Positions 1-64,000 of a stretch of 64,000 nt of DNA are shown in pieces. Location of the stretch: assembly GCF_004168035.1 (NCBI RefSeq), contig NZ_SDPU01000025.1:1-64000 (forward strand), in the 5' to 3' direction. A model generated the notes under the pieces. The model was not told where the DNA came from and did not search any database. It saw only the letters and a program-made list of their open reading frames with translations. Origin of the DNA: Nocardioides iriomotensis (lineage in GTDB: Bacteria; Actinomycetota; Actinomycetes; Propionibacteriales; Nocardioidaceae). How positions within the stretch are numbered: the stretch's first letter is position 1; each line of letters opens with the position of its first letter. The translations under genes were made by a program, and so were the position numbers.

Positions 1-540
1 CCCGGACACACCGGCGCCGATGATCACGACCTTCGCGTTCGCGACCCCACCGACGCCGCCCATCAGCACCCCACGACCGCCCTGCGCCTTCATCAACGAG
101 TAGGCGCCGACCTGCGGGGCCAGACATCCGGCCACCTCGGACATCGGGTACAACAGCGGCAGCCCACCCGAGGGCAGCTGCACGGTCTCGTAGGCGATCC
201 CGGTGACCTGACGCTTCATCAGCTCCTCGGTCAACGGCTGGTCCGCGGCCAGGTGCAGGTAGGTGAACAGGGTCTGCCCCTCCCGCATCCGGTGGTACTC
301 CTCGGCCACCGGCTCCTTCACCTTCAGCACCATGTCCGCGCTGCCCCACACGTCGTCGGCGCTGCCGAGCATGGTGGCGCCCGCGGCGACGTACTCCTCG
401 TCGGGGATCTGGGAACCGCTACCGGCGCCGGCCTCGATGACGACCTCGTGGCCGTGCTGGACGAGCTCGTGGACGCCGACCGGGGTCAGCGCGACGCGGT
501 ACTCGTGGTTCTTGACTTCCTTGGGAACGCCGACCTTCAC
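1..540 (-). CDS. ald: alanine dehydrogenase (C-terminal part cut by window edge)
   Basis: NAD-dependent L-alanine dehydrogenase, which interconverts alanine with pyruvate plus ammonia in the cytoplasm. The visible 180 codons begin [19 protein letters not shown], the classic start of this family, with the substrate-binding K and R. Later come the conserved stretches [17 protein letters not shown] and GITAYETV-like [10 protein letters not shown]. The last visible part, [10 protein letters not shown], is the first glycine-rich loop of the Rossmann NAD domain. I chose the GTG start because GAGAGGA lies about 10 nt upstream and the family begins here. About half the usual 370 residues are missing beyond position 1. 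It lies 67 bp downstream of the NUDIX gene, so it may be the last gene of the steA-mctB-pyrG-NUDIX transcript or have its own promoter. Confidence 0.93.
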
Positions 541-607
541 GGCTATCTGTGTCCTCTCGGTGTGGAGCCGCCACGTCGTCGGGGCGACGCCGTGAGCATA
601 GTGAACG

Positions 608-1192
608 TCAGCGCCCTCGCCGCAGGGCCCAGGCCATCAGGGCGTGCCCCGTCGGACCGTTGGTGATGCGGCGCTCGAGGAACGCGGCCAGGAGATCGTC
701 GAGGGGCACCCACGACGAGGTCATGTCGGCCTCCTCGTGAGCCGGGGTGAAGCCGCCGCGGTCGGGTGCGGCCCGGAGCCCGGTCGCCGCGAAGATCTCG
801 ATGCGCTCGCTGGTGATGCCGGGCGAGGTGTACGTCGAGAGCAGGTGCTCCCAGTGGTCGGCCTCGAGCAGCCCCTCCTCGCGCAGCTCGCGCCGGGCGG
901 CCTCCTCGGGGTCCTCGCCGGGCTCGTCGAGCAGCCCGGCCGGCAGCTCCAGCATCCGGCGGCCGACCGGGTGGCGGTACTGGTGCAGCACCAGCACCCG
1001 CTCCCGGTCGTCGACGGCGAGGACGACGACCGCGCCGGGGTGCTCCAGGACGACCCGGCCGAACGTCTCCTCCGGGTCGGCCGGCGCCGAGATGGTGTCC
1101 TTGCGCACCGAGAACGGCGCGCCGCCGTCCCAGACCGTCTCGGTCGCGTGGACCGGCCAGTGCTCCTCGGGGTCGCCGAGCGTCTCGCTCAT
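608..1192 (-). CDS. NUDIX hydrolase, ADP-ribose pyrophosphatase-like
   Basis: A 194-residue NUDIX protein, probably hydrolysing ADP-ribose or a related nucleoside diphosphate sugar. The NUDIX box runs from about residue 86 ([18 protein letters not shown]) to REEGLL at about 104-109. The metal-binding glutamates of REL-R-EE are present, but the glycine expected two residues after EE is a leucine, a mild departure from the consensus. Downstream, the conserved [17 protein letters not shown] segment is typical of the NudF/ADPRase group. The start lies 12 nt after the pyrG stop. In Mycobacterium tuberculosis the same gene order (SteA, MctB, PyrG, then an ADP-ribose NUDIX gene) occurs, which supports the call. 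Exact substrate is an inference. Confidence 0.88.
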
Positions 1193-1204
1193 CCGCGCGC
1201 GCCG

Positions 1205-2983
<1,779 letters not shown>

Positions 2984-3044
2984 TCAGTCCTCCACGGGGT
3001 TCCACCCTATCAAGGACGGCGACCGGGTGGAGCGTCGACACCCG

Positions 3045-3998
3045 CTACTCGCTGGCGCCGGCTCCCGGCATCGGGCCGTCGGCGGCGTCGACCCCACCGA
3101 AGTGCCCGGTCTGGTCCTGCGCCTGCCCGGCCAGCGCCATCACCGACACGACCCGGGCGGCCGCACGGCCGAGCGAGTCGACGGTCGAGACGTCGCGGGC
3201 GGCGACCACGTCGTCGCGGATCGCGCGGACCACGCCGTGCTCGCGTGCCGAGGCCATCGGCCCGGCCACCACGACGCCGTCGGTGTCGGCGTCGATCGCG
3301 GTGGCGAGGGTGGTCGTGATCGTGGAGGCCGCGGTCCTCTCCTCCTCGGTCCCGCTGCCGGGGCCGGCGACGACCAGGACCAGGCTGCCGCGCCGGTCGA
3401 GCGCGCCGTCGGCGGACATCAGGCCCGCGGTGCTGAGCCCGGCCAGGATGCTGTCGGAGGTCGCGTCGACGCCCTCGCCGCCGGGCTCCTTGTCGGTGCC
3501 GATCGCGCGCGCGATCAGCGCGCCCATGGTCTCGTAGCCGCTCGCGTCGGCCGGCACGTTGACGTCGCTCGCGCCGTCGAGCAGCTGGCTGCTGAGCTCG
3601 TCGACGAGCTCCTTGTTGGACACGTCGAGCAGGCCGTCGCCGACCCGGAGGGTGCCGCCGAGCGTGCCGCCCGCCGTACCGACCATGTCGCCGATCGCGG
3701 TGACCTCGGACTGCTGCGCGCCGGGGAGCGCGACGAGGGTGACCGTGCGGCCCTCGAGGGTCTGGTTGAGCAGCCCCGGGGCGACCGTGTCGGCGAACCC
3801 GTCGACGAACCCGTTGCCGCTGCGCGCCTCGGCGATCTGGGCGCGCAGGTCGGCTTTGACGGCCCGGTCGGCCTGGACCTGGTCGACCAGGGTGTTGTCC
3901 ACCTCGCCCTTGAGCGGCCCGCCGCCCAGCGCGATGCCGACCGCCAGGGCCAGGAAGACCGAGACGATCGAGACGATGTGGTAGCGGAACGAGATCAC
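3045..3998 (-). CDS. mctB: MctB-like copper transporter family protein
   Basis: A 317-residue protein of the MctB family (Rv1698 in M. tuberculosis, linked there to copper export and described as a channel-forming protein). The N-terminus, ISFRYHIVSIVSVFLALAVG, is a single hydrophobic anchor typical of the family. It is followed by an acidic, coiled-coil-prone stretch and a long alpha/beta region rich in Ala, Gly and Asp. The GTG start overlaps the steA stop as GTGA, so the two are translationally coupled. The steA-mctB-pyrG order is conserved across Actinobacteria. Whether it handles copper in this organism cannot be told from the sequence. Confidence 0.85.
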   Translation of the reverse strand: MISFRYHIVSIVSVFLALAVGIALGGGPLKGEVDNTLVDQVQADRAVKADLRAQIAEARSGNGFVDGFADTVAPGLLNQTLEGRTVTLVALPGAQQSEVTAIGDMVGTAGGTLGGTLRVGDGLLDVSNKELVDELSSQLLDGASDVNVPADASGYETMGALIARAIGTDKEPGGEGVDATSDSILAGLSTAGLMSADGALDRRGSLVLVVAGPGSGTEEERTAASTITTTLATAIDADTDGVVVAGPMASAREHGVVRAIRDDVVAARDVSTVDSLGRAAARVVSVMALAGQAQDQTGHFGGVDAADGPMPGAGASE

Positions 3999-5236
3999 GA
4001 GAACAGTCCTTGGATCCAGTCGATCAGGTCGGAGAACGCCCCCTGCAGCCAGCCCCACCACTCCTCGCCGACCGGCGTGGCGCCGATGGCGACGCCGAGC
4101 GCGAGCAGCCCGGTGAGCAGCACGAGCGCGAGGTGCCAGAGGCGGACCCGGCCGGCGTACAGCTGCGGCACTCCCTTCGCGTCGACGAGCTTGGGCCCGA
4201 CCCGGAGCCGGGTGAGGAAGGTGCTGGCCAGCCCGGCGCGCTGCCGGTCGAGGAACTCGTCGAGGGTCGCGTGCGTGCCGACGGTGACGATCAGCGAGGC
4301 GCCGGCGGCATCGGCGAGCAGCAGGGCGACGTCCTCGGTGGTGCCGGAGGCCGCGAGCTGGTGGGCGCGGACCCCGAGGCGTTCGAGCCGGTCGCTGCCG
4401 ATCGCGCGGCCGCCGCGGTCGGTGTGCAGCACGACCTCGCGGGAGTGCCGCAGGGCCCCGTCGGTGACGGTCTGGCCCTGCTCGGTGGCGTGGGTGCCCT
4501 GGCCGAGACCCTGCTCCCCCACCACGACCACGTCGGCGCGGTGGCCGGCCATCTGCAGCGCGTCGGCGCCGGCGTCGACGCCGATCAGCACCGGGCGCTG
4601 CTCGCGGATGAACCGCCGGAGCTTGCGGAGGTCCTGCTTGTAGTCGTAGCCGCGGACGACCACGACCACCGGACGGCCCCGCACCTGGGTGTTCAGGGTG
4701 GGCGCGCCCTGCCCGTGGAGCAGGAGGTCCTGCTCGCGGCGGAGGAACTCGGTGGTGTTGTGCGTGAACGACTGGAGCTGGGTGGCCAGGCCCCCGCGGG
4801 CCTCCTCCATCCGCTCGGCGATCTCGTCGGCCCCGAGCCGGTGCCCCTCGGCGATCAGCTCCTGCTCGTGGCGGCCGCCGCTCTTGTCGGTGCGGACCAG
4901 CCGGTCGCCGTCGACGCGGACGTGGGCGCCGTCGGAGATCCGCTTGAACACGTCGGCGCCGACGTCGTCGAGCAGGATGACGCCCGCCTTGGCGAGCAGC
5001 TCGGGACCGAGGTTCGGGTAGCGGCCGGAGATGAACGGCGACGCGTTGACCACCGCCACGACGCCGGCGTCGACGAGCTGCTCGGCGTGCGCGCGGTCGA
5101 GGTCGAGGTGGTCGATGACCGCGATGTCGCCCGGCCGGAGCCGGCGCACCAGTCCGCTCGTGCGGCGGTCCACGCGGGCCGTGCCGGAGACTCCGGGCAG
5201 GCCGTCGACGGGCTGCTGTCGCGAGGAGAACTTCAT
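3995..5236 (-). CDS. steA: SteA-like cytokinetic ring protein
   Basis: A 413-residue protein of the SteA family (Rv1697/Cgl1399 type), which in corynebacteria works with SteB at the division site to activate peptidoglycan hydrolysis. The main body resembles thiamine-pyrophosphokinase-type alpha/beta domains: note VVVVRGYDYKQDLRKL, RPVLIGVDAGADALQ and DVVVVGEQGL. Near the C-terminus, LWHLALVLLTGLLALGVAI is a transmembrane segment followed by a short Trp-rich tail (EEWWGWLQGAF). It overlaps mctB by 4 nt. Upstream lies a 32-bp tandem repeat array, so the promoter region is unusual. No strong ribosome site is seen ahead of the ATG. In M. tuberculosis recN precedes this gene; here a DEAD helicase does. 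Confidence 0.85.
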   Translation of the reverse strand: MKFSSRQQPVDGLPGVSGTARVDRRTSGLVRRLRPGDIAVIDHLDLDRAHAEQLVDAGVVAVVNASPFISGRYPNLGPELLAKAGVILLDDVGADVFKRISDGAHVRVDGDRLVRTDKSGGRHEQELIAEGHRLGADEIAERMEEARGGLATQLQSFTHNTTEFLRREQDLLLHGQGAPTLNTQVRGRPVVVVVRGYDYKQDLRKLRRFIREQRPVLIGVDAGADALQMAGHRADVVVVGEQGLGQGTHATEQGQTVTDGALRHSREVVLHTDRGGRAIGSDRLERLGVRAHQLAASGTTEDVALLLADAAGASLIVTVGTHATLDEFLDRQRAGLASTFLTRLRVGPKLVDAKGVPQLYAGRVRLWHLALVLLTGLLALGVAIGATPVGEEWWGWLQGAFSDLIDWIQGLFS

Positions 5237-5331
5237 GGCGCGGCCATGCTCTCATGCAGACCCAGCGCAATCCGGGACATCCGGGCGGGCGTGGGTCACA
5301 GTCGCGCGACCGCCGCGCGGACCTGCCGACC

Positions 5332-5457
5332 CGGCGCGTCTTGCCCTCGCGAGGGGGTCGAGTCGGCGCGTCTTGCCCTCGCGAGGGAGTCGAGTCGGCG
5401 CGTCTTGCCCTCGCGTGGGGGTCGAGTCGGCGCGTCCTGCCCCTCGGCGGGCGACGG
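5332..5457. repeat. 32-bp tandem repeat, about 3.9 copies, with CCCTCGCGAGGG palindrome
   Basis: Units begin at 5332, 5364, 5396 and 5428, each opening CGGCGCGTC. The first three match closely and the fourth is diverged. Units 1 and 2 contain the perfect 12-bp palindrome CCCTCGCGAGGG; in unit 3 one arm is altered. The 32-bp period is not a multiple of three, so the open frames through it are accidental. It lies between steA (downstream on the minus strand) and the interspersed element behind the helicase gene. The rest of 5237-5563 shows no gene. Confidence 0.9.
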
Positions 5458-5479
5458 GGCGGACGCCGTACCTGGTGCT

Positions 5480-5552
5480 CTTCCCTAGGCGCATGGACGC
5501 TTCCCCAGCGGTATGCGCCTTGTGGAGCGTCCATAACCCCGCGTTACAGCTG
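5480..5552 (-). repeat. interspersed 3'-end element, copy 1
   Basis: Read on the minus strand it begins CAGCTGTAACGCGGGG 11 nt after the DEAD-helicase stop codon, then carries arms GGACGCTCC / GAAGCGTCC (one mismatch) and GGCGCAT / ATGCGCC, ending CCTAGGGAAG. The same element recurs at 36711, 36871, 54818 and 55389, each time 3' of a gene in this orientation. Possible terminator or 3'-UTR structure. Confidence 0.85.
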
Positions 5553-5563
5553 GTTCTGAGGGC

Positions 5564-7276
5564 TCAGCGGTCGCGGGTCTTGTGGCGGGGCTTCTTGTCG
5601 CGCCGGTCGGGGCGGCCAGCGGGCGGGCGGCGGCCGGGCGGGCCGTCGTCGAGGCGCAGCGCGATGAGCTTGCCGGAGATCCGGGTGCTCGCGAGCGCGG
5701 CCTCGGTGCCGGGCGGCAGGTCGGCGGGGAGCTCGACGAGGGAGAAGTCGGGGCGGATCTGGATGTGGCCGAAGTCGCGGCGGTTGAGGCCGCCCTCGTT
5801 GGCGAGCGCGCCGACGATCTGGCGGGGCTCGACCTTGTGCCGCTTCCCCACGTCGATCCGGTACGTCGCCAGCGGCGGCCCGTCCGTGCGGCGAGGCGCG
5901 CGCTCCGGACGTGGCTTCCCGCCCGCGGCCGCACCGGGGCGTTCCTCGCGCGGGGGCCGGAGGTCGTCCGCCTCGAGCAGCAGCGGCGTGTCGCCCTGGA
6001 GGACCACGGCGAGGGCGGCGGCGACGTCGACCTCGGGCACGTCGTGCTCGCGGACGTAGTGGCCGACGACGTCGCGGAAGAACGACACCCGGTCGGCGTC
6101 GGAGAGGGCCTCGGTGATCGCGTCGTCGAAGCGCGCGAGGCGGGTGGTGTTGACGTCGTCGACGCTCGGCAGCGACACCTGGGTGAGCGGCTGGCGGGTG
6201 GTCTTCTCGATCGCCTTGAGCAGGTAGCGCTCACGCGGCGTGACGAACGAGATCGCGTCGCCGCTGCGGCCGGCGCGGCCGGTGCGGCCGATCCGGTGCA
6301 CGTAGGACTCCGGGTCGGTCGGGATGTCGTAGTTGACGACGTGGCTGATCCGCTCGACGTCCAGGCCGCGGGCGGCGACGTCGGTGGCGACCAGGATGTC
6401 GAGCTTGCCGTCGCGGAGCTGGTTGATCGTGCGCTCGCGCTGCTGCTGGGCGACGTCGCCGTTGATGGCGGCGGCGGAGAAGCCGCGGGCGCGGAGCCGC
6501 TCGGCGAGGGTCTCGGTCTCGTTCTTGGTGCGGACGAAGACGATCATCCCCTCGAAGTTCTCGACCTCGAGGAAGCGGGTGAGAGCGTCGACCTTCTGCG
6601 GGTACGAGACCGTCAGGTAGCGCTGGGTGATGTTGGTCGCGGTCGCCGTCTTGTTCTTGACGGTGATCTCGGCCGGGTCGTGCAGGTACTTCTTCGACAT
6701 CCGGCGGATCTGCGCGGGCATCGTCGCCGAGAACAGCGCGACCTGCTTGGTGTCCGGCGTGTCCTTGAGGATCGTCTCGACGTCCTCGGCGAAGCCCATG
6801 TTGAGCATCTCGTCGGCCTCGTCGAGGACGAGGTAGCGCAGCTCGGTCAGGTCGAGGGTGCCCTTGTCGAGGTGGTCCATGATCCGTCCGGGCGTGCCGA
6901 CCACGACGTGCACGCCCCGCCGCAGCGCGCTGAGCTGGACGCCGTACCCCTGGCCGCCGTAGACGGGCAGCACGTGCACGCCCGGGACATGCGCGGCGTA
7001 GCGCTCGAACGCCTCGCAGACCTGGAGCGCCAGCTCCCGGGTCGGGGCGAGCACGAGCGCCTGCGGCGTCTTCTGCTTCAGGTCGAGCCGGGACAGGATC
7101 GGCAGCGCGAACGCCGCGGTCTTGCCGGTGCCGGTCTGGGCGAGCCCGACGACGTCACGCCCCTCGAGCAGGGTCGGGATGGTGGCGGCCTGGATCGGGG
7201 ACGGCGTCTCGTAGCCCACCTCCTGCACCGCCTTGAGCACGCGCGGGTCCAGCTCGAGGTCGGCGAAGGTCGTCAT
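5564..7276 (-). CDS. deaD: DEAD-box RNA helicase, DeaD/CsdA type
   Basis: ATP-dependent RNA helicase likely acting in ribosome assembly or mRNA turnover. All core motifs are visible in order: Q motif (SPIQAATIP), AQTGTGKT, PTRELALQ, DEAD, SAT, and the C-terminal ARGLDVERI and HRIGRTGRAG. After the helicase core, the region around residues 460-550 (TYRIDVGKRHKVEPRQIVGA) is the DbpA-type RNA-binding domain of the DeaD group, followed by a basic tail. Length (570 aa) fits. The ATG lies 6 nt after TACGGT, so the message is probably leaderless. It follows mpg by only 21 bp, so read-through from the arginine operon is also possible. The 3' end is marked by copy 1 of the interspersed element. Confidence 0.95.
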   Translation of the reverse strand: MTTFADLELDPRVLKAVQEVGYETPSPIQAATIPTLLEGRDVVGLAQTGTGKTAAFALPILSRLDLKQKTPQALVLAPTRELALQVCEAFERYAAHVPGVHVLPVYGGQGYGVQLSALRRGVHVVVGTPGRIMDHLDKGTLDLTELRYLVLDEADEMLNMGFAEDVETILKDTPDTKQVALFSATMPAQIRRMSKKYLHDPAEITVKNKTATATNITQRYLTVSYPQKVDALTRFLEVENFEGMIVFVRTKNETETLAERLRARGFSAAAINGDVAQQQRERTINQLRDGKLDILVATDVAARGLDVERISHVVNYDIPTDPESYVHRIGRTGRAGRSGDAISFVTPRERYLLKAIEKTTRQPLTQVSLPSVDDVNTTRLARFDDAITEALSDADRVSFFRDVVGHYVREHDVPEVDVAAALAVVLQGDTPLLLEADDLRPPREERPGAAAGGKPRPERAPRRTDGPPLATYRIDVGKRHKVEPRQIVGALANEGGLNRRDFGHIQIRPDFSLVELPADLPPGTEAALASTRISGKLIALRLDDGPPGRRPPAGRPDRRDKKPRHKTRDR

Positions 7277-7282
7277 GGCACC

Positions 7283-7288
7283 ACCGTA
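7283..7288 (-). promoter_or_regulatory. -10 box TACGGT, leaderless start of the DEAD-box helicase gene
   Basis: TACGGT on the minus strand is followed by GGTGCC and then the ATG, placing the transcription start at or next to the start codon. No Shine-Dalgarno site is needed or seen. Confidence 0.55.
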
Positions 7289-7297
7289 TTGGTCCGG

Positions 7298-11255
<3,958 letters not shown>

Positions 11256-11257
11256 GG

Positions 11258-12202
11258 TCATGCCTCCCTCACGGTCGGTCCCTGGTGGGCGAGGAGCCAG
11301 GTGAGCAGGGCCTTCTGGGCGTGCAGCCGGTTCTCGGCCTCGTCCCACACGACGCTCTGCGGGCCGTCGATGACGTCCGCGGCGATCTCCTTGCCGCGGT
11401 AGGCGGGCAGGCAGTGCAGGACGATCGCGTCGTCCGCGGCCTTCGCGAGCAGGTCGGCGGTGAGGGCGTAGGGCACGAACGGCCTCGACCGCTCGTCGGC
11501 CTCACCCTCCTTGCCCATCGACACCCAGGTGTCGGTCGCGACCACGTCCGCGCCGGCGACCGCCGCGGCCGGGTCGACCACGAACGCCACGGACCCACCG
11601 GTCCCGGCGGCGATCTCCTCCGCCCTCGTGAGGATCGCGGCGTCGGGCGCGAACTCCTCCGGGCCGCTGACGCGCACGTGCATGCCGGCGGTGGCGCCGG
11701 CGAGCAGGTAGGAGTGGCTCATGTTGCTGGCCGTGTCGCCCAGGAACACCATCGTCCGGCCCGCCGGGCTGCCCTTGTGCTCCTCGACCGTCTGCAGGTC
11801 GGCGAGCAGCTGGCAGGGGTGGAACTGGTCGGTGAGCGCGTTGACGACCGGGACACCGGCGTGCTCCGCCATCTCGTCGATGCGGGACTGGTCGAAGGTC
11901 CGCCAGACGATCGCGGCGGTCTGGGGACCGAGCACGCGCGCGACGTCGGCGACGGACTCGCGGGTGCCGATCTTGGCGAGGTTGCCGTCGACCACCATCG
12001 GGTAGCCGCCGAGCTCGCTGATCCCGGTCGCGAACGACAGCTGCGTGCGCAGCGTCGGCTTGTCGAAGACGACGGCCACGGTGCGCGGACCGGCGAGCGG
12101 CCGCTCGGCGAAGCGCTCCTTCTTGAGCCGCTTGGCCAGCGCGAGCACCTCGGCCTGCTCGGCCGGGGTGAGGTCGTCGTCGCGGAGGAAGTGCCGGGTC
12201 AC
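11258..12202 (-). CDS. argF: ornithine carbamoyltransferase
   Basis: Transfers a carbamoyl group from carbamoyl phosphate to ornithine. The 314-residue protein has [11 protein letters not shown], the ornithine-loop SMG in [11 protein letters not shown], and the catalytic HCLPAYRG. The usual phosphate-loop motif STRTR is replaced by TLRTQ (in [12 protein letters not shown]), a notable deviation; the central Arg-Thr is kept. Normal ornithine SMG loop and operon position argue for a real OTCase rather than acetylornithine or succinylornithine transferases. GTG start overlaps argD by 4 nt. Confidence 0.94.
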
Positions 12203-13380
12203 GACGCCGCTGCCTTCGCGAGGATCGCCGGCCACGCCTCGACGAGCTCGGCGGCCTGCTCGCGGGTGAGCACGAGCGGCGGGGCGAGCCGGATGGTGCG
12301 GGGGCCGGTGGCGTTGAGGATGAAGCCGGCCTCCTGGGCGGCCTCGACGACCTGCGGGGCGATCTCGGCGTCGAGGTCGATCCCGATCAGCAGGCCGCTC
12401 CCCCGGACCGCCGTGACGTGCTCGTGGGCGAGACCGGTGCGCAGCTGCTCGCCGACGCGGGTGGCGTTGCCGAGCAGGTCGTCCTTCTCGATGGTCTCGA
12501 TGACGGCGAGCGCGGCCGCGGTGGCGACGGGGTTGCCGCCGAAGGTGGTGCCGTGGTGGCCGGGCTGGAGCAGGTCGGAGGCGTCCCCGAGCGCGATGCA
12601 GGCGCCGATCGGGATGCCGCCGCCCAGGCCCTTGGCCACGGTGACGACGTCCGGGGTCACGCCCTCCGGCAGCTGCGCGGTGTGCGCGAACCAAGTGCCG
12701 GTGCGGCCCATGCCGGTCTGCACCTCGTCGACCCACATCAGTGCGCCGTGCTCGGCGGTGATCCGGCGCACCGCCTCGAGGTAGCCCGCGGGCGGCTCGA
12801 CCACGCCGGCCTCGCCCTGGACCGGCTCGACCACGACGGCCGCGGTCTCGTCGGTGACCGCCGCGGCCAGGGCGTCGACGTCGCCGTACGGCACGAACTG
12901 GACGCCACCGGGCAGCGGCTCGAACGGCTCCCGGTAGGCGGCCTTGGAGGTGAGCGCGAGCGCGCCCATGGTGCGGCCGTGGAAGCCGCCCTCCATCGCG
13001 ACGACGTGGGTGCGACCGGTGCGGCGGGTCAGCTTGAGCGCGGCCTCGTTGGCCTCGGTGCCGGAGTTGGCGAAGAAGACCTTGCCGCCGGTGCCGGCCG
13101 CGACGAGGTCGAGCAGCCGCTCGGCGAGCGCGACCTGGGGCTCGGTGGCGAAGAAGTTCGAGACGTGGCCGAGCGTCGAGAGCTGCTGGGTCACCGCGCT
13201 CACCAGGGCCGGGTGGCCGTGGCCGAGAGCGTTGACGGCGATGCCGCCGAGGAAGTCGAGGTAGCGGTTGCCGTCGGTGTCCCAGACCTCCGAGCCCTCG
13301 CCGCGCACGAGCGCGAGCTTCGGCGGGCCGAAGGTGTTCATGAGGGAGGCGGCGTACCGCTTCTTCAGGACGTCGTTCAT
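12199..13380 (-). CDS. argD: acetylornithine aminotransferase
   Basis: PLP-dependent class III aminotransferase making N-acetylornithine. Key segments: [16 protein letters not shown] (phosphate-binding), [16 protein letters not shown], the cofactor aspartate in [13 protein letters not shown], and the Schiff-base lysine in [16 protein letters not shown]. 393 residues, complete. The ATG overlaps the argB stop by 4 nt, and its own stop overlaps argF, so it is coupled on both sides. Confidence 0.96.
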
Positions 13381-14351
13381 GCAAGGTCCTCGCTCTTGGT
13401 GCGGGCCGGCCGGATCTTGGTCTCGGCGCCGGGAAGCACCTGGGTGCCGATGCCGTCGTCGGTGAAGATCTCCAGCAGCACGGAGTGCGGCTCGCGGCCG
13501 TCGACGACGGTGGCGCGGGGCACGCCGCCGCGGACGGCGTTGAGGCAGGCCTTCATCTTCGGGACCATGCCGCTGGCCAGCGTCGGCATCAGCTCCTCGA
13601 GCCCCTCGGGGCTGATGTGACCGATCACGTCGTCGCTGTCGGGCCAGTCGCGGTAGAGGCCCTCCACGTCGGTGAGCACGAGCAGCTTCTCGGCGTCGAG
13701 CGCGACGGCCAGCGCGGCCGCGGCGGTGTCGGCGTTGACGTTGTGCACGCGGCCCAGCTCGTCGGGGGCGACCGAGGAGATCACCGGGATGCGGCCGGCC
13801 TCGACCAGGTCGCGCACCGCCTCCGGGCGGACCTTGGCGACCTCGCCGACGAGGCCGAGGTCGACCTCCTCGCCGTCGACGATGGTGTTGGTCGGCTCGG
13901 CGGTGAACAGCCCGGCGTCCTCGCCGCTGAGACCGACGGCGAGCGGGCCGTGGGAGTTGATCAGGCCGACGAGCTCGCGGCCGACCTGGCCCACGAGCAC
14001 CATCCGGACGACGTCCATCGCCTCGGGCGTGGTGACGCGCAGCCCGCCGCGGAACTCCGACTCGATCTGCAGCCGGTCGAGCATCGTGCTGATCTGCGGG
14101 CCGCCGCCGTGCACGACGACCGGGTGGAAGCCGGCGTAGCGCAGGAACACGATGTCCTCGGCGAACGCCCGCTTGAGGGTGTCGTCGGTCATCGCGTTGC
14201 CGCCGTACTTCACCACGATCGTCTTGCCGTGGTACGCCTTCAGCCAGGGCAGCGCCTCGGCCAGCGTGGCGGCCTTGGCGGTGGCCTTCTTCCACTCCTC
14301 GGGGCTCTTGGCGTGGGTGAGCTCGAGGTCCTGGTCGCTCAGGTCGGTCAT
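13377..14351 (-). CDS. argB: acetylglutamate kinase
   Basis: Phosphorylates N-acetylglutamate. Amino-acid-kinase fold with VVKYGGNAM near residue 45, HGGGPQIS, and the late segment [17 protein letters not shown]. In this family arginine often inhibits the enzyme through an N-terminal helix; the N-terminus here ([18 protein letters not shown]) is long enough to contain one. I start at ATG 14351 because the alternative GTG at 14363 sits almost on top of GAAGA. The first is about 11 nt from GAAGAG, so neither is ideal. It begins 15 bp after argJ. Confidence 0.95.
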
Positions 14352-14366
14352 GGGTGTGATCACTCT

Positions 14367-15514
14367 TCAGCTCGAGTAGGCGGAGTTCTCGTGCACGTAG
14401 GCGTGCGTGAGGTCGTTGGTCCAGACGGTCGCGCGGGCGTCGCCGGCCTTGAGGTCGATGGTCACGTTCACCTCGCGGGCGGTCAGGTCGACCTTCGCCG
14501 GGTCCTCGGAGGGCTCGGAGCCGCGGCAGACCCACACGCCGTTCATCGCGACGTCGAGGTCCGCGGGGTCGAACGCCGCGTCGGTGGTGCCGATCGAGGC
14601 GAGCACGCGGCCCCAGTTGGGGTCCTTGCCGAACACCGCCGCCTTGAACAGGTTGCTCCGGGCCACGGAGCGGCCGACCTGCACCGCCTCGTCCTCGGAC
14701 GCGGCGTTGAGCACGGTGATCGCGATCTCGTGGTCGGCGCCCTCGGCGTCGGCGAGCAGCTGCATCGCGAGGTCGGTGCAGACCCGGGTGAGCGCCTCGG
14801 TGAAGTCCTGCTCGGTCGGCGTGATGCCGGATGCGCCGTTGGCGAGCACGGTGACCGTGTCGTTGGTCGACATGCAGCCGTCGGAGTCGAGCCGGTCGAA
14901 GCTGACCCTGGTGGCGGCCCGCAGCGCCCGGTCGGCCGTTGCGGCGTCGACCTTGGCGTCGGTGGTGATCACGACCAGCATCGTGGCGAGCTGCGGGGCG
15001 AGCATGCCGGCGCCCTTGGCCATCCCGCCGATGCTCCAGCCGCTGGCCTCGACCACCACCTGCTTGCTGACCGAGTCGGTGGTCATGATCGCGTGGGCGG
15101 CGTCGTCGCCGCCGTCGGCCGCGAGCGCGCCGACCGCCTCGTCGACGCCGGCGAGGAGCTTGTCGCGGGGGTTCTTCAGGCCGATGAGGCCGGTCGAGCA
15201 GACCACCACGTCGACGGCGCCGATGCCGAGACCCTGGGCGACCTGCTCGGCGACGGCGTGCGTGGTCTGGAAGCCCTCGGCGCCGGTGTAGCAGTTGGCG
15301 CCGCCCGAGTTGAGCACGACTGCGCGGACGACGCCGTCCTTGACGACCTCCTGGCTCCACAGGACGGGGTTGGCCTTGCAGCGGTTGGCGGTGAAGACGG
15401 TGGCCGAGGCGTACTCCGGGCCGTCGCTCACGACCAGGGCGAGGTCCTTGCCGCCGGAGTCCTTGAGACCGGCGGTGACGCCGGAGGCGCGGAAGCCCTT
15501 CGGGGCGGTGATGC

Positions 15515-15518
<4 letters not shown>
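14367..15518 (-). CDS. argJ: bifunctional ornithine acetyltransferase / N-acetylglutamate synthase
   Basis: Recycles the acetyl group from acetylornithine to glutamate. The self-cleavage region [18 protein letters not shown] is present; cleavage before the Thr of ATML makes alpha and beta chains and exposes the nucleophile Thr. Other conserved parts are [10 protein letters not shown] and [15 protein letters not shown]. 383 residues, typical. The N-terminal [19 protein letters not shown] matches the family start, and the ATG overlaps the upstream ACT gene stop (ATGA). Whether it can also start from acetyl-CoA (bifunctional form) cannot be judged from sequence alone. Confidence 0.96.
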
Positions 15519-16986
<1,468 letters not shown>

Positions 16987-17520
16987 TCATCCCACGGAGG
17001 GAGACGTGAGGTCCGTCTCTTCCCGGGCGCCGGAGTCCCAGAGACGGCCGCCGGTGAAGCGCACGAAGGTGCCTTCGTCGTCGGCGAGCACCCCGAGAGC
17101 CTTCCCCACCTCGGCGTCGGTCAACCGCCGGGCCAGGCTCAGGTGCGGCACCCAGCGGCCGGTGGCGTAGCGGCTGTCCGCCGGTACGCCGAGGACGAGC
17201 GCCGCCTCGGCGTGCAGGGCGAGCAGCGAGCCGTCGGGCACGAGCGACCGGGCGAGCACGCGCGGCCGCGGGCCTGGGCCGAGCACGAGGGGCGGGCCGA
17301 GCCGGACCTCGACGGGCAGCGACCTCGCGAGGAGCGAGGCGAGCCGTGGTTCGGCGCCGTCGGGCAGGCGCACGACGGACGCGACCGTGACGTGCGGCCG
17401 GTTGCTCGGTGACTGGTGGCGTGAGAGCGCCTCCAGCCCGGCGGCGTCGAGGGCGGCCCACTGCGCTCGGATCAGCCGGTCGGACGCTTCGTCCGGCAGC
17501 AGCTCCAGGCTGTGGCTCAC
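16987..17520 (-). CDS. 2H phosphoesterase, 2'-5' RNA ligase (ThpR/LigT) family
   Basis: A 177-residue protein with two HxT/S-type motifs: HVTVAS near residue 43 and HLSLAR near residue 125. These place it in the 2H phosphoesterase superfamily together with bacterial RNA 2',3'-cyclic phosphodiesterases. The N-terminus (MSHSLELLPDEASDRLIRAQ) fits the family start and uses GTG. It begins 13 bp after the pheT stop and so is probably the last gene of the pheST transcript. Substrate is unknown; the second motif has Ser in place of Thr, which is common in the superfamily. Confidence 0.78.
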   Translation of the reverse strand: MSHSLELLPDEASDRLIRAQWAALDAAGLEALSRHQSPSNRPHVTVASVVRLPDGAEPRLASLLARSLPVEVRLGPPLVLGPGPRPRVLARSLVPDGSLLALHAEAALVLGVPADSRYATGRWVPHLSLARRLTDAEVGKALGVLADDEGTFVRFTGGRLWDSGAREETDLTSPSVG

Positions 17521-17533
17521 CTTCGTCCGGCCG

Positions 17534-20017
17534 TCAGGCGCGCTGGACCGCGCCGTGCCGCTCGGCGGCGAGCTTGACCGCGGCGTCGCGCGCGGCGCCG
17601 GTCTCGGCCTCGGTCAGCGTGCGGTCGGCGGCGCGGAAGCGCAGCGCGAACGCGAGCGACTTCTTGCCGGCGGGGACCTGGTCGCCGGTGTAGACGTCGA
17701 AGAGCCGGACCGACTCGCACAGCACCCCGGCGCCCTCGCGGAGGGTCTCCGCCAGGTCGCCGGCCGGGAGGTCGGCGTCGACGACGAGGGCGACGTCCTC
17801 CTTGGCCACCGGGTAGGTCGAGAACCGCGGCGCCGGCACGATCAGCGTCGCCCGCTGCAGCAGCTGGTCGAGGTCGACCTCGGCGACGGCCGTGCGGGCC
17901 GGGACGCCGTACGCCGTGCAGACCCGGGGGTGCAGCTCGCCGGCGAACCCGATCGACACGTCGCCGACGAGCAGCTCGGCGCAGCGGCCGGGGTGCCACG
18001 GGGCGCGCGTCGCGGAGCGGACGGTGAGTTCGACGCCCAGGGCGGTGGCGACCACGCGGACGGCCTCGATGGCGTCGGCCCAGCTCGCGGCGCGGCCGTC
18101 GCCCCACCACCCGGAGGGCTCGCGGTTGCCGGAGACGCCGAGGGCGAGGTGGAGCGGCTGGTCGGGAAGCGCCTTCTGCAGGTCGTCCCACTCCCCCTCG
18201 GTGGGGCGGCGGTCGACGGGCAGGATCGGCGCGGCGACCGTGCCGCGCGGCAGCGTGACGGTGGCGGTCTCGAACAGCGCGGCGTCGCCGATGCCGCGGC
18301 CGGCGTTGCGGGCCAGCGCCTTGAGCAGGCCCGGCAGCAGCGTCGTGGTCATCAGCGGCTCTTCGGAGCTGATCGGGTTGGCGATCCGCATCGTCTGCCG
18401 GCGCTCGTCGTCGGCCTCGAGACCCAGCCGATCGAGGTCGGCGCCGCCGACGAACGGGAAGTTCACCACCTCGACGTAGCCGGCGCCGGCGAGCGTGCGG
18501 CCGACCCGGCGGCGCAGCGACTGGGCCGGGCTGAGCCCCCGGCCGGCCGGCGCGTCGGGCAGCACGGACGGGATGTCCTCGTAGCCGACGACGCGGGCGA
18601 CCTCCTCGACCAGGTCGAACGGGTCGGTGAGGTCCGGACGCCACGGGGGCACCACCGCCGTGAGGCGGTCGCCGTCGACGGTGACCTCGCAGCCGACCGC
18701 CCGCAGGTGGGCGACGCTGGTGTCGGCCGGGATGTCCATGCCCATGATGTCCGCGGGCAGGGTCGCCGGAATGGTGATCGTGGCGGGCTCGGGCGGCGTG
18801 CCGACGACGGTGACGGACGGCGACGCCGTGCCCCCGCCGTACCGGACGAGCAGCTCGGCGACCCGGTCGGCCGCGGCCTCGCAGATCGTCGGGTCGACGC
18901 CGCGCTCGTTGCGCCGGCCCGCCTCGGAGGTGATCTTGTGCCGCTTGCCGGTGCGGAACATCGACACGGCGTCCCAGTGCGCCGACTCGATCAGCACGCG
19001 GGTGGTGGTCTCCGACATCTCGGTGGCCTCGCCGCCCATCACGCCGCCGAGGCCGATGATGCCCGAGTCGTCGGTGACGACGAGGTCCTCGGCCGAGAGC
19101 GCGCGGTCGGTGCCGTCGAGCGTGGTGAGCCGCTCCCCCGCGCGGGCGCGGCGCACGCCGACGGTGCCCTGCAGCTTGTCGGCGTCGTAGCCGTGGATCG
19201 GCCGGCCGAGCTCGAGCATCACGTAGTTGGTCACGTCGACGGCCAGCGAGATCGGACGCATGCCGGCGAGCTGGATGCGGCGGGCCAGCCAGTCCGGCGT
19301 CGGCGCGGTGGGGTCGAAGCCGCTGACCTCGCGGGCGACGAACACCGGGCAGCCGACCGGGTCGTCGATCGCGATCGGGTAGCCGTGGCCGTCGGGCGCG
19401 GGAGTCTCGCGCTGCGCCGGGTCGTGGTACGGCGCGTCGAAGGCGAGCGCGGCCTCGCGTGCGACGCCGCGCAGGGAGAGGGCGTAGGCGCGGTCGGGGT
19501 TGATCTCGAACTCGATCACCTCGTCGCGCAGCGGCAGCACGGCGAACGCGTCGTCGCCCGGCTGACCGGCGTCGGGCGGCAGCACGATGATCCCGGCGTG
19601 GTCCTCGCCGAGGCCGAGCTCCTTGGCGGAGCAGATCATGCCGGCGGACACGTGGCCATAGGTCTTCCGCGCGCTGATCTCGAAGCCTCCCGGCAGCACG
19701 CCGCCGGGCAGCACGACCACGACGAGGTCGCCGGGCCGGAAGTTGTGCGCGCCGCAGACTATGCCCTGGGGGTCGCCGCTGCCGTTGGCGCCGCCGACGT
19801 CGACGGTGCACCAGTTGATCGTCTTGCCGTTCTTCTGCGGCTCCGGCTCGACCGTGAGCACGCGGCCGACGACCAACGGGCCGGTGACGTCGTGGCCGGG
19901 CTTGTCCAGCGCCTCGAGCTTCAGGCCGAGCGCGGTGAGCCGCGCCGCGATCTCCTCGGTCGTGAGGTCCTCGGGCAGGTCGACGTACTCCCGGATCCAG
20001 GAGACGGGGGCCTTCAT
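17534..20017 (-). CDS. pheT: phenylalanyl-tRNA synthetase beta subunit
   Basis: Beta chain of the (alpha-beta)2 enzyme that charges tRNA-Phe. At 827 residues it has the full bacterial architecture. An N-terminal EMAP-type tRNA-binding domain lies near residues 45-155 (around DLVVVVLPGGVLPGGFEI). B3/B4 editing follows, with FEINPDRAYALSLRGVAREA ahead of it, then the B5 domain near 410-480. The C-terminal FDX-ACB anticodon-binding domain contains SVRLFDVYTGDQVPAGKKSL. It starts 4 bp after pheS stops. Confidence 0.97.
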   Translation of the reverse strand: MKAPVSWIREYVDLPEDLTTEEIAARLTALGLKLEALDKPGHDVTGPLVVGRVLTVEPEPQKNGKTINWCTVDVGGANGSGDPQGIVCGAHNFRPGDLVVVVLPGGVLPGGFEISARKTYGHVSAGMICSAKELGLGEDHAGIIVLPPDAGQPGDDAFAVLPLRDEVIEFEINPDRAYALSLRGVAREAALAFDAPYHDPAQRETPAPDGHGYPIAIDDPVGCPVFVAREVSGFDPTAPTPDWLARRIQLAGMRPISLAVDVTNYVMLELGRPIHGYDADKLQGTVGVRRARAGERLTTLDGTDRALSAEDLVVTDDSGIIGLGGVMGGEATEMSETTTRVLIESAHWDAVSMFRTGKRHKITSEAGRRNERGVDPTICEAAADRVAELLVRYGGGTASPSVTVVGTPPEPATITIPATLPADIMGMDIPADTSVAHLRAVGCEVTVDGDRLTAVVPPWRPDLTDPFDLVEEVARVVGYEDIPSVLPDAPAGRGLSPAQSLRRRVGRTLAGAGYVEVVNFPFVGGADLDRLGLEADDERRQTMRIANPISSEEPLMTTTLLPGLLKALARNAGRGIGDAALFETATVTLPRGTVAAPILPVDRRPTEGEWDDLQKALPDQPLHLALGVSGNREPSGWWGDGRAASWADAIEAVRVVATALGVELTVRSATRAPWHPGRCAELLVGDVSIGFAGELHPRVCTAYGVPARTAVAEVDLDQLLQRATLIVPAPRFSTYPVAKEDVALVVDADLPAGDLAETLREGAGVLCESVRLFDVYTGDQVPAGKKSLAFALRFRAADRTLTEAETGAARDAAVKLAAERHGAVQRA

Positions 20018-20021
20018 CTGG

Positions 20022-21125
20022 TCAGATCTCCGATCCGAATGCGGTGGTGAAGCGGACGTCGCCCTCGAACATGTCGCGCATGTCCTCGGCGCCGTGGCGG
20101 AACATGAGCGTGCGGTCGATGCCCATGCCGAACGCGAAGCCGGTGTAGCGGTCGGGGTCCACGCCGCACGCGACCAGCACGCGCGGGTTCACCACGCCGC
20201 AGCCGCCCCACTCGATCCAGCCCTCGCCGCGGCAGGTCCGGCAGGACTGCACGGCGGGCTCCTGCCCCCGGCACACGAAGCAGCGCAGGTCGACCTCGGC
20301 GCTCGGCTCGGTGAACGGGAAGTACGACGGGCGGAACCGGGTGGTGATCCCGTCGCCGAACATCGACGCGGCGAAGTGGTCGAGGGTGCCCTTGAGGTGG
20401 GCCATCGTGATGCCCTCGTCGATGACCAGCCCCTCCACCTGGTGGAAGACCGGGCTGTGCGTGGCGTCGAACTCGTCGGTGCGGAAGACCCGGCCCGGGC
20501 AGACCACGTAGATCGGGGGCTCGCGGGTGAGCATGGTGCGCGCCTGGACGGGCGAGGTGTGGGTGCGCAGCACGATCGCGTTGTCGGCCGGTTCCATCCA
20601 GAACGTGTCCTGCATGGTGCGCGCCGGGTGGTCCGGGCCCAGGTTGAGCGCGTCGAAGTTCAGCCACTCGGCCTCGACGACCGGGCCCTCGGCGACCTCC
20701 CAGCCCATCCCGACGAACACGTCGCCGATCCGCTCGGACAGCGTCGTGAGCGGGTGCCGGGCGCCGACCGGGGTGCGGTCCCACGGCAGCGTGACGTCGA
20801 CGGTCTCCTCGACGAGCATCCGCTCCTCGTGCTCGGCCTCGAGCACCTCCTGCCGGGCCGCCAGCGCCTGGTTGACCGCGCTGCGGGCCTGGCCGATCCG
20901 CATGCCGGCCTCCTTGCGCGCCTGCGGTGGCAGCGCCCCGATCTCGCGGTTGGCCAGGGCGAGCGGGGACCGGTCCCCGGCGTGCTCGGTGCGCGCGTGC
21001 TTGAGCGCGTCGAGGTCGGGAGCCGTGGCGATCGCCGCGAGGGCGGCCTCGCGCATGGCGTCGACCTCCTCCGCCTTGAGCGGGGTCACCTCGACGGGGT
21101 CGTAGTCGGAGTTGGGGCCGGACAT
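20022..21125 (-). CDS. pheS: phenylalanyl-tRNA synthetase alpha subunit
   Basis: Catalytic alpha chain. Class II motifs are seen at [12 protein letters not shown], the substrate loop [12 protein letters not shown], and motif 3 [17 protein letters not shown]. An N-terminal coiled-coil arm is suggested by the Ala/Glu-rich first 90 residues. Around residues 285-315 it has a four-cysteine insert, CFVC followed about 12 residues later by CRTC, just before [10 protein letters not shown]. This looks like a small zinc site and is the actinobacterial version of the family. I start at [10 protein letters not shown] because TAGACT lies 7 nt upstream of that ATG (leaderless). A longer frame upstream has no support. 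Confidence 0.97.
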
Positions 21126-21132
21126 GGGGTGA

Positions 21133-21138
21133 AGTCTA
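21133..21138 (-). promoter_or_regulatory. -10 box TAGACT, leaderless pheS start
   Basis: TAGACT, then TCACCCC, then the ATG of pheS on the minus strand. No ribosome-binding site is seen between them. Confidence 0.55.
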
Positions 21139-21239
21139 GGAACCGCGGCGCTGGGTCCTCGACCGGGTTTCACCGCCGAGGCGTCGGTCGTGCCGCGACA
21201 GGCCACCTACGAGGCCGAAGAACTGACTCCTCACGCCCT

Positions 21240-22283
21240 TCACACGTGGTTGGCGGCGGGCCAGAGGATCGTGATGCGGGCGCCGCCGCTGGGGGCGTCG
21301 TCGATCTCCACCGTGCCGCCGTGGGCGCGGACGAGGCCGTGGATGATGTACATGCCCAGGCCGGAGCCGCCGCGGGTGCCGTGCTTCCAGAACTTCGTGA
21401 ACACCCGGCTGCGGATGTCGGGGCTGATCCCGCCGCCCTCGTCGTCCACGTGCAGCACGACGCCGGAGAACGGCTCCTCGACCGGCGCCATCGTGAGCGC
21501 GACCTTGCCGTCGCCGTGGCGGATGGCGTTGTCGACGAGGTTGTGCACGACCTGGGCGAGCTTGTCGGGGTCGGCCTGCACCTGCGGCAGCTCGCCGTCG
21601 ACGTCCAGGCTGATCTCCCGCCCGGTGCCGGCCCGGACGGACTCGAGCACCCGCTCGATGCCGGTCTGGAAGTCCATCGGGCGCGGGTACAGCGACAGCC
21701 GGCCGGTGTCGATCCGGGCGACGTCGAGCAGCTCGGCGATGAGCCGGGTGAGCCGGTCGGCGTCGACGTTCACCGTCTCGAGCATCATCTGCTTCTGCGC
21801 GTCGTTGAGCTTGTCCCACTTGGACAGCAGCGTGGCGACGAAGCCCTTGACGCCGGTGAGCGGCGAGCGGAGCTCGTGGGCGACGGTGGCGACCAGGTCG
21901 GAGCGTTCGCGGTCGAGCCGGGCGCGGGCCTTCGCCGAACGCAGCGACAGCGCCACCTGTCGCACCGCCTCGCTGGCCGACGGCCGGATGATCCGGACGG
22001 TGACGAGCAGCTCGGTGCCGTCGGAGAGGAACCAGGCCTGCTCGGAGAGGCTGGTGCGGGTGTTCAGGCCGTCGTACGGCGCGGCGTTGGCGAACCAGTC
22101 GTTGCCGTCCTGGTCCTGCAGCGCGACCACGTCGGCGAGGTGCTTGCCGATTCCGTCGGACCTGCCGAGCAGGTCCGCGGCGGCGGCGTTCATCACCGTG
22201 ACGGTGCCGGACCCGTCGGCGATCACCACACCGTCGGGCAGCGCGTCCAGCAGCATCTGGTCGGCGTCCCCGGCGGTCGACAT
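21240..22283 (-). CDS. cytoplasmic PAS-domain sensor histidine kinase (orphan)
   Basis: A 347-residue kinase with no transmembrane segment. The first ~110 residues are a PAS domain (LLDALPDGVVIADGSGTVTV, then NAAAADLLGRSDGIGKHLAD). The phospho-acceptor H-box is LVATVAHELRSPLTGVKGFV, followed by DHp helices, an N-box (LVDNAIRHGDGKV), and G-boxes DDEGGGIS and GSGLGMYI. No response regulator gene is adjacent. It lies upstream of pheS on the same strand with its own leaderless promoter (TAGGTT, 6 nt before ATG). The signal and the partner are unknown. Confidence 0.9.
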   Translation of the reverse strand: MSTAGDADQMLLDALPDGVVIADGSGTVTVMNAAAADLLGRSDGIGKHLADVVALQDQDGNDWFANAAPYDGLNTRTSLSEQAWFLSDGTELLVTVRIIRPSASEAVRQVALSLRSAKARARLDRERSDLVATVAHELRSPLTGVKGFVATLLSKWDKLNDAQKQMMLETVNVDADRLTRLIAELLDVARIDTGRLSLYPRPMDFQTGIERVLESVRAGTGREISLDVDGELPQVQADPDKLAQVVHNLVDNAIRHGDGKVALTMAPVEEPFSGVVLHVDDEGGGISPDIRSRVFTKFWKHGTRGGSGLGMYIIHGLVRAHGGTVEIDDAPSGGARITILWPAANHV

Positions 22284-22289
22284 GGCAGC

Positions 22290-22295
22290 AACCTA
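22290..22295 (-). promoter_or_regulatory. -10 box TAGGTT, leaderless histidine kinase start
   Basis: TAGGTT, then GCTGCC, then ATG on the minus strand. The box falls in the gap between this gene and the upstream methyltransferase. Confidence 0.55.
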
Positions 22296-23132
22296 TCCCC
22301 TATCGGCGCGCCGGTGGACCCTCGCGGACGAGTAGAGACAGACCGCGGCGGCCGTCGCCAGGTTGAGGCTCTCCGCGCGACCGTGGATGGGGATCGAGAC
22401 CCTGTGGTCCGCAAGTGCCGCCAGGTCGTCGGGCAGGCCCCACGCCTCGTTGCCGAACAGCCACGCCGTCGGGCGCTGGAGCAGGCCCCGCTCCTCGGCC
22501 GCGTCGAGGTCGGTCTCCCCCACGCCGTCGGCGGCCAGGACGGTGAGCCCGGCCTCCTTCAGGCGTCGTACGGCGTCCCGCGGGTCGCCCCCGAGGGCGA
22601 GCGGCAGGTGGAACAGCGAGCCGACGGTCGCGCGGACGGTCTTGCCGTTGTAGGGGTCGACCGAGCTGCCGGCGAGCACGACGCCGTCGGCCCCGGCCGC
22701 ATCGGCGCAGCGGATCACCGTGCCGGCGTTGCCCGGGTCGCGCACGTCGGCGCAGACCGCCAGGAGCCTCGGGGCCGTGCCGGCCGGCGAGAGCAGCTCG
22801 TCGAGGGGGCGGTCGACGAAGCGGCAGACCGCGACGAGGCCCTGGGGGTGCACGGTCTCGGCCAGCGAGGCGAGCGCGCCGTCGTCGACCAGGTGCCACG
22901 GGAGGTCGGCGGCCGCGGCCCGGATGTCGGGGTGCTCGTCGGCGGCACCGGCCACGGCGAACACCTCGCGGACGCAGCCGGGGACGGTGAGGGCCTCGCG
23001 GACCGCCTGGGGTCCCTCGGCCAGGAACAGGCCGAGCTCGGCCCGGGACGCACGACGGGCGAGCCTCCGGGCGGCTTTCACGCGGCCACTGCTCTTGCCG
23101 AGCAGCGGCGCGTCCGCCGGGAGACCCGCCAC
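22293..23132 (-). CDS. TrmH/SpoU-family RNA 2'-O-methyltransferase
   Basis: SAM-dependent ribose methyltransferase of the SPOUT class. The N-terminal substrate-binding domain includes FLAEGPQAVREAL. The trefoil-knot motifs are VRDPGNAGTVIRCADAAGAD, LFGNEAWGLPDD and VSIPIHGRAESLNLATAAAV. 279 residues with GTG start. The position between rplT and a sensor kinase is common in Actinobacteria, where this gene follows rplT. The exact target nucleotide, in 23S rRNA or tRNA, cannot be assigned. Confidence 0.92.
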   Translation of the reverse strand: MAGLPADAPLLGKSSGRVKAARRLARRASRAELGLFLAEGPQAVREALTVPGCVREVFAVAGAADEHPDIRAAAADLPWHLVDDGALASLAETVHPQGLVAVCRFVDRPLDELLSPAGTAPRLLAVCADVRDPGNAGTVIRCADAAGADGVVLAGSSVDPYNGKTVRATVGSLFHLPLALGGDPRDAVRRLKEAGLTVLAADGVGETDLDAAEERGLLQRPTAWLFGNEAWGLPDDLAALADHRVSIPIHGRAESLNLATAAAVCLYSSARVHRRADRG

Positions 23133-23173
23133 GTGCGTGGTGGTGCTTCGGTTCTTCGAGGGCGAGTCGCCGG

Positions 23174-23572
23174 TCAGGCGGTCGCCTCGGCCTGCTCGCG
23201 AGGCGCGTTGACGTCCTCGGGCAGGGCGGCCTTGGCGGTCGCGACGAGCGACGCGAACGTCGCGGCGTCGTTGACGGCCAGGTCGGCCAGGATCTTGCGG
23301 TCGACCTCGACACCGGCGGCCTTGAGGCCCTGGATGAACCGGTTGTAGGTCATCCCCTCGGCGCGGGCCGCGGCGTTGATCCGCTGGATCCAGAGCTTGC
23401 GGAAGTCGCCCTTCTTCGCCTTGCGGTCCCGGTAGCTGTAGACCAGCGAGTGGGTGACCTGCTCCTTGGCCTTGCGGTAGAGCCGCGAACGCTGACCCCG
23501 GTAGCCGGACGCCCGCTCGAGGGTCACCCGACGCTTCTTGGCGGCGTTGACCGCCCGCTTCACGCGTGCCAC
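23174..23572 (-). CDS. rplT: ribosomal protein L20
   Basis: Large-subunit assembly protein. [20 protein letters not shown] is the family N-terminus, followed by the basic helix region [16 protein letters not shown] and [20 protein letters not shown]. At 132 residues it is slightly longer than the ~118-residue E. coli form because of an acidic C-terminal tail ([16 protein letters not shown]). It is the third gene of the infC-rpmI-rplT operon, 55 bp after rpmI. Confidence 0.98.
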
Positions 23573-23627
23573 GTGTTACTCCTAAGTGCTTGGTGCTGCT
23601 GGTGGATCGTTGTCAGGGGTTCGGCGC

Positions 23628-23840
23628 TCAGCGACCGAGGAGCTTCTTGACGCGCTTCACGTCGGCAGCGTCGACATCGACCATGCCGGCGTTGCGGCGG
23701 TGCTTCTTGCGGCTCCCGGTGGTGGGGGCGGACGCGAACGCAGCGCCGGACTTGCGGCCGGCCTGCATCCGGCGAACCTTGCCGGATCCGGTCAGCTTGA
23801 AGCGCTTGCTCGTGCCCGAGTGGGTCTTGTTCTTCGGCAT
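23628..23840 (-). CDS. rpmI: ribosomal protein L35
   Basis: Small basic ribosomal protein of 70 residues: MPKNKTHSGTSKRFKLTGSG, then KVRRMQAGRKSG and a basic centre. It lies between infC and rplT, the usual translation operon order. The MPKNKTHSG start is invariant in the family. Confidence 0.98.
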   Translation of the reverse strand: MPKNKTHSGTSKRFKLTGSGKVRRMQAGRKSGAAFASAPTTGSRKKHRRNAGMVDVDAADVKRVKKLLGR

Positions 23841-23904
23841 CGTCGTTCCTTCGTCGTTCTGTGCGGGCGGCCTGCTGTCGCGGGCCGTCGTGTCTGTCCT
23901 GGTC

Positions 23905-24591
23905 TCAGGCGTCCATGTCCGGGTCGAGGCTCTCCGACCGGCGTCGGGGCTTCTTGTCCTCGGCGGGCGTCGCGGCGGCGCGCTGCGCCACCCGCTCCGC
24001 GTGCTCGGCGTCCTGCTCGGCCTGCCGCTCGGCGGCGCGCTCGGCCTTGGCAGCCTGCACCTCCGCCTTGGCCTCGGCCTTCTTCTTGTGCGGGCCGAGA
24101 ACCATGATCATGTTGCGGCCGTCCTGCTTGGGGGCCGACTCGACGAAGCCCAGCTCGTCGACGTCCTCGGCCAGCCGCTGCAGGAGACGGAAGCCCAGCT
24201 CCGGGCGGTGCTGCTCACGACCACGGAACATGATCGTGATCTTCACCTTGTCGCCCTGCTTCAGGAACCGCACGACGTGACCCTTCTTGGTCTCGTAGTC
24301 GTGCGCGTCGATCTTCGGCCGGAGCTTCATCTCCTTGATGATCACGTTGGTCTGGTTACGGCGAGCCTCGCGCGCCTTCTGGGCGGCTTCGTACTTGAAC
24401 TTGCCGTAGTCCATGAGCTTGCAGACCGGCGGGCGTGCGGTCGGAGCCACCTCGACGAGGTCGAGGTCGGCTTCCTGCGCGAGCCGCAGGGCGTCGTCGA
24501 TGCGGACGATGCCGACGGTCTCGCCGTTGGGGCCAACGAGACGGACCTCGGGTACCCGGATCCGGTCGTTGATTCGCAGCTCAGTGCTGAT
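23905..24591 (-). CDS. infC: translation initiation factor IF-3 (ATC start)
   Basis: IF-3, which polices start-codon choice on the 30S subunit. N-domain [20 protein letters not shown], linker, and C-domain [11 protein letters not shown] are clear. A charged Ala/Glu/Arg/Lys tail of about 50 residues follows GPHKKK, as in other Actinobacteria. No ATG/GTG/TTG fits the conserved N-terminus. GGAGGACCC is followed directly by ATC AGC ACT GAG, so translation most likely starts at this ATC. Rare AUU/AUC-type starts are the hallmark of infC and let IF-3 repress its own synthesis. An in-frame extension upstream to 24720 is open but lacks conservation and a ribosome site. Confidence 0.93.
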
Positions 24592-24997
24592 GGGTCCTCC
24601 TGGGTCGAGTGCTGTGGTGGTGACCCGTCGGCGGCGACCCGGTCGAACCCCCTCGGGAACGACGAAGGCCTCCGCTGACTGACAAGCGGAGGCCGGAAAC
24701 CCACGGAGCAGGTGCTCCATGACGCGACGCGGGCTGCTGCACCCCCACCTTGTGACTGCGGTGGTGCGTCGGCTCGCGCCTCGTGACCGGACCCGACGAC
24801 CTGGTGCGGTCGTGCGGGTGGGGACGTGTGCCGTGGCGCCAGATCCCGCTTGTCGGATCTGCTGGACTCAACCGGCGGCACGCTCGGGATATTCCACCCC
24901 GGGCGCACTGACGGCCGACCCATCAGATCGGTCCCGCACAGGATAGCCCGACGGACCCTCCGGATGCACATCGGCGGCGCCGTGACACGCTGGCGCC
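24592..24997. other. infC leader and divergent promoter region
   Basis: This 406-bp gap has no gene. On the minus strand it is the infC leader, with two stem-loops (24667-24694 and 24840-24861). The latter pairs CAGATCC with GGATCTG around an 8-nt loop. On the plus strand the last part leads into the DUF1844 gene, with CACGCT-GGCGCC-ATG, a weak form of the leaderless pattern. No clear -35 box is seen. Confidence 0.6.
24667..24694 (-). promoter_or_regulatory. infC leader hairpin (attenuator or translational control)
   Basis: A perfect 10-bp stem, GGCCTCCGCT with AGCGGAGGCC, around an 8-nt loop, about 75 nt upstream of the infC start. The arm contains CCTCC, which could also pair with the infC ribosome site GGAGG. 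Run of T after the stem is weak (TTCGTCGTT), so attenuation is possible but not certain. Confidence 0.55.
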
Positions 24998-25390
24998 ATG
25001 CCCGACCAGCCCACCGAGAACCAGGTCGCCGACCTGCCCGACCTGGGGACCGCGTCCGCGCGCGACATCGCCGACGTGCCGGCCCTCGAGATCGTCTCGA
25101 CCGCCGCCTTGCACCTGATGAGCGCCGCGGCGGTGAACCTCGGCCTCGCCGAGGACCTGCCCGAGCACAAGGATCTCGACGAGGCCCGCACGCTGATCGA
25201 GGCGCTGGCCGGCCTGGTCACCGCCGGCGCCCCGCGCCTCGGTCACCACCACGCCGCGCCGCTGCGCGACGGGCTGCGCAGCCTCCAGCTGGCGTTCCGC
25301 GAGGCCTCGGAGATCCCGGACGCACCGGGCGACGGCCCGGGCGAGAAGCTCACTGGTCCGGTCTCACCCACCCCCACGCGCCGGTCCTGA
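24998..25390 (+). CDS. DUF1844 family protein
   Basis: A 130-residue acidic protein of the DUF1844 family. The core IVSTAALHLMSAAAVNLGL followed by DLDEARTLIEALAGLV is the family signature. No enzymatic motif is visible. Genes of this family usually stand divergently next to infC in Actinobacteria, as here, but the role is not known. The 3' end overlaps the convergent SseB gene by 41 bp. The ATG start is preceded by CACGCT-GGCGCC, suggesting a possible leaderless start. Confidence 0.85.
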   Translation: MPDQPTENQVADLPDLGTASARDIADVPALEIVSTAALHLMSAAAVNLGLAEDLPEHKDLDEARTLIEALAGLVTAGAPRLGHHHAAPLRDGLRSLQLAFREASEIPDAPGDGPGEKLTGPVSPTPTRRS

Positions 25391-25850
25391 CCTCCGCGAG
25401 GGTCCAGCCCTCCGCCAGCGCCTCGAGGTCCTCGCCCTCGACGACGAACATCACGGGCCCCGCGACGTCGACCAGCAGCGCCTCGGCGCCGTCCTGACGT
25501 GCCGCCCGGGCCGCGTCACGCGCGCTCACCGGGACCGGACGGGCCTGCGGGTCCCAGCGCGCCATCGCCTGCGAGCCGGTGAACGCCAGCAGGGCGTTCC
25601 GGCCGTCGCGACCCCGCATCAGCACCGCGGCCATGTCGGAGGTCTTGTCGTGGGCCAGTCCCTGCTCGTCCACCTCGACCTCCCCCAGCACCGCGACGAC
25701 CGGCACCAGCAGGCGGGCCCCCTGCAGCACGGCGAGCGTGGCCGAGTGCCGGGCGTCGGGATCTGCGTCGTACGACGCCAGGGCGGACGCGACGTCGGGC
25801 GAGACCGCACCGTCGTCGCCGGCGAAGCCGGGGTCGGGCAGCGAGCGCAT
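25350..25850 (-). CDS. SseB-family protein
   Basis: A 166-residue protein with the SseB N-terminal type fold: ARLLVPVVAVLG early, then TSDMAAVLMRGRDGRNALLA and FTGSQAMARWDPQARPVPV, with EALLVDVAGP later. Members are found in Actinobacteria next to infC/DUF1844 and their biochemical role is unknown. It converges on the DUF1844 gene and overlaps its end. Start chosen at MRSLPDPGFAGDDG; GAGG lies about 4 nt upstream. Confidence 0.8.
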   Translation of the reverse strand: MRSLPDPGFAGDDGAVSPDVASALASYDADPDARHSATLAVLQGARLLVPVVAVLGEVEVDEQGLAHDKTSDMAAVLMRGRDGRNALLAFTGSQAMARWDPQARPVPVSARDAARAARQDGAEALLVDVAGPVMFVVEGEDLEALAEGWTLAEVRTGAWGWVRPDQ

Positions 25851-25873
25851 GCCTCGATCCTCGCAAATCCCAA

Positions 25874-25896
25874 TAGTCGAGTGTCATGATCGACTA
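25874..25896. promoter_or_regulatory. inverted repeat upstream of the ssu-type locus
   Basis: TAGTCGA and TCGACTA form a perfect 7-bp inverted repeat with a 9-bp spacer, 28 bp before the permease ATG and 24 bp before the divergent SseB gene. Likely an operator for a dimeric regulator; the regulator is not in the window. Confidence 0.5.
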
Positions 25897-25923
25897 ACAG
25901 CAGCATCGTGGCATCATGGGCGG

Positions 25924-26433
25924 ATGCTCCTCGACACCCTCCTGGCGGCCGCGGCCCACGTCTCCGGCCGGCTGCTGCCCGGCCTGGCCCTGGGCGTCGC
26001 GGTCGGCGCGGCGCTCGCCGTGCTCGCCGCCCGGACCCGGCCGGGGCTGACCTGGCTCGCGGTCGTGCCCGAGATCGTGCTGGTGACCGCCTGGTTCGCG
26101 CCCGGCGTGGCGCTGGCCGCCGTCTGCGCCGGCGTGCCGGTGCTCGTGCTGACCTCCACCGCACTCCGGCACCCGGACGTGGCGCTGGCCGAGGCGATGG
26201 GCACGCTGCCCCTCTCCCGGCGGCAGGTGCTGCGGCACGTCGTGCTGCCGGCCGCCCTGCCCCGGCTCTTCCTCGGTGTGCGGATCGGGGCGGCCGCCGC
26301 CGTGCTCGGTCTGCTGGCCGTCGAGACGTTCGGTGCCGCAGACGCGCTCGTCCTCGCGACCGTGGCGCTGCTCGGCGCGCTGACCCTGGTCCTCGTGCGC
26401 GGCCTGGAGAAGCGGGTGCTGGCGTGGCGATGA
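25924..26433 (+). CDS. short ABC permease, SsuC-like, N-terminus missing
   Basis: A 169-residue membrane protein matching only the C-terminal two thirds of SsuC/TauC-type permeases (usually about 250-270 residues). Four to five hydrophobic segments are visible. The EAA loop that contacts the ATPase is recognisable in LAEAMGTLPLSRRQVLRHVV followed by LPAALPRLF. No further permease sequence is open upstream: the preceding bases belong to the inverted repeat and the SseB start. The stop overlaps the next ATG as ATGA. With a catalytically degenerate ATPase next to it and no binding protein in the window, active transport is doubtful. Confidence 0.75.
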   Translation: MLLDTLLAAAAHVSGRLLPGLALGVAVGAALAVLAARTRPGLTWLAVVPEIVLVTAWFAPGVALAAVCAGVPVLVLTSTALRHPDVALAEAMGTLPLSRRQVLRHVVLPAALPRLFLGVRIGAAAAVLGLLAVETFGAADALVLATVALLGALTLVLVRGLEKRVLAWR

Positions 26434-27182
26434 GCGTGCCGACGACCCTCGAGCCACGCCGGGCCCACCGCGGGCGGCGGCGCGGCAAGCGGCGGCTGCG
26501 CCGGCGTCCGGTCTGGCACCCGGAGATCCCCGAGGGGTCGGTCGCGGTCGTCACCGACGTCACCCGCCGGTTCGGCACCGACCTGACGGTGGGCCACGGC
26601 GAGCTCGTCGTGCTGCTCGGACGGTCCGGCACCGCCGGCACGGACCTGCTCCGCTGCCTCGGCGGCCTCGACCGTCCGGTCCCCGGCACGGTGCAGGTCA
26701 CGGGCAGCGTGGCCACGGTCTTCCGCGAGCCCCGCCTGCTCCCCTGGCGCAGCGTGCAGGACAACGTCGCCCTGGCCCTGCTGGGCACCCGCCTGCAGGC
26801 CGTCCGGCGGGAGAAGGCGCGCCGCGTCCTCGAGGACGTCGGCCTCGGCGACCGCCGCGCCGCGTGGCCGGCCGGGCTCACCCCGGACGAGGCCGCCCGC
26901 GCCGCGCTCGCCCGCGGCCTCGTGTCCCGGCCCGACCTGCTGTTGGTCGACGACCCGTTCGCCCCGCTCGCCGCCGGGGACCGTCGCCGCCTCGCTCGCA
27001 CCGTCCGCCGGCTCTGGGAGCGCGAGCGGCCGGCCGTCCTCGTCACCACCGACGACCCCGCCGTGGCCCGGGCCCTCGGAGGCCGGGTCGTCCCGCTGGA
27101 CCCCACGCTCGCCCCCACACCCGAAGCGCCCGAAGCACCCGCACCCGACGCACCCGAGAAGGAGCACCCTGCATGTCCCTGA
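26430..27182 (+). CDS. SsuB-like ABC cassette lacking its catalytic motifs
   Basis: A 250-residue protein plainly derived from SsuB (VFREPRLLPWRSVQDNVALA), but with every catalytic element changed. Walker A reads GRSGTAGTD at residues 64-72, without the GK[ST] lysine. The Q-loop Gln is Arg99. The signature LSGGQ is LTPDE at 150-154. Walker B has DD instead of DE at 174-175, and the H-loop His is Thr207. The N-terminus has a strongly basic stretch (RGRRRGKRRLRRRP). It should not hydrolyse ATP in the usual way. The frame is intact and codon use is normal, so it looks kept rather than decaying. Confidence 0.8.
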   Translation: MSVPTTLEPRRAHRGRRRGKRRLRRRPVWHPEIPEGSVAVVTDVTRRFGTDLTVGHGELVVLLGRSGTAGTDLLRCLGGLDRPVPGTVQVTGSVATVFREPRLLPWRSVQDNVALALLGTRLQAVRREKARRVLEDVGLGDRRAAWPAGLTPDEAARAALARGLVSRPDLLLVDDPFAPLAAGDRRRLARTVRRLWERERPAVLVTTDDPAVARALGGRVVPLDPTLAPTPEAPEAPAPDAPEKEHPACP

Positions 27183-28333
27183 AGCTGCACTGGTTCCTGC
27201 CCACCACCGGCGACTCCCGCGGCCTGGGCGCCGGCGGTCACGGCGTCAGCAAGGGCCTCGGCAGCGACGGCCGGCCCGGCCTGCGTGAGCCCTCCATCGA
27301 CAACCTCGCCGCCGTCGCGCGGGCGGCCGACCAGCTCGGCTTCGAGGGCGCGCTGACGCCGACCGGCACCTGGTGCGAGGACGCCTGGCTGGTCACGTCG
27401 GCGCTGATCCGCGAGACGCGGCGGCTGAAGTTCCTGGTCGCGTTCCGGCCCGGGCTCACCAGCCCGACGCTGGCCGCGCAGATGGCGGCGACCTTCCAGC
27501 GCATCTCCGGCGGCCGACTGATGCTCAACGTCGTCACCGGCGGCGACCCCGTCGAGCAGCGGCGGTTCGGCGACCACCTCTCGCACGACCAGCGCTACGC
27601 GCGCACCGACGAGTTCCTCGACGTCGTGCGCGGGGCGTGGACGCGGGCGCCGTACGACTTCACCGGCGAGCACTACCAGGTCGAGAACGCCGAGGTGCGC
27701 CGGCCGCTCGACCCGGTCCCGCCGATCTACTTCGGCGGCTCGTCCGACGCCGCGCTGCCCGTCGCCGCCCGGCACGCCGACGTCTACCTCACCTGGGGCG
27801 AGCCGCCCGCCCAGGTCGCGGAGAAGATCGCCCGGGTCCGCGCGCTCGCCGAGGACCAGGGCCGCGACCTCCGCTTCGGGCTGCGGGTGCACACGCTCAG
27901 CCGCGACACCAGTGCGGCGGCGTGGGAGCACGCCCAGTGGATGCTCGACGGGCTGTCCGCCTCGGACATCGAGAACGCCCAGGCCGTGCTGGCCCGGATG
28001 GACTCGGTCGGGCAGTCCCGGATGCGCACGCTGCACGGCGGCCGGACGACGTTCGCCTCGGCCCACGAGCTGGAGATCCACCCCGGGCTCTGGGCCGGCG
28101 TCGGGCTGGTGCGCGGCGGGGCCGGCACCTCGCTCGTCGGGTCGCACGAGGAGGTGGCCGACCTGATCGAGGAGTACGTCGCCGCCGGCGTCGACGAGCT
28201 CGTGCTGTCCGGCTACCCGCACGTGGAGGAGGCGTACTGGTTCGCCGAGGGCGTCATGCCCGTCCTCCGCTCCCGCGGACTTCTCGGCGAGGAGTCGCTT
28301 CTTCAGGCTCCTCGGCGGCGTGTCGTCGCATAA
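27173..28333 (+). CDS. ssuD: FMNH2-dependent alkanesulfonate monooxygenase
   Basis: Bacterial luciferase-family enzyme that releases sulfite from alkanesulfonates, giving sulfur under starvation. The 386-residue protein begins LKLHWFLPTTGDSRGL and includes GFEGALTPTGTWCEDAW (with the active-site Cys region), FRPGLTSPTLAAQMAAT, and LMLNVVTGGDPVEQRRFGD. A strong site, GAGAAGGAGC, precedes the ATG by about 7 nt, so it can be translated independently of the upstream pseudo-ATPase, whose last 10 bp it overlaps. No SsuE flavin reductase is in the window. Substrate range is inferred from the family. Confidence 0.93.
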   Translation: MSLKLHWFLPTTGDSRGLGAGGHGVSKGLGSDGRPGLREPSIDNLAAVARAADQLGFEGALTPTGTWCEDAWLVTSALIRETRRLKFLVAFRPGLTSPTLAAQMAATFQRISGGRLMLNVVTGGDPVEQRRFGDHLSHDQRYARTDEFLDVVRGAWTRAPYDFTGEHYQVENAEVRRPLDPVPPIYFGGSSDAALPVAARHADVYLTWGEPPAQVAEKIARVRALAEDQGRDLRFGLRVHTLSRDTSAAAWEHAQWMLDGLSASDIENAQAVLARMDSVGQSRMRTLHGGRTTFASAHELEIHPGLWAGVGLVRGGAGTSLVGSHEEVADLIEEYVAAGVDELVLSGYPHVEEAYWFAEGVMPVLRSRGLLGEESLLQAPRRRVVA

Positions 28334-28363
28334 GTGACACCTGGGTCGGCTCCGCGGGGCCCG

Positions 28364-28369
28364 TAGGCT
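28364..28369 (+). promoter_or_regulatory. -10 box TAGGCT, leaderless start of membrane-protein gene
   Basis: TAGGCT-GGGCGC-GTG. The GTG at 28376 is 6 nt after the box. Confidence 0.6.
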
Positions 28370-28375
28370 GGGCGC

Positions 28376-28858
28376 GTGGGCGAGTACGACGCGACGACCT
28401 GGCAGGCAATCGGCATCACGCTGACCGTGGTCGGGGTGGTGCTGAGCTTCCTGGCCTGGCGCTCCCGCGGAGCCGCTGCCGGCCTGCGCGGCCTGGCCTG
28501 GTCGCTGATCCCCCTGGCGGCGGCGATGACCGGGCTGCTGCGCGTCGTCTTCGAGGTCACCGAGTCGGTGTCGTCGTGGGCGGTCCGGCTGGTGTTCAGC
28601 CCGGTCGTCTGGAGCGGCATCGTCGTCGGCGGCGTCTCGGTGGCGTTGTTCGTGGTGTCCGGCCTGCTCCGTCGCCGCGGCGGCGGGCGGCCCACCCGCA
28701 AGGAGCGCAAGGCGCAGAAGGCCGCGGCCGCCGGCTCCTCCCCCGCCGCCGTCACGTCGACCGGGACGACGCCGGCCCGGCAGCAGGGCACGCCGGCCAC
28801 GCAGGACGACGACATGGCCGACATCGAGGCGATCCTGAAGAAGCACGGCATCTCGTGA
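28376..28858 (+). CDS. small membrane protein of unknown function
   Basis: A 160-residue protein with three or four hydrophobic segments: AIGITLTVVGVVLSFLAW, a central LIPLAAAMTGLL, and SGIVVGGVSVALFVVSGLL. A basic stretch (RPTRKERKAQK) and a flexible Ala/Thr/Pro linker follow. It ends in an acidic-to-helical tail, DDDMADIEAILKKHGIS, which looks like a short conserved interaction motif. I do not recognise the family. It starts a plus-strand run: the next gene's GTG overlaps its stop (GTGA), so it is coupled to the PLP enzyme. Confidence 0.7.
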   Translation: MGEYDATTWQAIGITLTVVGVVLSFLAWRSRGAAAGLRGLAWSLIPLAAAMTGLLRVVFEVTESVSSWAVRLVFSPVVWSGIVVGGVSVALFVVSGLLRRRGGGRPTRKERKAQKAAAAGSSPAAVTSTGTTPARQQGTPATQDDDMADIEAILKKHGIS

Positions 28859-30078
28859 CCGCCGAGCTGGACGGGCTCGTCGCCCGGCACCGGCTCGCGA
28901 CCCGCCTCACTGCGGCGGTGGCCGCGCTCGACCCGGCTCCGTCGACCCCGACGTACGTCGTGGACCTCGACGCGTTCGACGCCAACGCCGCGGACCTCGC
29001 CCGCCGGGCCGCCGGCACGCCGGTCCGGGTCGCCACCAAGTCGCTGCGCGTCCCCGCACTGGTGAGCCGGGCTCTGGAGCAGCCCGGCTTCCACGGCGTC
29101 CTCGCCTACGCGTTGCGCGAGGCGCTGTGGCTGCACGAGCAGGGGCTCGGCGACGACATCGTGCTGGGCTACCCGACCGTCGACCGGGCGGCCCTGGGCC
29201 GGTTGACCGGCGACGCGGCCGCGGCCGCCGCGGTCACGCTGATGGTCGACGACGTGGCGCAGCTCGATGCCGTCGACGCCGCCCGCACCTCCGACGTCCC
29301 GGTGCGGGTCGCCCTGGACGTCGACGCCGGGCTGCGCGTCGGCTCGACCCACGTCGGCCCCAAGCGGTCCCCGCTGCACGACGTGGGCCAGGTGCTCGAC
29401 GTCGCCCGCGCCGTGGTCGAGCGGCCGGGCTTCGCGCTGGTCGGCGCGATGACCTACGAGGGGCAGGTCGCCGGTGTCCCGGACGACGTCCCCGACCAGC
29501 GCGCGCGGTCCCTCGTCGTACGGCGGATCAAGCACGCGTCGGTCTCCCAGCTCGCCCGCCGCCGCGCCGAGGTGGTCGCCGCCCTGCGCGACCTCGCGGA
29601 CCTGGAGTTCCTCAACGCCGGCGGCTCCGGCAGCATCGAGACGTCGACGGGCGACCCCTCCGTCACCGAGGTGACCGCCGGGTCGGGCCTGCTCGTGCCG
29701 GCCTTGTTCGACCACTACCGCAGCTTCACCCCGCGTCCCGCGGCGTACTTCGCCGTCCCCGTCGTACGGCGTCCCGCGGAGGACTGCGTGACGGTAGCCG
29801 GCGGCGGGCTGGTCGCCTCGGGCCCGAGCGGCAGGGACCGGTCGCCGCTGCCCTGGGCGCCGCCCGGGCTGCACCTGACCGGCCTCGAGGGCGCCGGCGA
29901 GGTGCAGACCCCGCTCGTCGGCCCGGGCGCGGGGACGCTGCGCATCGGCGACCTGGTGTGGTTCCGGCACGCGAAGTCCGGCGAGGTCGCGGAGCACGTC
30001 CGGCACGCCCACCTGGTGCGCGGGGACGAGGTCGTCGACGTGGTGCCGACCTACCGCGGCACCGGCCACGCCTGGTGA
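28855..30078 (+). CDS. PLP-dependent amino acid deaminase/aldolase (D-threonine aldolase/D-serine dehydratase-like)
   Basis: A 407-residue fold-type III PLP enzyme (alanine-racemase-like barrel) of the DSD1/D-threonine aldolase class. The PLP lysine is in TPVRVATKSLRVPAL near residue 63. TPTYVVDLDAFDAN is the usual N-terminal strand. FLNAGGSGSIETSTGDPSVT binds the cofactor phosphate. The C-terminal domain contains VTVAGGGLVASG and IGDLVWFRHAKSGEVAEH. It is likely to act on a D-hydroxy amino acid, but the substrate is unknown. It is coupled to the membrane protein upstream and the small kinase downstream by 4-bp overlaps. Confidence 0.82.
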   Translation: MTAELDGLVARHRLATRLTAAVAALDPAPSTPTYVVDLDAFDANAADLARRAAGTPVRVATKSLRVPALVSRALEQPGFHGVLAYALREALWLHEQGLGDDIVLGYPTVDRAALGRLTGDAAAAAAVTLMVDDVAQLDAVDAARTSDVPVRVALDVDAGLRVGSTHVGPKRSPLHDVGQVLDVARAVVERPGFALVGAMTYEGQVAGVPDDVPDQRARSLVVRRIKHASVSQLARRRAEVVAALRDLADLEFLNAGGSGSIETSTGDPSVTEVTAGSGLLVPALFDHYRSFTPRPAAYFAVPVVRRPAEDCVTVAGGGLVASGPSGRDRSPLPWAPPGLHLTGLEGAGEVQTPLVGPGAGTLRIGDLVWFRHAKSGEVAEHVRHAHLVRGDEVVDVVPTYRGTGHAW

Positions 30079-30632
30079 ACGACGACGACCCGGCGGCCGA
30101 GGTCGTCCGGCGCACGCTGGCCGCGCCACCCTCGCTGGGAACGCGTCGGCTGGTGTGCCTGGACGGCCCCGCCGGCTCGGGCAAGACCACGCTCGCGGCC
30201 CGGGTCCGCCGGGCGGTGCCGGCCGAGGTCCCGTGCCGCGTCGTGCACCTCGACGACCTGTACCCGGGCTGGGACGGCCTGCGCGCCGGGGTCGAGCACG
30301 TCGTGGAGACCGTCGTGCGGCCGTTCGCCGAGGGACGGCCCGGCCGCTACCGGCGCTGGGACTGGCACGCCTCGGCGCCGGGCCCCTGGGTGGACGTGCC
30401 GCTCGTCGACCTGCTCGTGCTGGAGGGCGTCGGCGCCGGCTCGCTGCTCGTTGACGACCTGGTCACGACGCTGGTGTGGGTCGAGGCGGACCACGACGTC
30501 CGGCTGGCCCGCGGCGTGCAGCGCGAGGGGGTCGCCTCGCGCGACGACTTCGTGGCGTGGATGGCGAGCGAGGCGCCGTACCTCGACGAGCAGCGCACCC
30601 GCGCCCGCGCGGACCTCGTCGTGCGCACCTGA
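30075..30632 (+). CDS. uridine kinase-like P-loop NTPase
   Basis: A 185-residue P-loop protein. Walker A is LDGPAGSGKTTLAARV near residue 30, followed by the acidic HLDDLYPGWDGL that resembles the acceptor region of uridine/pantothenate kinases, and a lid-like RYRRWDWHA segment. LLVLEGVGAG fits the third catalytic strand. It starts with GTG overlapping the upstream stop. Substrate is not certain: small actinobacterial members are often annotated as uridine kinase-like without biochemical proof. Confidence 0.75.
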   Translation: MNDDDPAAEVVRRTLAAPPSLGTRRLVCLDGPAGSGKTTLAARVRRAVPAEVPCRVVHLDDLYPGWDGLRAGVEHVVETVVRPFAEGRPGRYRRWDWHASAPGPWVDVPLVDLLVLEGVGAGSLLVDDLVTTLVWVEADHDVRLARGVQREGVASRDDFVAWMASEAPYLDEQRTRARADLVVRT

Positions 30633-30647
30633 CCGACCTACCCTGGG

Positions 30648-31451
30648 ATGGTGCCCATGGTCGCCCTGGGGCGGGTGCGGCTCCACTACGAGGAGCGGGG
30701 CGCCGGGACGCCGGTCCTCGGCGTCCACGGCAGCCCGGGCTCGGCTGCCCTGTGGCAGGACGCCGCCCGCGACCTGGGCCGGCACGGGCGCTGCATCACG
30801 TACGACCGGCGCGGGTTCGGCCGCAGCCCGCTGCCCGACGGCACCTCGGCGCTCGACCTCGACGACCACGTCGACGACGCCCTGGCCCTGCTGGACGCGC
30901 TGGCCGCGCGGCCCGCTGTGGTCGTCGGCCGGAGCACCGGCGGGCTCGTCGCCCTCGCGCTCGCCCTGCGTGAACCGGAGGCGGTGCTGGGCCTGGCGCT
31001 GCTGGAGCCCACGGTCGTCACGCTCGACCGGGTCGCGAGCGCCTGGACGACCAGGCAGCGCGAGCGCGTCTTCGCCGCCGAGGCCGCCGAGCCCGGCTCG
31101 GCCGCTCGGGCCGTCGTGGTCGACGCGCTGGGTGAGGGGGTGTGGGAGGCCTGGCCGTCGCAGGTGCGCGACGTGCTGACGCGAAGCTCGGCGGCGGTGC
31201 TCGCCGAGGCCCGTGGTGAGGGGCTGGACCTGAGCCCGAAGCCGCTGGTCGTCGACCCTGACGCCCTCGCCGCGCTCCCGATGCCGGTGCTCCTGGTGTC
31301 CGGTGAGGACTCCCCCACCCCGCTGCGGGCGGTCGTGGCCCGACTGGCGACGGCGATGCCCGACGCGATGTCCTTCGTCGTCCCGGGCGGGCACCTGATC
31401 GACCCGGCGCACCCCGAGATCCTGGCTTTCGTGGACCGGCTGACGGTGTAG
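30648..31451 (+). CDS. alpha/beta hydrolase
   Basis: A 267-residue alpha/beta-hydrolase. The oxyanion segment is GVHGSPGSAALWQ, the nucleophile elbow GRSTG near residue 98 (Ser), an acid in LLVSGEDSPTP, and the catalytic His in VPGGHLIDPAHPE. Strand order and length fit a serine ester or epoxide-type hydrolase; the substrate is unknown. TACCCT lies at 30639-30644, which would place a leaderless start at GTG 30651. ATG 30648 and ATG 30657 are alternatives. It is 15 bp after the kinase gene. Confidence 0.85.
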   Translation: MVPMVALGRVRLHYEERGAGTPVLGVHGSPGSAALWQDAARDLGRHGRCITYDRRGFGRSPLPDGTSALDLDDHVDDALALLDALAARPAVVVGRSTGGLVALALALREPEAVLGLALLEPTVVTLDRVASAWTTRQRERVFAAEAAEPGSAARAVVVDALGEGVWEAWPSQVRDVLTRSSAAVLAEARGEGLDLSPKPLVVDPDALAALPMPVLLVSGEDSPTPLRAVVARLATAMPDAMSFVVPGGHLIDPAHPEILAFVDRLTV

Positions 31452-31456
31452 CCGGT

Positions 31457-32572
31457 CTACCGCAGCCGGCGCAGCGCCCGGCGCCACAGGCTGGGCGGCG
31501 GGGCCGGCCGGCGCGGCCGCCTCTTGCGGCGACGGCGCTCCCGGCGCGGCTGCACGAGCATCGTCGCCATCGCCTTCGCGGCGGCCGCCGCGACGTCGGC
31601 GTCGGTGACCGTCTGCGCGTCGTCGGTGTACGACGCCGGCACCGGCACGAGGTCGTCGAGCGTGCCGACCACGTCGTACCCGCCCGAGCGGAGCGCGGCG
31701 AGGTGCTCGTCGGTAACGCCGCGGGCCCAGCCGTCGAGCCGGCGCGGCATCAGTGCCGGAGTGCCGCCCTGCGCGGAGAGGATCCGCTTTCCGAGGTACA
31801 TCTTCCCGGCGGCGCGGTAGGCCTGCCGCTTGCGCAGCCGGCCGCCGAGCTCGACGTTCACCCGGCGCAGCAGCTCGGTCTGCACCAGCCCGAGCGAGAC
31901 GTTCCGCCGCGGCACGCGGGTGTCGAGCGCGGCCGGGTCGACCTCCAGCACCTGGCAGAACCGCGACAGCAGCACCGCCGGGTCGGTGCCGGACGGCGGG
32001 ACGGTGACCACGTGCACCCGCTCCGGGGGTACGGCGGCCGTCCAGCGCTCGAGCACGGCGGGGACGTCCTGGGACGCCCAGAAGTCGCGCGAGCGGCGGC
32101 GCCGCCCGACGACGACGTCGAGGTACTGCTCGTAGGTGTAGCGGCGTCGCGCGGTCACCTTCTGCTGCCACACCGACGGCACCTGGCGGGCGAGGTCGCG
32201 AACCGTGAGCACCACGTGCACCTCGGTGCCGGCGAGGTGCTCGACCAGCCGCCGTACCTGCTCCCCGGTCGCCGGCGCCAGCGACTCCTCGGTGAGCAGG
32301 TAGCGGGTCGGCGCGCCCGGTTGACCCGCGGCGGCGAGCAGGCTCGCGAGGCGGGTGTCCAGGGCGGCCAGGCCCCCGGCCTCCCGCTCGCGCACGTCAA
32401 GCATCACCCGGAAGGTCGCTCGTTTGCTGCCGGGGAGCATCGCCAGGCCCTGCGAGGCGAGCGCGTCGCGGGACTTCCAGAAGACCGACTGGAGGTAGGA
32501 CGTGCCCGTCTTCTGCAGGCCGATGTGGACGTACGTGCGGGGCAAGGGGTGCTCGGGCACCCGGTCATCCAA
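31457..32572 (-). CDS. sulfotransferase-like protein
   Basis: A 371-residue protein that starts with YVHIGLQKTGTSYLQSVFW, which carries the 5'-phosphosulfate-binding loop (QKTGTSYLQ) of PAPS sulfotransferases. VVLTVRDLARQVPSVWQQ near residue 125 is the 3'-phosphate-binding strand and helix. A strongly basic C-terminal tail (RRERRRRKRRPRRP) follows. The acceptor is unknown; this group often modifies cell-surface glycans or lipids in Actinobacteria. The TTG start overlaps the GNAT gene end by 8 bp. GTG at 32560 is an alternative. It converges on the hydrolase gene with only 5 bp between stops. Confidence 0.78.
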   Translation of the reverse strand: MDDRVPEHPLPRTYVHIGLQKTGTSYLQSVFWKSRDALASQGLAMLPGSKRATFRVMLDVREREAGGLAALDTRLASLLAAAGQPGAPTRYLLTEESLAPATGEQVRRLVEHLAGTEVHVVLTVRDLARQVPSVWQQKVTARRRYTYEQYLDVVVGRRRRSRDFWASQDVPAVLERWTAAVPPERVHVVTVPPSGTDPAVLLSRFCQVLEVDPAALDTRVPRRNVSLGLVQTELLRRVNVELGGRLRKRQAYRAAGKMYLGKRILSAQGGTPALMPRRLDGWARGVTDEHLAALRSGGYDVVGTLDDLVPVPASYTDDAQTVTDADVAAAAAKAMATMLVQPRRERRRRKRRPRRPAPPPSLWRRALRRLR

Positions 32573-33554
32573 GCACGGGGTCCCGGTGCAGCGCGTAGTT
32601 GGTCCAGCGGCTCTCGACCTCGAACCCGGAGCGCTCGTAGATGCCCAGCGCGCCGGTCGGGTTCTCGGAGTCCACGTCGAGCGAGGACTCGTCGAAGCCG
32701 GCCTCGCGGTAGCGGACCAGCGCGTGCCGGAGCATGGTGCCGGCCACGCCGCGACCGCGGTGCTCGCGGCGGGTGCCGACCTTCGCGACGTACGCCTCCC
32801 TCCGGCCGGTGGCCTCGAAGTAGGCGTCGAACTCGTTGGACTGGATGTAGGCGACGACCACGTCGGGCGCGGACTCCTCGACCACCAGCAGGCTCAGCTC
32901 GGGGCGGAAGTTGCGGCTGTCGCTGACCCACTGCTTCCACATCACGTCGGTCCACGGCGTGAAGTTGGGGTGGTCGACGAAGGCCGCGTTGTGCGCCTCG
33001 AGCATGGCCCGGTCCAGCTCCGGCGTGTAGGTCCGCATCCGGAGACCCGCGGGCAGCTCCGGCAGGTCGGCGCCCGCGTCGAGCCGGGACAGGTCGGCGC
33101 GCATCACGAAGTTCCAGCGCTCCGCCTCGAAGCCGTGCGCGGCGAGCAGCGCGGCCTGGGCCTCGTTGCTGGTGAGGCCGGAGAGGGAGTACTTCGCGGG
33201 CAGGTCGGGGTGCTTCTCGTGGTGCACCTCGTCGGCCCGGGCGACCATCGCCCCGACGAGCCGGTCCCCGATCCCCTCGCCGCGCCGGGCCGGGTTGACC
33301 GAGCCCTCGACGTGCACCTTCTGGTGGGTGTCGTCGGTGGAGCGGGGGTAGATCGCGAAGTAGCCGACGAGGTCGCCGGCGTCGTACGCGCCGACGATGT
33401 CCTTGCCGACCTCGATGTCGGGGTTGGCGAACTCCTCCTCGAGGTCGGCCTCGTTGTAGTGCTCACCGGTCGCGTCGACCGCCTCCACGGCGGCCAGGTG
33501 CCGGGCGAGGGCCGGGATGTCGTCGGTGAGCAGCGGGCGCAGGGTGAGGTCCAC
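32565..33554 (-). CDS. tandem GNAT N-acetyltransferase
   Basis: A 329-residue protein with two GNAT-type halves, as in mycothiol synthase-like proteins. The first has ARRGEGIGDRLVGAMVAR (acetyl-CoA loop, residues ~90-107). The second has VGTRREHRGRGVAGTMLRHA near residues 255-275, with the canonical RxxGxG/A pattern, and ALGIYERSGFEVE after it. The substrate is unknown. It begins with GTG 6 nt after TAGTCT, so it is probably leaderless, and it diverges from the ABC exporter genes. Confidence 0.87.
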   Translation of the reverse strand: MDLTLRPLLTDDIPALARHLAAVEAVDATGEHYNEADLEEEFANPDIEVGKDIVGAYDAGDLVGYFAIYPRSTDDTHQKVHVEGSVNPARRGEGIGDRLVGAMVARADEVHHEKHPDLPAKYSLSGLTSNEAQAALLAAHGFEAERWNFVMRADLSRLDAGADLPELPAGLRMRTYTPELDRAMLEAHNAAFVDHPNFTPWTDVMWKQWVSDSRNFRPELSLLVVEESAPDVVVAYIQSNEFDAYFEATGRREAYVAKVGTRREHRGRGVAGTMLRHALVRYREAGFDESSLDVDSENPTGALGIYERSGFEVESRWTNYALHRDPVLG

Positions 33555-33560
33555 GCCAGG

Positions 33561-33566
33561 AGACTA
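33561..33566 (-). promoter_or_regulatory. -10 box TAGTCT, leaderless GNAT gene start
   Basis: TAGTCT-CCTGGC-GTG on the minus strand, 43 bp from the opposite-facing promoter of the ABC genes. Confidence 0.6.
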
Positions 33567-33608
33567 GGAGCCGGGCCGCGGGTCCGCACCCGACTTTCGA
33601 GGCCTGGC

Positions 33609-33614
33609 TAGGTT
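33609..33614 (+). promoter_or_regulatory. -10 box TAGGTT, leaderless ABC ATPase start
   Basis: TAGGTT-GCCTGG-ATG, with the ATG at 33621. No ribosome site is seen. Confidence 0.6.
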
Positions 33615-33620
33615 GCCTGG

Positions 33621-34268
33621 ATGGACTCCCCTTCGGTGTCGGAGCCGGTGCTGCGGGTGCGCGGCCTGACCCAGCGGTACGGCGACCTCACGGTGATCGA
33701 CGGCCTCGACCTCGACGTGCCGCCCGGCACCGCGGTGGCGCTGGTCGGGCCGAACGGCTCGGGCAAGTCGACCCTGCTGCGCTGCCTCACCGGGCTCGAC
33801 TCGGCCGCCGCCGGCACGGTCGAGCTGGACGGGCGGCCGCTCGACGAGCGCGCCGTCGCCACCCGCCGCGCCCTGGCGGTGGTCACCGACGACCTGGACT
33901 TCTTCCCCGACCTCAGCGTCGTGGAGCACCTCGACCTGGTCGCGTCGGCGCACGGTGTCGACGACGTGCACGCCGCGGTCGACGAGGTGCTCTCCGCGAT
34001 CGGGCTCTCCGCGCAGGCGGGCCAGCTACCCGGGACGCTGTCGTCCGGCCAGCGGCGGCGGCTCGCCCTGGCCACGGTGTTCGTGCGGCCGCGCCGGCTG
34101 ATGGTGCTCGACGAGCCGGAGCAGCGGCTCGACACCGACGGCGTCGCCTGGCTCGGCGACCGGCTGCGCGCCGACGTGGACGCGGGCGCGGCCCTCGTGT
34201 TCGCCAGCCACGACCCGGACCTCGTCGAGCGGGTCGCCGACACGGTGCTCGACCTGGGTGCCTCGTGA
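33621..34268 (+). CDS. ABC transporter ATP-binding protein
   Basis: A 215-residue ABC cassette with intact motifs: Walker A VGPNGSGKSTLLRCLTG, signature LSSGQRRRLALA, Walker B LMVLDEPE, and H-loop FASHDPDL. It pairs with the next gene, a multi-span permease, whose GTG overlaps its stop. No binding protein is present, so this is likely an exporter or a membrane-protein complex of unknown cargo. Confidence 0.9.
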   Translation: MDSPSVSEPVLRVRGLTQRYGDLTVIDGLDLDVPPGTAVALVGPNGSGKSTLLRCLTGLDSAAAGTVELDGRPLDERAVATRRALAVVTDDLDFFPDLSVVEHLDLVASAHGVDDVHAAVDEVLSAIGLSAQAGQLPGTLSSGQRRRLALATVFVRPRRLMVLDEPEQRLDTDGVAWLGDRLRADVDAGAALVFASHDPDLVERVADTVLDLGAS

Positions 34269-35755
34269 CCGCCGTCCCCGACCTCGTCGGACCAGTCGCG
34301 GGCGACCCGGCCGGAGCGCGCGAGCTGCGCGCGGACATCCGGCACTGGCGGCGGGGGCGTGTGAGCACCTCGTGGCTCGAGGCGGCGCAGGACGCGTACG
34401 TCGCGGTGTTCGCGACCCTGATGATCGGCGCGATGGCCGGGAACGTCGTGCTCCACCTGCGACGGATGGCCGTGGACGAGTGCGTCGCGGCCGCCTGCCG
34501 GACGGGGCGGGCGACGGCGCCGTGGCTGGCGGTCCCGGTCGTGCTGGCGCTCGTCGTGGCGGCGGCGCGGCTCGTCGGCCCGGTGTCGGTGACGCCGGCC
34601 GTCGCGTCCTGGGTGCTCCCGGCACCCACCGACCGGGCGGCCGTGCTTCGCCCGCGACTCGTCACGGCGGTCGCCGCCGCGACGGTCTCCGCCGCGCTCG
34701 TCTCCGGGCTGGCCGCGGCCGTCGCGGGGGTGCCTGTGGCGGTGACCGCCTCCCTCGCCGTGGGGACGGCCGCGCTCGCGGGCGGCGCGGTCGGGTTCTG
34801 CGCGTGGGCGCAGGCGCGGCATGAAGGCGTCTCCCGAGCGGCGGGGGGCTCGCTGGCCGGTCTCGCCTGGCTCGTGCTGGTCTTCCTCGCGGTCGGGCGG
34901 GTCCCGCCGCCGCCGTCGCCCTCGACCGGCGTGTGGACCGCCGCCCTCGTGGCGGTCACGGCCGCGTCGATCCTGGCTCTGGTCGGGGGCTGGCGGGCGC
35001 TCGCCGTGGTGCCCGGGCGCAGCGTCGCCACCGCCGGCGCGCTGGCGCCGAGCCTCTCCGGCGCGCTCGCGGCGATGGACCTGGCGCTGATCTGGGACGT
35101 GCTGCACGCCCGGCGCTGGCGCTCGCGCGGCTGGGTGCGCCCGCTGCGCGGCCGGTGGCGCGGCCCGCTCGCCCTCGCCGAGCGCGACCTCGCCCGGCTG
35201 CGCCGCAAGCCCTCCCTGCTCGTCACGCCGGCCGCCGCGCTGGTGGTCCCGTACGTCGGCGCGACGCTCGGCGGCCAGCGCGTCGTGGTGTTCCTGGCCG
35301 CCATGACGGGCTTCGTCGCCTGCCTCGGGCTGTTCTCGGGCATCCGGGTGCTCCGCCGTACCTCCATCCTGGAGCGGTGCCTGCCGCTCCAGCCCGCGGA
35401 GGCGGGGCTGGCCGCGATCGCCGTACCGATGCTGGTCGTGCTGGCCTGGGGCCTCGCCGTCGCGCCGGCGCTGCACGGCGTCCCGTCCGGGTTGGCGGGA
35501 CTGGTGGCGGGCCTGGCGGCGACGACGGCGTGCGTGCGGTGGATGGTGGCGCGGCCGCCGGACTACCGGATGCCGCTGGTGTCGTCGCCGGGCGGCGCGA
35601 TCCCGCCGGCGCTGATCGGTGCGCTCTTCCGCGGGCTCGACGTCATCCTGCTGACCACCGGTCCGCTGCTGCTGGTGCCGACGGAGAACGGTGCGCTGGT
35701 GTCGCTCCTCGTCGGCGGGCTCACGTTGTCGGTGCTGCTGTCGCGGCGGCCTTAG
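34265..35755 (+). CDS. ABC exporter permease (DUF6297-like, many membrane spans)
   Basis: A 496-residue hydrophobic protein with about ten or more membrane segments, for example VAVFATLMIGAMAGNVVL, WLVLVFLAVGRV and FVACLGLFSGIRVL. A cytoplasmic basic region lies in the middle (RGPLALAERDLARLRRKP). Actinobacterial permeases of this size and pattern next to a small ABC ATPase are grouped as DUF6297; I rely on context and topology for that. Coupled to the ATPase by a 4-bp overlap. Its stop codon TAG is also the first three bases of the next gene's -10 box. Confidence 0.75.
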   Translation: MTAVPDLVGPVAGDPAGARELRADIRHWRRGRVSTSWLEAAQDAYVAVFATLMIGAMAGNVVLHLRRMAVDECVAAACRTGRATAPWLAVPVVLALVVAAARLVGPVSVTPAVASWVLPAPTDRAAVLRPRLVTAVAAATVSAALVSGLAAAVAGVPVAVTASLAVGTAALAGGAVGFCAWAQARHEGVSRAAGGSLAGLAWLVLVFLAVGRVPPPPSPSTGVWTAALVAVTAASILALVGGWRALAVVPGRSVATAGALAPSLSGALAAMDLALIWDVLHARRWRSRGWVRPLRGRWRGPLALAERDLARLRRKPSLLVTPAAALVVPYVGATLGGQRVVVFLAAMTGFVACLGLFSGIRVLRRTSILERCLPLQPAEAGLAAIAVPMLVVLAWGLAVAPALHGVPSGLAGLVAGLAATTACVRWMVARPPDYRMPLVSSPGGAIPPALIGALFRGLDVILLTTGPLLLVPTENGALVSLLVGGLTLSVLLSRRP

Positions 35756-35758
35756 GCT
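35753..35758 (+). promoter_or_regulatory. -10 box TAGGCT, leaderless epimerase start
   Basis: TAGGCT-GACGAGC-ATG. The TAG of the box is the permease stop codon. Confidence 0.6.
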
Positions 35759-35765
35759 GACGAGC

Positions 35766-36662
35766 ATGGCGGACGTGTTCCCGAGTGGCGACCAGCACGA
35801 GATCAGCGCGGCCGGCTACCGGGCCGTCGTCACCGAGTGCGGTGCCGGGCTGCGTGAGCTGTCGCACGACGGTCATCCGCTCCTGGTCGGCTTCGCCGAG
35901 GACGAGCAGTGCTCGTGGGGGCGCGGCCAGCTCCTGCTGCCGTGGCCGAACCGGATCCGCGACGGGCGCTACGCGTTCGACGGCGCCGAGCACCAGCTGC
36001 CGCTGACCGAGGTGGCGCGCGGGCACGCGAGCCACGGGCTGACCCGCTGGGAGTCGTGGACGCTGCGCGAGCGCGCGGCCGGGTCGGTCACGCTCGGCTA
36101 CCGGCTGATGAGCCGGGGCGGCTACCCGTGGACGCTCGACCTCATGGCGGCGTACTCCCTCTCGGAGGCGGGCCTGGCGGTCGCGGTCACCGCCGTGAAC
36201 CACGGCACCACCCCGGCGCCGTACGCCGCCGGCGCGCACCCGTACTTCACCGCCGGCCCCGGCGACCTCGACACGTGGGAGCTGTGGCTGCCCGGCGCGA
36301 CGGCGCTGGTCACCGACGAGCGGCTGATCCCGACCGGCGAGGTCGAGGTCGCCGGGACGGACCTGGACTTCGGGACCGGGCGGGTGATCGGCGAGCAGGC
36401 GCTCGACACGGCGTTCGGCGGGCTGACCCGCGACGACGATGGCTGGGCCGAGGTGCGGTTGCGCGGCGACCGCGAGGTCGTGCTGCGGATGGACGGCCAC
36501 CACAAGTGGGTGCAGGCCTTCACCGGCCCGCCCGGGCGGCGCGACGGTCTCGCGCTGGAGCCGATGACCTCGCCGCCCAACGCCTTCGCGAGCGGCGACG
36601 ACCTGCTGGTGCTGCAGCCCGGCGTGCCGCTGACCGTGCGCTGGACCGTCGGCATCGGCTGA
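35766..36662 (+). CDS. aldose 1-epimerase family protein
   Basis: A 298-residue beta-sandwich protein of the galactose mutarotase superfamily. Early on, LLLPWPNRIRDGRYAFDGAE carries the sugar-binding Asn-Arg, and HASHGLTRW and the catalytic His in AAGAHPYFT are present, with LALEPMTSPPNAFASGDD near the end supplying the catalytic Glu. It interconverts anomers of an aldose; substrate is open. The ATG is 7 nt after TAGGCT. The stop is 48 bp before copy 2a of the 3'-end element. Confidence 0.9.
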   Translation: MADVFPSGDQHEISAAGYRAVVTECGAGLRELSHDGHPLLVGFAEDEQCSWGRGQLLLPWPNRIRDGRYAFDGAEHQLPLTEVARGHASHGLTRWESWTLRERAAGSVTLGYRLMSRGGYPWTLDLMAAYSLSEAGLAVAVTAVNHGTTPAPYAAGAHPYFTAGPGDLDTWELWLPGATALVTDERLIPTGEVEVAGTDLDFGTGRVIGEQALDTAFGGLTRDDDGWAEVRLRGDREVVLRMDGHHKWVQAFTGPPGRRDGLALEPMTSPPNAFASGDDLLVLQPGVPLTVRWTVGIG

Positions 36663-36710
36663 CGTCAGGCGATCCCGCCGCCCGACCGATCGAGGGCAAC
36701 GGACTCGGTT

Positions 36711-36782
36711 GCTGTAACGCGGGGTTATGGACGCTCAACACGGGGAATGCGCCTAGGGAACCGTCCACCTGCCTAGGGAAGT
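36711..36782 (+). repeat. interspersed 3'-end element, copy 2a (diverged)
   Basis: Reads GCTGTAACGCGGGGTTATGG on the plus strand 48 bp after the epimerase stop and ends CCTAGGGAAG. The conserved 5' block is intact, but the main stem is weakened (GGACG with CGTCC only). Confidence 0.8.
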
Positions 36783-36870
36783 CGCGGTCTCGCCCGCCCC
36801 TCGCACGATCGCGCGGTACGACGGCCGCCGGTGCCGATCGCGAACGAAGCCCGGCCGGCGCCACGAGCCA

Positions 36871-36943
36871 CTTCCCCAGGGCTGTGGACGCTTCCCCAGC
36901 GGTATGCGCCTTGTGAAGCGTCCATAACCCCGCGTTACAGCTG
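36871..36943 (-). repeat. interspersed 3'-end element, copy 2b
   Basis: On the minus strand, begins CAGCTGTAACGCGGGG 27 nt after the ring-opening amidohydrolase stop. The main stem TGGACGCTTC / GAAGCGTCCA is perfect. With copy 2a it forms a 25-bp perfect outer inverted repeat. Confidence 0.85.
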
Positions 36944-36970
36944 GCCGCCGGCCTCAGCTGGCCGCCGGCC

Positions 36971-38110
36971 TCAGCCCGCCGGCGGGACGTACCCGGTCGG
37001 GTCGTCGCCGAGGTCGACGATCGCGGCGACCGGGCCGCCGCCGTCGGGGCCCTGGTGAGCGGCCGAGACGGACACGAACACCGCGGGGTCGCCGGTCACG
37101 GCCGCGGTCACGCCCCCGACGGCGGACTTGATCTGGCGGTGCCAGTGCACGTCGGAGTCGTCGAGCATCGCGTTGCGGCGGCCGGCGACCTGGCCGTCCT
37201 GGCTGGCCTCGCACTTGAGGAACACGTTCACCAGACGCCCGCCCAGGTCGTCGCGGTGCGGCCGCTCGGGCAGGTCCAGCCCGGCGTCGCGGATGGCGGC
37301 CCAGATGCCGTCCTGGTCGAGCGCGTCCTTCATGACCGAGTGGCCGATCCGGAACCGGCCGCCGACGCCGCGGGCGTTGCCGACCACGACGACCTGCGCC
37401 TGGTCGAGCTCGACGCCGCTGGAGCAGGAGGCGACCGAGGAGAACAGCGACCGGTCGTGCATGACGTCGGCGTCGGTCGGCATCTCGATCTCGCCGAGGG
37501 CGACGGCGATGCCGAGCGCCGTGCAGCCGTTGGAGAGGTCCATCGACTCATGCGTGTGCTCGGTCCACACGGTCTTGCCGCGGCTCTTGGCGTCGCGGAT
37601 CGTGTGGATCGTCAGCAGCGGGGTCTTGGTCTGCACGTAGTGCACGTCGGCGGGGTCGGTGATGCCGGCGCGCTCCATGGCGACCTTCACGGCGTCGGCC
37701 ACCTTCGACACCATGGCGACGCGGCCGATGTCCTCGGGCGCCAGCACCTCGCTCATCGCGAACCCGACGGTCAGCCGCGGCTCGTCGGTCTGCTCCGCCT
37801 TGTCCGCGGGCATCGTAGCGAAGATCGTGGCGTGCGGGCTGATGATGCCGTCGGTGCCGCCCGACCAGACGATCGGGACCTGCTTGACCTCCTCGGCGCT
37901 GCGGCTGCCCTTCGCGACGAGCACCTCGCGGAAGGCACGGTCGGCGATGATCCGGGTGTAGTCGTTGACGCCGCCGTTGCCCTCGGTCTTCCCGATCACG
38001 GCGATCACCCGGTCGGCGTCGAGCGTCCCGTCGTCGATCAGGTCGGCGAGGCCGCTCGCGTCGGACACGGTCAGGATCGGCACCTTGCGCACGTCGATGG
38101 GCTCAGGCAT
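36971..38110 (-). CDS. ring-opening amidohydrolase (barbiturase / cyanuric acid hydrolase family)
   Basis: A 379-residue member of the AtzD/barbiturase family, which opens cyanuric acid or barbituric acid rings. The three repeating domains each supply a Ser-Lys pair: [18 protein letters not shown] in the first, [20 protein letters not shown] in the second, and [20 protein letters not shown] in the third. The Lys in VQTKTPLL and the late IKSAVGG fit the catalytic lysines. The last gene of a ten-gene coupled run; its ATG overlaps the carbamate kinase end by 8 bp. In this context barbiturate is the most likely substrate. Cyanurate remains possible. Confidence 0.85.
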
Positions 38111-39071
38111 CGGGATCTCCCTCAGGGTTGTTGTCGGGTACGACGACGGTGCCGGAGCGACCGTCGGGCTCGGTGACGGCGGCGACGATGGAGTCGAGGT
38201 CGGTGATCACGGCACACCGGCCGCCCTGCTCGACGAACCGGCAGGCGGCGTCGACCTTCGGCCCCATCGACCCGCTGGCGAAGTGGCCCTCCCCGGCCAG
38301 CTCGCGCATCCGGCTCACGGTGACGCGGCCGACGTCCTCGGCGTCGGGCTCGCCGTACCGCAGCACCGCGTGGGGTACGTCGGTCGCCACCACGAGCACG
38401 TCGGCGGCGACGGTCCGGGCGAGGAGGGCCGCGCCGAGGTCCTTGTCGATGACCGCCTCGACGCCGCGGTGGGACTCGCCCTCGCGCACGACCGGGATGC
38501 CGCCGCCGCCGTTGGCGACCACGACGAACCCGGCGTCGACGAGCGCGAGGGTCGCGGCGGCGTCGAGGATCTCGCGCGGCTCCGGCGAGGCGACCATGCG
38601 CCGCCAGCCCTTGGCGCCGCGGTCCTCCCAGGTCTCGCCGTGCTCCACGAGCAGGGCGGCCTCGTCGGCGGGCAGGAACCGGCCGATCGGCTTGGTGGGC
38701 CGCTCGAAGCCCGGGTCGTCGGCGTCGACCAGGGTCCGCGTCACGACGGTCGCGCTCGGCCGGCGGACGCCGCGACGGGCGAGCGCGTCGTCCAGGGCGT
38801 TCATCAGGATCAGGCCGAGGGTGGCCTGGGTCTGGGCACCGCACCAGTCGAGCGGCACGGGCGGCACGACGGCCGCTGCGAGCTCGTTCTTGACCAGCAG
38901 GTTGCCGACTTGCGGCCCGTTGCCGTGGGTGAGGACGACGTCGACGCCCTCGGCCACGAGGTCGGCCACCGACTCCATCGCGACCTTGGCGGCGGCGACC
39001 TGGTCCTCCGGCCGGGCCCGACCGTCGGGACCGGTCATCGCGTTGCCACCCAGGGCGAGCAGGACCCTCAT
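38103..39071 (-). CDS. carbamate kinase
   Basis: Converts carbamoyl phosphate plus ADP to ATP and carbamate in the catabolic direction. The 322-residue amino-acid kinase fold has LLALGGNAM at the N-terminus, [28 protein letters not shown], and the late [18 protein letters not shown] typical of ArcC/YbcF. No arginine deiminase genes are nearby. In this operon its carbamoyl phosphate would come from the FdrA-type complex encoded divergently. The C-terminal tail beyond DLDSIVAAV is slightly long. Coupled to the SDR gene upstream by a one-base overlap. Confidence 0.93.
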
Positions 39072-39808
39072 CAGCGACCTCCTGCCACGCGCAGCACGGC
39101 GCCGGTGGCGTACGGGCAGGCGTCGCCCAGCAGCCACACGATCGCCTCGGCGACCTCCTCGGGCTCGCCGACGCGGCCCAACGGCACGTGCGGGGCGACG
39201 CGCTCCATCCGGCCCGGCTCGCCGGCGGCCTCGTGGATGCCGGTGCGCACGATGCCGGGGGCGACGGCGTTGACCCGGACTCCGTATGGCGCCGCCTCGA
39301 CGGCGAGGCCCTGGGTGAGCGCGTCGACGCCGGCCTTGGCGGCGGCGTAGTGGACGTACTCCCCCGGTGCCCCGAGCGTCGCGGCGCTGGATGAGACGTT
39401 GACGATCGTGCCGCCGTCGTTGGCGGCCAGGTCCCGCAGCGCGCGCCGCGCGCAGTAGACGGCGGCGGTGAGGTTGACGTCGATGACCCGCTGGATCACG
39501 TCCGTCGGGGTGTCGACCATGGGGCCGATGTGCAGGGTCGCGCCGGCGTTGTTGACCAGCCCGGTCAGCGTCCCGGCCTCGGCGGCGGCGTCGAACAGCG
39601 CGTCGACCTGGTCGGGGTCGGTGACGTCGGCCTTGACCGTGCGGCAGGTGGCACCGGCCTCCTCGACGTGCTTGCGCGTCGTCTTCGCCGCGGTGTCGTC
39701 GCCGGCGTAGCCGAGCACCAGGTCGTGGCCGTCGCGCGCCAGGCGTCGGGCGGTCGCGGCCCCGATGCCCCGGGTGCCGCCGGTGATCACGGTGAGCGGT
39801 CTGGTCAT
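39071..39808 (-). CDS. short-chain dehydrogenase/reductase
   Basis: A 245-residue SDR. Cofactor loop TGGTRGIGAATARRLA, NNAG in LVNNAGATLHIGP, the catalytic Ser in NVSSSAATLGAPG, and YxxxK in YVHYAAAKAGVDAL. The two-residue spacing and DVNLT motif are classic. The Gly/Arg loop favours NADP. Its reaction in the island is unknown; a malonate-semialdehyde or oxo-acid reduction is one idea. It overlaps hyuB by 4 bp and carbamate kinase by 1 bp. Confidence 0.9.
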   Translation of the reverse strand: MTRPLTVITGGTRGIGAATARRLARDGHDLVLGYAGDDTAAKTTRKHVEEAGATCRTVKADVTDPDQVDALFDAAAEAGTLTGLVNNAGATLHIGPMVDTPTDVIQRVIDVNLTAAVYCARRALRDLAANDGGTIVNVSSSAATLGAPGEYVHYAAAKAGVDALTQGLAVEAAPYGVRVNAVAPGIVRTGIHEAAGEPGRMERVAPHVPLGRVGEPEEVAEAIVWLLGDACPYATGAVLRVAGGR

Positions 39809-41733
39809 CGCAGGAAGTCCACCTCCGCCGACGTCGCACCGGCCGCGAGGGTGGCGTAGCCGGGGCCGCGGTCGAAGAACGGCTCGTCGCCGGTGCGCGC
39901 GCCGCGCAGCTCCTCGCGCAGGGCGTCGCTGGCGGGCTCGTCGGCGACAGGCGCGTCGGCCGACCCGGTCACGACCACGCCGTAGTCGTCGCGGGCGCCG
40001 TCGCGCGACACCTTGCCCCACAGCACGTCGCGGAGGACCTCGTCGTACGGACGCTCGAGGGGGTCTCCCCAGCCCCCGCCGCCGGTGGTCCGGATCCGGA
40101 TCACCTCGCCGGCGGCGACCGGCTCGGCGTCGGCCAGCGCGTCGACCTCGCGCTCGCGCGGCCCGCCGGGGTCGATCGTGACCTGGAACGGCCGTCCCGC
40201 CTTGCCGCCCTTGACGCCCCAGCAGGCCAGGATCGAGCGGTCGGCGATCGACATGAAGTGCGCGTCCTTCAGCATCCGGATGTGCTTCTCGTAGCCGAGG
40301 CCGCCGCGGTACCGCCCGGCGCCGCCACTGTCGACGGCCAGCCCGAGCCGCTCGACGACGAACGGGAAGCGTGCCTCGGAGAACTCGCTCGGCAGGTTCC
40401 GGGAGTCGGGCACGACGTGGATGGTGTCCTCGCCGTCGGCGTAGTAGCGGCCGCCGGAGCCGCCGCCGAGCACTTCGCGCATGAGGTACGGCGCGCCCTC
40501 GAGGTCGGTGCCGTAGACGCCGGTGTAGCGGATCGTCTCCTGGTCGGCGGGCATCCGGCCGTCGACCGCCTTGGCCAGCACGCCGGCGAGCACGCCGAGC
40601 AGCCGCAGGATCACGAACGTGCGCGCGTTGGTCGGCGCCGGGAACTCCGGGGTCAGCAGCGTGCCCTTGGGCGGGAAGCGCATCTCGATCAGGGGTACGA
40701 CGCCCTCGTTGACGTCGAGCTCGGCCATCCGCTCCGGGGTGTCGGCGAGGTTGCGCAGGATCGGCGCCAGCCACTTCTTGAGGAAGTTGCCGTCGGCGTA
40801 GTCGCCGCAGTGGTTGATCGGGCCCTTCGCCTGCGGGCTGGTGCCGTGGAAGTCGAAGACCAGCCGCTCGCCGTCCGGGTCGTCGGCCGGCGTCCGGGTC
40901 AGCGTGATCCGCTGGGTGTGCAGCCTGGGCTCGTCGACGCCGTCGTGCTCGGCGTAGTCCTCCCACACGTACGTGCCGACCGGGATCTTGGCGAGGATCT
41001 CGCGGCGGAACGTCGCCGTGGTCTTGTCGAGCACCGCGTCGAAGCAGGCCTCGACCGTCGTACGGCCGTAGCGCGCGAACAGCTCGGCCATCCGGCGCGC
41101 GCCCATCAGGCACGCGGAGCACTCGGCGTCGAGGTCGGCGGCCAGCGACTCGGGCATCCGGGAGTTGCGGGTCATGATCTTCAGCGCCGCCTCGTTGGGC
41201 ACGCCCTGGTCCCACAGCCGGATCGGCGGGACCATCAGGCCCTCCTCGAAGACCGAGGTGGCCTGGCTGGGCATCGACCCCGGTACGGCGCCGCCGATGT
41301 CGTCGTGGTGGCCGAACGCCTGCACGAACGCCACCACCTGCGGCCCCTGCCCGTCGCCCTCGTCGTGGAAGACCGGGGCGGTGACGCAGAGGTCGGGGAG
41401 GTGGCCGATGCCGCCCTCGGAGAGGTAGACGTCGTTGTGGAAGAACACGTCACCCGGCCTCATCGTCTCGAGCGGGTAGTCCCGGACGACCGGGTGCACG
41501 AGCGCGGAGTACGACCGACCGGTGAGCTTGCGCAGCCGGCGGTCGTGGATGCCGGCACGGTAGTCGTGGGCGTCGCGGATCATCGGGCTGCGCGACGTCC
41601 GGCCGATGGCGGTCTCCACCTCCATCTCGACCGAGGCCAGGTAGCCCTCGACGATCTCGACGAGCACGGGATCCACCCCCGGGTGGTCGAGGGTGCGCCG
41701 TCCTGAGCCTGTCGAAGGGTCGAGGCCACTCAT
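39805..41733 (-). CDS. hyuB: hydantoinase/oxoprolinase B-type subunit
   Basis: A 642-residue HyuB/hydantoinase B family protein. It pairs with HyuA to make an ATP-dependent enzyme that opens cyclic amides or imides (N-methylhydantoin, 5-oxoproline) or carboxylates ketones in related systems. Family features are TSRSPMIRDAHDYRAGI near the N-terminus, GHLPDLCVTAPVFH, and FPFVVERLGLAVDSGGAGRY with RGGLG. The first ~19 residues (LDPSTGSGRRTLDHPG) are encoded by a common dispersed repeat (core CCTGAGCCTGTCGAAGG at 41702-41718), so the true domain begins at about VDPVLVEIVE. Coupled to hyuA (4-bp overlap). Confidence 0.87.
   Translation of the reverse strand: MSGLDPSTGSGRRTLDHPGVDPVLVEIVEGYLASVEMEVETAIGRTSRSPMIRDAHDYRAGIHDRRLRKLTGRSYSALVHPVVRDYPLETMRPGDVFFHNDVYLSEGGIGHLPDLCVTAPVFHDEGDGQGPQVVAFVQAFGHHDDIGGAVPGSMPSQATSVFEEGLMVPPIRLWDQGVPNEAALKIMTRNSRMPESLAADLDAECSACLMGARRMAELFARYGRTTVEACFDAVLDKTTATFRREILAKIPVGTYVWEDYAEHDGVDEPRLHTQRITLTRTPADDPDGERLVFDFHGTSPQAKGPINHCGDYADGNFLKKWLAPILRNLADTPERMAELDVNEGVVPLIEMRFPPKGTLLTPEFPAPTNARTFVILRLLGVLAGVLAKAVDGRMPADQETIRYTGVYGTDLEGAPYLMREVLGGGSGGRYYADGEDTIHVVPDSRNLPSEFSEARFPFVVERLGLAVDSGGAGRYRGGLGYEKHIRMLKDAHFMSIADRSILACWGVKGGKAGRPFQVTIDPGGPREREVDALADAEPVAAGEVIRIRTTGGGGWGDPLERPYDEVLRDVLWGKVSRDGARDDYGVVVTGSADAPVADEPASDALREELRGARTGDEPFFDRGPGYATLAAGATSAEVDFLR
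41702..41718. repeat. dispersed GC-rich repeat inside the hyuB start
   Basis: CCTGAGCCTGTCGAAGG, a sequence found repeatedly in many actinobacterial and proteobacterial genomes. Here it lies in frame within the first codons of hyuB and supplies residues STGSG. Confidence 0.6.
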
Positions 41734-43796
41734 GTCGCCCTCCCGATCACCAGGTTGCCGTAGCCGTCCACCCGCGCGGAGAAACCGGGGTGCAGCGGGA
41801 CCGTCGAGCTGAACTCCTCGAACACCGCCGGACCGGTCACCTCGTCGCCGGCGCCGAGCCGCGCGCGGTCGTAGGTCGGCGTCTCGACCCAGTCGTCGTC
41901 GAACCAGACCTTGCGGCTGCCGGTGCGGGCGGCCTCGGCACCCTTGCCGGCGGTGATCTCGCGCAGCTCGGGCTTGCGGATCGGGCCGATGCCGGTGACC
42001 CGGAGGTTCACCCACTCGACCTCCTGGCGTGCGTCTCCGCGGAAGTCGTAGTCGTAGAGCGCCTTGTGCTCGTCGTGGAACCGGTCGGCGACGGCGGCGA
42101 CGAGCTCGTCGGTGACCGGACCGTCCGGCACGTCGACCCGCACCTCGTAGGCCTGGCCGTAGTAGCGCAGGTCGGCGGTGCGGACGAACTGCCGGTCGGC
42201 CGGGTCGAACCCCTCGCGGGCCAGCGCGGCGTCGGCCTTGGCGGTCAGGTCGTCGAGCACGCACTGGACTTGAGCCGGGTCGAGCGCGGACTGCCGGCTG
42301 ACGGCGGTCTGCACGTAGTCGTTGCGCACGTCGACGGTGAGCAGGCCGTACGCCGACAGGTTGCCGGGGTTGAGCGGCACCAGCACGCCCTGGAGACCGA
42401 GGATGTCGACCAGCCGGCAGGCCAGCAGCGAGCCGGAGCCGCCGAACGTGACGAGCGTGAAGTCGCGGACGTCGAGGCCGCGGTTGACGGTGACCTGCCG
42501 GAGCGCGTTGGCCTGGTTCCACGCGGAGATCTCGAGCACGCCGGTCGCGCAGGCCTCGAAGCCGAGCCCGAGCCGGCCGGCCAGGTCGCGGATGCCGCGG
42601 TCGGCCAGGTCGACCTCGAGCGGAACCTCACCGCCGAGCAGGTGCGGCGGGATCCGACCGAGCACGGCGTGCGCGTCGGTGATCGTCGGATCCTCGCCCC
42701 CCTTGCCGTAGCAGATCGGGCCGGGGTCGGCGCCGGCCGACTGCGGGCCGACCTTCAACGTCCCCTCGGGCGAGATCCAGGCGATGGAGCCGCCGCCGGC
42801 GCCGACGGTGACGACGTCGATCATCGGGATCTTGCTCGGGTAGGCACCGACGTGGCCCTCGGTCGTCAGCGCGGGATGGCCGTCGATCACGACGGTCACG
42901 TCGGTCGACGTACCGCCGCCGTCGCACGTGACCACCTGGGCGAAGCCGGCCCTCTCGGCGACCACCGCGGCACCGAGCGCGCCGGCCGCCGGTCCGGACA
43001 GCACGGTGGTGATCGGCTGGTGCACGACCTCGTCGGCCGAGAGCACGCCGCCGTTGGACTTCATCACGTAGAACGGGACCGCCCGGGCCGCGTCGAGCGT
43101 GCGGAGGTGCCCGGCGATGTTCTCGACGTACCGGCGGATGTTCGGCTTCACCGCGGCGTCGACGAGGGTGGTGACGGAGCGTTCGTACTCGCGGTACTCG
43201 CGCAGCACCTCGCTGCTGATCGACACGATCGCCGCGGGGTGCTCGCGGGCGAGCACGTCGCGCATCCGGAGCTCGTGGGAGTCGTCGGTGTAGGAGTGCA
43301 GGAAGCAGACACCCAGCGTGTTGATTCCCTGGTCGCGGAACCAGCGCGCGACGGCGACGGCGGCGTCCTCGTCGAACGGCCGGATCTCGCTGCCGTCGAC
43401 GGCGAGCCGTCCGGGGACGGTCTTCACCCGGTGGGCGGGGACGATCCGGTCGGGCTTCACCCAGAAGTAGGAGTTGCCGTAGCCGTCGGGCACGGACTGC
43501 CGGGCGATCTCGAGCATGAACTCGTAGCCCTCGGTGGTGACGAAGCCGAGGTTCTCGACCTTGCCCTCGAGCAGCTTGTTGGTCGCGACGGTCGTGCCGT
43601 GGCTGACCGCGGTGACCGCGTCGCCGGCCAGCCCGAGGTCGCCGAGCACCTTGTGCACGCCGGTCATGAACCCGACCGCGGGGTCGTGCGGCGTCGACGG
43701 CGTCTTGGTGACGGCGAGCTCGCCGGTCTGCTCGTCGACGGCGACCACGTCGGTGAACGTGCCGCCGGTGTCGATGCCGATCCGGATCCGGCTCAT
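41730..43796 (-). CDS. hyuA: hydantoinase/oxoprolinase A-type subunit
   Basis: A 688-residue ATP-binding subunit of the ASKHA fold. IGIDTGGTFTDVVAVDEQT is phosphate loop 1. VTCDGGGTSTDVTVV and VTVGAGGGSIAWIS are the further nucleotide loops. The C-terminal part fits the family (GLDVRDFTLVTFGGSGSLLA). Works with HyuB on a cyclic amide or a related substrate at the cost of ATP. Which substrate it takes in a pyrimidine-type pathway is unclear: hydantoin-like or imide intermediates are possible. Coupled to both neighbours. Confidence 0.9.
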   Translation of the reverse strand: MSRIRIGIDTGGTFTDVVAVDEQTGELAVTKTPSTPHDPAVGFMTGVHKVLGDLGLAGDAVTAVSHGTTVATNKLLEGKVENLGFVTTEGYEFMLEIARQSVPDGYGNSYFWVKPDRIVPAHRVKTVPGRLAVDGSEIRPFDEDAAVAVARWFRDQGINTLGVCFLHSYTDDSHELRMRDVLAREHPAAIVSISSEVLREYREYERSVTTLVDAAVKPNIRRYVENIAGHLRTLDAARAVPFYVMKSNGGVLSADEVVHQPITTVLSGPAAGALGAAVVAERAGFAQVVTCDGGGTSTDVTVVIDGHPALTTEGHVGAYPSKIPMIDVVTVGAGGGSIAWISPEGTLKVGPQSAGADPGPICYGKGGEDPTITDAHAVLGRIPPHLLGGEVPLEVDLADRGIRDLAGRLGLGFEACATGVLEISAWNQANALRQVTVNRGLDVRDFTLVTFGGSGSLLACRLVDILGLQGVLVPLNPGNLSAYGLLTVDVRNDYVQTAVSRQSALDPAQVQCVLDDLTAKADAALAREGFDPADRQFVRTADLRYYGQAYEVRVDVPDGPVTDELVAAVADRFHDEHKALYDYDFRGDARQEVEWVNLRVTGIGPIRKPELREITAGKGAEAARTGSRKVWFDDDWVETPTYDRARLGAGDEVTGPAVFEEFSSTVPLHPGFSARVDGYGNLVIGRAT

Positions 43797-45235
43797 GAGG
43801 ACGGCTCCTGGTCGAGGTCCGGGCGCCGCTCGCCGACGCGGGTGAGCTGCTCGAAGGCGTGCGCGACCTCCAGCAGCCGGCGCTCGGCCTTGGGCGGGGC
43901 GACGATCTGGACGCCGACCGGCCAGCCCTCGCTGGTGAACCCGGCCGGCACGCTGATCGAGGGGCAGCCGGTGACGGTGATGAGGAAGTTGGAGCGCATC
44001 CAGTCGAGGTAGGTCTCCTGGGCGCGTCCGTTGATGGCGTGCGGGTACTCCTCGTCGGCGTCGAACGGCGGCACCTGGCTGACCGGCAGCAGGAGCACGT
44101 CGTACCGCTCGAAGAACCGCCGCGCCCGTTCGCCGAGGCTGGTCATCCGCTGCTGGGCGGTCCAGACGTCGGCGCCGGTCAGGTGCTCACCGGCCCGGAT
44201 GTTGTCGGCGAGGGAGGCCTTGAACCCGTCGGGTCGCTTGGCCAGCATCTGGCCGTACGTCGCCTGGAACAGCCACGCCCGCAGCGTGCGGAACGCCTGC
44301 TCGGCACCGGTCACGTCGAGGTGGGCGTGCTCGACGTGGGCGCCGGCGGACTCGAAGACCGCGGCCTGCTGCTCGACGACGTGCGCCACCTGGCGGTCCA
44401 CCTCGAAGGCGCCGCCGAGGTCCGTCGACAGCGCCACGCGCAGCCCGGCCAGCCGGCCCTCCAGCGGGGGCGCGAACGTCGCGCCCGGGTCGTCGAGCGA
44501 CATCACGTTGCGCCGGGACGGGCCGGCGACCACCGACAGCAGCAGGGCGAGGTCCTCCACCGTGCGCGCCATCGGGCCGCTGACCGAGGTGAGCTCCCAG
44601 TAGTTGGTGGCCGGCCACTTCGGCACCCGTCCGACGCTGGGCCGCAGCCCGACGACGTTGCAGAAGGAGGCGGGGTTGCGGAGCGAGCCGCCCATGTCGC
44701 TGCCGTCGGCGAGCGGCACCATGCCGGAGGCGAGCGCGGCCGCCGCTCCCCCGCTGGACCCGCCCGCGGACCGGGTCAGGTCGTAGGGGTTGCGGGTGGT
44801 GCCGAAGATCGGGTTGAACGTGTGCGACCCGGCGGCCCACTCGGGCACGTTGGTCTTGCCGATGGTGACGGCCCCGGCCCGCCGGATCCGCTCGACGACC
44901 AGGTCGTCCCGGCGGGAGACGTAGTCGTGCCGCAGCGGCGACCCGAACGTGGTCGGCCAGCCTGCGGCCTCGTGGGTGTCCTTGAAGGCGTGCGGCAGAC
45001 CGTGCAGCGGTCCGACGCGCTCCCCCTGTGCGAGCGCCTCGTCGGCCGCGGCCGCGCCGTCGCGGGCCCGCTCCTCGTCGAGCGACACGATCGCGTTGAC
45101 CCGCGGGTTGACCGCGCGGATCCGGTCGAGGTGCAGGTCGAGCAGCTCGCGGGCGGAGATCTGCTTGGTCGCGACCGCCGCGGCCATCGCCCGGGCGGAC
45201 GACCAGATGGTCAGGTCGGTGGTGGTGGGGGTCAA
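43793..45235 (-). CDS. amidase signature family enzyme
   Basis: A 480-residue amidase with the Ser-cisSer-Lys triad. The lysine is in LPHAFKDTHEAAGWP, the cis-Ser in TRSAGGSSGGAAAALASG, and the nucleophile Ser in ADGSDMGGSLRNPASFCN. It hydrolyses a linear amide in the cytoplasm. In the proposed route it would cleave malonamate or ureidomalonate (a ureidomalonase-type step), which is an inference from position. The start is TTG, overlapping the coxG stop. Confidence 0.88.
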   Translation of the reverse strand: MTPTTTDLTIWSSARAMAAAVATKQISARELLDLHLDRIRAVNPRVNAIVSLDEERARDGAAAADEALAQGERVGPLHGLPHAFKDTHEAAGWPTTFGSPLRHDYVSRRDDLVVERIRRAGAVTIGKTNVPEWAAGSHTFNPIFGTTRNPYDLTRSAGGSSGGAAAALASGMVPLADGSDMGGSLRNPASFCNVVGLRPSVGRVPKWPATNYWELTSVSGPMARTVEDLALLLSVVAGPSRRNVMSLDDPGATFAPPLEGRLAGLRVALSTDLGGAFEVDRQVAHVVEQQAAVFESAGAHVEHAHLDVTGAEQAFRTLRAWLFQATYGQMLAKRPDGFKASLADNIRAGEHLTGADVWTAQQRMTSLGERARRFFERYDVLLLPVSQVPPFDADEEYPHAINGRAQETYLDWMRSNFLITVTGCPSISVPAGFTSEGWPVGVQIVAPPKAERRLLEVAHAFEQLTRVGERRPDLDQEPSS

Positions 45236-45858
45236 CGGCGACGCCCCGCGATCCAGCCCCCGACGACCGCGCCGGCCAGCGCGATCGCGCCGCCGACGAG
45301 CAGTCCCTTGACGAAGTCGTTGCTGGCCGACGGTGCGGCGGCCGGTGCGGTGAACACCGCGCCACGGGTGGTCGAGCCCGTCGAGACCGCAGCCTCGGGC
45401 TCGGCCGCCCGCTCGCCGGCGAGGTAGCGGTCGATGTTGCCGAAGAACTCGGTCGCCATCTTCTTCGAGACGCCGGTGAGCATCCGCTGGCCCACACCGC
45501 CGATCATCCCGCCGACGACCGCGTCGGCGTCGTAGCTGAGCAGGGTGCCGCCGTTGTCGTCCTCGGCCTCCTGCAGGCGTACGGCGACCGTGGCGTCGAT
45601 CGTGCCGGCGGCGCCGGAGCCGCGGGCCCGCATCAGGTAGGTGCCGGGCTCGGCCTGGTCGGCGATGGAGTACTGCCCGTCGTACACGCCCTTGATCGAG
45701 CCGACGCCGGCGGCGACGGTCATCGCGAACGTGTCGCCGCCGAGCGCCTCGAGCCGCTGGCAGCCGGGGATCGTCGCGACCAGCACGGCGGGGTCGTTGA
45801 GCGCCTTCCAGAGCGTGTCGGGATCGGCCTTGAGGGTGCTGGTGCCGCTGACCTTCAT
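45232..45858 (-). CDS. CoxG-like SRPBCC protein with membrane anchor
   Basis: A 208-residue protein of the CoxG/SRPBCC family. The N-terminal beta-grasp-like domain begins MKVSGTSTLKADPDTLWKAL, with NDPAVLVATIPGCQRLE. A flexible linker follows, which includes the repeat-encoded STGSTTR, and then a C-terminal anchor KGLLVGGAIALAGAVVGGWI and GRRR. CoxG anchors carbon monoxide dehydrogenase to the membrane in Oligotropha; here it presumably tethers the CoxLMS-like oxidase to the membrane and to its electron acceptor. Overlaps both neighbours by 4 bp. Confidence 0.86.
   Translation of the reverse strand: MKVSGTSTLKADPDTLWKALNDPAVLVATIPGCQRLEALGGDTFAMTVAAGVGSIKGVYDGQYSIADQAEPGTYLMRARGSGAAGTIDATVAVRLQEAEDDNGGTLLSYDADAVVGGMIGGVGQRMLTGVSKKMATEFFGNIDRYLAGERAAEPEAAVSTGSTTRGAVFTAPAAAPSASNDFVKGLLVGGAIALAGAVVGGWIAGRRR
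45365..45388. repeat. dispersed palindrome-like repeat in coxG
   Basis: The 24-bp unit starting CGGGTGGTCGAGCCCG and ending GTCGAGACC is nearly identical to the one at 48735 in coxS (one mismatch) and puts STGSTTR in both proteins. Confidence 0.6.
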
Positions 45859-48262
45859 GACCCTGCCTCCTGGTTCTCGAGCCTCAGGTGGAACAGCTCG
45901 CTCGGCGAGATCGGCATCCGCCGGATGGTGATGCCCTCAGCATCCTCGATCGCGGCCGCGATGGCAGCCGCCCCGGGGATGACCCCGGCCTCACCGGCGC
46001 CCTTGACGCCGAGCGGGTTGAGCGGCGACGGGGTGACGAGGTGGTCGATCTCGACCTCCGGCACCTCCGATGCGTAGGGCATCAGGAAGTCCATGAACGA
46101 CGCGTTGAGGAGCTGCCCGTCGGGGGCGTACTCCATCCGCTCGTAGAGCGCTCCCCCGACGCCCTGCGCCACGCCGCCGTGGATCTGGCCCTCGACGATC
46201 ATCGGGTTGATCAGGGTGCCGCAGTCGTGGACCACGCAGTAGCGCAGGACCTTGATGTCGGCGGTGTCCGGGTCGGTCTCGACGACGACGGCGTGCATGC
46301 CGTTGGCGAACGTCGACCGTGGCGGCGAGTAGAACTGCGACGCCTCCAGGCCAGGCGACTCGCCCTCGGCGACGGGCGGTTTGTCCGGGTCTGCCGGTGC
46401 GGCGAACTGGGTGGCGCGCTTGGCGGCCTCGTCGAAGGCGTAGCGCAGCGGGTTGGACAGCACGGCCACCGCGCCGAGGTCGACCGACGCGCCGTTCTCA
46501 CCGGTGCCCTTGACCCGGACGTTCCCGTCGACGATCTCGAGGTCCTCCACGGCGGCCTCGAGCGCGTCGGAGGCGATCCGCAGCGCCTTCTCGCGTACGG
46601 CGCGCGCGGTGACGGCGACGGCGGAGCCGGACATGACGGCGGTGCGCGAGGCGAACGTGCCGACGGCGTACTTGAAGCGGCGGGTGTCGCCGGTGGTCAC
46701 CCGGATCCGCTCGAACGGCACGCCGAGCTCGTCGGCGACGATCTGCGCGAGCATCGTCTGGTGGCCCTGGCCCTGGGTGGTGAGACCGGTCGACACGACG
46801 ACGGTGCCGTCGGTCTCGACCCGGATGTGGCCGCCCTCGTAGGGACCGACGCCGGTGCCCTCGACGTAGCAGGCCATCCCGATCCCGACCCGGCGTCCCT
46901 CGGCGCGCGCCTGCTCGCGGTAGGCCGCGAAGTCGTCCCAGCCGACGAGCTCCTTGAGCTTGGCGAGCGAGCCCGGGAAGTCGCCGGAGTCGTAGAGCAG
47001 CTGGCGGCCGTCCTGGAAGATCAGCCCCTGGTCGTAGGGCATCTCGTCGGGCTGGATGAAGTTGCGCTCCCGCACCAGCGCCCGGTCGAGGCCGAGGTCG
47101 GCGGCGATCGCGTCCATCGTGCGCTCCATGACGAAGCAGCCCTGCGGCCGGCCGGCGCCGCGGTACGGCGTGACGATGACGGTGTTGGTGTAGAGGCTCT
47201 CGAACTCGACGCGGTAGGCGCCGGGCTTGTACGGCCCGAGCAGCTGCGTCGAGGTGATGATCGGGACGATCAGGCCGTACGGGATGTACGCGCCGTGGTC
47301 GTGCCAGAACTTCACCGACAGGCCGAGCAACCGGCCCTCGTCGTCGTACCCGACGCGCACGTGGTGGAGCTGGCCGCGCTCGTGGGCGGAGGAGACGAAG
47401 TGCTCGCGGCGATCCTCGGTCCACTTGACCGGGCGGCCGAGCCGGAGCGCCGCCCACGGGACGAGCACCTCCTCGGGCCAGGGGTGCACGATCTTGACGC
47501 CGAAGCCGCCGCCGACGTCGGGCGTGACCACCTCCACCCGGTCGACCGGCAGGTTGAGCTTGGCCGCGACCGCCTGCCGGACGCTCGTGGAGGTCTGGGT
47601 GCTGGTGTGCACGGTGAGCGACTCGTCGTCGGCGTCCCAGCGGGCGTGGACGCCCTTGCCCTCCATCGGCATCGACGCGCTGCGCTCGATGGCGAGGTCG
47701 AGCTCGAGCCGGTGGGGTGCGGCGTCGATGGCGGCGTCGGCGTCGCCGGTCTCCTGGACCATCCGGGCCGCGACGTTGCCGGGTACGTCGTCGTGCACGA
47801 GGTGCTCGGCGGCCCGGGCGGCCTCGACGCCGACGATGGGGGTCAGGAACTCGTAGTCGACCCGGATCCGTTCGACGGCGTCCTCGGCGGCGTACCGGTC
47901 GCTGGCCACGACCATGACGATCGCCTCGCCGACGTGGTTCACCTCGCCGTTCGCCAGGGCGTGCTGGGTGCGGCCGTGGGTCAGCGTGGGGTGCGGGATG
48001 AGCAGCGGCAGCGCCTGCGCGACGCGGGTGCCGTGCTCCTCCTCGTCGGCGACGAGGTCCTCGTAGGTGTAGATCGCCACCAGTCCCTCGACGTCGAGCG
48101 CGTCGGTCACGTCGACGTCGACCACCCGGGCGTGCGCGTGCGGGCTGCGCACGAACGCGACCTCGAAAGCGTCGTGGCCGAGGTCGTCGAGGTACCGGCC
48201 GTTACCGGTGACCAGGCGTGGGTCCTCGACCCGCTTGACGGGCTCGCCGACCATGCGCGTCG

Positions 48263-48266
<4 letters not shown>
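45855..48266 (-). CDS. molybdenum hydroxylase large subunit (form II CoxL / xanthine dehydrogenase-like)
   Basis: An 803-residue Mo-containing catalytic subunit. The active-site loop reads PYRGAGRPQGCFVMER, the form II-type (no selenocysteine-like Cys, no AYRCSFR), so it is not a classical CO dehydrogenase. GVKGAGEAGVIPGAAAIAAA carries the base catalyst Glu, and VTPDVGGGFGVKIVHP is the pterin-binding segment. It hydroxylates an unknown substrate, probably an N-heterocycle such as uracil. Electron flow goes through CoxM (FAD) and CoxS (2Fe-2S). It overlaps coxS by 4 bp. No molybdenum maturation genes (xdhC, mobA-like) are in the window. Confidence 0.9.
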
Positions 48267-48765
<499 letters not shown>

Positions 48766-48769
<4 letters not shown>

Positions 48770-49650
48770 GCCGCGCTCCTCCGGGTGCCACGCGCCGCTT
48801 CGTGCGCCTGGGCGACGGCGCGCTCGGTGAGGACGTGGGCGAGGTGCCGCCGGTACGTCGCGGTGGCGTGGATGTCGTCCTCGGGATCGATGGCGGCGTC
48901 GACGAGCTCGCGGGCGCGGGGCGTGTCGACGCCGCCGCCGGAGCCGCTCACCGCGGGACCGAGGTCGACGACGACGGGGCCGGCGCCGACGGAGATGAGC
49001 CCGACGCGCGCGCCGGTGACGGCCAGGTCGGCGTCGACGGTGACGAGGGCGGCGACGCCGCACATGGCGTAGTCGCCGTGCCGGCGGGCGAGCTCGACGA
49101 AGGCGGAGCCGGTGCCGGCGGGCGGCCGGCGGAAGGTGGCGGCCACCGCGACCTCGGCGTCGGCGTGCTCGGTCTCCATCGGACCGACGAAGAAGTCGGC
49201 GGCCCCGACGGAACGGCTGCCGTGCGGGCCGACCAGTTCGACCTCGCCGTCGAGGACCGCGAGCACGGCGGTCATCTCCGCGGCCGGGTCGCCGTGGACC
49301 AGGCTGCCGACCGTCGTACCGCGGTTGCGGATGGTGGGGTGTGCGACCTGGCCGAGGGCCTGGCGCAGCAGCGGCAGCGCGGCGAAGGCCGCGGCGTCGT
49401 GCTCGACCCGGGAGTGCCGGGCCAGGGCGCCGACCCGGACACCGGTGGAGGTGACCTCCACGGTGTCCAGGCCGGCCACATGGTTGATGTCGACCAGGTG
49501 CCCGGGTGCGGCCAGCCGCATCGACATCAGTGGGACGAGGCTCTGACCGCCCGCGAGCACCTTCGCACCCTCGCCGGCGTGCGCGTCGAGGAGCTGCACG
49601 GCCTCCTGGACGGTGGCCGGTCGGTGGTAGGTGAACGCGGGCGGTTTCAC
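48766..49650 (-). CDS. molybdenum hydroxylase FAD subunit
   Basis: A 294-residue CoxM-like FAD-binding subunit. VLAGGQSLVPLMSMRLA (first FAD loop) and TIRNRGTTVGSLVHGDPAAE (second) match the family consensus. It passes electrons from the Fe-S subunit to an acceptor. First gene of the ten-gene coupled run. The GTG was chosen because AAGGAGG lies 5 nt upstream and the protein then starts VKPPAFTYHRP as in homologues. A longer frame upstream is open but does not fit. The permease ends 68 bp upstream, so it may be co-transcribed. Confidence 0.9.
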
Positions 49651-49718
49651 GAGCCTCCTTCGCCCTGGACGGGCCTGCTCACGGCATGGTCCGAGCACGA
49701 GACGGGCAGGCTACGCCT

Positions 49719-51161
49719 TCAGTGGGCGCGGTGCGACCCGTCTTCGTGACCCGGCACGTCCTCGTCGTGGTGAACCCCCGTGTGACCCACCGCGAGCATC
49801 GTGCCGTCGTCCTTGAGCTCGGCCGGGGCGACCGCGCGGGCCAGGTGGTACATGACGAGGCAGACGATGGTGCCGAGCGCGATGCCGGCGAGGGAGAAGT
49901 CGTTCGTGATCTTGAGCGTGGTGTCGCCGATCGCGATGATGATGCCGGCGGCGACGGGGACGAGGTTCACGGGGTTGGCGAAGTCGACCCCGTTCTCCTT
50001 CCAGATCTTCGCGCCGAGCAGGCCGATCATGCCGTAGAGGACGACCGTGATGCCGCCGAGCACGCCGCCGGGGGTGGCGGAGACGATCGCGCCGAACTTG
50101 GGGCTGAGGCCGAACAGGATCGCGACCAGCGCCGCCACGTAGTACGCCGCGGTCGAGTAGACGCGGGTCGCGGCCATGACGCCGATGTTCTCGGCGTACG
50201 TCGTCGTCGGCGAGCCACCGACCGACGAGGTGAGCACGGTGGCGAAGCCGTCGGCGGCGATGGCGCGGCCCATGACCGGGTCGAGGTCGCGCTTGGTCAT
50301 CTCCGCGACGGCCTTGACGTGGCCGGTGTTCTCGGCGACGAGGGCGATCACGGCCGGCAGCATCAGCAGGATGAACGCGACGTTGAAGGCCGGCGCGTGG
50401 ATGCCGACGACGCCGTTGGCGAGGTCGCTCACCGGCGGGAAGCCGACCCAGTCAGCCGCCTTCACACCGTCCCAGTTGACCCGCCAGTGGGTGGTGACCT
50501 TGCCGGCGGCGGGGTCGAACGAGGTGATCGGGCCGAAGATCCGGTCGAAGAGCCACGACAGCACGTAGCCGAAGATCAGGCCGAGGAAGACTGCGATGCG
50601 GCCGAGGAACCCCCGGAACCCGACCGCCATCAGGATGACCGCGGTCATCGTGAGCAGCGCGACCCACTGGTCCTGCGGCCAGTAGATGTCGGCGACGACG
50701 GGAGCGAGGTTGAAGCCGATCAGCATGACCACGGCACCGGTGACCACCGGGGGCAGCACCCGGTGCAGGACGGCGGACCCGAGGAAGTGGATCAGCACAC
50801 CGATGATCCCGAGCACGATGCCGGCGACGAGGACCGAGCCGGTGACGTCCGCGGCGTTGCCGCCTTGGGCGTAGATCGCCGCCGCACCACCGACGAACGA
50901 CGCCGACGTGCCGAGGTAGCTCGGGACCTTGCCCTGCACGATCAGCAGGAAGCAGATCGTGGCGATGCCGCTCATCATGATCGCGAGCTGGGCGTTCAGG
51001 CCCATGATCAGCGGGAACACGAACGTGGCGCCGAACATCGCGACCACGTGCTGGGCGCCGAGCCCGACCGTCCGTCCCCAGGACAGCCGCTCGTCCGGTG
51101 CCACTGCCGCACCGAGAGGCGGCGTCTTTCCGTCGTAGACGACCTTCCAACCAAACGCCAT
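49719..51161 (-). CDS. uraA: uracil-type NCS2 permease (uracil/xanthine transporter family)
   Basis: A 480-residue NCS2 transporter, about 14 membrane segments. The substrate motifs are of the uracil type: IALVAENTGHV (first conserved Glu) and TTTYAENIGVMAATRVYS (second, with ENIG, which is seen in UraA rather than in XanQ/UacT). It brings a pyrimidine or similar base into the cell. The C-terminal tail is His/Asp-rich. GGGAGGCCTGCC before the ATG is a good ribosome site. Leads the minus-strand catabolic operon, facing the DUF2877 operon. Confidence 0.92.
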   Translation of the reverse strand: MAFGWKVVYDGKTPPLGAAVAPDERLSWGRTVGLGAQHVVAMFGATFVFPLIMGLNAQLAIMMSGIATICFLLIVQGKVPSYLGTSASFVGGAAAIYAQGGNAADVTGSVLVAGIVLGIIGVLIHFLGSAVLHRVLPPVVTGAVVMLIGFNLAPVVADIYWPQDQWVALLTMTAVILMAVGFRGFLGRIAVFLGLIFGYVLSWLFDRIFGPITSFDPAAGKVTTHWRVNWDGVKAADWVGFPPVSDLANGVVGIHAPAFNVAFILLMLPAVIALVAENTGHVKAVAEMTKRDLDPVMGRAIAADGFATVLTSSVGGSPTTTYAENIGVMAATRVYSTAAYYVAALVAILFGLSPKFGAIVSATPGGVLGGITVVLYGMIGLLGAKIWKENGVDFANPVNLVPVAAGIIIAIGDTTLKITNDFSLAGIALGTIVCLVMYHLARAVAPAELKDDGTMLAVGHTGVHHDEDVPGHEDGSHRAH

Positions 51162-51197
51162 GGCAGGCCTCCCTGCTCACAAGCTCCGGCCCGAGAC

Positions 51198-51218
51198 CCG
51201 ACCTCACGTCGAGGTCGG
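51198..51218. promoter_or_regulatory. inverted repeat in the island's divergent promoter
   Basis: CCGACCTC-ACGTC-GAGGTCGG, a perfect 8-bp inverted repeat with a 5-bp spacer, 37 bp from the permease ATG. Candidate operator. Confidence 0.5.
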
Positions 51219-51237
51219 CCGCCGGCGCACCCGTCAC

Positions 51238-51255
51238 CCGGGTCGGTCGACCCGG
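51238..51255. promoter_or_regulatory. second inverted repeat in the divergent promoter
   Basis: CCGGGTCG-GT-CGACCCGG, a perfect 8-bp inverted repeat with a 2-bp centre, between the two divergent promoters. Candidate operator for an unlinked regulator; no regulator gene is in the island. Confidence 0.5.
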
Positions 51256-51318
51256 TTCAGGGTCACTGTGCACCCGGGCCCGTGGTTCGGCCAGCACCGA
51301 AAGGATCGACACGCTGCG

Positions 51319-51324
51319 TAATCT
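51319..51324 (+). promoter_or_regulatory. -10 box TAATCT, leaderless DUF2877 start
   Basis: TAATCT-GGCGCC-ATG. The ATG at 51331 is 6 nt after the box. Confidence 0.6.
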
Positions 51325-51330
51325 GGCGCC

Positions 51331-51999
51331 ATGGGAGCGTTCCTGCCCTGCGCCGCGTCGTCGCTCGTGTCCGGTGTGCTGGGTTCCGCCGACCGGTGGG
51401 TCGAGGCGGCGCGCACCCGGGTGAGCGTGCATCTCGAGACCGGTTCCCCGGATGTCCCGATTGTCTGTGTCGGACTGCCCGAGGCGATCCGGCTGCCGTA
51501 CGGCGTGGTGGTGGAGGCGCTCCCCGACGGGCCGGTGTCGCTGGCTCCCCGCCGCTGGTGGCGGCCCGACCGGCCGGCCGGCCTGGCTCCCCCGGCGCCG
51601 GCGCGGATCGCCCGCTGGACGCGCCCGCTGCCGCCGCCGGACCCCGCGCGGCTGCTCGGCCGGGGCGCCGGCCTGACCCCGGACGGTGACGACGTGCTCG
51701 CCGGTCTCCTGGTCGCGGCGGCGGCGGTCGACGACCCCCGGCTGGGCGAGTGGCGCGCCGCGACCCGGTCGGCGCTGGCGGCCCGCCGTACGACGGCTGT
51801 GTCGGTGGGCATGCTGCACGCCGCCCTCGACGGGTGGTCCGCTCCACCGCTGGCCGGCGCCGTCCGGGCGCTGTGCGGACCGGACGACCCGACGCCGGCC
51901 GTCGACGCCCTGCTCGCCGTCGGGCAGTCGTCGGGCCGGTCGCTGCTCGACGGGGTGCTGTACGTTCTCGCGTCCCAGCCCTGGGAAGGAGCCGCATGA
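51331..51999 (+). CDS. DUF2877 protein (AllH/YlbF-like subunit)
   Basis: A 222-residue DUF2877 protein. The signature GRGAGLTPDGDDVLAGLLVA matches the family's GxGxGLTPxGDD. In E. coli the corresponding gene YlbF sits with FdrA and YlbE near the allantoin genes, and these three are reported to form oxamate carbamoyltransferase. It presumably forms the same complex with the next two gene products. The ATG is 6 nt after TAATCT, so it is probably leaderless. Coupled to fdrA by an ATGA overlap. Confidence 0.82.
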   Translation: MGAFLPCAASSLVSGVLGSADRWVEAARTRVSVHLETGSPDVPIVCVGLPEAIRLPYGVVVEALPDGPVSLAPRRWWRPDRPAGLAPPAPARIARWTRPLPPPDPARLLGRGAGLTPDGDDVLAGLLVAAAAVDDPRLGEWRAATRSALAARRTTAVSVGMLHAALDGWSAPPLAGAVRALCGPDDPTPAVDALLAVGQSSGRSLLDGVLYVLASQPWEGAA

Positions 52000-53411
52000 A
52001 GCAGGTGGACGTCCGGAAGGCGTACGTCGACTCCGTGACCCTGATGCAGGTGAGCCGGCGGGTCGCGGACCTCGACGGGGTCGCCGCCGCGCTGGTCGCG
52101 ATGGCGACCGACCTCAACCTCGAGCTGGCCGCCGGGATGGGCTTCGACGTCCCGGCGACGGTCTCGGGCAACGACATGCTGGTCGCGCTCGACGTCGCCT
52201 CCGACGACGTGCTGGCCGCGGCACGGACCGAGGTCGACGCCGCGCTCGCCGCGGCGTCCCGGCCGGCCGCGGGCGGCTTCGGGGACGCGCCGCCCCCGCC
52301 GACGATGCGGGCCGCGACCCGTGACGCCGACCCCGAGACGGCCGTGGCGCTGGTGTCGACGCCCGGGCAGTACGCCTTCGCCGACGCGCTCGACGCGGTC
52401 GACGCCGGACTGCTGACGATGGTGTTCAGCGACAACGTGTCCGTCGCCCAGGAGGTCGCGCTCAAGCGGCGCGCGGGCGAGACGGGCGCCCTGGTGATGG
52501 GCCCCGACTGCGGTACGGCGGTCGTCGGAGGCGTCGGGCTCGGGTTCGCCAACGTCGTCCGGCCGGGACCCGTCGGGATCGTCGCCGCCTCGGGCACGGG
52601 CGCCCAGCACCTGCTCGCCCTGCTCGACGGGGCCGGCGTCGGGGTGTCGCACTGCCTCGGGGTCGGCGGGCGCGACCTGTCGGCCGACGTCGGCGGGCTG
52701 TCGACGCTGCGCGCGCTCGACCTGCTCGACGCCGACGAGGCCACCGAGCTGGTCGTGGTGATCTCCAAGCCACCGGCGCCGGAGGTCGCCGAGAAGGTGC
52801 GCGCGCACGCCGCCTCGCTGGGCACTCCCGTCGTGTTCGGGCTGCTCGGCCCCGGGCAGCCCGACCTGACCGCCACGGCCGCGGCCGTCGTGGAGGCGGC
52901 CGGCGGCACCTGGACCGCGCCGGAGAGCTGGGGCGGAGCCGTGTCCTCACGGCGCGGTCAGGGCGTGCTCAAGGGTCTGTTCGTCGGCGGCACCATGCGC
53001 GACGAGGCCCGGCTGGTCGCGGCCTCCGCCTTGGGGCTGGAGCCCGCGTCTCTGGAGATGGTCGACTTCGGCGACGACGAGTACACCCGCGGTCGGCCGC
53101 ACCCCATGATCGACGGCTCGCTGCGGCTCGACCGGATCGCGCACGAGACCGATGACCCGACCTGCGGCGTGCTGCTGCTCGACGTGGTGCTCGGTCTCGG
53201 CTCCGACCCCGACCCGGCCGCGGCGCTCGTCGAGCCGGTGCGGCGCGCGACGGCGGCCGGCCTGCCCGTCGTGGTCAGCGTCATCGGGACGCGCGACGAC
53301 CCGCAGGACCTGCGCCGTACCGCCGGAGCGCTCACCGACGCCGGCGCCGCCGTCTTCCTGTCCAACGCCGCGGCCGCCCGGGCCGCCGCCGACCTCGCGG
53401 GAGCCTCGTGA
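51996..53411 (+). CDS. fdrA: FdrA-like subunit of a putative carbamoyltransferase
   Basis: A 471-residue protein of the FdrA family, with a succinyl-CoA-synthetase-like CoA-binding fold. AYVDSVTLMQVSRRV is the FdrA N-terminal signature. SDNVSVAQEVALKRRAGE and MGPDCGTAVVGGVGLGFAN, followed by VGIVAASGTGAQHL, are the nucleotide-phosphate-binding type loops, with a SHCLGVGGRDLSADVGG region. In E. coli FdrA is a subunit of the enzyme that makes carbamoyl phosphate from oxalurate. The ribosome site GGAAGGAGCC precedes the ATG. Coupled to both neighbours. Confidence 0.85.
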   Translation: MKQVDVRKAYVDSVTLMQVSRRVADLDGVAAALVAMATDLNLELAAGMGFDVPATVSGNDMLVALDVASDDVLAAARTEVDAALAAASRPAAGGFGDAPPPPTMRAATRDADPETAVALVSTPGQYAFADALDAVDAGLLTMVFSDNVSVAQEVALKRRAGETGALVMGPDCGTAVVGGVGLGFANVVRPGPVGIVAASGTGAQHLLALLDGAGVGVSHCLGVGGRDLSADVGGLSTLRALDLLDADEATELVVVISKPPAPEVAEKVRAHAASLGTPVVFGLLGPGQPDLTATAAAVVEAAGGTWTAPESWGGAVSSRRGQGVLKGLFVGGTMRDEARLVAASALGLEPASLEMVDFGDDEYTRGRPHPMIDGSLRLDRIAHETDDPTCGVLLLDVVLGLGSDPDPAAALVEPVRRATAAGLPVVVSVIGTRDDPQDLRRTAGALTDAGAAVFLSNAAAARAAADLAGAS

Positions 53412-54802
53412 TGCGCCTCGGCACGCCCACCACCGTCCTGACCGCCGGCGCCGAGCTGCTCGCCGACGCGGTCGCGCAGCAGGCCGTCGACACCCGCCGC
53501 GTCGCGTGGCAGCCACCCGAGGGCGACGCCGACGCGCTGGCCGCGGTGATGGCCGACCCGCGCCGGGCCTCGGCCAACGAGACCGCACTGTCCCGGATGC
53601 TCGCGGCCGAGGCGTCGCTCGTCGACGTGAGGCCGGCGTCGGAGGCGCTCGGCCTCGGGCCGGGCGAGTTCCTGCACGCCGGTCCCCCGGTCACCTGGGA
53701 GCGCGCCTCCGGCCCGATGAAGGGCGCGCTGATCGGCGCGATGCTGCTCGAGGGGCTCGCCGAGACGCCGGAGGCGGCCGAGGCCGCGCTCGCCGCCGGC
53801 GACGGCGTGGCCTGGGAGCCGTGCCACCACCGTGGCGCGGTCGGCCCGATGGCGGGCGTGGTGACCCCGTCGATGTGGGTGTTCGAGCTGCGTGACGACG
53901 TGCACGGGAACGCGTCGTGGTGCTCGCTGAACGAGGGGCTCGGCAAGGTGCTCCGGTACGGCGCCTACGGCCCCGAGGTGGTCGACCGGCTGCGCTGGAT
54001 GGGCGACGTCCTCGGGCCGCTGCTGCAGACCGCCGTCCGCCGTACCGGCGCGGTCGACGTGAAGGCGATCGTCGCGCAGATGATCCAGATGGGCGACGAG
54101 GGCCACAACCGCAACCGGGCCGGGACGCTGATGTTCCTGCGCGAGGTGCTGCCCGCACTCGTCGACTCGGGCGCGCCGTCGGACGACGTCGCGGAGGCGG
54201 TGCGGTTCGTGGCCGGCAACGACCACTTCTTCCTCAACCTCGTGATGCCCGCGTGCAAGCTGCAGACCCGCGCCGCGGCCGGGATCGACGGGTCGTCCGT
54301 GGTGACCGTGATGGCCCGCAACGGCACCGACTTCGGCATCCAGGTGTCCGGCACCGGCGACGCGTGGTTCACGGCGCCGGCCAACACGCCGGAGGGGCTC
54401 TACCTCGGGGCCTACGGTCCCGACGACGCCAACCCCGACATCGGCGACTCCGCGATCACCGAGACGGCCGGCATCGGCGGCATGTCGATGGCGACCGCGC
54501 CCGCGATCGTCCGGTTCGTCGGCGGCTCGGTGCCCGACGCGCTGGCCACGACGCAGCGGATGTACGGCATCACCGTCGGCGAGAACCCCGCCTTCGGCAT
54601 CCCGATCCTCGAGTTCCGCGGCGCCCCGACGGGCATCGACGTCACCTCCGTCGTCCGGTCGGGCGTGCTCCCGCAGATCAACACGGGGATGGCCGGCCGG
54701 GTCGCCGGGACGGGCCAGGTCGGCGCCGGCCTGGTCACGCCCCCGATGGCCTGCTTCACCCAGGCCCTCGACGCGCTCGCGGCGCGGGCGCAGCAGCCGT
54801 AA
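53408..54802 (+). CDS. DUF1116 protein (AllG/YlbE-like subunit)
   Basis: A 464-residue DUF1116 protein. NRNRAGTLMFLREVLPALVD, and later GNDHFFLNLVMPACKLQTRA, are family segments. EAPRIGGMS-type AGIGGMSMATAPAIVRFVG also fits. In E. coli it corresponds to YlbE. The stop codon TAA falls inside a diverged copy of the 3'-end element's conserved block (CAGCCGTAACGCGAGG). It starts with GTG, in frame with ATG at the next codon, overlapping fdrA. Copy 3a of the element follows 15 bp after the stop. Confidence 0.83.
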   Translation: MMRLGTPTTVLTAGAELLADAVAQQAVDTRRVAWQPPEGDADALAAVMADPRRASANETALSRMLAAEASLVDVRPASEALGLGPGEFLHAGPPVTWERASGPMKGALIGAMLLEGLAETPEAAEAALAAGDGVAWEPCHHRGAVGPMAGVVTPSMWVFELRDDVHGNASWCSLNEGLGKVLRYGAYGPEVVDRLRWMGDVLGPLLQTAVRRTGAVDVKAIVAQMIQMGDEGHNRNRAGTLMFLREVLPALVDSGAPSDDVAEAVRFVAGNDHFFLNLVMPACKLQTRAAAGIDGSSVVTVMARNGTDFGIQVSGTGDAWFTAPANTPEGLYLGAYGPDDANPDIGDSAITETAGIGGMSMATAPAIVRFVGGSVPDALATTQRMYGITVGENPAFGIPILEFRGAPTGIDVTSVVRSGVLPQINTGMAGRVAGTGQVGAGLVTPPMACFTQALDALAARAQQP

Positions 54803-54817
54803 CGCGAGGTGGCAAAG

Positions 54818-54890
54818 CAGCTGTAACGCGGGGTTATGGACGCTTCACAAGGCGCATGCCGCTTGGGATGCGTCCGTATTCCTAGGGAAG
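54818..54890 (+). repeat. interspersed 3'-end element, copy 3a
   Basis: Begins CAGCTGTAACGCGGGG 15 bp after the DUF1116 stop and ends CCTAGGGAAG, with stem GGACGCTTC / GATGCGTCC (one mismatch). It faces copy 3b at 55389 around a small membrane-protein gene. Confidence 0.85.
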
Positions 54891-54900
54891 TTGCGGCTCG

Positions 54901-55335
54901 TCAGTCCAGCCACCACGCGTAGAGCGCGCCGCCGACCGGCGACAGCCCGAGGCCCAGCATGGCCGCTGCGCTCGTCGCACCGACGATCCAGAGCGTCTTG
55001 CGCGCCGCCCCCGAGGTCCGCCACTCGGCGACCAGCCCGTGCAGGCTCGCGAACACGCCCAGGGCGGCGATGACCGCCCCGAACATCACCGTGAGCATGC
55101 CGCCCAGGTCGAAGAACCTGGCCAGGCCCGGCTCGTTGCGCGGCCAGAGGTCCTTGGGGTCGTGCAGACCGGACGCGACCTCCGACAGCGGCAGCCGGTC
55201 GAGGTCGTTGACGTAGTACGGCACCAGCAGGAACACCACGAAGCCGATCAGCGGCAGCACGCCCGCGGCCAGCGCGAGCCACGGCGGCACGGTGCGCGGG
55301 GGCTCGCGCAGCGCGGTCGCCTGGCTCGTCGGCAT
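54901..55335 (-). CDS. small membrane protein of unknown function
   Basis: A 144-residue protein with about four hydrophobic segments: WLALAAGVLPLIGFVVFLLV, FDLGGMLTVMFGAVIAALGV, TLWIVGATSAAAMLGLGLSP, with the loop LDRLPLSEVASGLHDPKDLW between the first two. I do not recognise the family. It lies between two inverted copies of the 3'-end element and converges on the DUF1116 gene. The ATG at 55335 follows CACACT-GAGCGC, a weak version of the leaderless pattern. Probably a real gene; function not assignable. Confidence 0.65.
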   Translation of the reverse strand: MPTSQATALREPPRTVPPWLALAAGVLPLIGFVVFLLVPYYVNDLDRLPLSEVASGLHDPKDLWPRNEPGLARFFDLGGMLTVMFGAVIAALGVFASLHGLVAEWRTSGAARKTLWIVGATSAAAMLGLGLSPVGGALYAWWLD

Positions 55336-55388
55336 GCGCTCAGTGTGCGTGTGCCGCGGCCCGCCGTACAGCCTCCGCCCCGGGACCA

Positions 55389-55461
55389 CTTCCCCAGGCG
55401 TATGGACGCTTCCCCAGCGGCATACGCCCTGTGAAGCGTCCATAACCCCGCGTTACAGCTG
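55389..55461 (-). repeat. interspersed 3'-end element, copy 3b
   Basis: On the minus strand, begins CAGCTGTAACGCGGGG 13 nt after the PH-domain gene stop. Stem 1 TATGGACGCTTC / GAAGCGTCCATA is a perfect 12 bp. A second, interlocking pair, GGCGTATG / CATACGCC, is also perfect. Best-preserved copy. Confidence 0.88.
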
Positions 55462-55474
55462 GTCCCGGCCGCTC

Positions 55475-55960
55475 TCAGTCGTCGCGCTCGGTCCGGGTCA
55501 GCACCTCGACCAGCCCGCGCAGCTCCCGGACCTGCCGGGTGGCGCGGGCGCCGTCGGACGACTGGATGCCGAGGGTCTGGGCGGTGGTGCCGTCGGCGAG
55601 GTCGAGCGTCGCCCAGGGGCTGCCGGGGCGCATCGAGACCCGGACGACCTCGTTCCACTCCAGCGAGCGGGAGCGGTAGCCGTTCACGATCCGCAGGCCC
55701 TCGGCCCTCGCCTCGACGCGGCTGCGGGCCAGCCCCCAGCCGAGCGCGAGGAAGCCGAGTCCGAGCACGATGATCGTGCCGCGCTGGAACGTCGTGAACT
55801 TCGCCTGGATCTCCGGCGGGAACGTGAACCACACGACCGCGGCGACCAGGACCAGGAGGCCGCCGAAGACGAACACCGCTATCCGGACGCCGAGCGGTCG
55901 GAACGTGTGCGGCAGGCGCACGGGCAGCGCCGGCCCCGTCGACTCAGAGTCGTGCGGCAT
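55475..55960 (-). CDS. PH-domain membrane protein
   Basis: A 161-residue protein: two N-terminal membrane segments (IAVFVFGGLLVLVAAVVWF and IIVLGLGFLALGWGLA), then a bacterial PH-like beta domain starting at ARAEGLRIVNGYRSRSLEW. PH-domain genes are common next to hisG in Actinobacteria. It overlaps the end of hisG by 17 bp and is on the same strand, so likely co-transcribed with hisE-hisG. Function unknown. Confidence 0.8.
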   Translation of the reverse strand: MPHDSESTGPALPVRLPHTFRPLGVRIAVFVFGGLLVLVAAVVWFTFPPEIQAKFTTFQRGTIIVLGLGFLALGWGLARSRVEARAEGLRIVNGYRSRSLEWNEVVRVSMRPGSPWATLDLADGTTAQTLGIQSSDGARATRQVRELRGLVEVLTRTERDD

Positions 55961-56813
55961 GGATGTCCGTGGACAGGATGCCCCGCGCGCCGAGGTCGTA
56001 CAGCTCGTCCATCACCCGGTGGGCGGTGTCGCGGCGCACCATGGAGCGCACGGCGACCCACCCTTCCCGATGAAGCGGCGACACGGTCGGGCTCTCGATG
56101 CCGGGCGTCAGGGCAACGGCCCGCTCGACGTGCTCGACGGGGATGTCGTAGTCCATCATCACGTACGACCGGGCCACGAGGACGCCCTCGAGGCGGCGCC
56201 GGAACACCTCGAAGCCCGTCGGTACGGCGGAGCCGGCGCGCGTGACGAGCACGGCCTCAGACTCCAGGATCGTCTCGCCGAACACCTCGAGCCCGGCCTG
56301 CCGCAGCGTGCTGCCGGTCTCGACGACGTCGGCGATCACGTCGGCGACGCCGAGCTGGACCGACGTCTCGACCGCGCCGTCGAGCCGGGTGACGGTCGCG
56401 TCGATGCCGCGCTCCTCGAGGTAGCGCCGCACCACCCCGTCGTACGACGTGGCGATGCGCGTGCCCGCGAGGCCGTCGAGGTCACGGACGGTGCCGGCCG
56501 GGGCGGCGAAGCGGAAGCGCGAGCGGCCGAAGCCGAGCGGCAGCACCTCCTCGGCCTTCGCGCCGCTGTCGAGCAGCAGGTCGCGGCCGGTGATGCCGAC
56601 GTCGAGCGTGCCCTCCCCGACGTACAGCGCGATGTCGCGCGGCCGCAGGTAGAAGAACTCGACCGCGTTGTCGGTGTCGGTGAGCGTGAGCTGCTTGCTG
56701 TCGGTGCGCTGCTTGTAGCCGGCCTCGCGCAGCATGTCGGAGGCGGACTGCGAGAGCGAGCCCTTGTTGGGGATCGCGATGCGGAGGGTGTCGCCTCCGT
56801 TGGTGATGCTCAT
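55944..56813 (-). CDS. hisG: ATP phosphoribosyltransferase (long form)
   Basis: First enzyme of histidine synthesis, joining ATP and PRPP. The 289-residue chain is the long form with a C-terminal ACT-like regulatory domain (histidine feedback) and does not need HisZ. LRIAIPNKGSLSQSASDML, VGITGRDLLLDSGA, ADVIADVVETGSTLR (PRPP-binding) and MMDYDIPVEHVERAVALTPG (ACT region) match. ATG with GAGGA upstream. It follows hisE by 19 bp. Confidence 0.96.
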   Translation of the reverse strand: MSITNGGDTLRIAIPNKGSLSQSASDMLREAGYKQRTDSKQLTLTDTDNAVEFFYLRPRDIALYVGEGTLDVGITGRDLLLDSGAKAEEVLPLGFGRSRFRFAAPAGTVRDLDGLAGTRIATSYDGVVRRYLEERGIDATVTRLDGAVETSVQLGVADVIADVVETGSTLRQAGLEVFGETILESEAVLVTRAGSAVPTGFEVFRRRLEGVLVARSYVMMDYDIPVEHVERAVALTPGIESPTVSPLHREGWVAVRSMVRRDTAHRVMDELYDLGARGILSTDIHAARL

Positions 56814-56832
56814 GGGGTGTGGGTCCTCGGGA

Positions 56833-57096
56833 TCAGAGGTGGGCGTAGACGTCGTCGAGCGACAAGCCGCTGGCCAGCATCAGCACCTGCGCGTGGTAGA
56901 GCAGCTGGCTGATCTCCTCGGCCGCGCGCTCCTTGCCCTCGTGCTCGGCGGCCATCCACGACTCGGCGGCCTCCTCGACCAGCTTCTTGCCGATGGCATG
57001 GACGCCGGCGTCGAGCGCGGCGACCGTGCCGCTGCCCTCCGGTCGCGTCTGTGCCTTCTCGGAGAGCTCGGTCCAGAGCTCGTCGAACGTCTTCAC
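56833..57096 (-). CDS. hisE: phosphoribosyl-ATP pyrophosphatase
   Basis: Removes pyrophosphate from PR-ATP, the second step of histidine synthesis. The 87-residue alpha-helical MazG-type fold has the acidic motif [19 protein letters not shown] and [29 protein letters not shown] is the family N-terminus. GTG starts 7 nt after TAGGGT, implying a leaderless mRNA. It is separated from ribH by 31 bp. Confidence 0.95.
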
Positions 57097-57103
57097 GGCA
57101 TGA

Positions 57104-57109
57104 ACCCTA
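57104..57109 (-). promoter_or_regulatory. -10 box TAGGGT, leaderless hisE start
   Basis: TAGGGT-TCATGCC-GTG on the minus strand, in the 31-bp gap after ribH. Confidence 0.6.
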
Positions 57110-57127
57110 CGGCCACGGTCCGTTGGG

Positions 57128-57600
57128 CTAGCTCCGGACGTCCCGGAGCGTGGTCGCGGTCACCAGGGCGGCCGACGTGGCCTCGTAGCCCTTGTCCTCC
57201 GAGGACCCCTCGAGGCCGGCCCGGTCGAGCGCCTGCTGCTCGTCGTCGCACGTGAGCACGCCGAAGCCGACGGGGATGCCGGTGTCGAGGGTGACCCGGG
57301 TGAGCCCGTCGGTCGCGGCCTGGCAGACGTAGTCGAAGTGTGGGGTGCCGCCCCGGATGACCACGCCGAGCGCGACGACGGCGTCGTAGCCGCGCTCGGC
57401 CAGCGCCTTGGCGACGACGGGCAGCTCGAACGACCCGGGGACGCGCACGACCTCGGGTGCTTCGACCTCGTAGGCGTCGAGGGCGCGCTGCGCGCCGGCG
57501 AGGAGGCCGTCCATCACCTGCGTGTGCCAGCTCGACGCGACGACGGCGACGCGCAGGTCGCTGCAGTCGAAGGGCTGGTCGGTGGGGGCGCCGTGGCCGC

Positions 57601-57604
<4 letters not shown>
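57128..57604 (-). CDS. ribH: lumazine synthase
   Basis: Makes 6,7-dimethyl-8-ribityllumazine, forming an icosahedral or pentameric shell. The 158-residue sequence has [57 protein letters not shown] (catalytic His) and [19 protein letters not shown]. Last of the riboflavin genes; ATG overlaps ribBA. Confidence 0.96.
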
Positions 57605-58835
<1,231 letters not shown>

Positions 58836-58839
<4 letters not shown>

Positions 58840-59528
58840 GCCACGGTCTCCACGGTCGGCTCGTCGGGCTTCGGTACGGCGGCTGCGCGCGACGCCTTGA
58901 GCCAGACCACGAAGCCGAGGATGACGAACCCGCCGTACACGAGGTACATCGCCGCGGTCGGGTAGTAGCCGGCCTGCACCAGCGTGGTCACGCCGACCAC
59001 GTCGACGAGGATCCAGACCAGCCAGAACTCCACCCAGCCGCGTGCCATGCCGTAGGTCGCGAGCATCGAGCCGGCCAGGATCCAGGCCTCGGTCGTCGGG
59101 CCCCAGGAGCCGATCCGGGTCAGCACGGCGTACGCGACGGCGTAGCCGACGACGCCGAGGCCGACGAGGAGCAGCCGCTCCCGGCCGGTCGCCCAGCGGG
59201 GCGTGATGGCGCGGCCGTCGGCCGAGCCGCCCTGGCGGCGCAGCTGCGACCAGCGCCACCAGCCGTAGATCGACACGGCGGCGAAGAACACCTGGCGGCC
59301 GGCCTGTCCCCACAGCGGCTCGGTGACGGCGCCGCTCAGCTCACCGGTGGCGAAGACGGTGAACAGCAGGACGTTGCCGACGAGACCGACCGGCCACGCC
59401 CAGACGACCCGGCGCATGCCGAGGACGGCGCTGGCGAGGCCGAACAGGTTGCCGACGACCTCGGGGACGCGCAGCTCGCCCCCGGGCACCGCGAAGGTGC
59501 CGTGGATCAGCCACTCGATGATGCTCAT
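58836..59528 (-). CDS. ribM: PnuC-type transporter, probably riboflavin transporter RibM
   Basis: A 230-residue PnuC-family membrane protein, seven hydrophobic segments. [29 protein letters not shown] and [20 protein letters not shown] are conserved PnuC elements (WPxxxxxN, WxxW, VDVVGV). PnuC itself imports nicotinamide riboside, but members located inside FMN-riboswitch operons of Actinobacteria (RibM) transport riboflavin. The operon position favours RibM here. Overlaps of 4 bp on both sides. Confidence 0.85.
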
Positions 59529-60145
59529 GCGTTCTCCTGGGGGTCCTGGGGGGACTGTCGGTGCTCGAGCAGGCGCTCGACGTACTTGGCGATCACGTCG
59601 ACCTCGAGGTTGACGGGGTCGCCGGGCTGCTTGAAGCCGAGGGTGGTGCGGGCCAGCGTCTCGGGGATGAGGCTGACGGTGAACGAGGCGTCGTGGACGT
59701 CGACGACCGTGAGCGAGATGCCGTCGACGGTGATCGAGCCCTTCGGCACGAGGTAGCGGGCCAGGTCGGCGGGCAGCTCGACCTCGACGACCTCCCAGTG
59801 CTCGCTGGGGGTACGGCGCAGCACGGTGCCCGTGCCGTCGACGTGCCCCTGGACGACGTGTCCGCCGAGCCGGGTGGTGGGCGTGACGGCGCGCTCGAGG
59901 TTGACCTTCGACCCGATGTCGAGGACGCCGAGCGAGGTCTTGCTGAGGGTCTCGTGCATGACGTCGGCGGTGAACGTCTCGCCGTCCCGCTGTGCGACGG
60001 TGAGGCAGCAGCCGTTGACGGCGATCGAGTCGCCGAGCGAGGCGTCGGTGGTGACGAACGCGCCGCGCACGGTGAGCCGGATCGCGTCGTCCTGCTGCTC
60101 GATCCCCTCGACGACGCCGAGCTCCTCGACGATCCCGGTGAACAT
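59525..60145 (-). CDS. ribC: riboflavin synthase alpha subunit
   Basis: Dismutates two lumazines to riboflavin. Two similar barrel repeats: MFTGIVEELGVV with NGCCLTVAQRDGETFTADVM, and LGGHVVQGHVDGTGTVLRR with VDGISLTVVDVHDASFTVSL. The first-half Cys pair and the GHVVQGHVDG motif are family markers. 206 residues. The ATG shares one base with the ribD stop. Also called ribE in some species. Confidence 0.96.
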   Translation of the reverse strand: MFTGIVEELGVVEGIEQQDDAIRLTVRGAFVTTDASLGDSIAVNGCCLTVAQRDGETFTADVMHETLSKTSLGVLDIGSKVNLERAVTPTTRLGGHVVQGHVDGTGTVLRRTPSEHWEVVEVELPADLARYLVPKGSITVDGISLTVVDVHDASFTVSLIPETLARTTLGFKQPGDPVNLEVDVIAKYVERLLEHRQSPQDPQENA

Positions 60146-61221
60146 CAGTCGTTGTCTTCCTTCCGGTCCTGCGGCGTCATGGTGAGCCGGACGTTGGTCT
60201 CCTCGCCCTCGCCGAGCACGGTCACGTCGGTGACGGCGAGGTGCCAGGCGTCGGCGATCGTCGTGACCCCGAGGTCGCCGACGGCCGAGCGGCCGGTGCC
60301 CAGCAGCATCGGGGCGACGTAGGCGACGACCTCGTCGACCAGCCCGGCCCGGAGGAACGCCGCGGCCAGGGTGGGGCCGCCCTCCAGGAACACGTGCTGC
60401 CGGTCGCGCGCGAACAGCGCGCCCAGCGCCTCGTGCGGGTCGCGGGTGCGGAGATGGACGAAGTCGGCGGCGTCGTCGCGGACCCGTCGGTCGGCGGGCA
60501 CGTCGCGCAGCCCCATCACCGCGCGGAGCAGCTGGCGCTCGCGCGGGAGGTTCTCGTCGGCCTCGTCCCTGACGGTGAGCTGCGGGTCGTCGACGAGCAC
60601 GGTCTCGGTGCCGACCAGGATCGTGTCGCACCGGGCGCGCAGCCGGTGCGTGTCGATCCGCGCCGGCCGTGACGACACCCAGCGCGACGTACCGTCGGCG
60701 GCGGCGCTGCGACCGTCGAGCGTGGTGGCGAACTTCCAGGTCACGAAGGGGCGGCCGTGCTCGACGGCGAAGGTCCACTCGCGGTTGACCGCGCGCGCCT
60801 CGTCGGCGAGGAGCCCGCCGACCACCTCGACGCCGGCGCGCCGCAGTGTCGCGGCGCCGCCCTCGGCGACCGGGTTGGTGTCTGCCTGGGCGTACACCAC
60901 CCGCGCGACCCCGGCCGCGACCAGCGCCTCGGCGCAGGGTCCGGTGCGGCCGGTGTGGTTGCACGGCTCGAGCGTCACGACGGCGGTGGCGCCACGGGCG
61001 CGGTCCCCGGCGCGAGCGAGCGCGTCGACCTCGGCGTGCGGCGAGCCCGCGCCACGATGGAAGCCCTCGGCCAGCGTCGTCCCCATCGGCGACAGCAGCA
61101 CGCAGCCGACGCGCGGGTTCGGCCCGAGCGGGACGCCGGGCGAGGTGGCCAGCGCGAGCGCACGCGTCATCGCGGCCTGCTCGGCGGGGCTGGTGCCCGG
61201 CCCGCTCCCGGTGCTCAACAT
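60145..61221 (-). CDS. ribD: bifunctional pyrimidine deaminase/reductase RibD
   Basis: Deaminates and reduces the flavin pyrimidine precursor. The deaminase half has the zinc motif GSPHAEVDAL (His-Ala-Glu) and VTLEPCNHTGRTGPCAEAL. The reductase half has RPFVTWKFATTLDGRSAAAD and GTETVLVDDPQLTVR, GGPTLAAAFL. 358 residues. I start at MLSTGSGPG because GAGGTCAG ends just before the ATG, and the FMN riboswitch lies upstream; the longer open frame runs into the riboswitch. Confidence 0.95.
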   Translation of the reverse strand: MLSTGSGPGTSPAEQAAMTRALALATSPGVPLGPNPRVGCVLLSPMGTTLAEGFHRGAGSPHAEVDALARAGDRARGATAVVTLEPCNHTGRTGPCAEALVAAGVARVVYAQADTNPVAEGGAATLRRAGVEVVGGLLADEARAVNREWTFAVEHGRPFVTWKFATTLDGRSAAADGTSRWVSSRPARIDTHRLRARCDTILVGTETVLVDDPQLTVRDEADENLPRERQLLRAVMGLRDVPADRRVRDDAADFVHLRTRDPHEALGALFARDRQHVFLEGGPTLAAAFLRAGLVDEVVAYVAPMLLGTGRSAVGDLGVTTIADAWHLAVTDVTVLGEGEETNVRLTMTPQDRKEDND

Positions 61222-61322
61222 CTGACCTCTCGTCGCGTCTCGCGCGACCGGGTCGGCACTGCAGGGAAGACAGGGGCGGCACCGCAGGCGGACCGGGGAA
61301 CGGTCGTCGTGCGGAACCGGCC
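61222..61322 (-). promoter_or_regulatory. expression platform of the FMN riboswitch
   Basis: The stretch between the aptamer and the ribD ATG. It contains a hairpin GTCGCG-CGAGA-CGCGAC directly before the ribosome site GAGAGGTCAG, with GACC upstream able to pair with GGTC in it. This suggests control of ribD translation start rather than a classical terminator, since no T-run is seen. Confidence 0.55.
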
Positions 61323-61448
61323 GCGTGCGCTTCCCATCCGGACTCTCACCGTCGGTCCAGGAGTTCCACCTGGTCAACCGGCTGCTGGCTGCAGCCGGGT
61401 CGCGGACTTTCACCGCCGGCTCGGAATTTCACCGACCCCAGAGCACGC
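61323..61448 (-). promoter_or_regulatory. FMN riboswitch (RFN element)
   Basis: On the minus strand the conserved RFN blocks follow in order: GGGTCGGTGAAATTCCGA, CCGGCGGTGAAAGTCCGCGA, GGTTGACCAGGTGGAACTCC, ACCGACGGTGAGAGTCCGGA and GATGGGAAGCGCACG. The closing stem P1 is GCGTGC with GCACGC. It lies upstream of ribD and would shut off the riboflavin operon, including RibM, when FMN is abundant. Confidence 0.96.
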
Positions 61449-61592
61449 GAGCTGTTCACTCGTCGGCGACCAGCCTGCCACACCCCGAGGGACGAGCGCT
61501 GTGAGGTCCACCACCCGAGGTGGTCGTCACCGCCTATGCTGCGATGACCAGCTCGGCCACTCGGGAGGCCCACCACCGTGGGGGGACCCGGT

Positions 61593-63236
61593 ATGGCCCG
61601 ACCGACCATCGTCACCGTGGACGACGACCCGCAGGTGTCGTCCGCGATCACGCGCGACCTGCTGACGAGGTACGGCCAGGACTACCGGGTCGTGCGCACC
61701 ACCTCGGGGCCTGAGGCCCTCGACGTGCTGGCCCAGCTCGCGCTCCGCGACGACCCGGTCGCGCTGATCCTGACCGACCAGCGGATGCCGGAGATGACCG
61801 GCACGGAGATGCTCGAGCAGGCGTCGACGCACGCGCCGCAGGCGAAGAAGGTCCTGCTCACGGCGTACGCCGACACCGAGGTCGCGATCACCGCGATCAA
61901 CGAGATCGGGCTCGACCACTACCTGATGAAGCCCTGGGACCCGCCCGACGAGCGGCTCTACCCGGTCGTCGACGACCTGCTCGGCGACTGGCAGCGCGAG
62001 CACCCCGACCACACCGGCGACCTTCGGGTCGTGGGGCACCGGTGGTCCGAGCGCAGCCACGAGCTCAAGACGTTCCTGGCGCGCAACCACGTGCCCTACG
62101 TCTGGTACGACGTGGAGCGGGACGACGAGGGCGCCCGGCTCGCGGGTCTGGCCGGGGCCGGTCCGGACGAGCTGCCGCTGGTGCTGATGCCGTCGGGCAG
62201 CACGCTGCGCTCCCCCACCACCCTCGACCTGGCGGGCGCGCTGGGCCTGAACACGGCGGCCCAGCAGCCGCTCTACGACGTGTGCATCGTCGGCGGCGGG
62301 CCGGCCGGGCTGGCCGCGGCCGTCTACGCGGCGTCGGAGGGGCTCAGCACCGTCGTGGTGGAGCGCGAGGCGCCCGGCGGCCAGGCAGGGCAGAGCGCCG
62401 CGATCGAGAACTACCTCGGGTTCCCGCGCGGCCTGAGCGGCTCCGACCTGGCCCAGCGGGCGCTCGCCCAGGTGCGCCGCTTCGGCGCCGAGCTCGTCGT
62501 CGCCCGCGACGTGGTGGCGCTCGAGGAGCGGGGCCCGGTGCGGGCGGTGGTGCTCGACGGCCAGAGCGTCGTGGAGGCTCGCACGGTGATCGTGGCGACC
62601 GGCGTGTCCTACCGGCGGCTGCCGGCCGGCGGAACCGACGCGCTGACCGGCCGGGGCGTCTACTACGGCGCCAGCGCCTCGGAGGCGGCGCAGTGCCAGG
62701 ACGACGTCGTGTACGTCGTCGGAGCGGCCAACTCGGCCGGCCAGGCGGTGCTGAACTTCGCCAAGTACGCCAAGCGGGTCGTTCTGCTGGTCCGCGGCGC
62801 TTCGCTGGAGGCGTCGATGTCGCGGTACCTCGTCGACCGGATCGAGGCGCACCCGGGCATCGACGTGCGGCTGCGGACTCAGGTCACCGAGTGCCGCGGC
62901 GACGGCCACCTCGAGTCGCTCGTGCTGCGCGACGAGGCGGCCGGGCTCGAGGAGCAGGTCGACACCGACTGGCTGTTCGTGTTCATCGGCGCGGCTCCGC
63001 GCACCGACTGGCTCGACGCGACGGTCGCCCGGGACGGCAACGGGTTCGTCGTGACCGGGCCCGACCTGGCCGCCGCCTGGCCGCTCCCCCGGGCGCCGTA
63101 CGCCCTGGAGACGAGCCTGCCCGGCGTGTTCGCCGCGGGCGACGTGCGGCTCGACTCGATGAAGCGCGTGGCCTCGGCCGTCGGGGAGGGCGCGATGGCC
63201 GTGCACCTGGTCCACCGCTACCTGGCGACGGTCTGA
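61593..63236 (+). CDS. fused response regulator, Grx-like domain and TrxR-like flavoprotein
   Basis: A 547-residue fusion. Residues ~5-125 are a response-regulator receiver (IVTVDDDPQV; phospho-Asp in LILTDQRMPEMTG; Lys in YLMKPWDPP). About 145-230 resembles a glutaredoxin-like fold, but the usual Cys pair is SERSHE in HRWSERSHELKTF. From ~235 a FAD/NAD(P) module of TrxR type starts VCIVGGGPAGLAAAVYAASE and ends VFAAGDVRLDSMKRVASAVG. The CxxC at the TrxR active site is replaced by VYYGASASEA. So all redox-active cysteines seem lost. ATG 61593 is preceded by GGGGGGA at 6 nt. A GTG at 61578 is also in frame. Confidence 0.85.
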   Translation: MARPTIVTVDDDPQVSSAITRDLLTRYGQDYRVVRTTSGPEALDVLAQLALRDDPVALILTDQRMPEMTGTEMLEQASTHAPQAKKVLLTAYADTEVAITAINEIGLDHYLMKPWDPPDERLYPVVDDLLGDWQREHPDHTGDLRVVGHRWSERSHELKTFLARNHVPYVWYDVERDDEGARLAGLAGAGPDELPLVLMPSGSTLRSPTTLDLAGALGLNTAAQQPLYDVCIVGGGPAGLAAAVYAASEGLSTVVVEREAPGGQAGQSAAIENYLGFPRGLSGSDLAQRALAQVRRFGAELVVARDVVALEERGPVRAVVLDGQSVVEARTVIVATGVSYRRLPAGGTDALTGRGVYYGASASEAAQCQDDVVYVVGAANSAGQAVLNFAKYAKRVVLLVRGASLEASMSRYLVDRIEAHPGIDVRLRTQVTECRGDGHLESLVLRDEAAGLEEQVDTDWLFVFIGAAPRTDWLDATVARDGNGFVVTGPDLAAAWPLPRAPYALETSLPGVFAAGDVRLDSMKRVASAVGEGAMAVHLVHRYLATV

Positions 63237-64000
63237 TGGGCACCCTGCTCACGGTCGACGAGCTCCGGCCGCTGCCGATCTTCGCCAAGCTCGGCGACGA
63301 CCAGCTCGCCCAGCTCCTCGAGGCCGGCGAGGCGGTCGCGACCGAGCCCGGCACCGAGCTGTTCACCGAGGGCCTGCCGGCCGAGCAGTGGTGGGTGCTC
63401 GTCGAGGGCGCGATCGCGCTGTCGCGCCGCGTCGGGCAGCGCGAGGAGGTCGTCGCGCGGATGGACGTGCCGGGCCGCTGGGCGGGTGGGTTCCGGGCGT
63501 GGGACGACCACGGCACCTACCTCGCCACCGGACGCGTGGTGGAGCCGGGCCGCGTGCTCCGGGTGCCGTCCGAGTCGCTGCGCGCCCTGACCGACGAGTG
63601 GTTCCCGCTCGGCGGACACCTGATCACCGGCGTCTTCCACACCGCGCGCTCGATCGACGCCACCGCCCGTCAGCACGGCGCGCTGGTCACGCTCGGCACC
63701 CTCGCCGCCGGCCTCGCGCACGAGCTGAACAACCCCGCGGCCGCGGCCACCCGCTCGGTCGACGAGGTGCAGGTGCTGGCCGGCCAGGTCCTCGACTCGC
63801 TGCGGGACCTGGCCGTCGCCGGGATCACCGCCGACCAGTACACCGCCCTCGACGCCCTGCGCACCGACCTGCGCCCACCGGCCACGCCGCTGTCGGCGCT
63901 CGACCACGCCGACCTCGAGCAGGAGCTCGGGCTCTGGCTGAGCGGCCGCGACGTGGCCGACCCGTGGCGGCTCGCCTCGGCGCTGGTGCCGGCCGGCGCG
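63236..64000 (+). CDS. cyclic-nucleotide-domain histidine kinase (cut by window edge)
   Basis: First 255 codons of a sensor kinase. Residues ~10-125 form a cyclic-nucleotide-binding-type domain (LPIFAKLGDDQLAQLLEAGE, GTELFTEGLPAEQWWVLVEG). The H-box is GTLAAGLAHELNNPAAAATR near residue 165. It is truncated before the ATP-binding lobe. ATG overlaps the upstream stop by one base, so it should be co-transcribed with the response-regulator fusion, and the two probably form a two-component system. In the known family, such kinase/RR-TrxR pairs occur together. Confidence 0.87.
   Translation, partial: MGTLLTVDELRPLPIFAKLGDDQLAQLLEAGEAVATEPGTELFTEGLPAEQWWVLVEGAIALSRRVGQREEVVARMDVPGRWAGGFRAWDDHGTYLATGRVVEPGRVLRVPSESLRALTDEWFPLGGHLITGVFHTARSIDATARQHGALVTLGTLAAGLAHELNNPAAAATRSVDEVQVLAGQVLDSLRDLAVAGITADQYTALDALRTDLRPPATPLSALDHADLEQELGLWLSGRDVADPWRLASALVPAGA

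Follow-up and report, generated by a model that had tools for sequence, protein, structure and literature searches.

A conserved actinobacterial gene cluster joining barbiturase to AllFGH and carbamate kinase: a candidate energy-recovering route of uracil catabolism

Positions 36971-54802 of the window (the whole analysed stretch of 64,000 nucleotides, from Nocardioides iriomotensis) contain 14 genes, arranged as a minus-strand operon that faces AllH, AllF and AllG on the plus strand; family-profile matches located every one of the genes named in a preliminary description of this DNA. Read from its upstream end, the operon encodes an NCS2 nucleobase permease closest to RutG (49719-51161; PF00860, Xan_ur_permease), the FAD subunit (CoxM; 48766-49650, GTG start; PF00941 [FAD_binding_5], PF03450), the [2Fe-2S] subunit (CoxS; 48263-48769; PF01799 [Fer2_2]) and the large subunit (CoxL; 45855-48266; MoCoBD_1/2) of a Mo hydroxylase that we propose to be a uracil dehydrogenase, and a CoxG-type Mo-enzyme accessory protein (45232-45858; PF06240). 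These are followed by an amidase-signature amidase, proposed to be a malonamate amidohydrolase (43793-45235, TTG start; PF01425), the hydantoinase/oxoprolinase subunits HyuA, probably ATP-dependent (41730-43796; PF01968/PF05378), and HyuB (39805-41733; PF02538), an SDR oxidoreductase (39071-39808; PF13561/PF00106), a catabolic carbamate kinase (38103-39071) and a ring-opening enzyme of the Toblerone fold (36971-38110; PF09663). Neighbouring genes of the operon overlap by 1-8 bases at nine of its ten junctions, the sole exception being a 68-base gap between CoxM and the permease gene. The plus-strand genes AllH (DUF2877; 51331-51999), AllF (FdrA; 51996-53411) and AllG (DUF1116; 53408-54802) overlap by 4 bases at each junction, and the promoters of both units are presumed to lie in the divergent intergenic region (51162-51330, 169 bases).

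The ring-opening enzyme matched PF09663 (Amido_AtzD_TrzD) with an E value of 2e-145 (484.7 bits against a cut-off of 25), and its best solved match in a phmmer search was 5hwe, 'Barbiturase' (E 1.7e-208). It also exceeded the cut-off of the NCBIfam cyanuric acid amidohydrolase model NF052395 (478.5 bits against 360), and this model therefore cannot separate barbiturase from the cyanurate enzyme here. The residues diagnostic of barbiturase, as given in the part of PMC3758960 available to us, are Asn195, His321, Lys325, Val345 and Ser/Ala346 (AtzD numbering). These columns read NHKVS (the Group VI signature) in both the window protein and 5hwe, and RTRGG in AtzD. The Ser233, Lys296 and Ser344 columns of the Ser-Lys dyads agree, under a numbering that fitted eight of the 11 reference residues (positions 42, 85 and 162 were not cleanly legible). 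The barbiturase signature occurs in each of 72 closely related rows of the alignment, a few of which may stand for one gene read from overlapping loci more than once. The preliminary description had held that an enzyme acting only on cyanurate would speak against its proposal; the signature found is of the barbiturase and not the cyanurate type. Cyanurate was ruled out as the substrate by this signature and by the nearest solved relative (5hwe), and the enzyme is, by sequence, a predicted barbiturase.

The large subunit of the Mo hydroxylase scored 1521 bits against the NCBIfam 'exception' model NF040766 'aerobic carbon-monoxide dehydrogenase large subunit' (cut-off 950) and missed the cut-off of TIGR02416 (444 versus 991 bits). 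Its PYRGAGR segment aligns to the YRCSFR/YACSFR stretch of the CO dehydrogenases 1ffu, 1n5w and 8uem, which we take to be the Cys active-site motif of their large subunit. Among solved relatives, a pseudooxynicotine enzyme and a quinoline enzyme rank highest (444 bits for the first of the two), followed in third place by a CO dehydrogenase (398 bits). The identity of the Mo enzyme as a CO dehydrogenase was rejected because the Cys active-site loop is replaced by PYRGAGR. For the permease, the best NCBIfam model was TIGR03616 RutG (347 bits, below its cut-off).

Homologues of all three subunits of oxamic transcarbamylase stand in one operon at this locus. In comparison with E. coli, AllH (PF11392, E 7e-21) is 42% identical to YlbF over 114 residues, AllF (PF00549, FdrA-type Ligase_CoA) 38% to FdrA and AllG (PF06545, E 4e-96) 47% to YlbE; the nearest solved relatives of AllF and AllG are 3dmy ('Protein fdrA') and 3clq, respectively. 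The AllG proteins of 26 chosen barbiturase genomes form one clade (support 100/100) apart from the E. coli enzyme, the row of which is long and its own placement unsure, and 23 residues of AllG and four of AllF are clade-specific. The carbamate kinase is 38% identical to E. coli YbcF/AllK, passes the cut-off of NF009007 (301 bits against 266) and falls below that of TIGR00746 arcC (327 bits against 358).

The preliminary description had proposed a search for the same gene set in other genomes, and the set does recur across many families. Among 393 genomes of the class, 74 contain both a PF09663 protein and AllG, seven only the former, 13 only the latter and 299 neither (Fisher p about 1e-57, without correction for phylogeny), and within the window's own family the two sets comprise the same 16 genomes. 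In five of the seven genomes with PF09663 only, the proteins are relatives of the window protein at 36-40% that lack the barbiturase signature. Among 80 AllG loci kept, the sequence upstream of AllG exceeded 6 kb in 60, of which 49 carry an NCS2 gene (>45% identity) within 9 kb. The nine whole clusters examined in other genomes all contain CoxM, S, L and G, HyuA, HyuB, carbamate kinase, barbiturase, AllF and AllG (the last two called as one frame in one cluster); NCS2 adjoins the cluster in seven, the SDR gene was found in one, and a cytosine-deaminase-like gene is present in two and also in genome G248. Genes for a CoA-transferase and a carboxyltransferase-like protein occur in several relatives. 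The gene grouping is not due to chance. Of the 74 genomes, 27 have barbiturase and AllG on separate contigs, and in eight the two share a contig but are separated by more than 60 kb (1.74 Mb in G107). Separate plasmid operons were also observed, in which a ring-opener with the cyanurate signature is joined to FdrA, DUF1116 and carbamate kinase.

The window amidase gene lies between CoxG and HyuA. Of the nine other whole clusters, two have the same type of amidase, one has a 31% identical amidase and five have a nitrilase-type CN_hydrolase instead, and in one neither was called. This comparison rests on the nine whole clusters, since just 11 loci extend past CoxG (nitrilase in six, amidase in two, neither in three). 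The window amidase, the sole amidase of its cluster, reaches neither the AtzE nor the allophanate-hydrolase cut-off. HyuB was present in all nine other clusters (79-84% identity), and the nearest solved relatives of HyuA are N-methylhydantoinase 7hk5 and 5-oxoprolinase 6yra.

A contrasting arrangement was found in the Rhodococcus-like family, in which 14 of 15 barbiturase genomes lack AllG. A genome-wide search of these 14 for carbamate kinase gave no match in 13 and a 39% match in one, and in 11 of the 12 whose flanks were read, one conserved amidase adjoins barbiturase. At the level of loci, carbamate kinase lies beside barbiturase in 54 of 59 from genomes with AllG versus none of 13 from genomes without it, and the Rhodococcus-type amidase in none of the 59 versus 11 of the 13 (a set completed by L139 and L146, the latter with a sequence that ends at barbiturase). 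No match to this amidase above 45% identity was detected in 48 genomes with AllG; its matches at 39-45% include cluster amidases of such genomes. The window, with AllFGH and carbamate kinase present, does not have the Rhodococcus-type hydrolytic arrangement. There are departures from the pattern: the complete genome G254 has barbiturase without AllG, carbamate kinase or the Rhodococcus-type amidase beside it, and G489, also without AllG, has no such amidase next to barbiturase. Carbamate kinase was not found within about 1.5 kb in five loci of genomes with AllG (one of which, L145, ends early on one side), nor was it called in the regions read from three of these genomes, G402, G248 and G371 (the last in two separate stretches). 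Supported branches provided three phylogenetically independent contrasts, too few for significance, in which carbamate kinase follows AllG in 2.5 on average over random pairings and never does the opposite. The contrast supports the view that AllFGH and carbamate kinase may act on ureidomalonate, and makes the barbiturase-adjacent amidase of the Rhodococcus-like genomes a candidate ureidomalonase.

What the sequences show (the genes present, their families and signatures, their co-occurrence, the AllG clade and the contrast of AllFGH and carbamate kinase with the amidase) supports the interpretation in the preliminary description and leads us to a pathway to which we assign a probability of about 0.73, and of which we infer every reaction, above all those of AllFGH on ureidomalonate and of the Mo enzyme on uracil. 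NCS2 would bring the base into the cell (uracil, and in some relatives perhaps also cytosine), the CoxMSL Mo hydroxylase would oxidize uracil to barbiturate, and barbiturase would open this to ureidomalonate (N-malonylurea). By analogy with the conversion of oxalurate and phosphate to oxamate and carbamoyl phosphate, AllFGH would then use phosphate to cleave ureidomalonate, giving malonamate and carbamoyl phosphate, and carbamate kinase would use the latter to form ATP from ADP, with release of CO2 and NH3. The amidase (elsewhere the unrelated nitrilase-type protein) would convert malonamate to malonate and NH3, and the step from malonate to acetyl-CoA could use the CoA-transferase and the carboxyltransferase-like protein of several relatives. 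HyuAB is kept in Rhodococcus-like regions without AllFGH and carbamate kinase, and is therefore not part of the phosphorolysis step; since it probably spends ATP in both variants, net ATP conservation remains a candidate only. That HyuAB opens 5-methylbarbiturate derived from thymine is only a guess.

Other readings of the locus have to be weighed against this pathway. With about 40% identity to the Rhodococcus-type amidase, the window amidase might itself cleave ureidomalonate, to malonate and urea as in the known oxidative pathway, leaving AllFGH and carbamate kinase to serve another compound; the amidases from AllG-containing clusters among the 39-45% matches, and the clusters with AllG in which carbamate kinase was not called, fit this idea. 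We consider it unlikely, as a nitrilase-type protein replaces the amidase in five of the nine other clusters while AllF, AllG and carbamate kinase stay, as AllG is absent (and carbamate kinase too, with one exception) where the Rhodococcus-type amidase adjoins barbiturase, and as urease, the urea enzyme searched for, has no match in the window genome. It is quite unlikely that the cluster degrades some other cyclic ureide (a methylated or N-substituted pyrimidine, hydantoin or cyanurate) and that uracil is not its physiological substrate. In its favour, HyuAB is conserved but has no role in the proposed route, and relatives with the cyanurate signature also pair with FdrA, DUF1116 and carbamate kinase; against it stand the barbiturase signature of the 72 close rows, the RutG-like NCS2 permease and the cytosine-deaminase-like genes.

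AllFGH might instead be an ordinary oxamic transcarbamylase that acts on purine-derived oxalurate and lies by accident next to a pyrimidine operon, given that all three subunits are homologous to E. coli AllFGH, for which the activity is shown in the part of PMC11326118 available to us. We found no match to the AllD/Ldh_2 family in the window genome (the E. coli control was positive), and a supply of oxalurate from allantoin was rejected on this ground; the purine cluster, including allantoinase, is on another contig, and no dihydropyrimidinase in the genome exceeded the cut-off. Together with the separate AllG clade (the uncertain placement of the long E. coli row applies here too) and the co-occurrence with barbiturase, the absence of AllD and the distant purine cluster make an oxalurate-specific complex very unlikely. 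It is highly improbable that the operon is a loose assembly around an aerobic CO dehydrogenase, as the score against NF040766 and the third-ranked solved relative might suggest, since PYRGAGR stands in place of the Cys motif, the two best solved relatives have other substrates and the gene order is conserved in other genomes.

The known oxidative pyrimidine pathway comprises oxidation to barbiturate, barbiturase and ureidomalonase (PMC3758960, in the part seen, citing Soong et al. 2001/2002). The window shares barbiturase with it, and Rhodococcus-like G511 has the same NCS2, CoxMSLG, HyuAB, CoA-transferase and carboxyltransferase genes nearby; the window differs in having AllFGH and carbamate kinase without the Rhodococcus-type barbiturase-adjacent amidase, and carbamoyl phosphate rather than urea is the product predicted for it. 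In E. coli, AllFGH is the oxamic transcarbamylase and AllK the carbamate kinase (PMC11326118 and PMC9843812, both seen in part). The three subunits and the kinase have homologues in the window, and the chemistry proposed here is likewise an N-acylurea phosphorolysis, but the window complex is linked to barbiturase rather than to allantoin genes. Pathways based on cyanuric acid hydrolase (AtzD/TrzD, together with hydrolases of biuret and allophanate) also use a Toblerone ring-opener; the window has instead the barbiturase signature and an amidase that falls short of the cut-offs for those amide-cleaving families. In nitrifier genomes, allFGHK lies beside biuret/triuret genes and thus near ring-fragment catabolism, but oxalurate is the assigned substrate, those MAGs have no AtzD and the word barbiturase is absent (PMC12625717, as far as the accessible part goes). 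This paper was the only one in the literature searched to combine DUF1116 with cyanuric, or cyanuric acid hydrolase with carbamate kinase. The same search, outside which many subscription papers lie, returned no paper joining barbiturase to FdrA, one paper with ureidomalonate, indexed under DNA-repair inhibitors, nothing on this pathway under four related names beyond the barbiturase papers, and carbamate kinase together with barbitur- in a single clinical paper; PMC4016543 does not mention fdrA, ylbE or barbitur-.

A broader proposal, to which we give an even chance, is that AllFGH represents a general family of N-acylurea phosphorolases that has been combined with Toblerone ring-openers on more than one occasion: with actinobacterial barbiturase (ureidomalonate to malonamate and carbamoyl phosphate) and with cyanurate-type hydrolases of proteobacterial plasmids (carboxybiuret to allophanate and carbamoyl phosphate), the Rhodococcus-like genomes having swapped this branch for the barbiturase-adjacent amidase as ureidomalonase. 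Hydrolytic ring opening would then feed the formation of ATP.

Uracil dehydrogenase, ureidomalonase and the new carbamoyltransferase are, to our knowledge, activities without assigned sequences, for which CoxMSL, the Rhodococcus-type amidase and AllFGH, respectively, would be gene candidates if the proposed pathway is true. Some Mo hydroxylases automatically annotated as 'CO dehydrogenase' may in that case act on uracil, and the AllFGH family would gain a second substrate class. The gene block conserved in many soil actinobacteria looks like an apparently complete uracil-catabolic route in which phosphate, not water, would be used in the last fragment split, and through which bacterial pyrimidine catabolism would acquire a branch that recovers energy.

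Family matches and coordinates bore out the catabolic gene set of the preliminary description, all of whose named genes are present at positions 36971–54802 of the window (contig C18 of a 4.71-Mb genome with a listed completeness of 100%). Fourteen genes occupy this segment. Those on the minus strand encode, in order of transcription, an NCS2 permease, CoxM, CoxS, CoxL, CoxG, an amidase, HyuA, HyuB, an SDR, carbamate kinase (CK) and barbiturase, and nine of their ten junctions overlap by 1–8 bases, the exception being the 68-base gap between CoxM and NCS2. The plus-strand half, which is separated from them by 169 bases, encodes AllH, AllF and AllG.

The ring-opening enzyme had been placed in the barbiturase/cyanuric hydrolase family, and both its signature and its nearest solved relative point to barbiturase. 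The latter is 5hwe ("Barbiturase"; E 1.7e-208, compared with 7e-97 for the best cyanurate hydrolase); the protein also exceeds the cut-off of the NCBIfam cyanuric acid amidohydrolase model. Five positions that tell the two groups apart are described in passages of PMC3758960, and at these the window protein has N/H/K/V/S, as in barbiturase, where AtzD has R/T/R/G/G. NHKV plus S or A was found in all 72 close rows of the alignment, which include the window protein and 5hwe, and some of which are one gene repeated from overlapping loci. Judged by sequence, the ring-opener is a barbiturase.

The large subunit of the Mo hydroxylase (45855–48266, minus strand) bears the NCBIfam name aerobic CO dehydrogenase (NF040766), which we rejected: the motif PYRGAGR stands where 1ffu, 1n5w and 8uem have a cysteine-bearing loop, and the name is probably a misleading label for this group. 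Among the solved relatives of the enzyme, 6-hydroxypseudooxynicotine dehydrogenase and quinoline 2-oxidoreductase rank highest, and a CO dehydrogenase comes third. Together with the PYRGAGR loop, these relatives fit a candidate N-heterocycle hydroxylase, for which the genomic context suggests uracil as the substrate.

A scan with AllG yielded at least 567 relatives, of which the best 80 loci were used. In 60 of them the sequence extends beyond 6 kb on the upstream side of AllG, and of these 60, 50 have a PucR-type regulator gene and 49 an NCS2 gene within 9 kb. Barbiturase was present in all 48 genomes searched (those of 48 of the best 80 loci), and CK adjoined it in each of the 30 barbiturase loci listed from that search. 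The search for the same gene set elsewhere, which the preliminary description had proposed, met the whole cluster in nine further genomes; all nine contain CoxMSLG, HyuA, HyuB, CK, barbiturase, AllF and AllG (AllF and AllG within a single called frame in one case), eight a PucR-type regulator and seven an adjacent NCS2 gene. An amidase-signature amidase occurs in three and a carbon-nitrogen hydrolase in its stead in five, while one has neither; six clusters hold a family III CoA-transferase and three an AccA/AccD-like carboxyltransferase (one member per group was tested for these last names). The last two enzymes would suit malonate as the end product. In some relatives the cluster includes a cytosine-deaminase-like amidohydrolase (L112, G004:C3:40856; L117, G043:C2:1025119; L266/L267, G248:C5:42636), fitting cytosine as an additional substrate there.

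Among 393 genomes of the class, 81 contain the ring-opener family PF09663 and 87 AllG; 74 have both, 7 only PF09663, 13 only AllG and 299 neither (Fisher p about 1e-57, kinship of the genomes being ignored). Where both occur, they share a contig in 47 genomes (no more than 60 kb apart in 39) and are split between contigs in the other 27. Of the seven PF09663-only genomes, five hold distant relatives without the barbiturase signature, and a sixth (G062) is 72% complete. The complete genome G254 is a true exception, with a lone barbiturase (L196/L197, G254:C19:42850-43959), AllG nowhere in the genome and neither CK nor the Rhodococcus-type amidase alongside. A 43-row AllG tree comprised the window, 25 of the best 80 loci, 12 AllG-only rows (11 of the 13 such genomes; G156 and G215 left out), E. 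coli and four plasmid rows. Window and locus rows, 26 in all and every one from a barbiturase genome, form a single clade (100/100) with every other row outside it; E. coli has a long branch and an unsure position, and the plasmid rows fall in two separate places.

On Klebsiella, Citrobacter and Aminobacter plasmids, a ring-opener with the cyanurate signature accompanies FdrA, DUF1116 and CK (L211, 3265–11061; L212, 8998–16639; L213, 5969–11062), with an allophanate hydrolase upstream in L211 and an NCS2 permease and DUF2877 in between in L212. Carboxybiuret differs from ureidomalonate by a single change, NH for CH2, so AllFGH-type phosphorolysis could, by analogy, act on carboxybiuret in these operons. 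The E. coli ColV plasmid pAPEC-O2-ColV (L214, 5366–11014) carries FdrA in two called pieces, DUF1116, CK and a cytosine permease. Our literature search found no paper combining barbiturase with FdrA, and met carbamate kinase together with "barbitur-" in a clinical context only.

No match to urease alpha or AllD/Ldh_2 and no dihydropyrimidinase over the cut-off was found in the window genome. An allantoinase (by model cut-off) lies on a separate contig in a purine cluster (L227/L228, G000:C29:151545-164748), beside genes named by eye as adenosine-deaminase-, allantoicase-, urate-oxidase- and guanine-deaminase-like and xanthine dehydrogenase subunits. With no AllD/Ldh_2 or urease alpha match and the allantoinase placed elsewhere, oxalurate supply and a urea-based route (judged on urease, not urea amidolyase) look unlikely in this genome.

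In the family of G079, taken to contain Rhodococcus, 15 of the 251 genomes searched have a barbiturase of at least 83% identity, and 14 of these lack AllG; CK had no match in 13 of the 14 and a 39% match in one. In the AllG-positive genome (G454), CK adjoins barbiturase. A conserved amidase adjoins it in 11 of the 12 AllG-negative genomes whose flanks were read (G600 and G618 left out), the exception being G489. Over 72 loci with flanks, CK is adjacent to barbiturase in 54 of 59 from AllG-positive genomes versus none of 13 from AllG-negative ones, and this conserved, Rhodococcus-type amidase in none versus 11, the AllG-negative loci being mostly a single lineage. This amidase had no match above 45% in 48 AllG-positive genomes. 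CK is absent near barbiturase in five AllG-positive loci, and none was called in the further stretches read for three of these genomes (G402, G248 and G371). The barbiturase tree gave three independent contrasts on supported branches and none opposite, with significance out of reach.

Besides the whole clusters, G454 has HyuA/HyuB, as do G511, G626 and G489, three of the four AllG-negative Rhodococcus-like genomes for which a long region was read; the stretch read for the fourth, G644, lacks them. Since they occur with and without AllG, they belong to a step common to both variants. They probably cost ATP, so a net ATP gain of the route is not established.

Ureidomalonase activity is of Rhodococcus origin. 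The Rhodococcus-type amidase, which is 77–100% conserved in 11 AllG-negative genomes (L253, 16687–18165, G511:C1:3503686; L231–L239, L241 and L242), is a candidate gene for it. Passages of PMC3758960 describe the activity within the oxidative pyrimidine pathway, with reference to Soong et al. 2001. The simplest reading of the contrast between AllG-positive and AllG-negative barbiturase loci is that AllFGH with CK and this amidase would perform the same task, the consumption of ureidomalonate, by phosphorolysis in the one case and by hydrolysis in the other.
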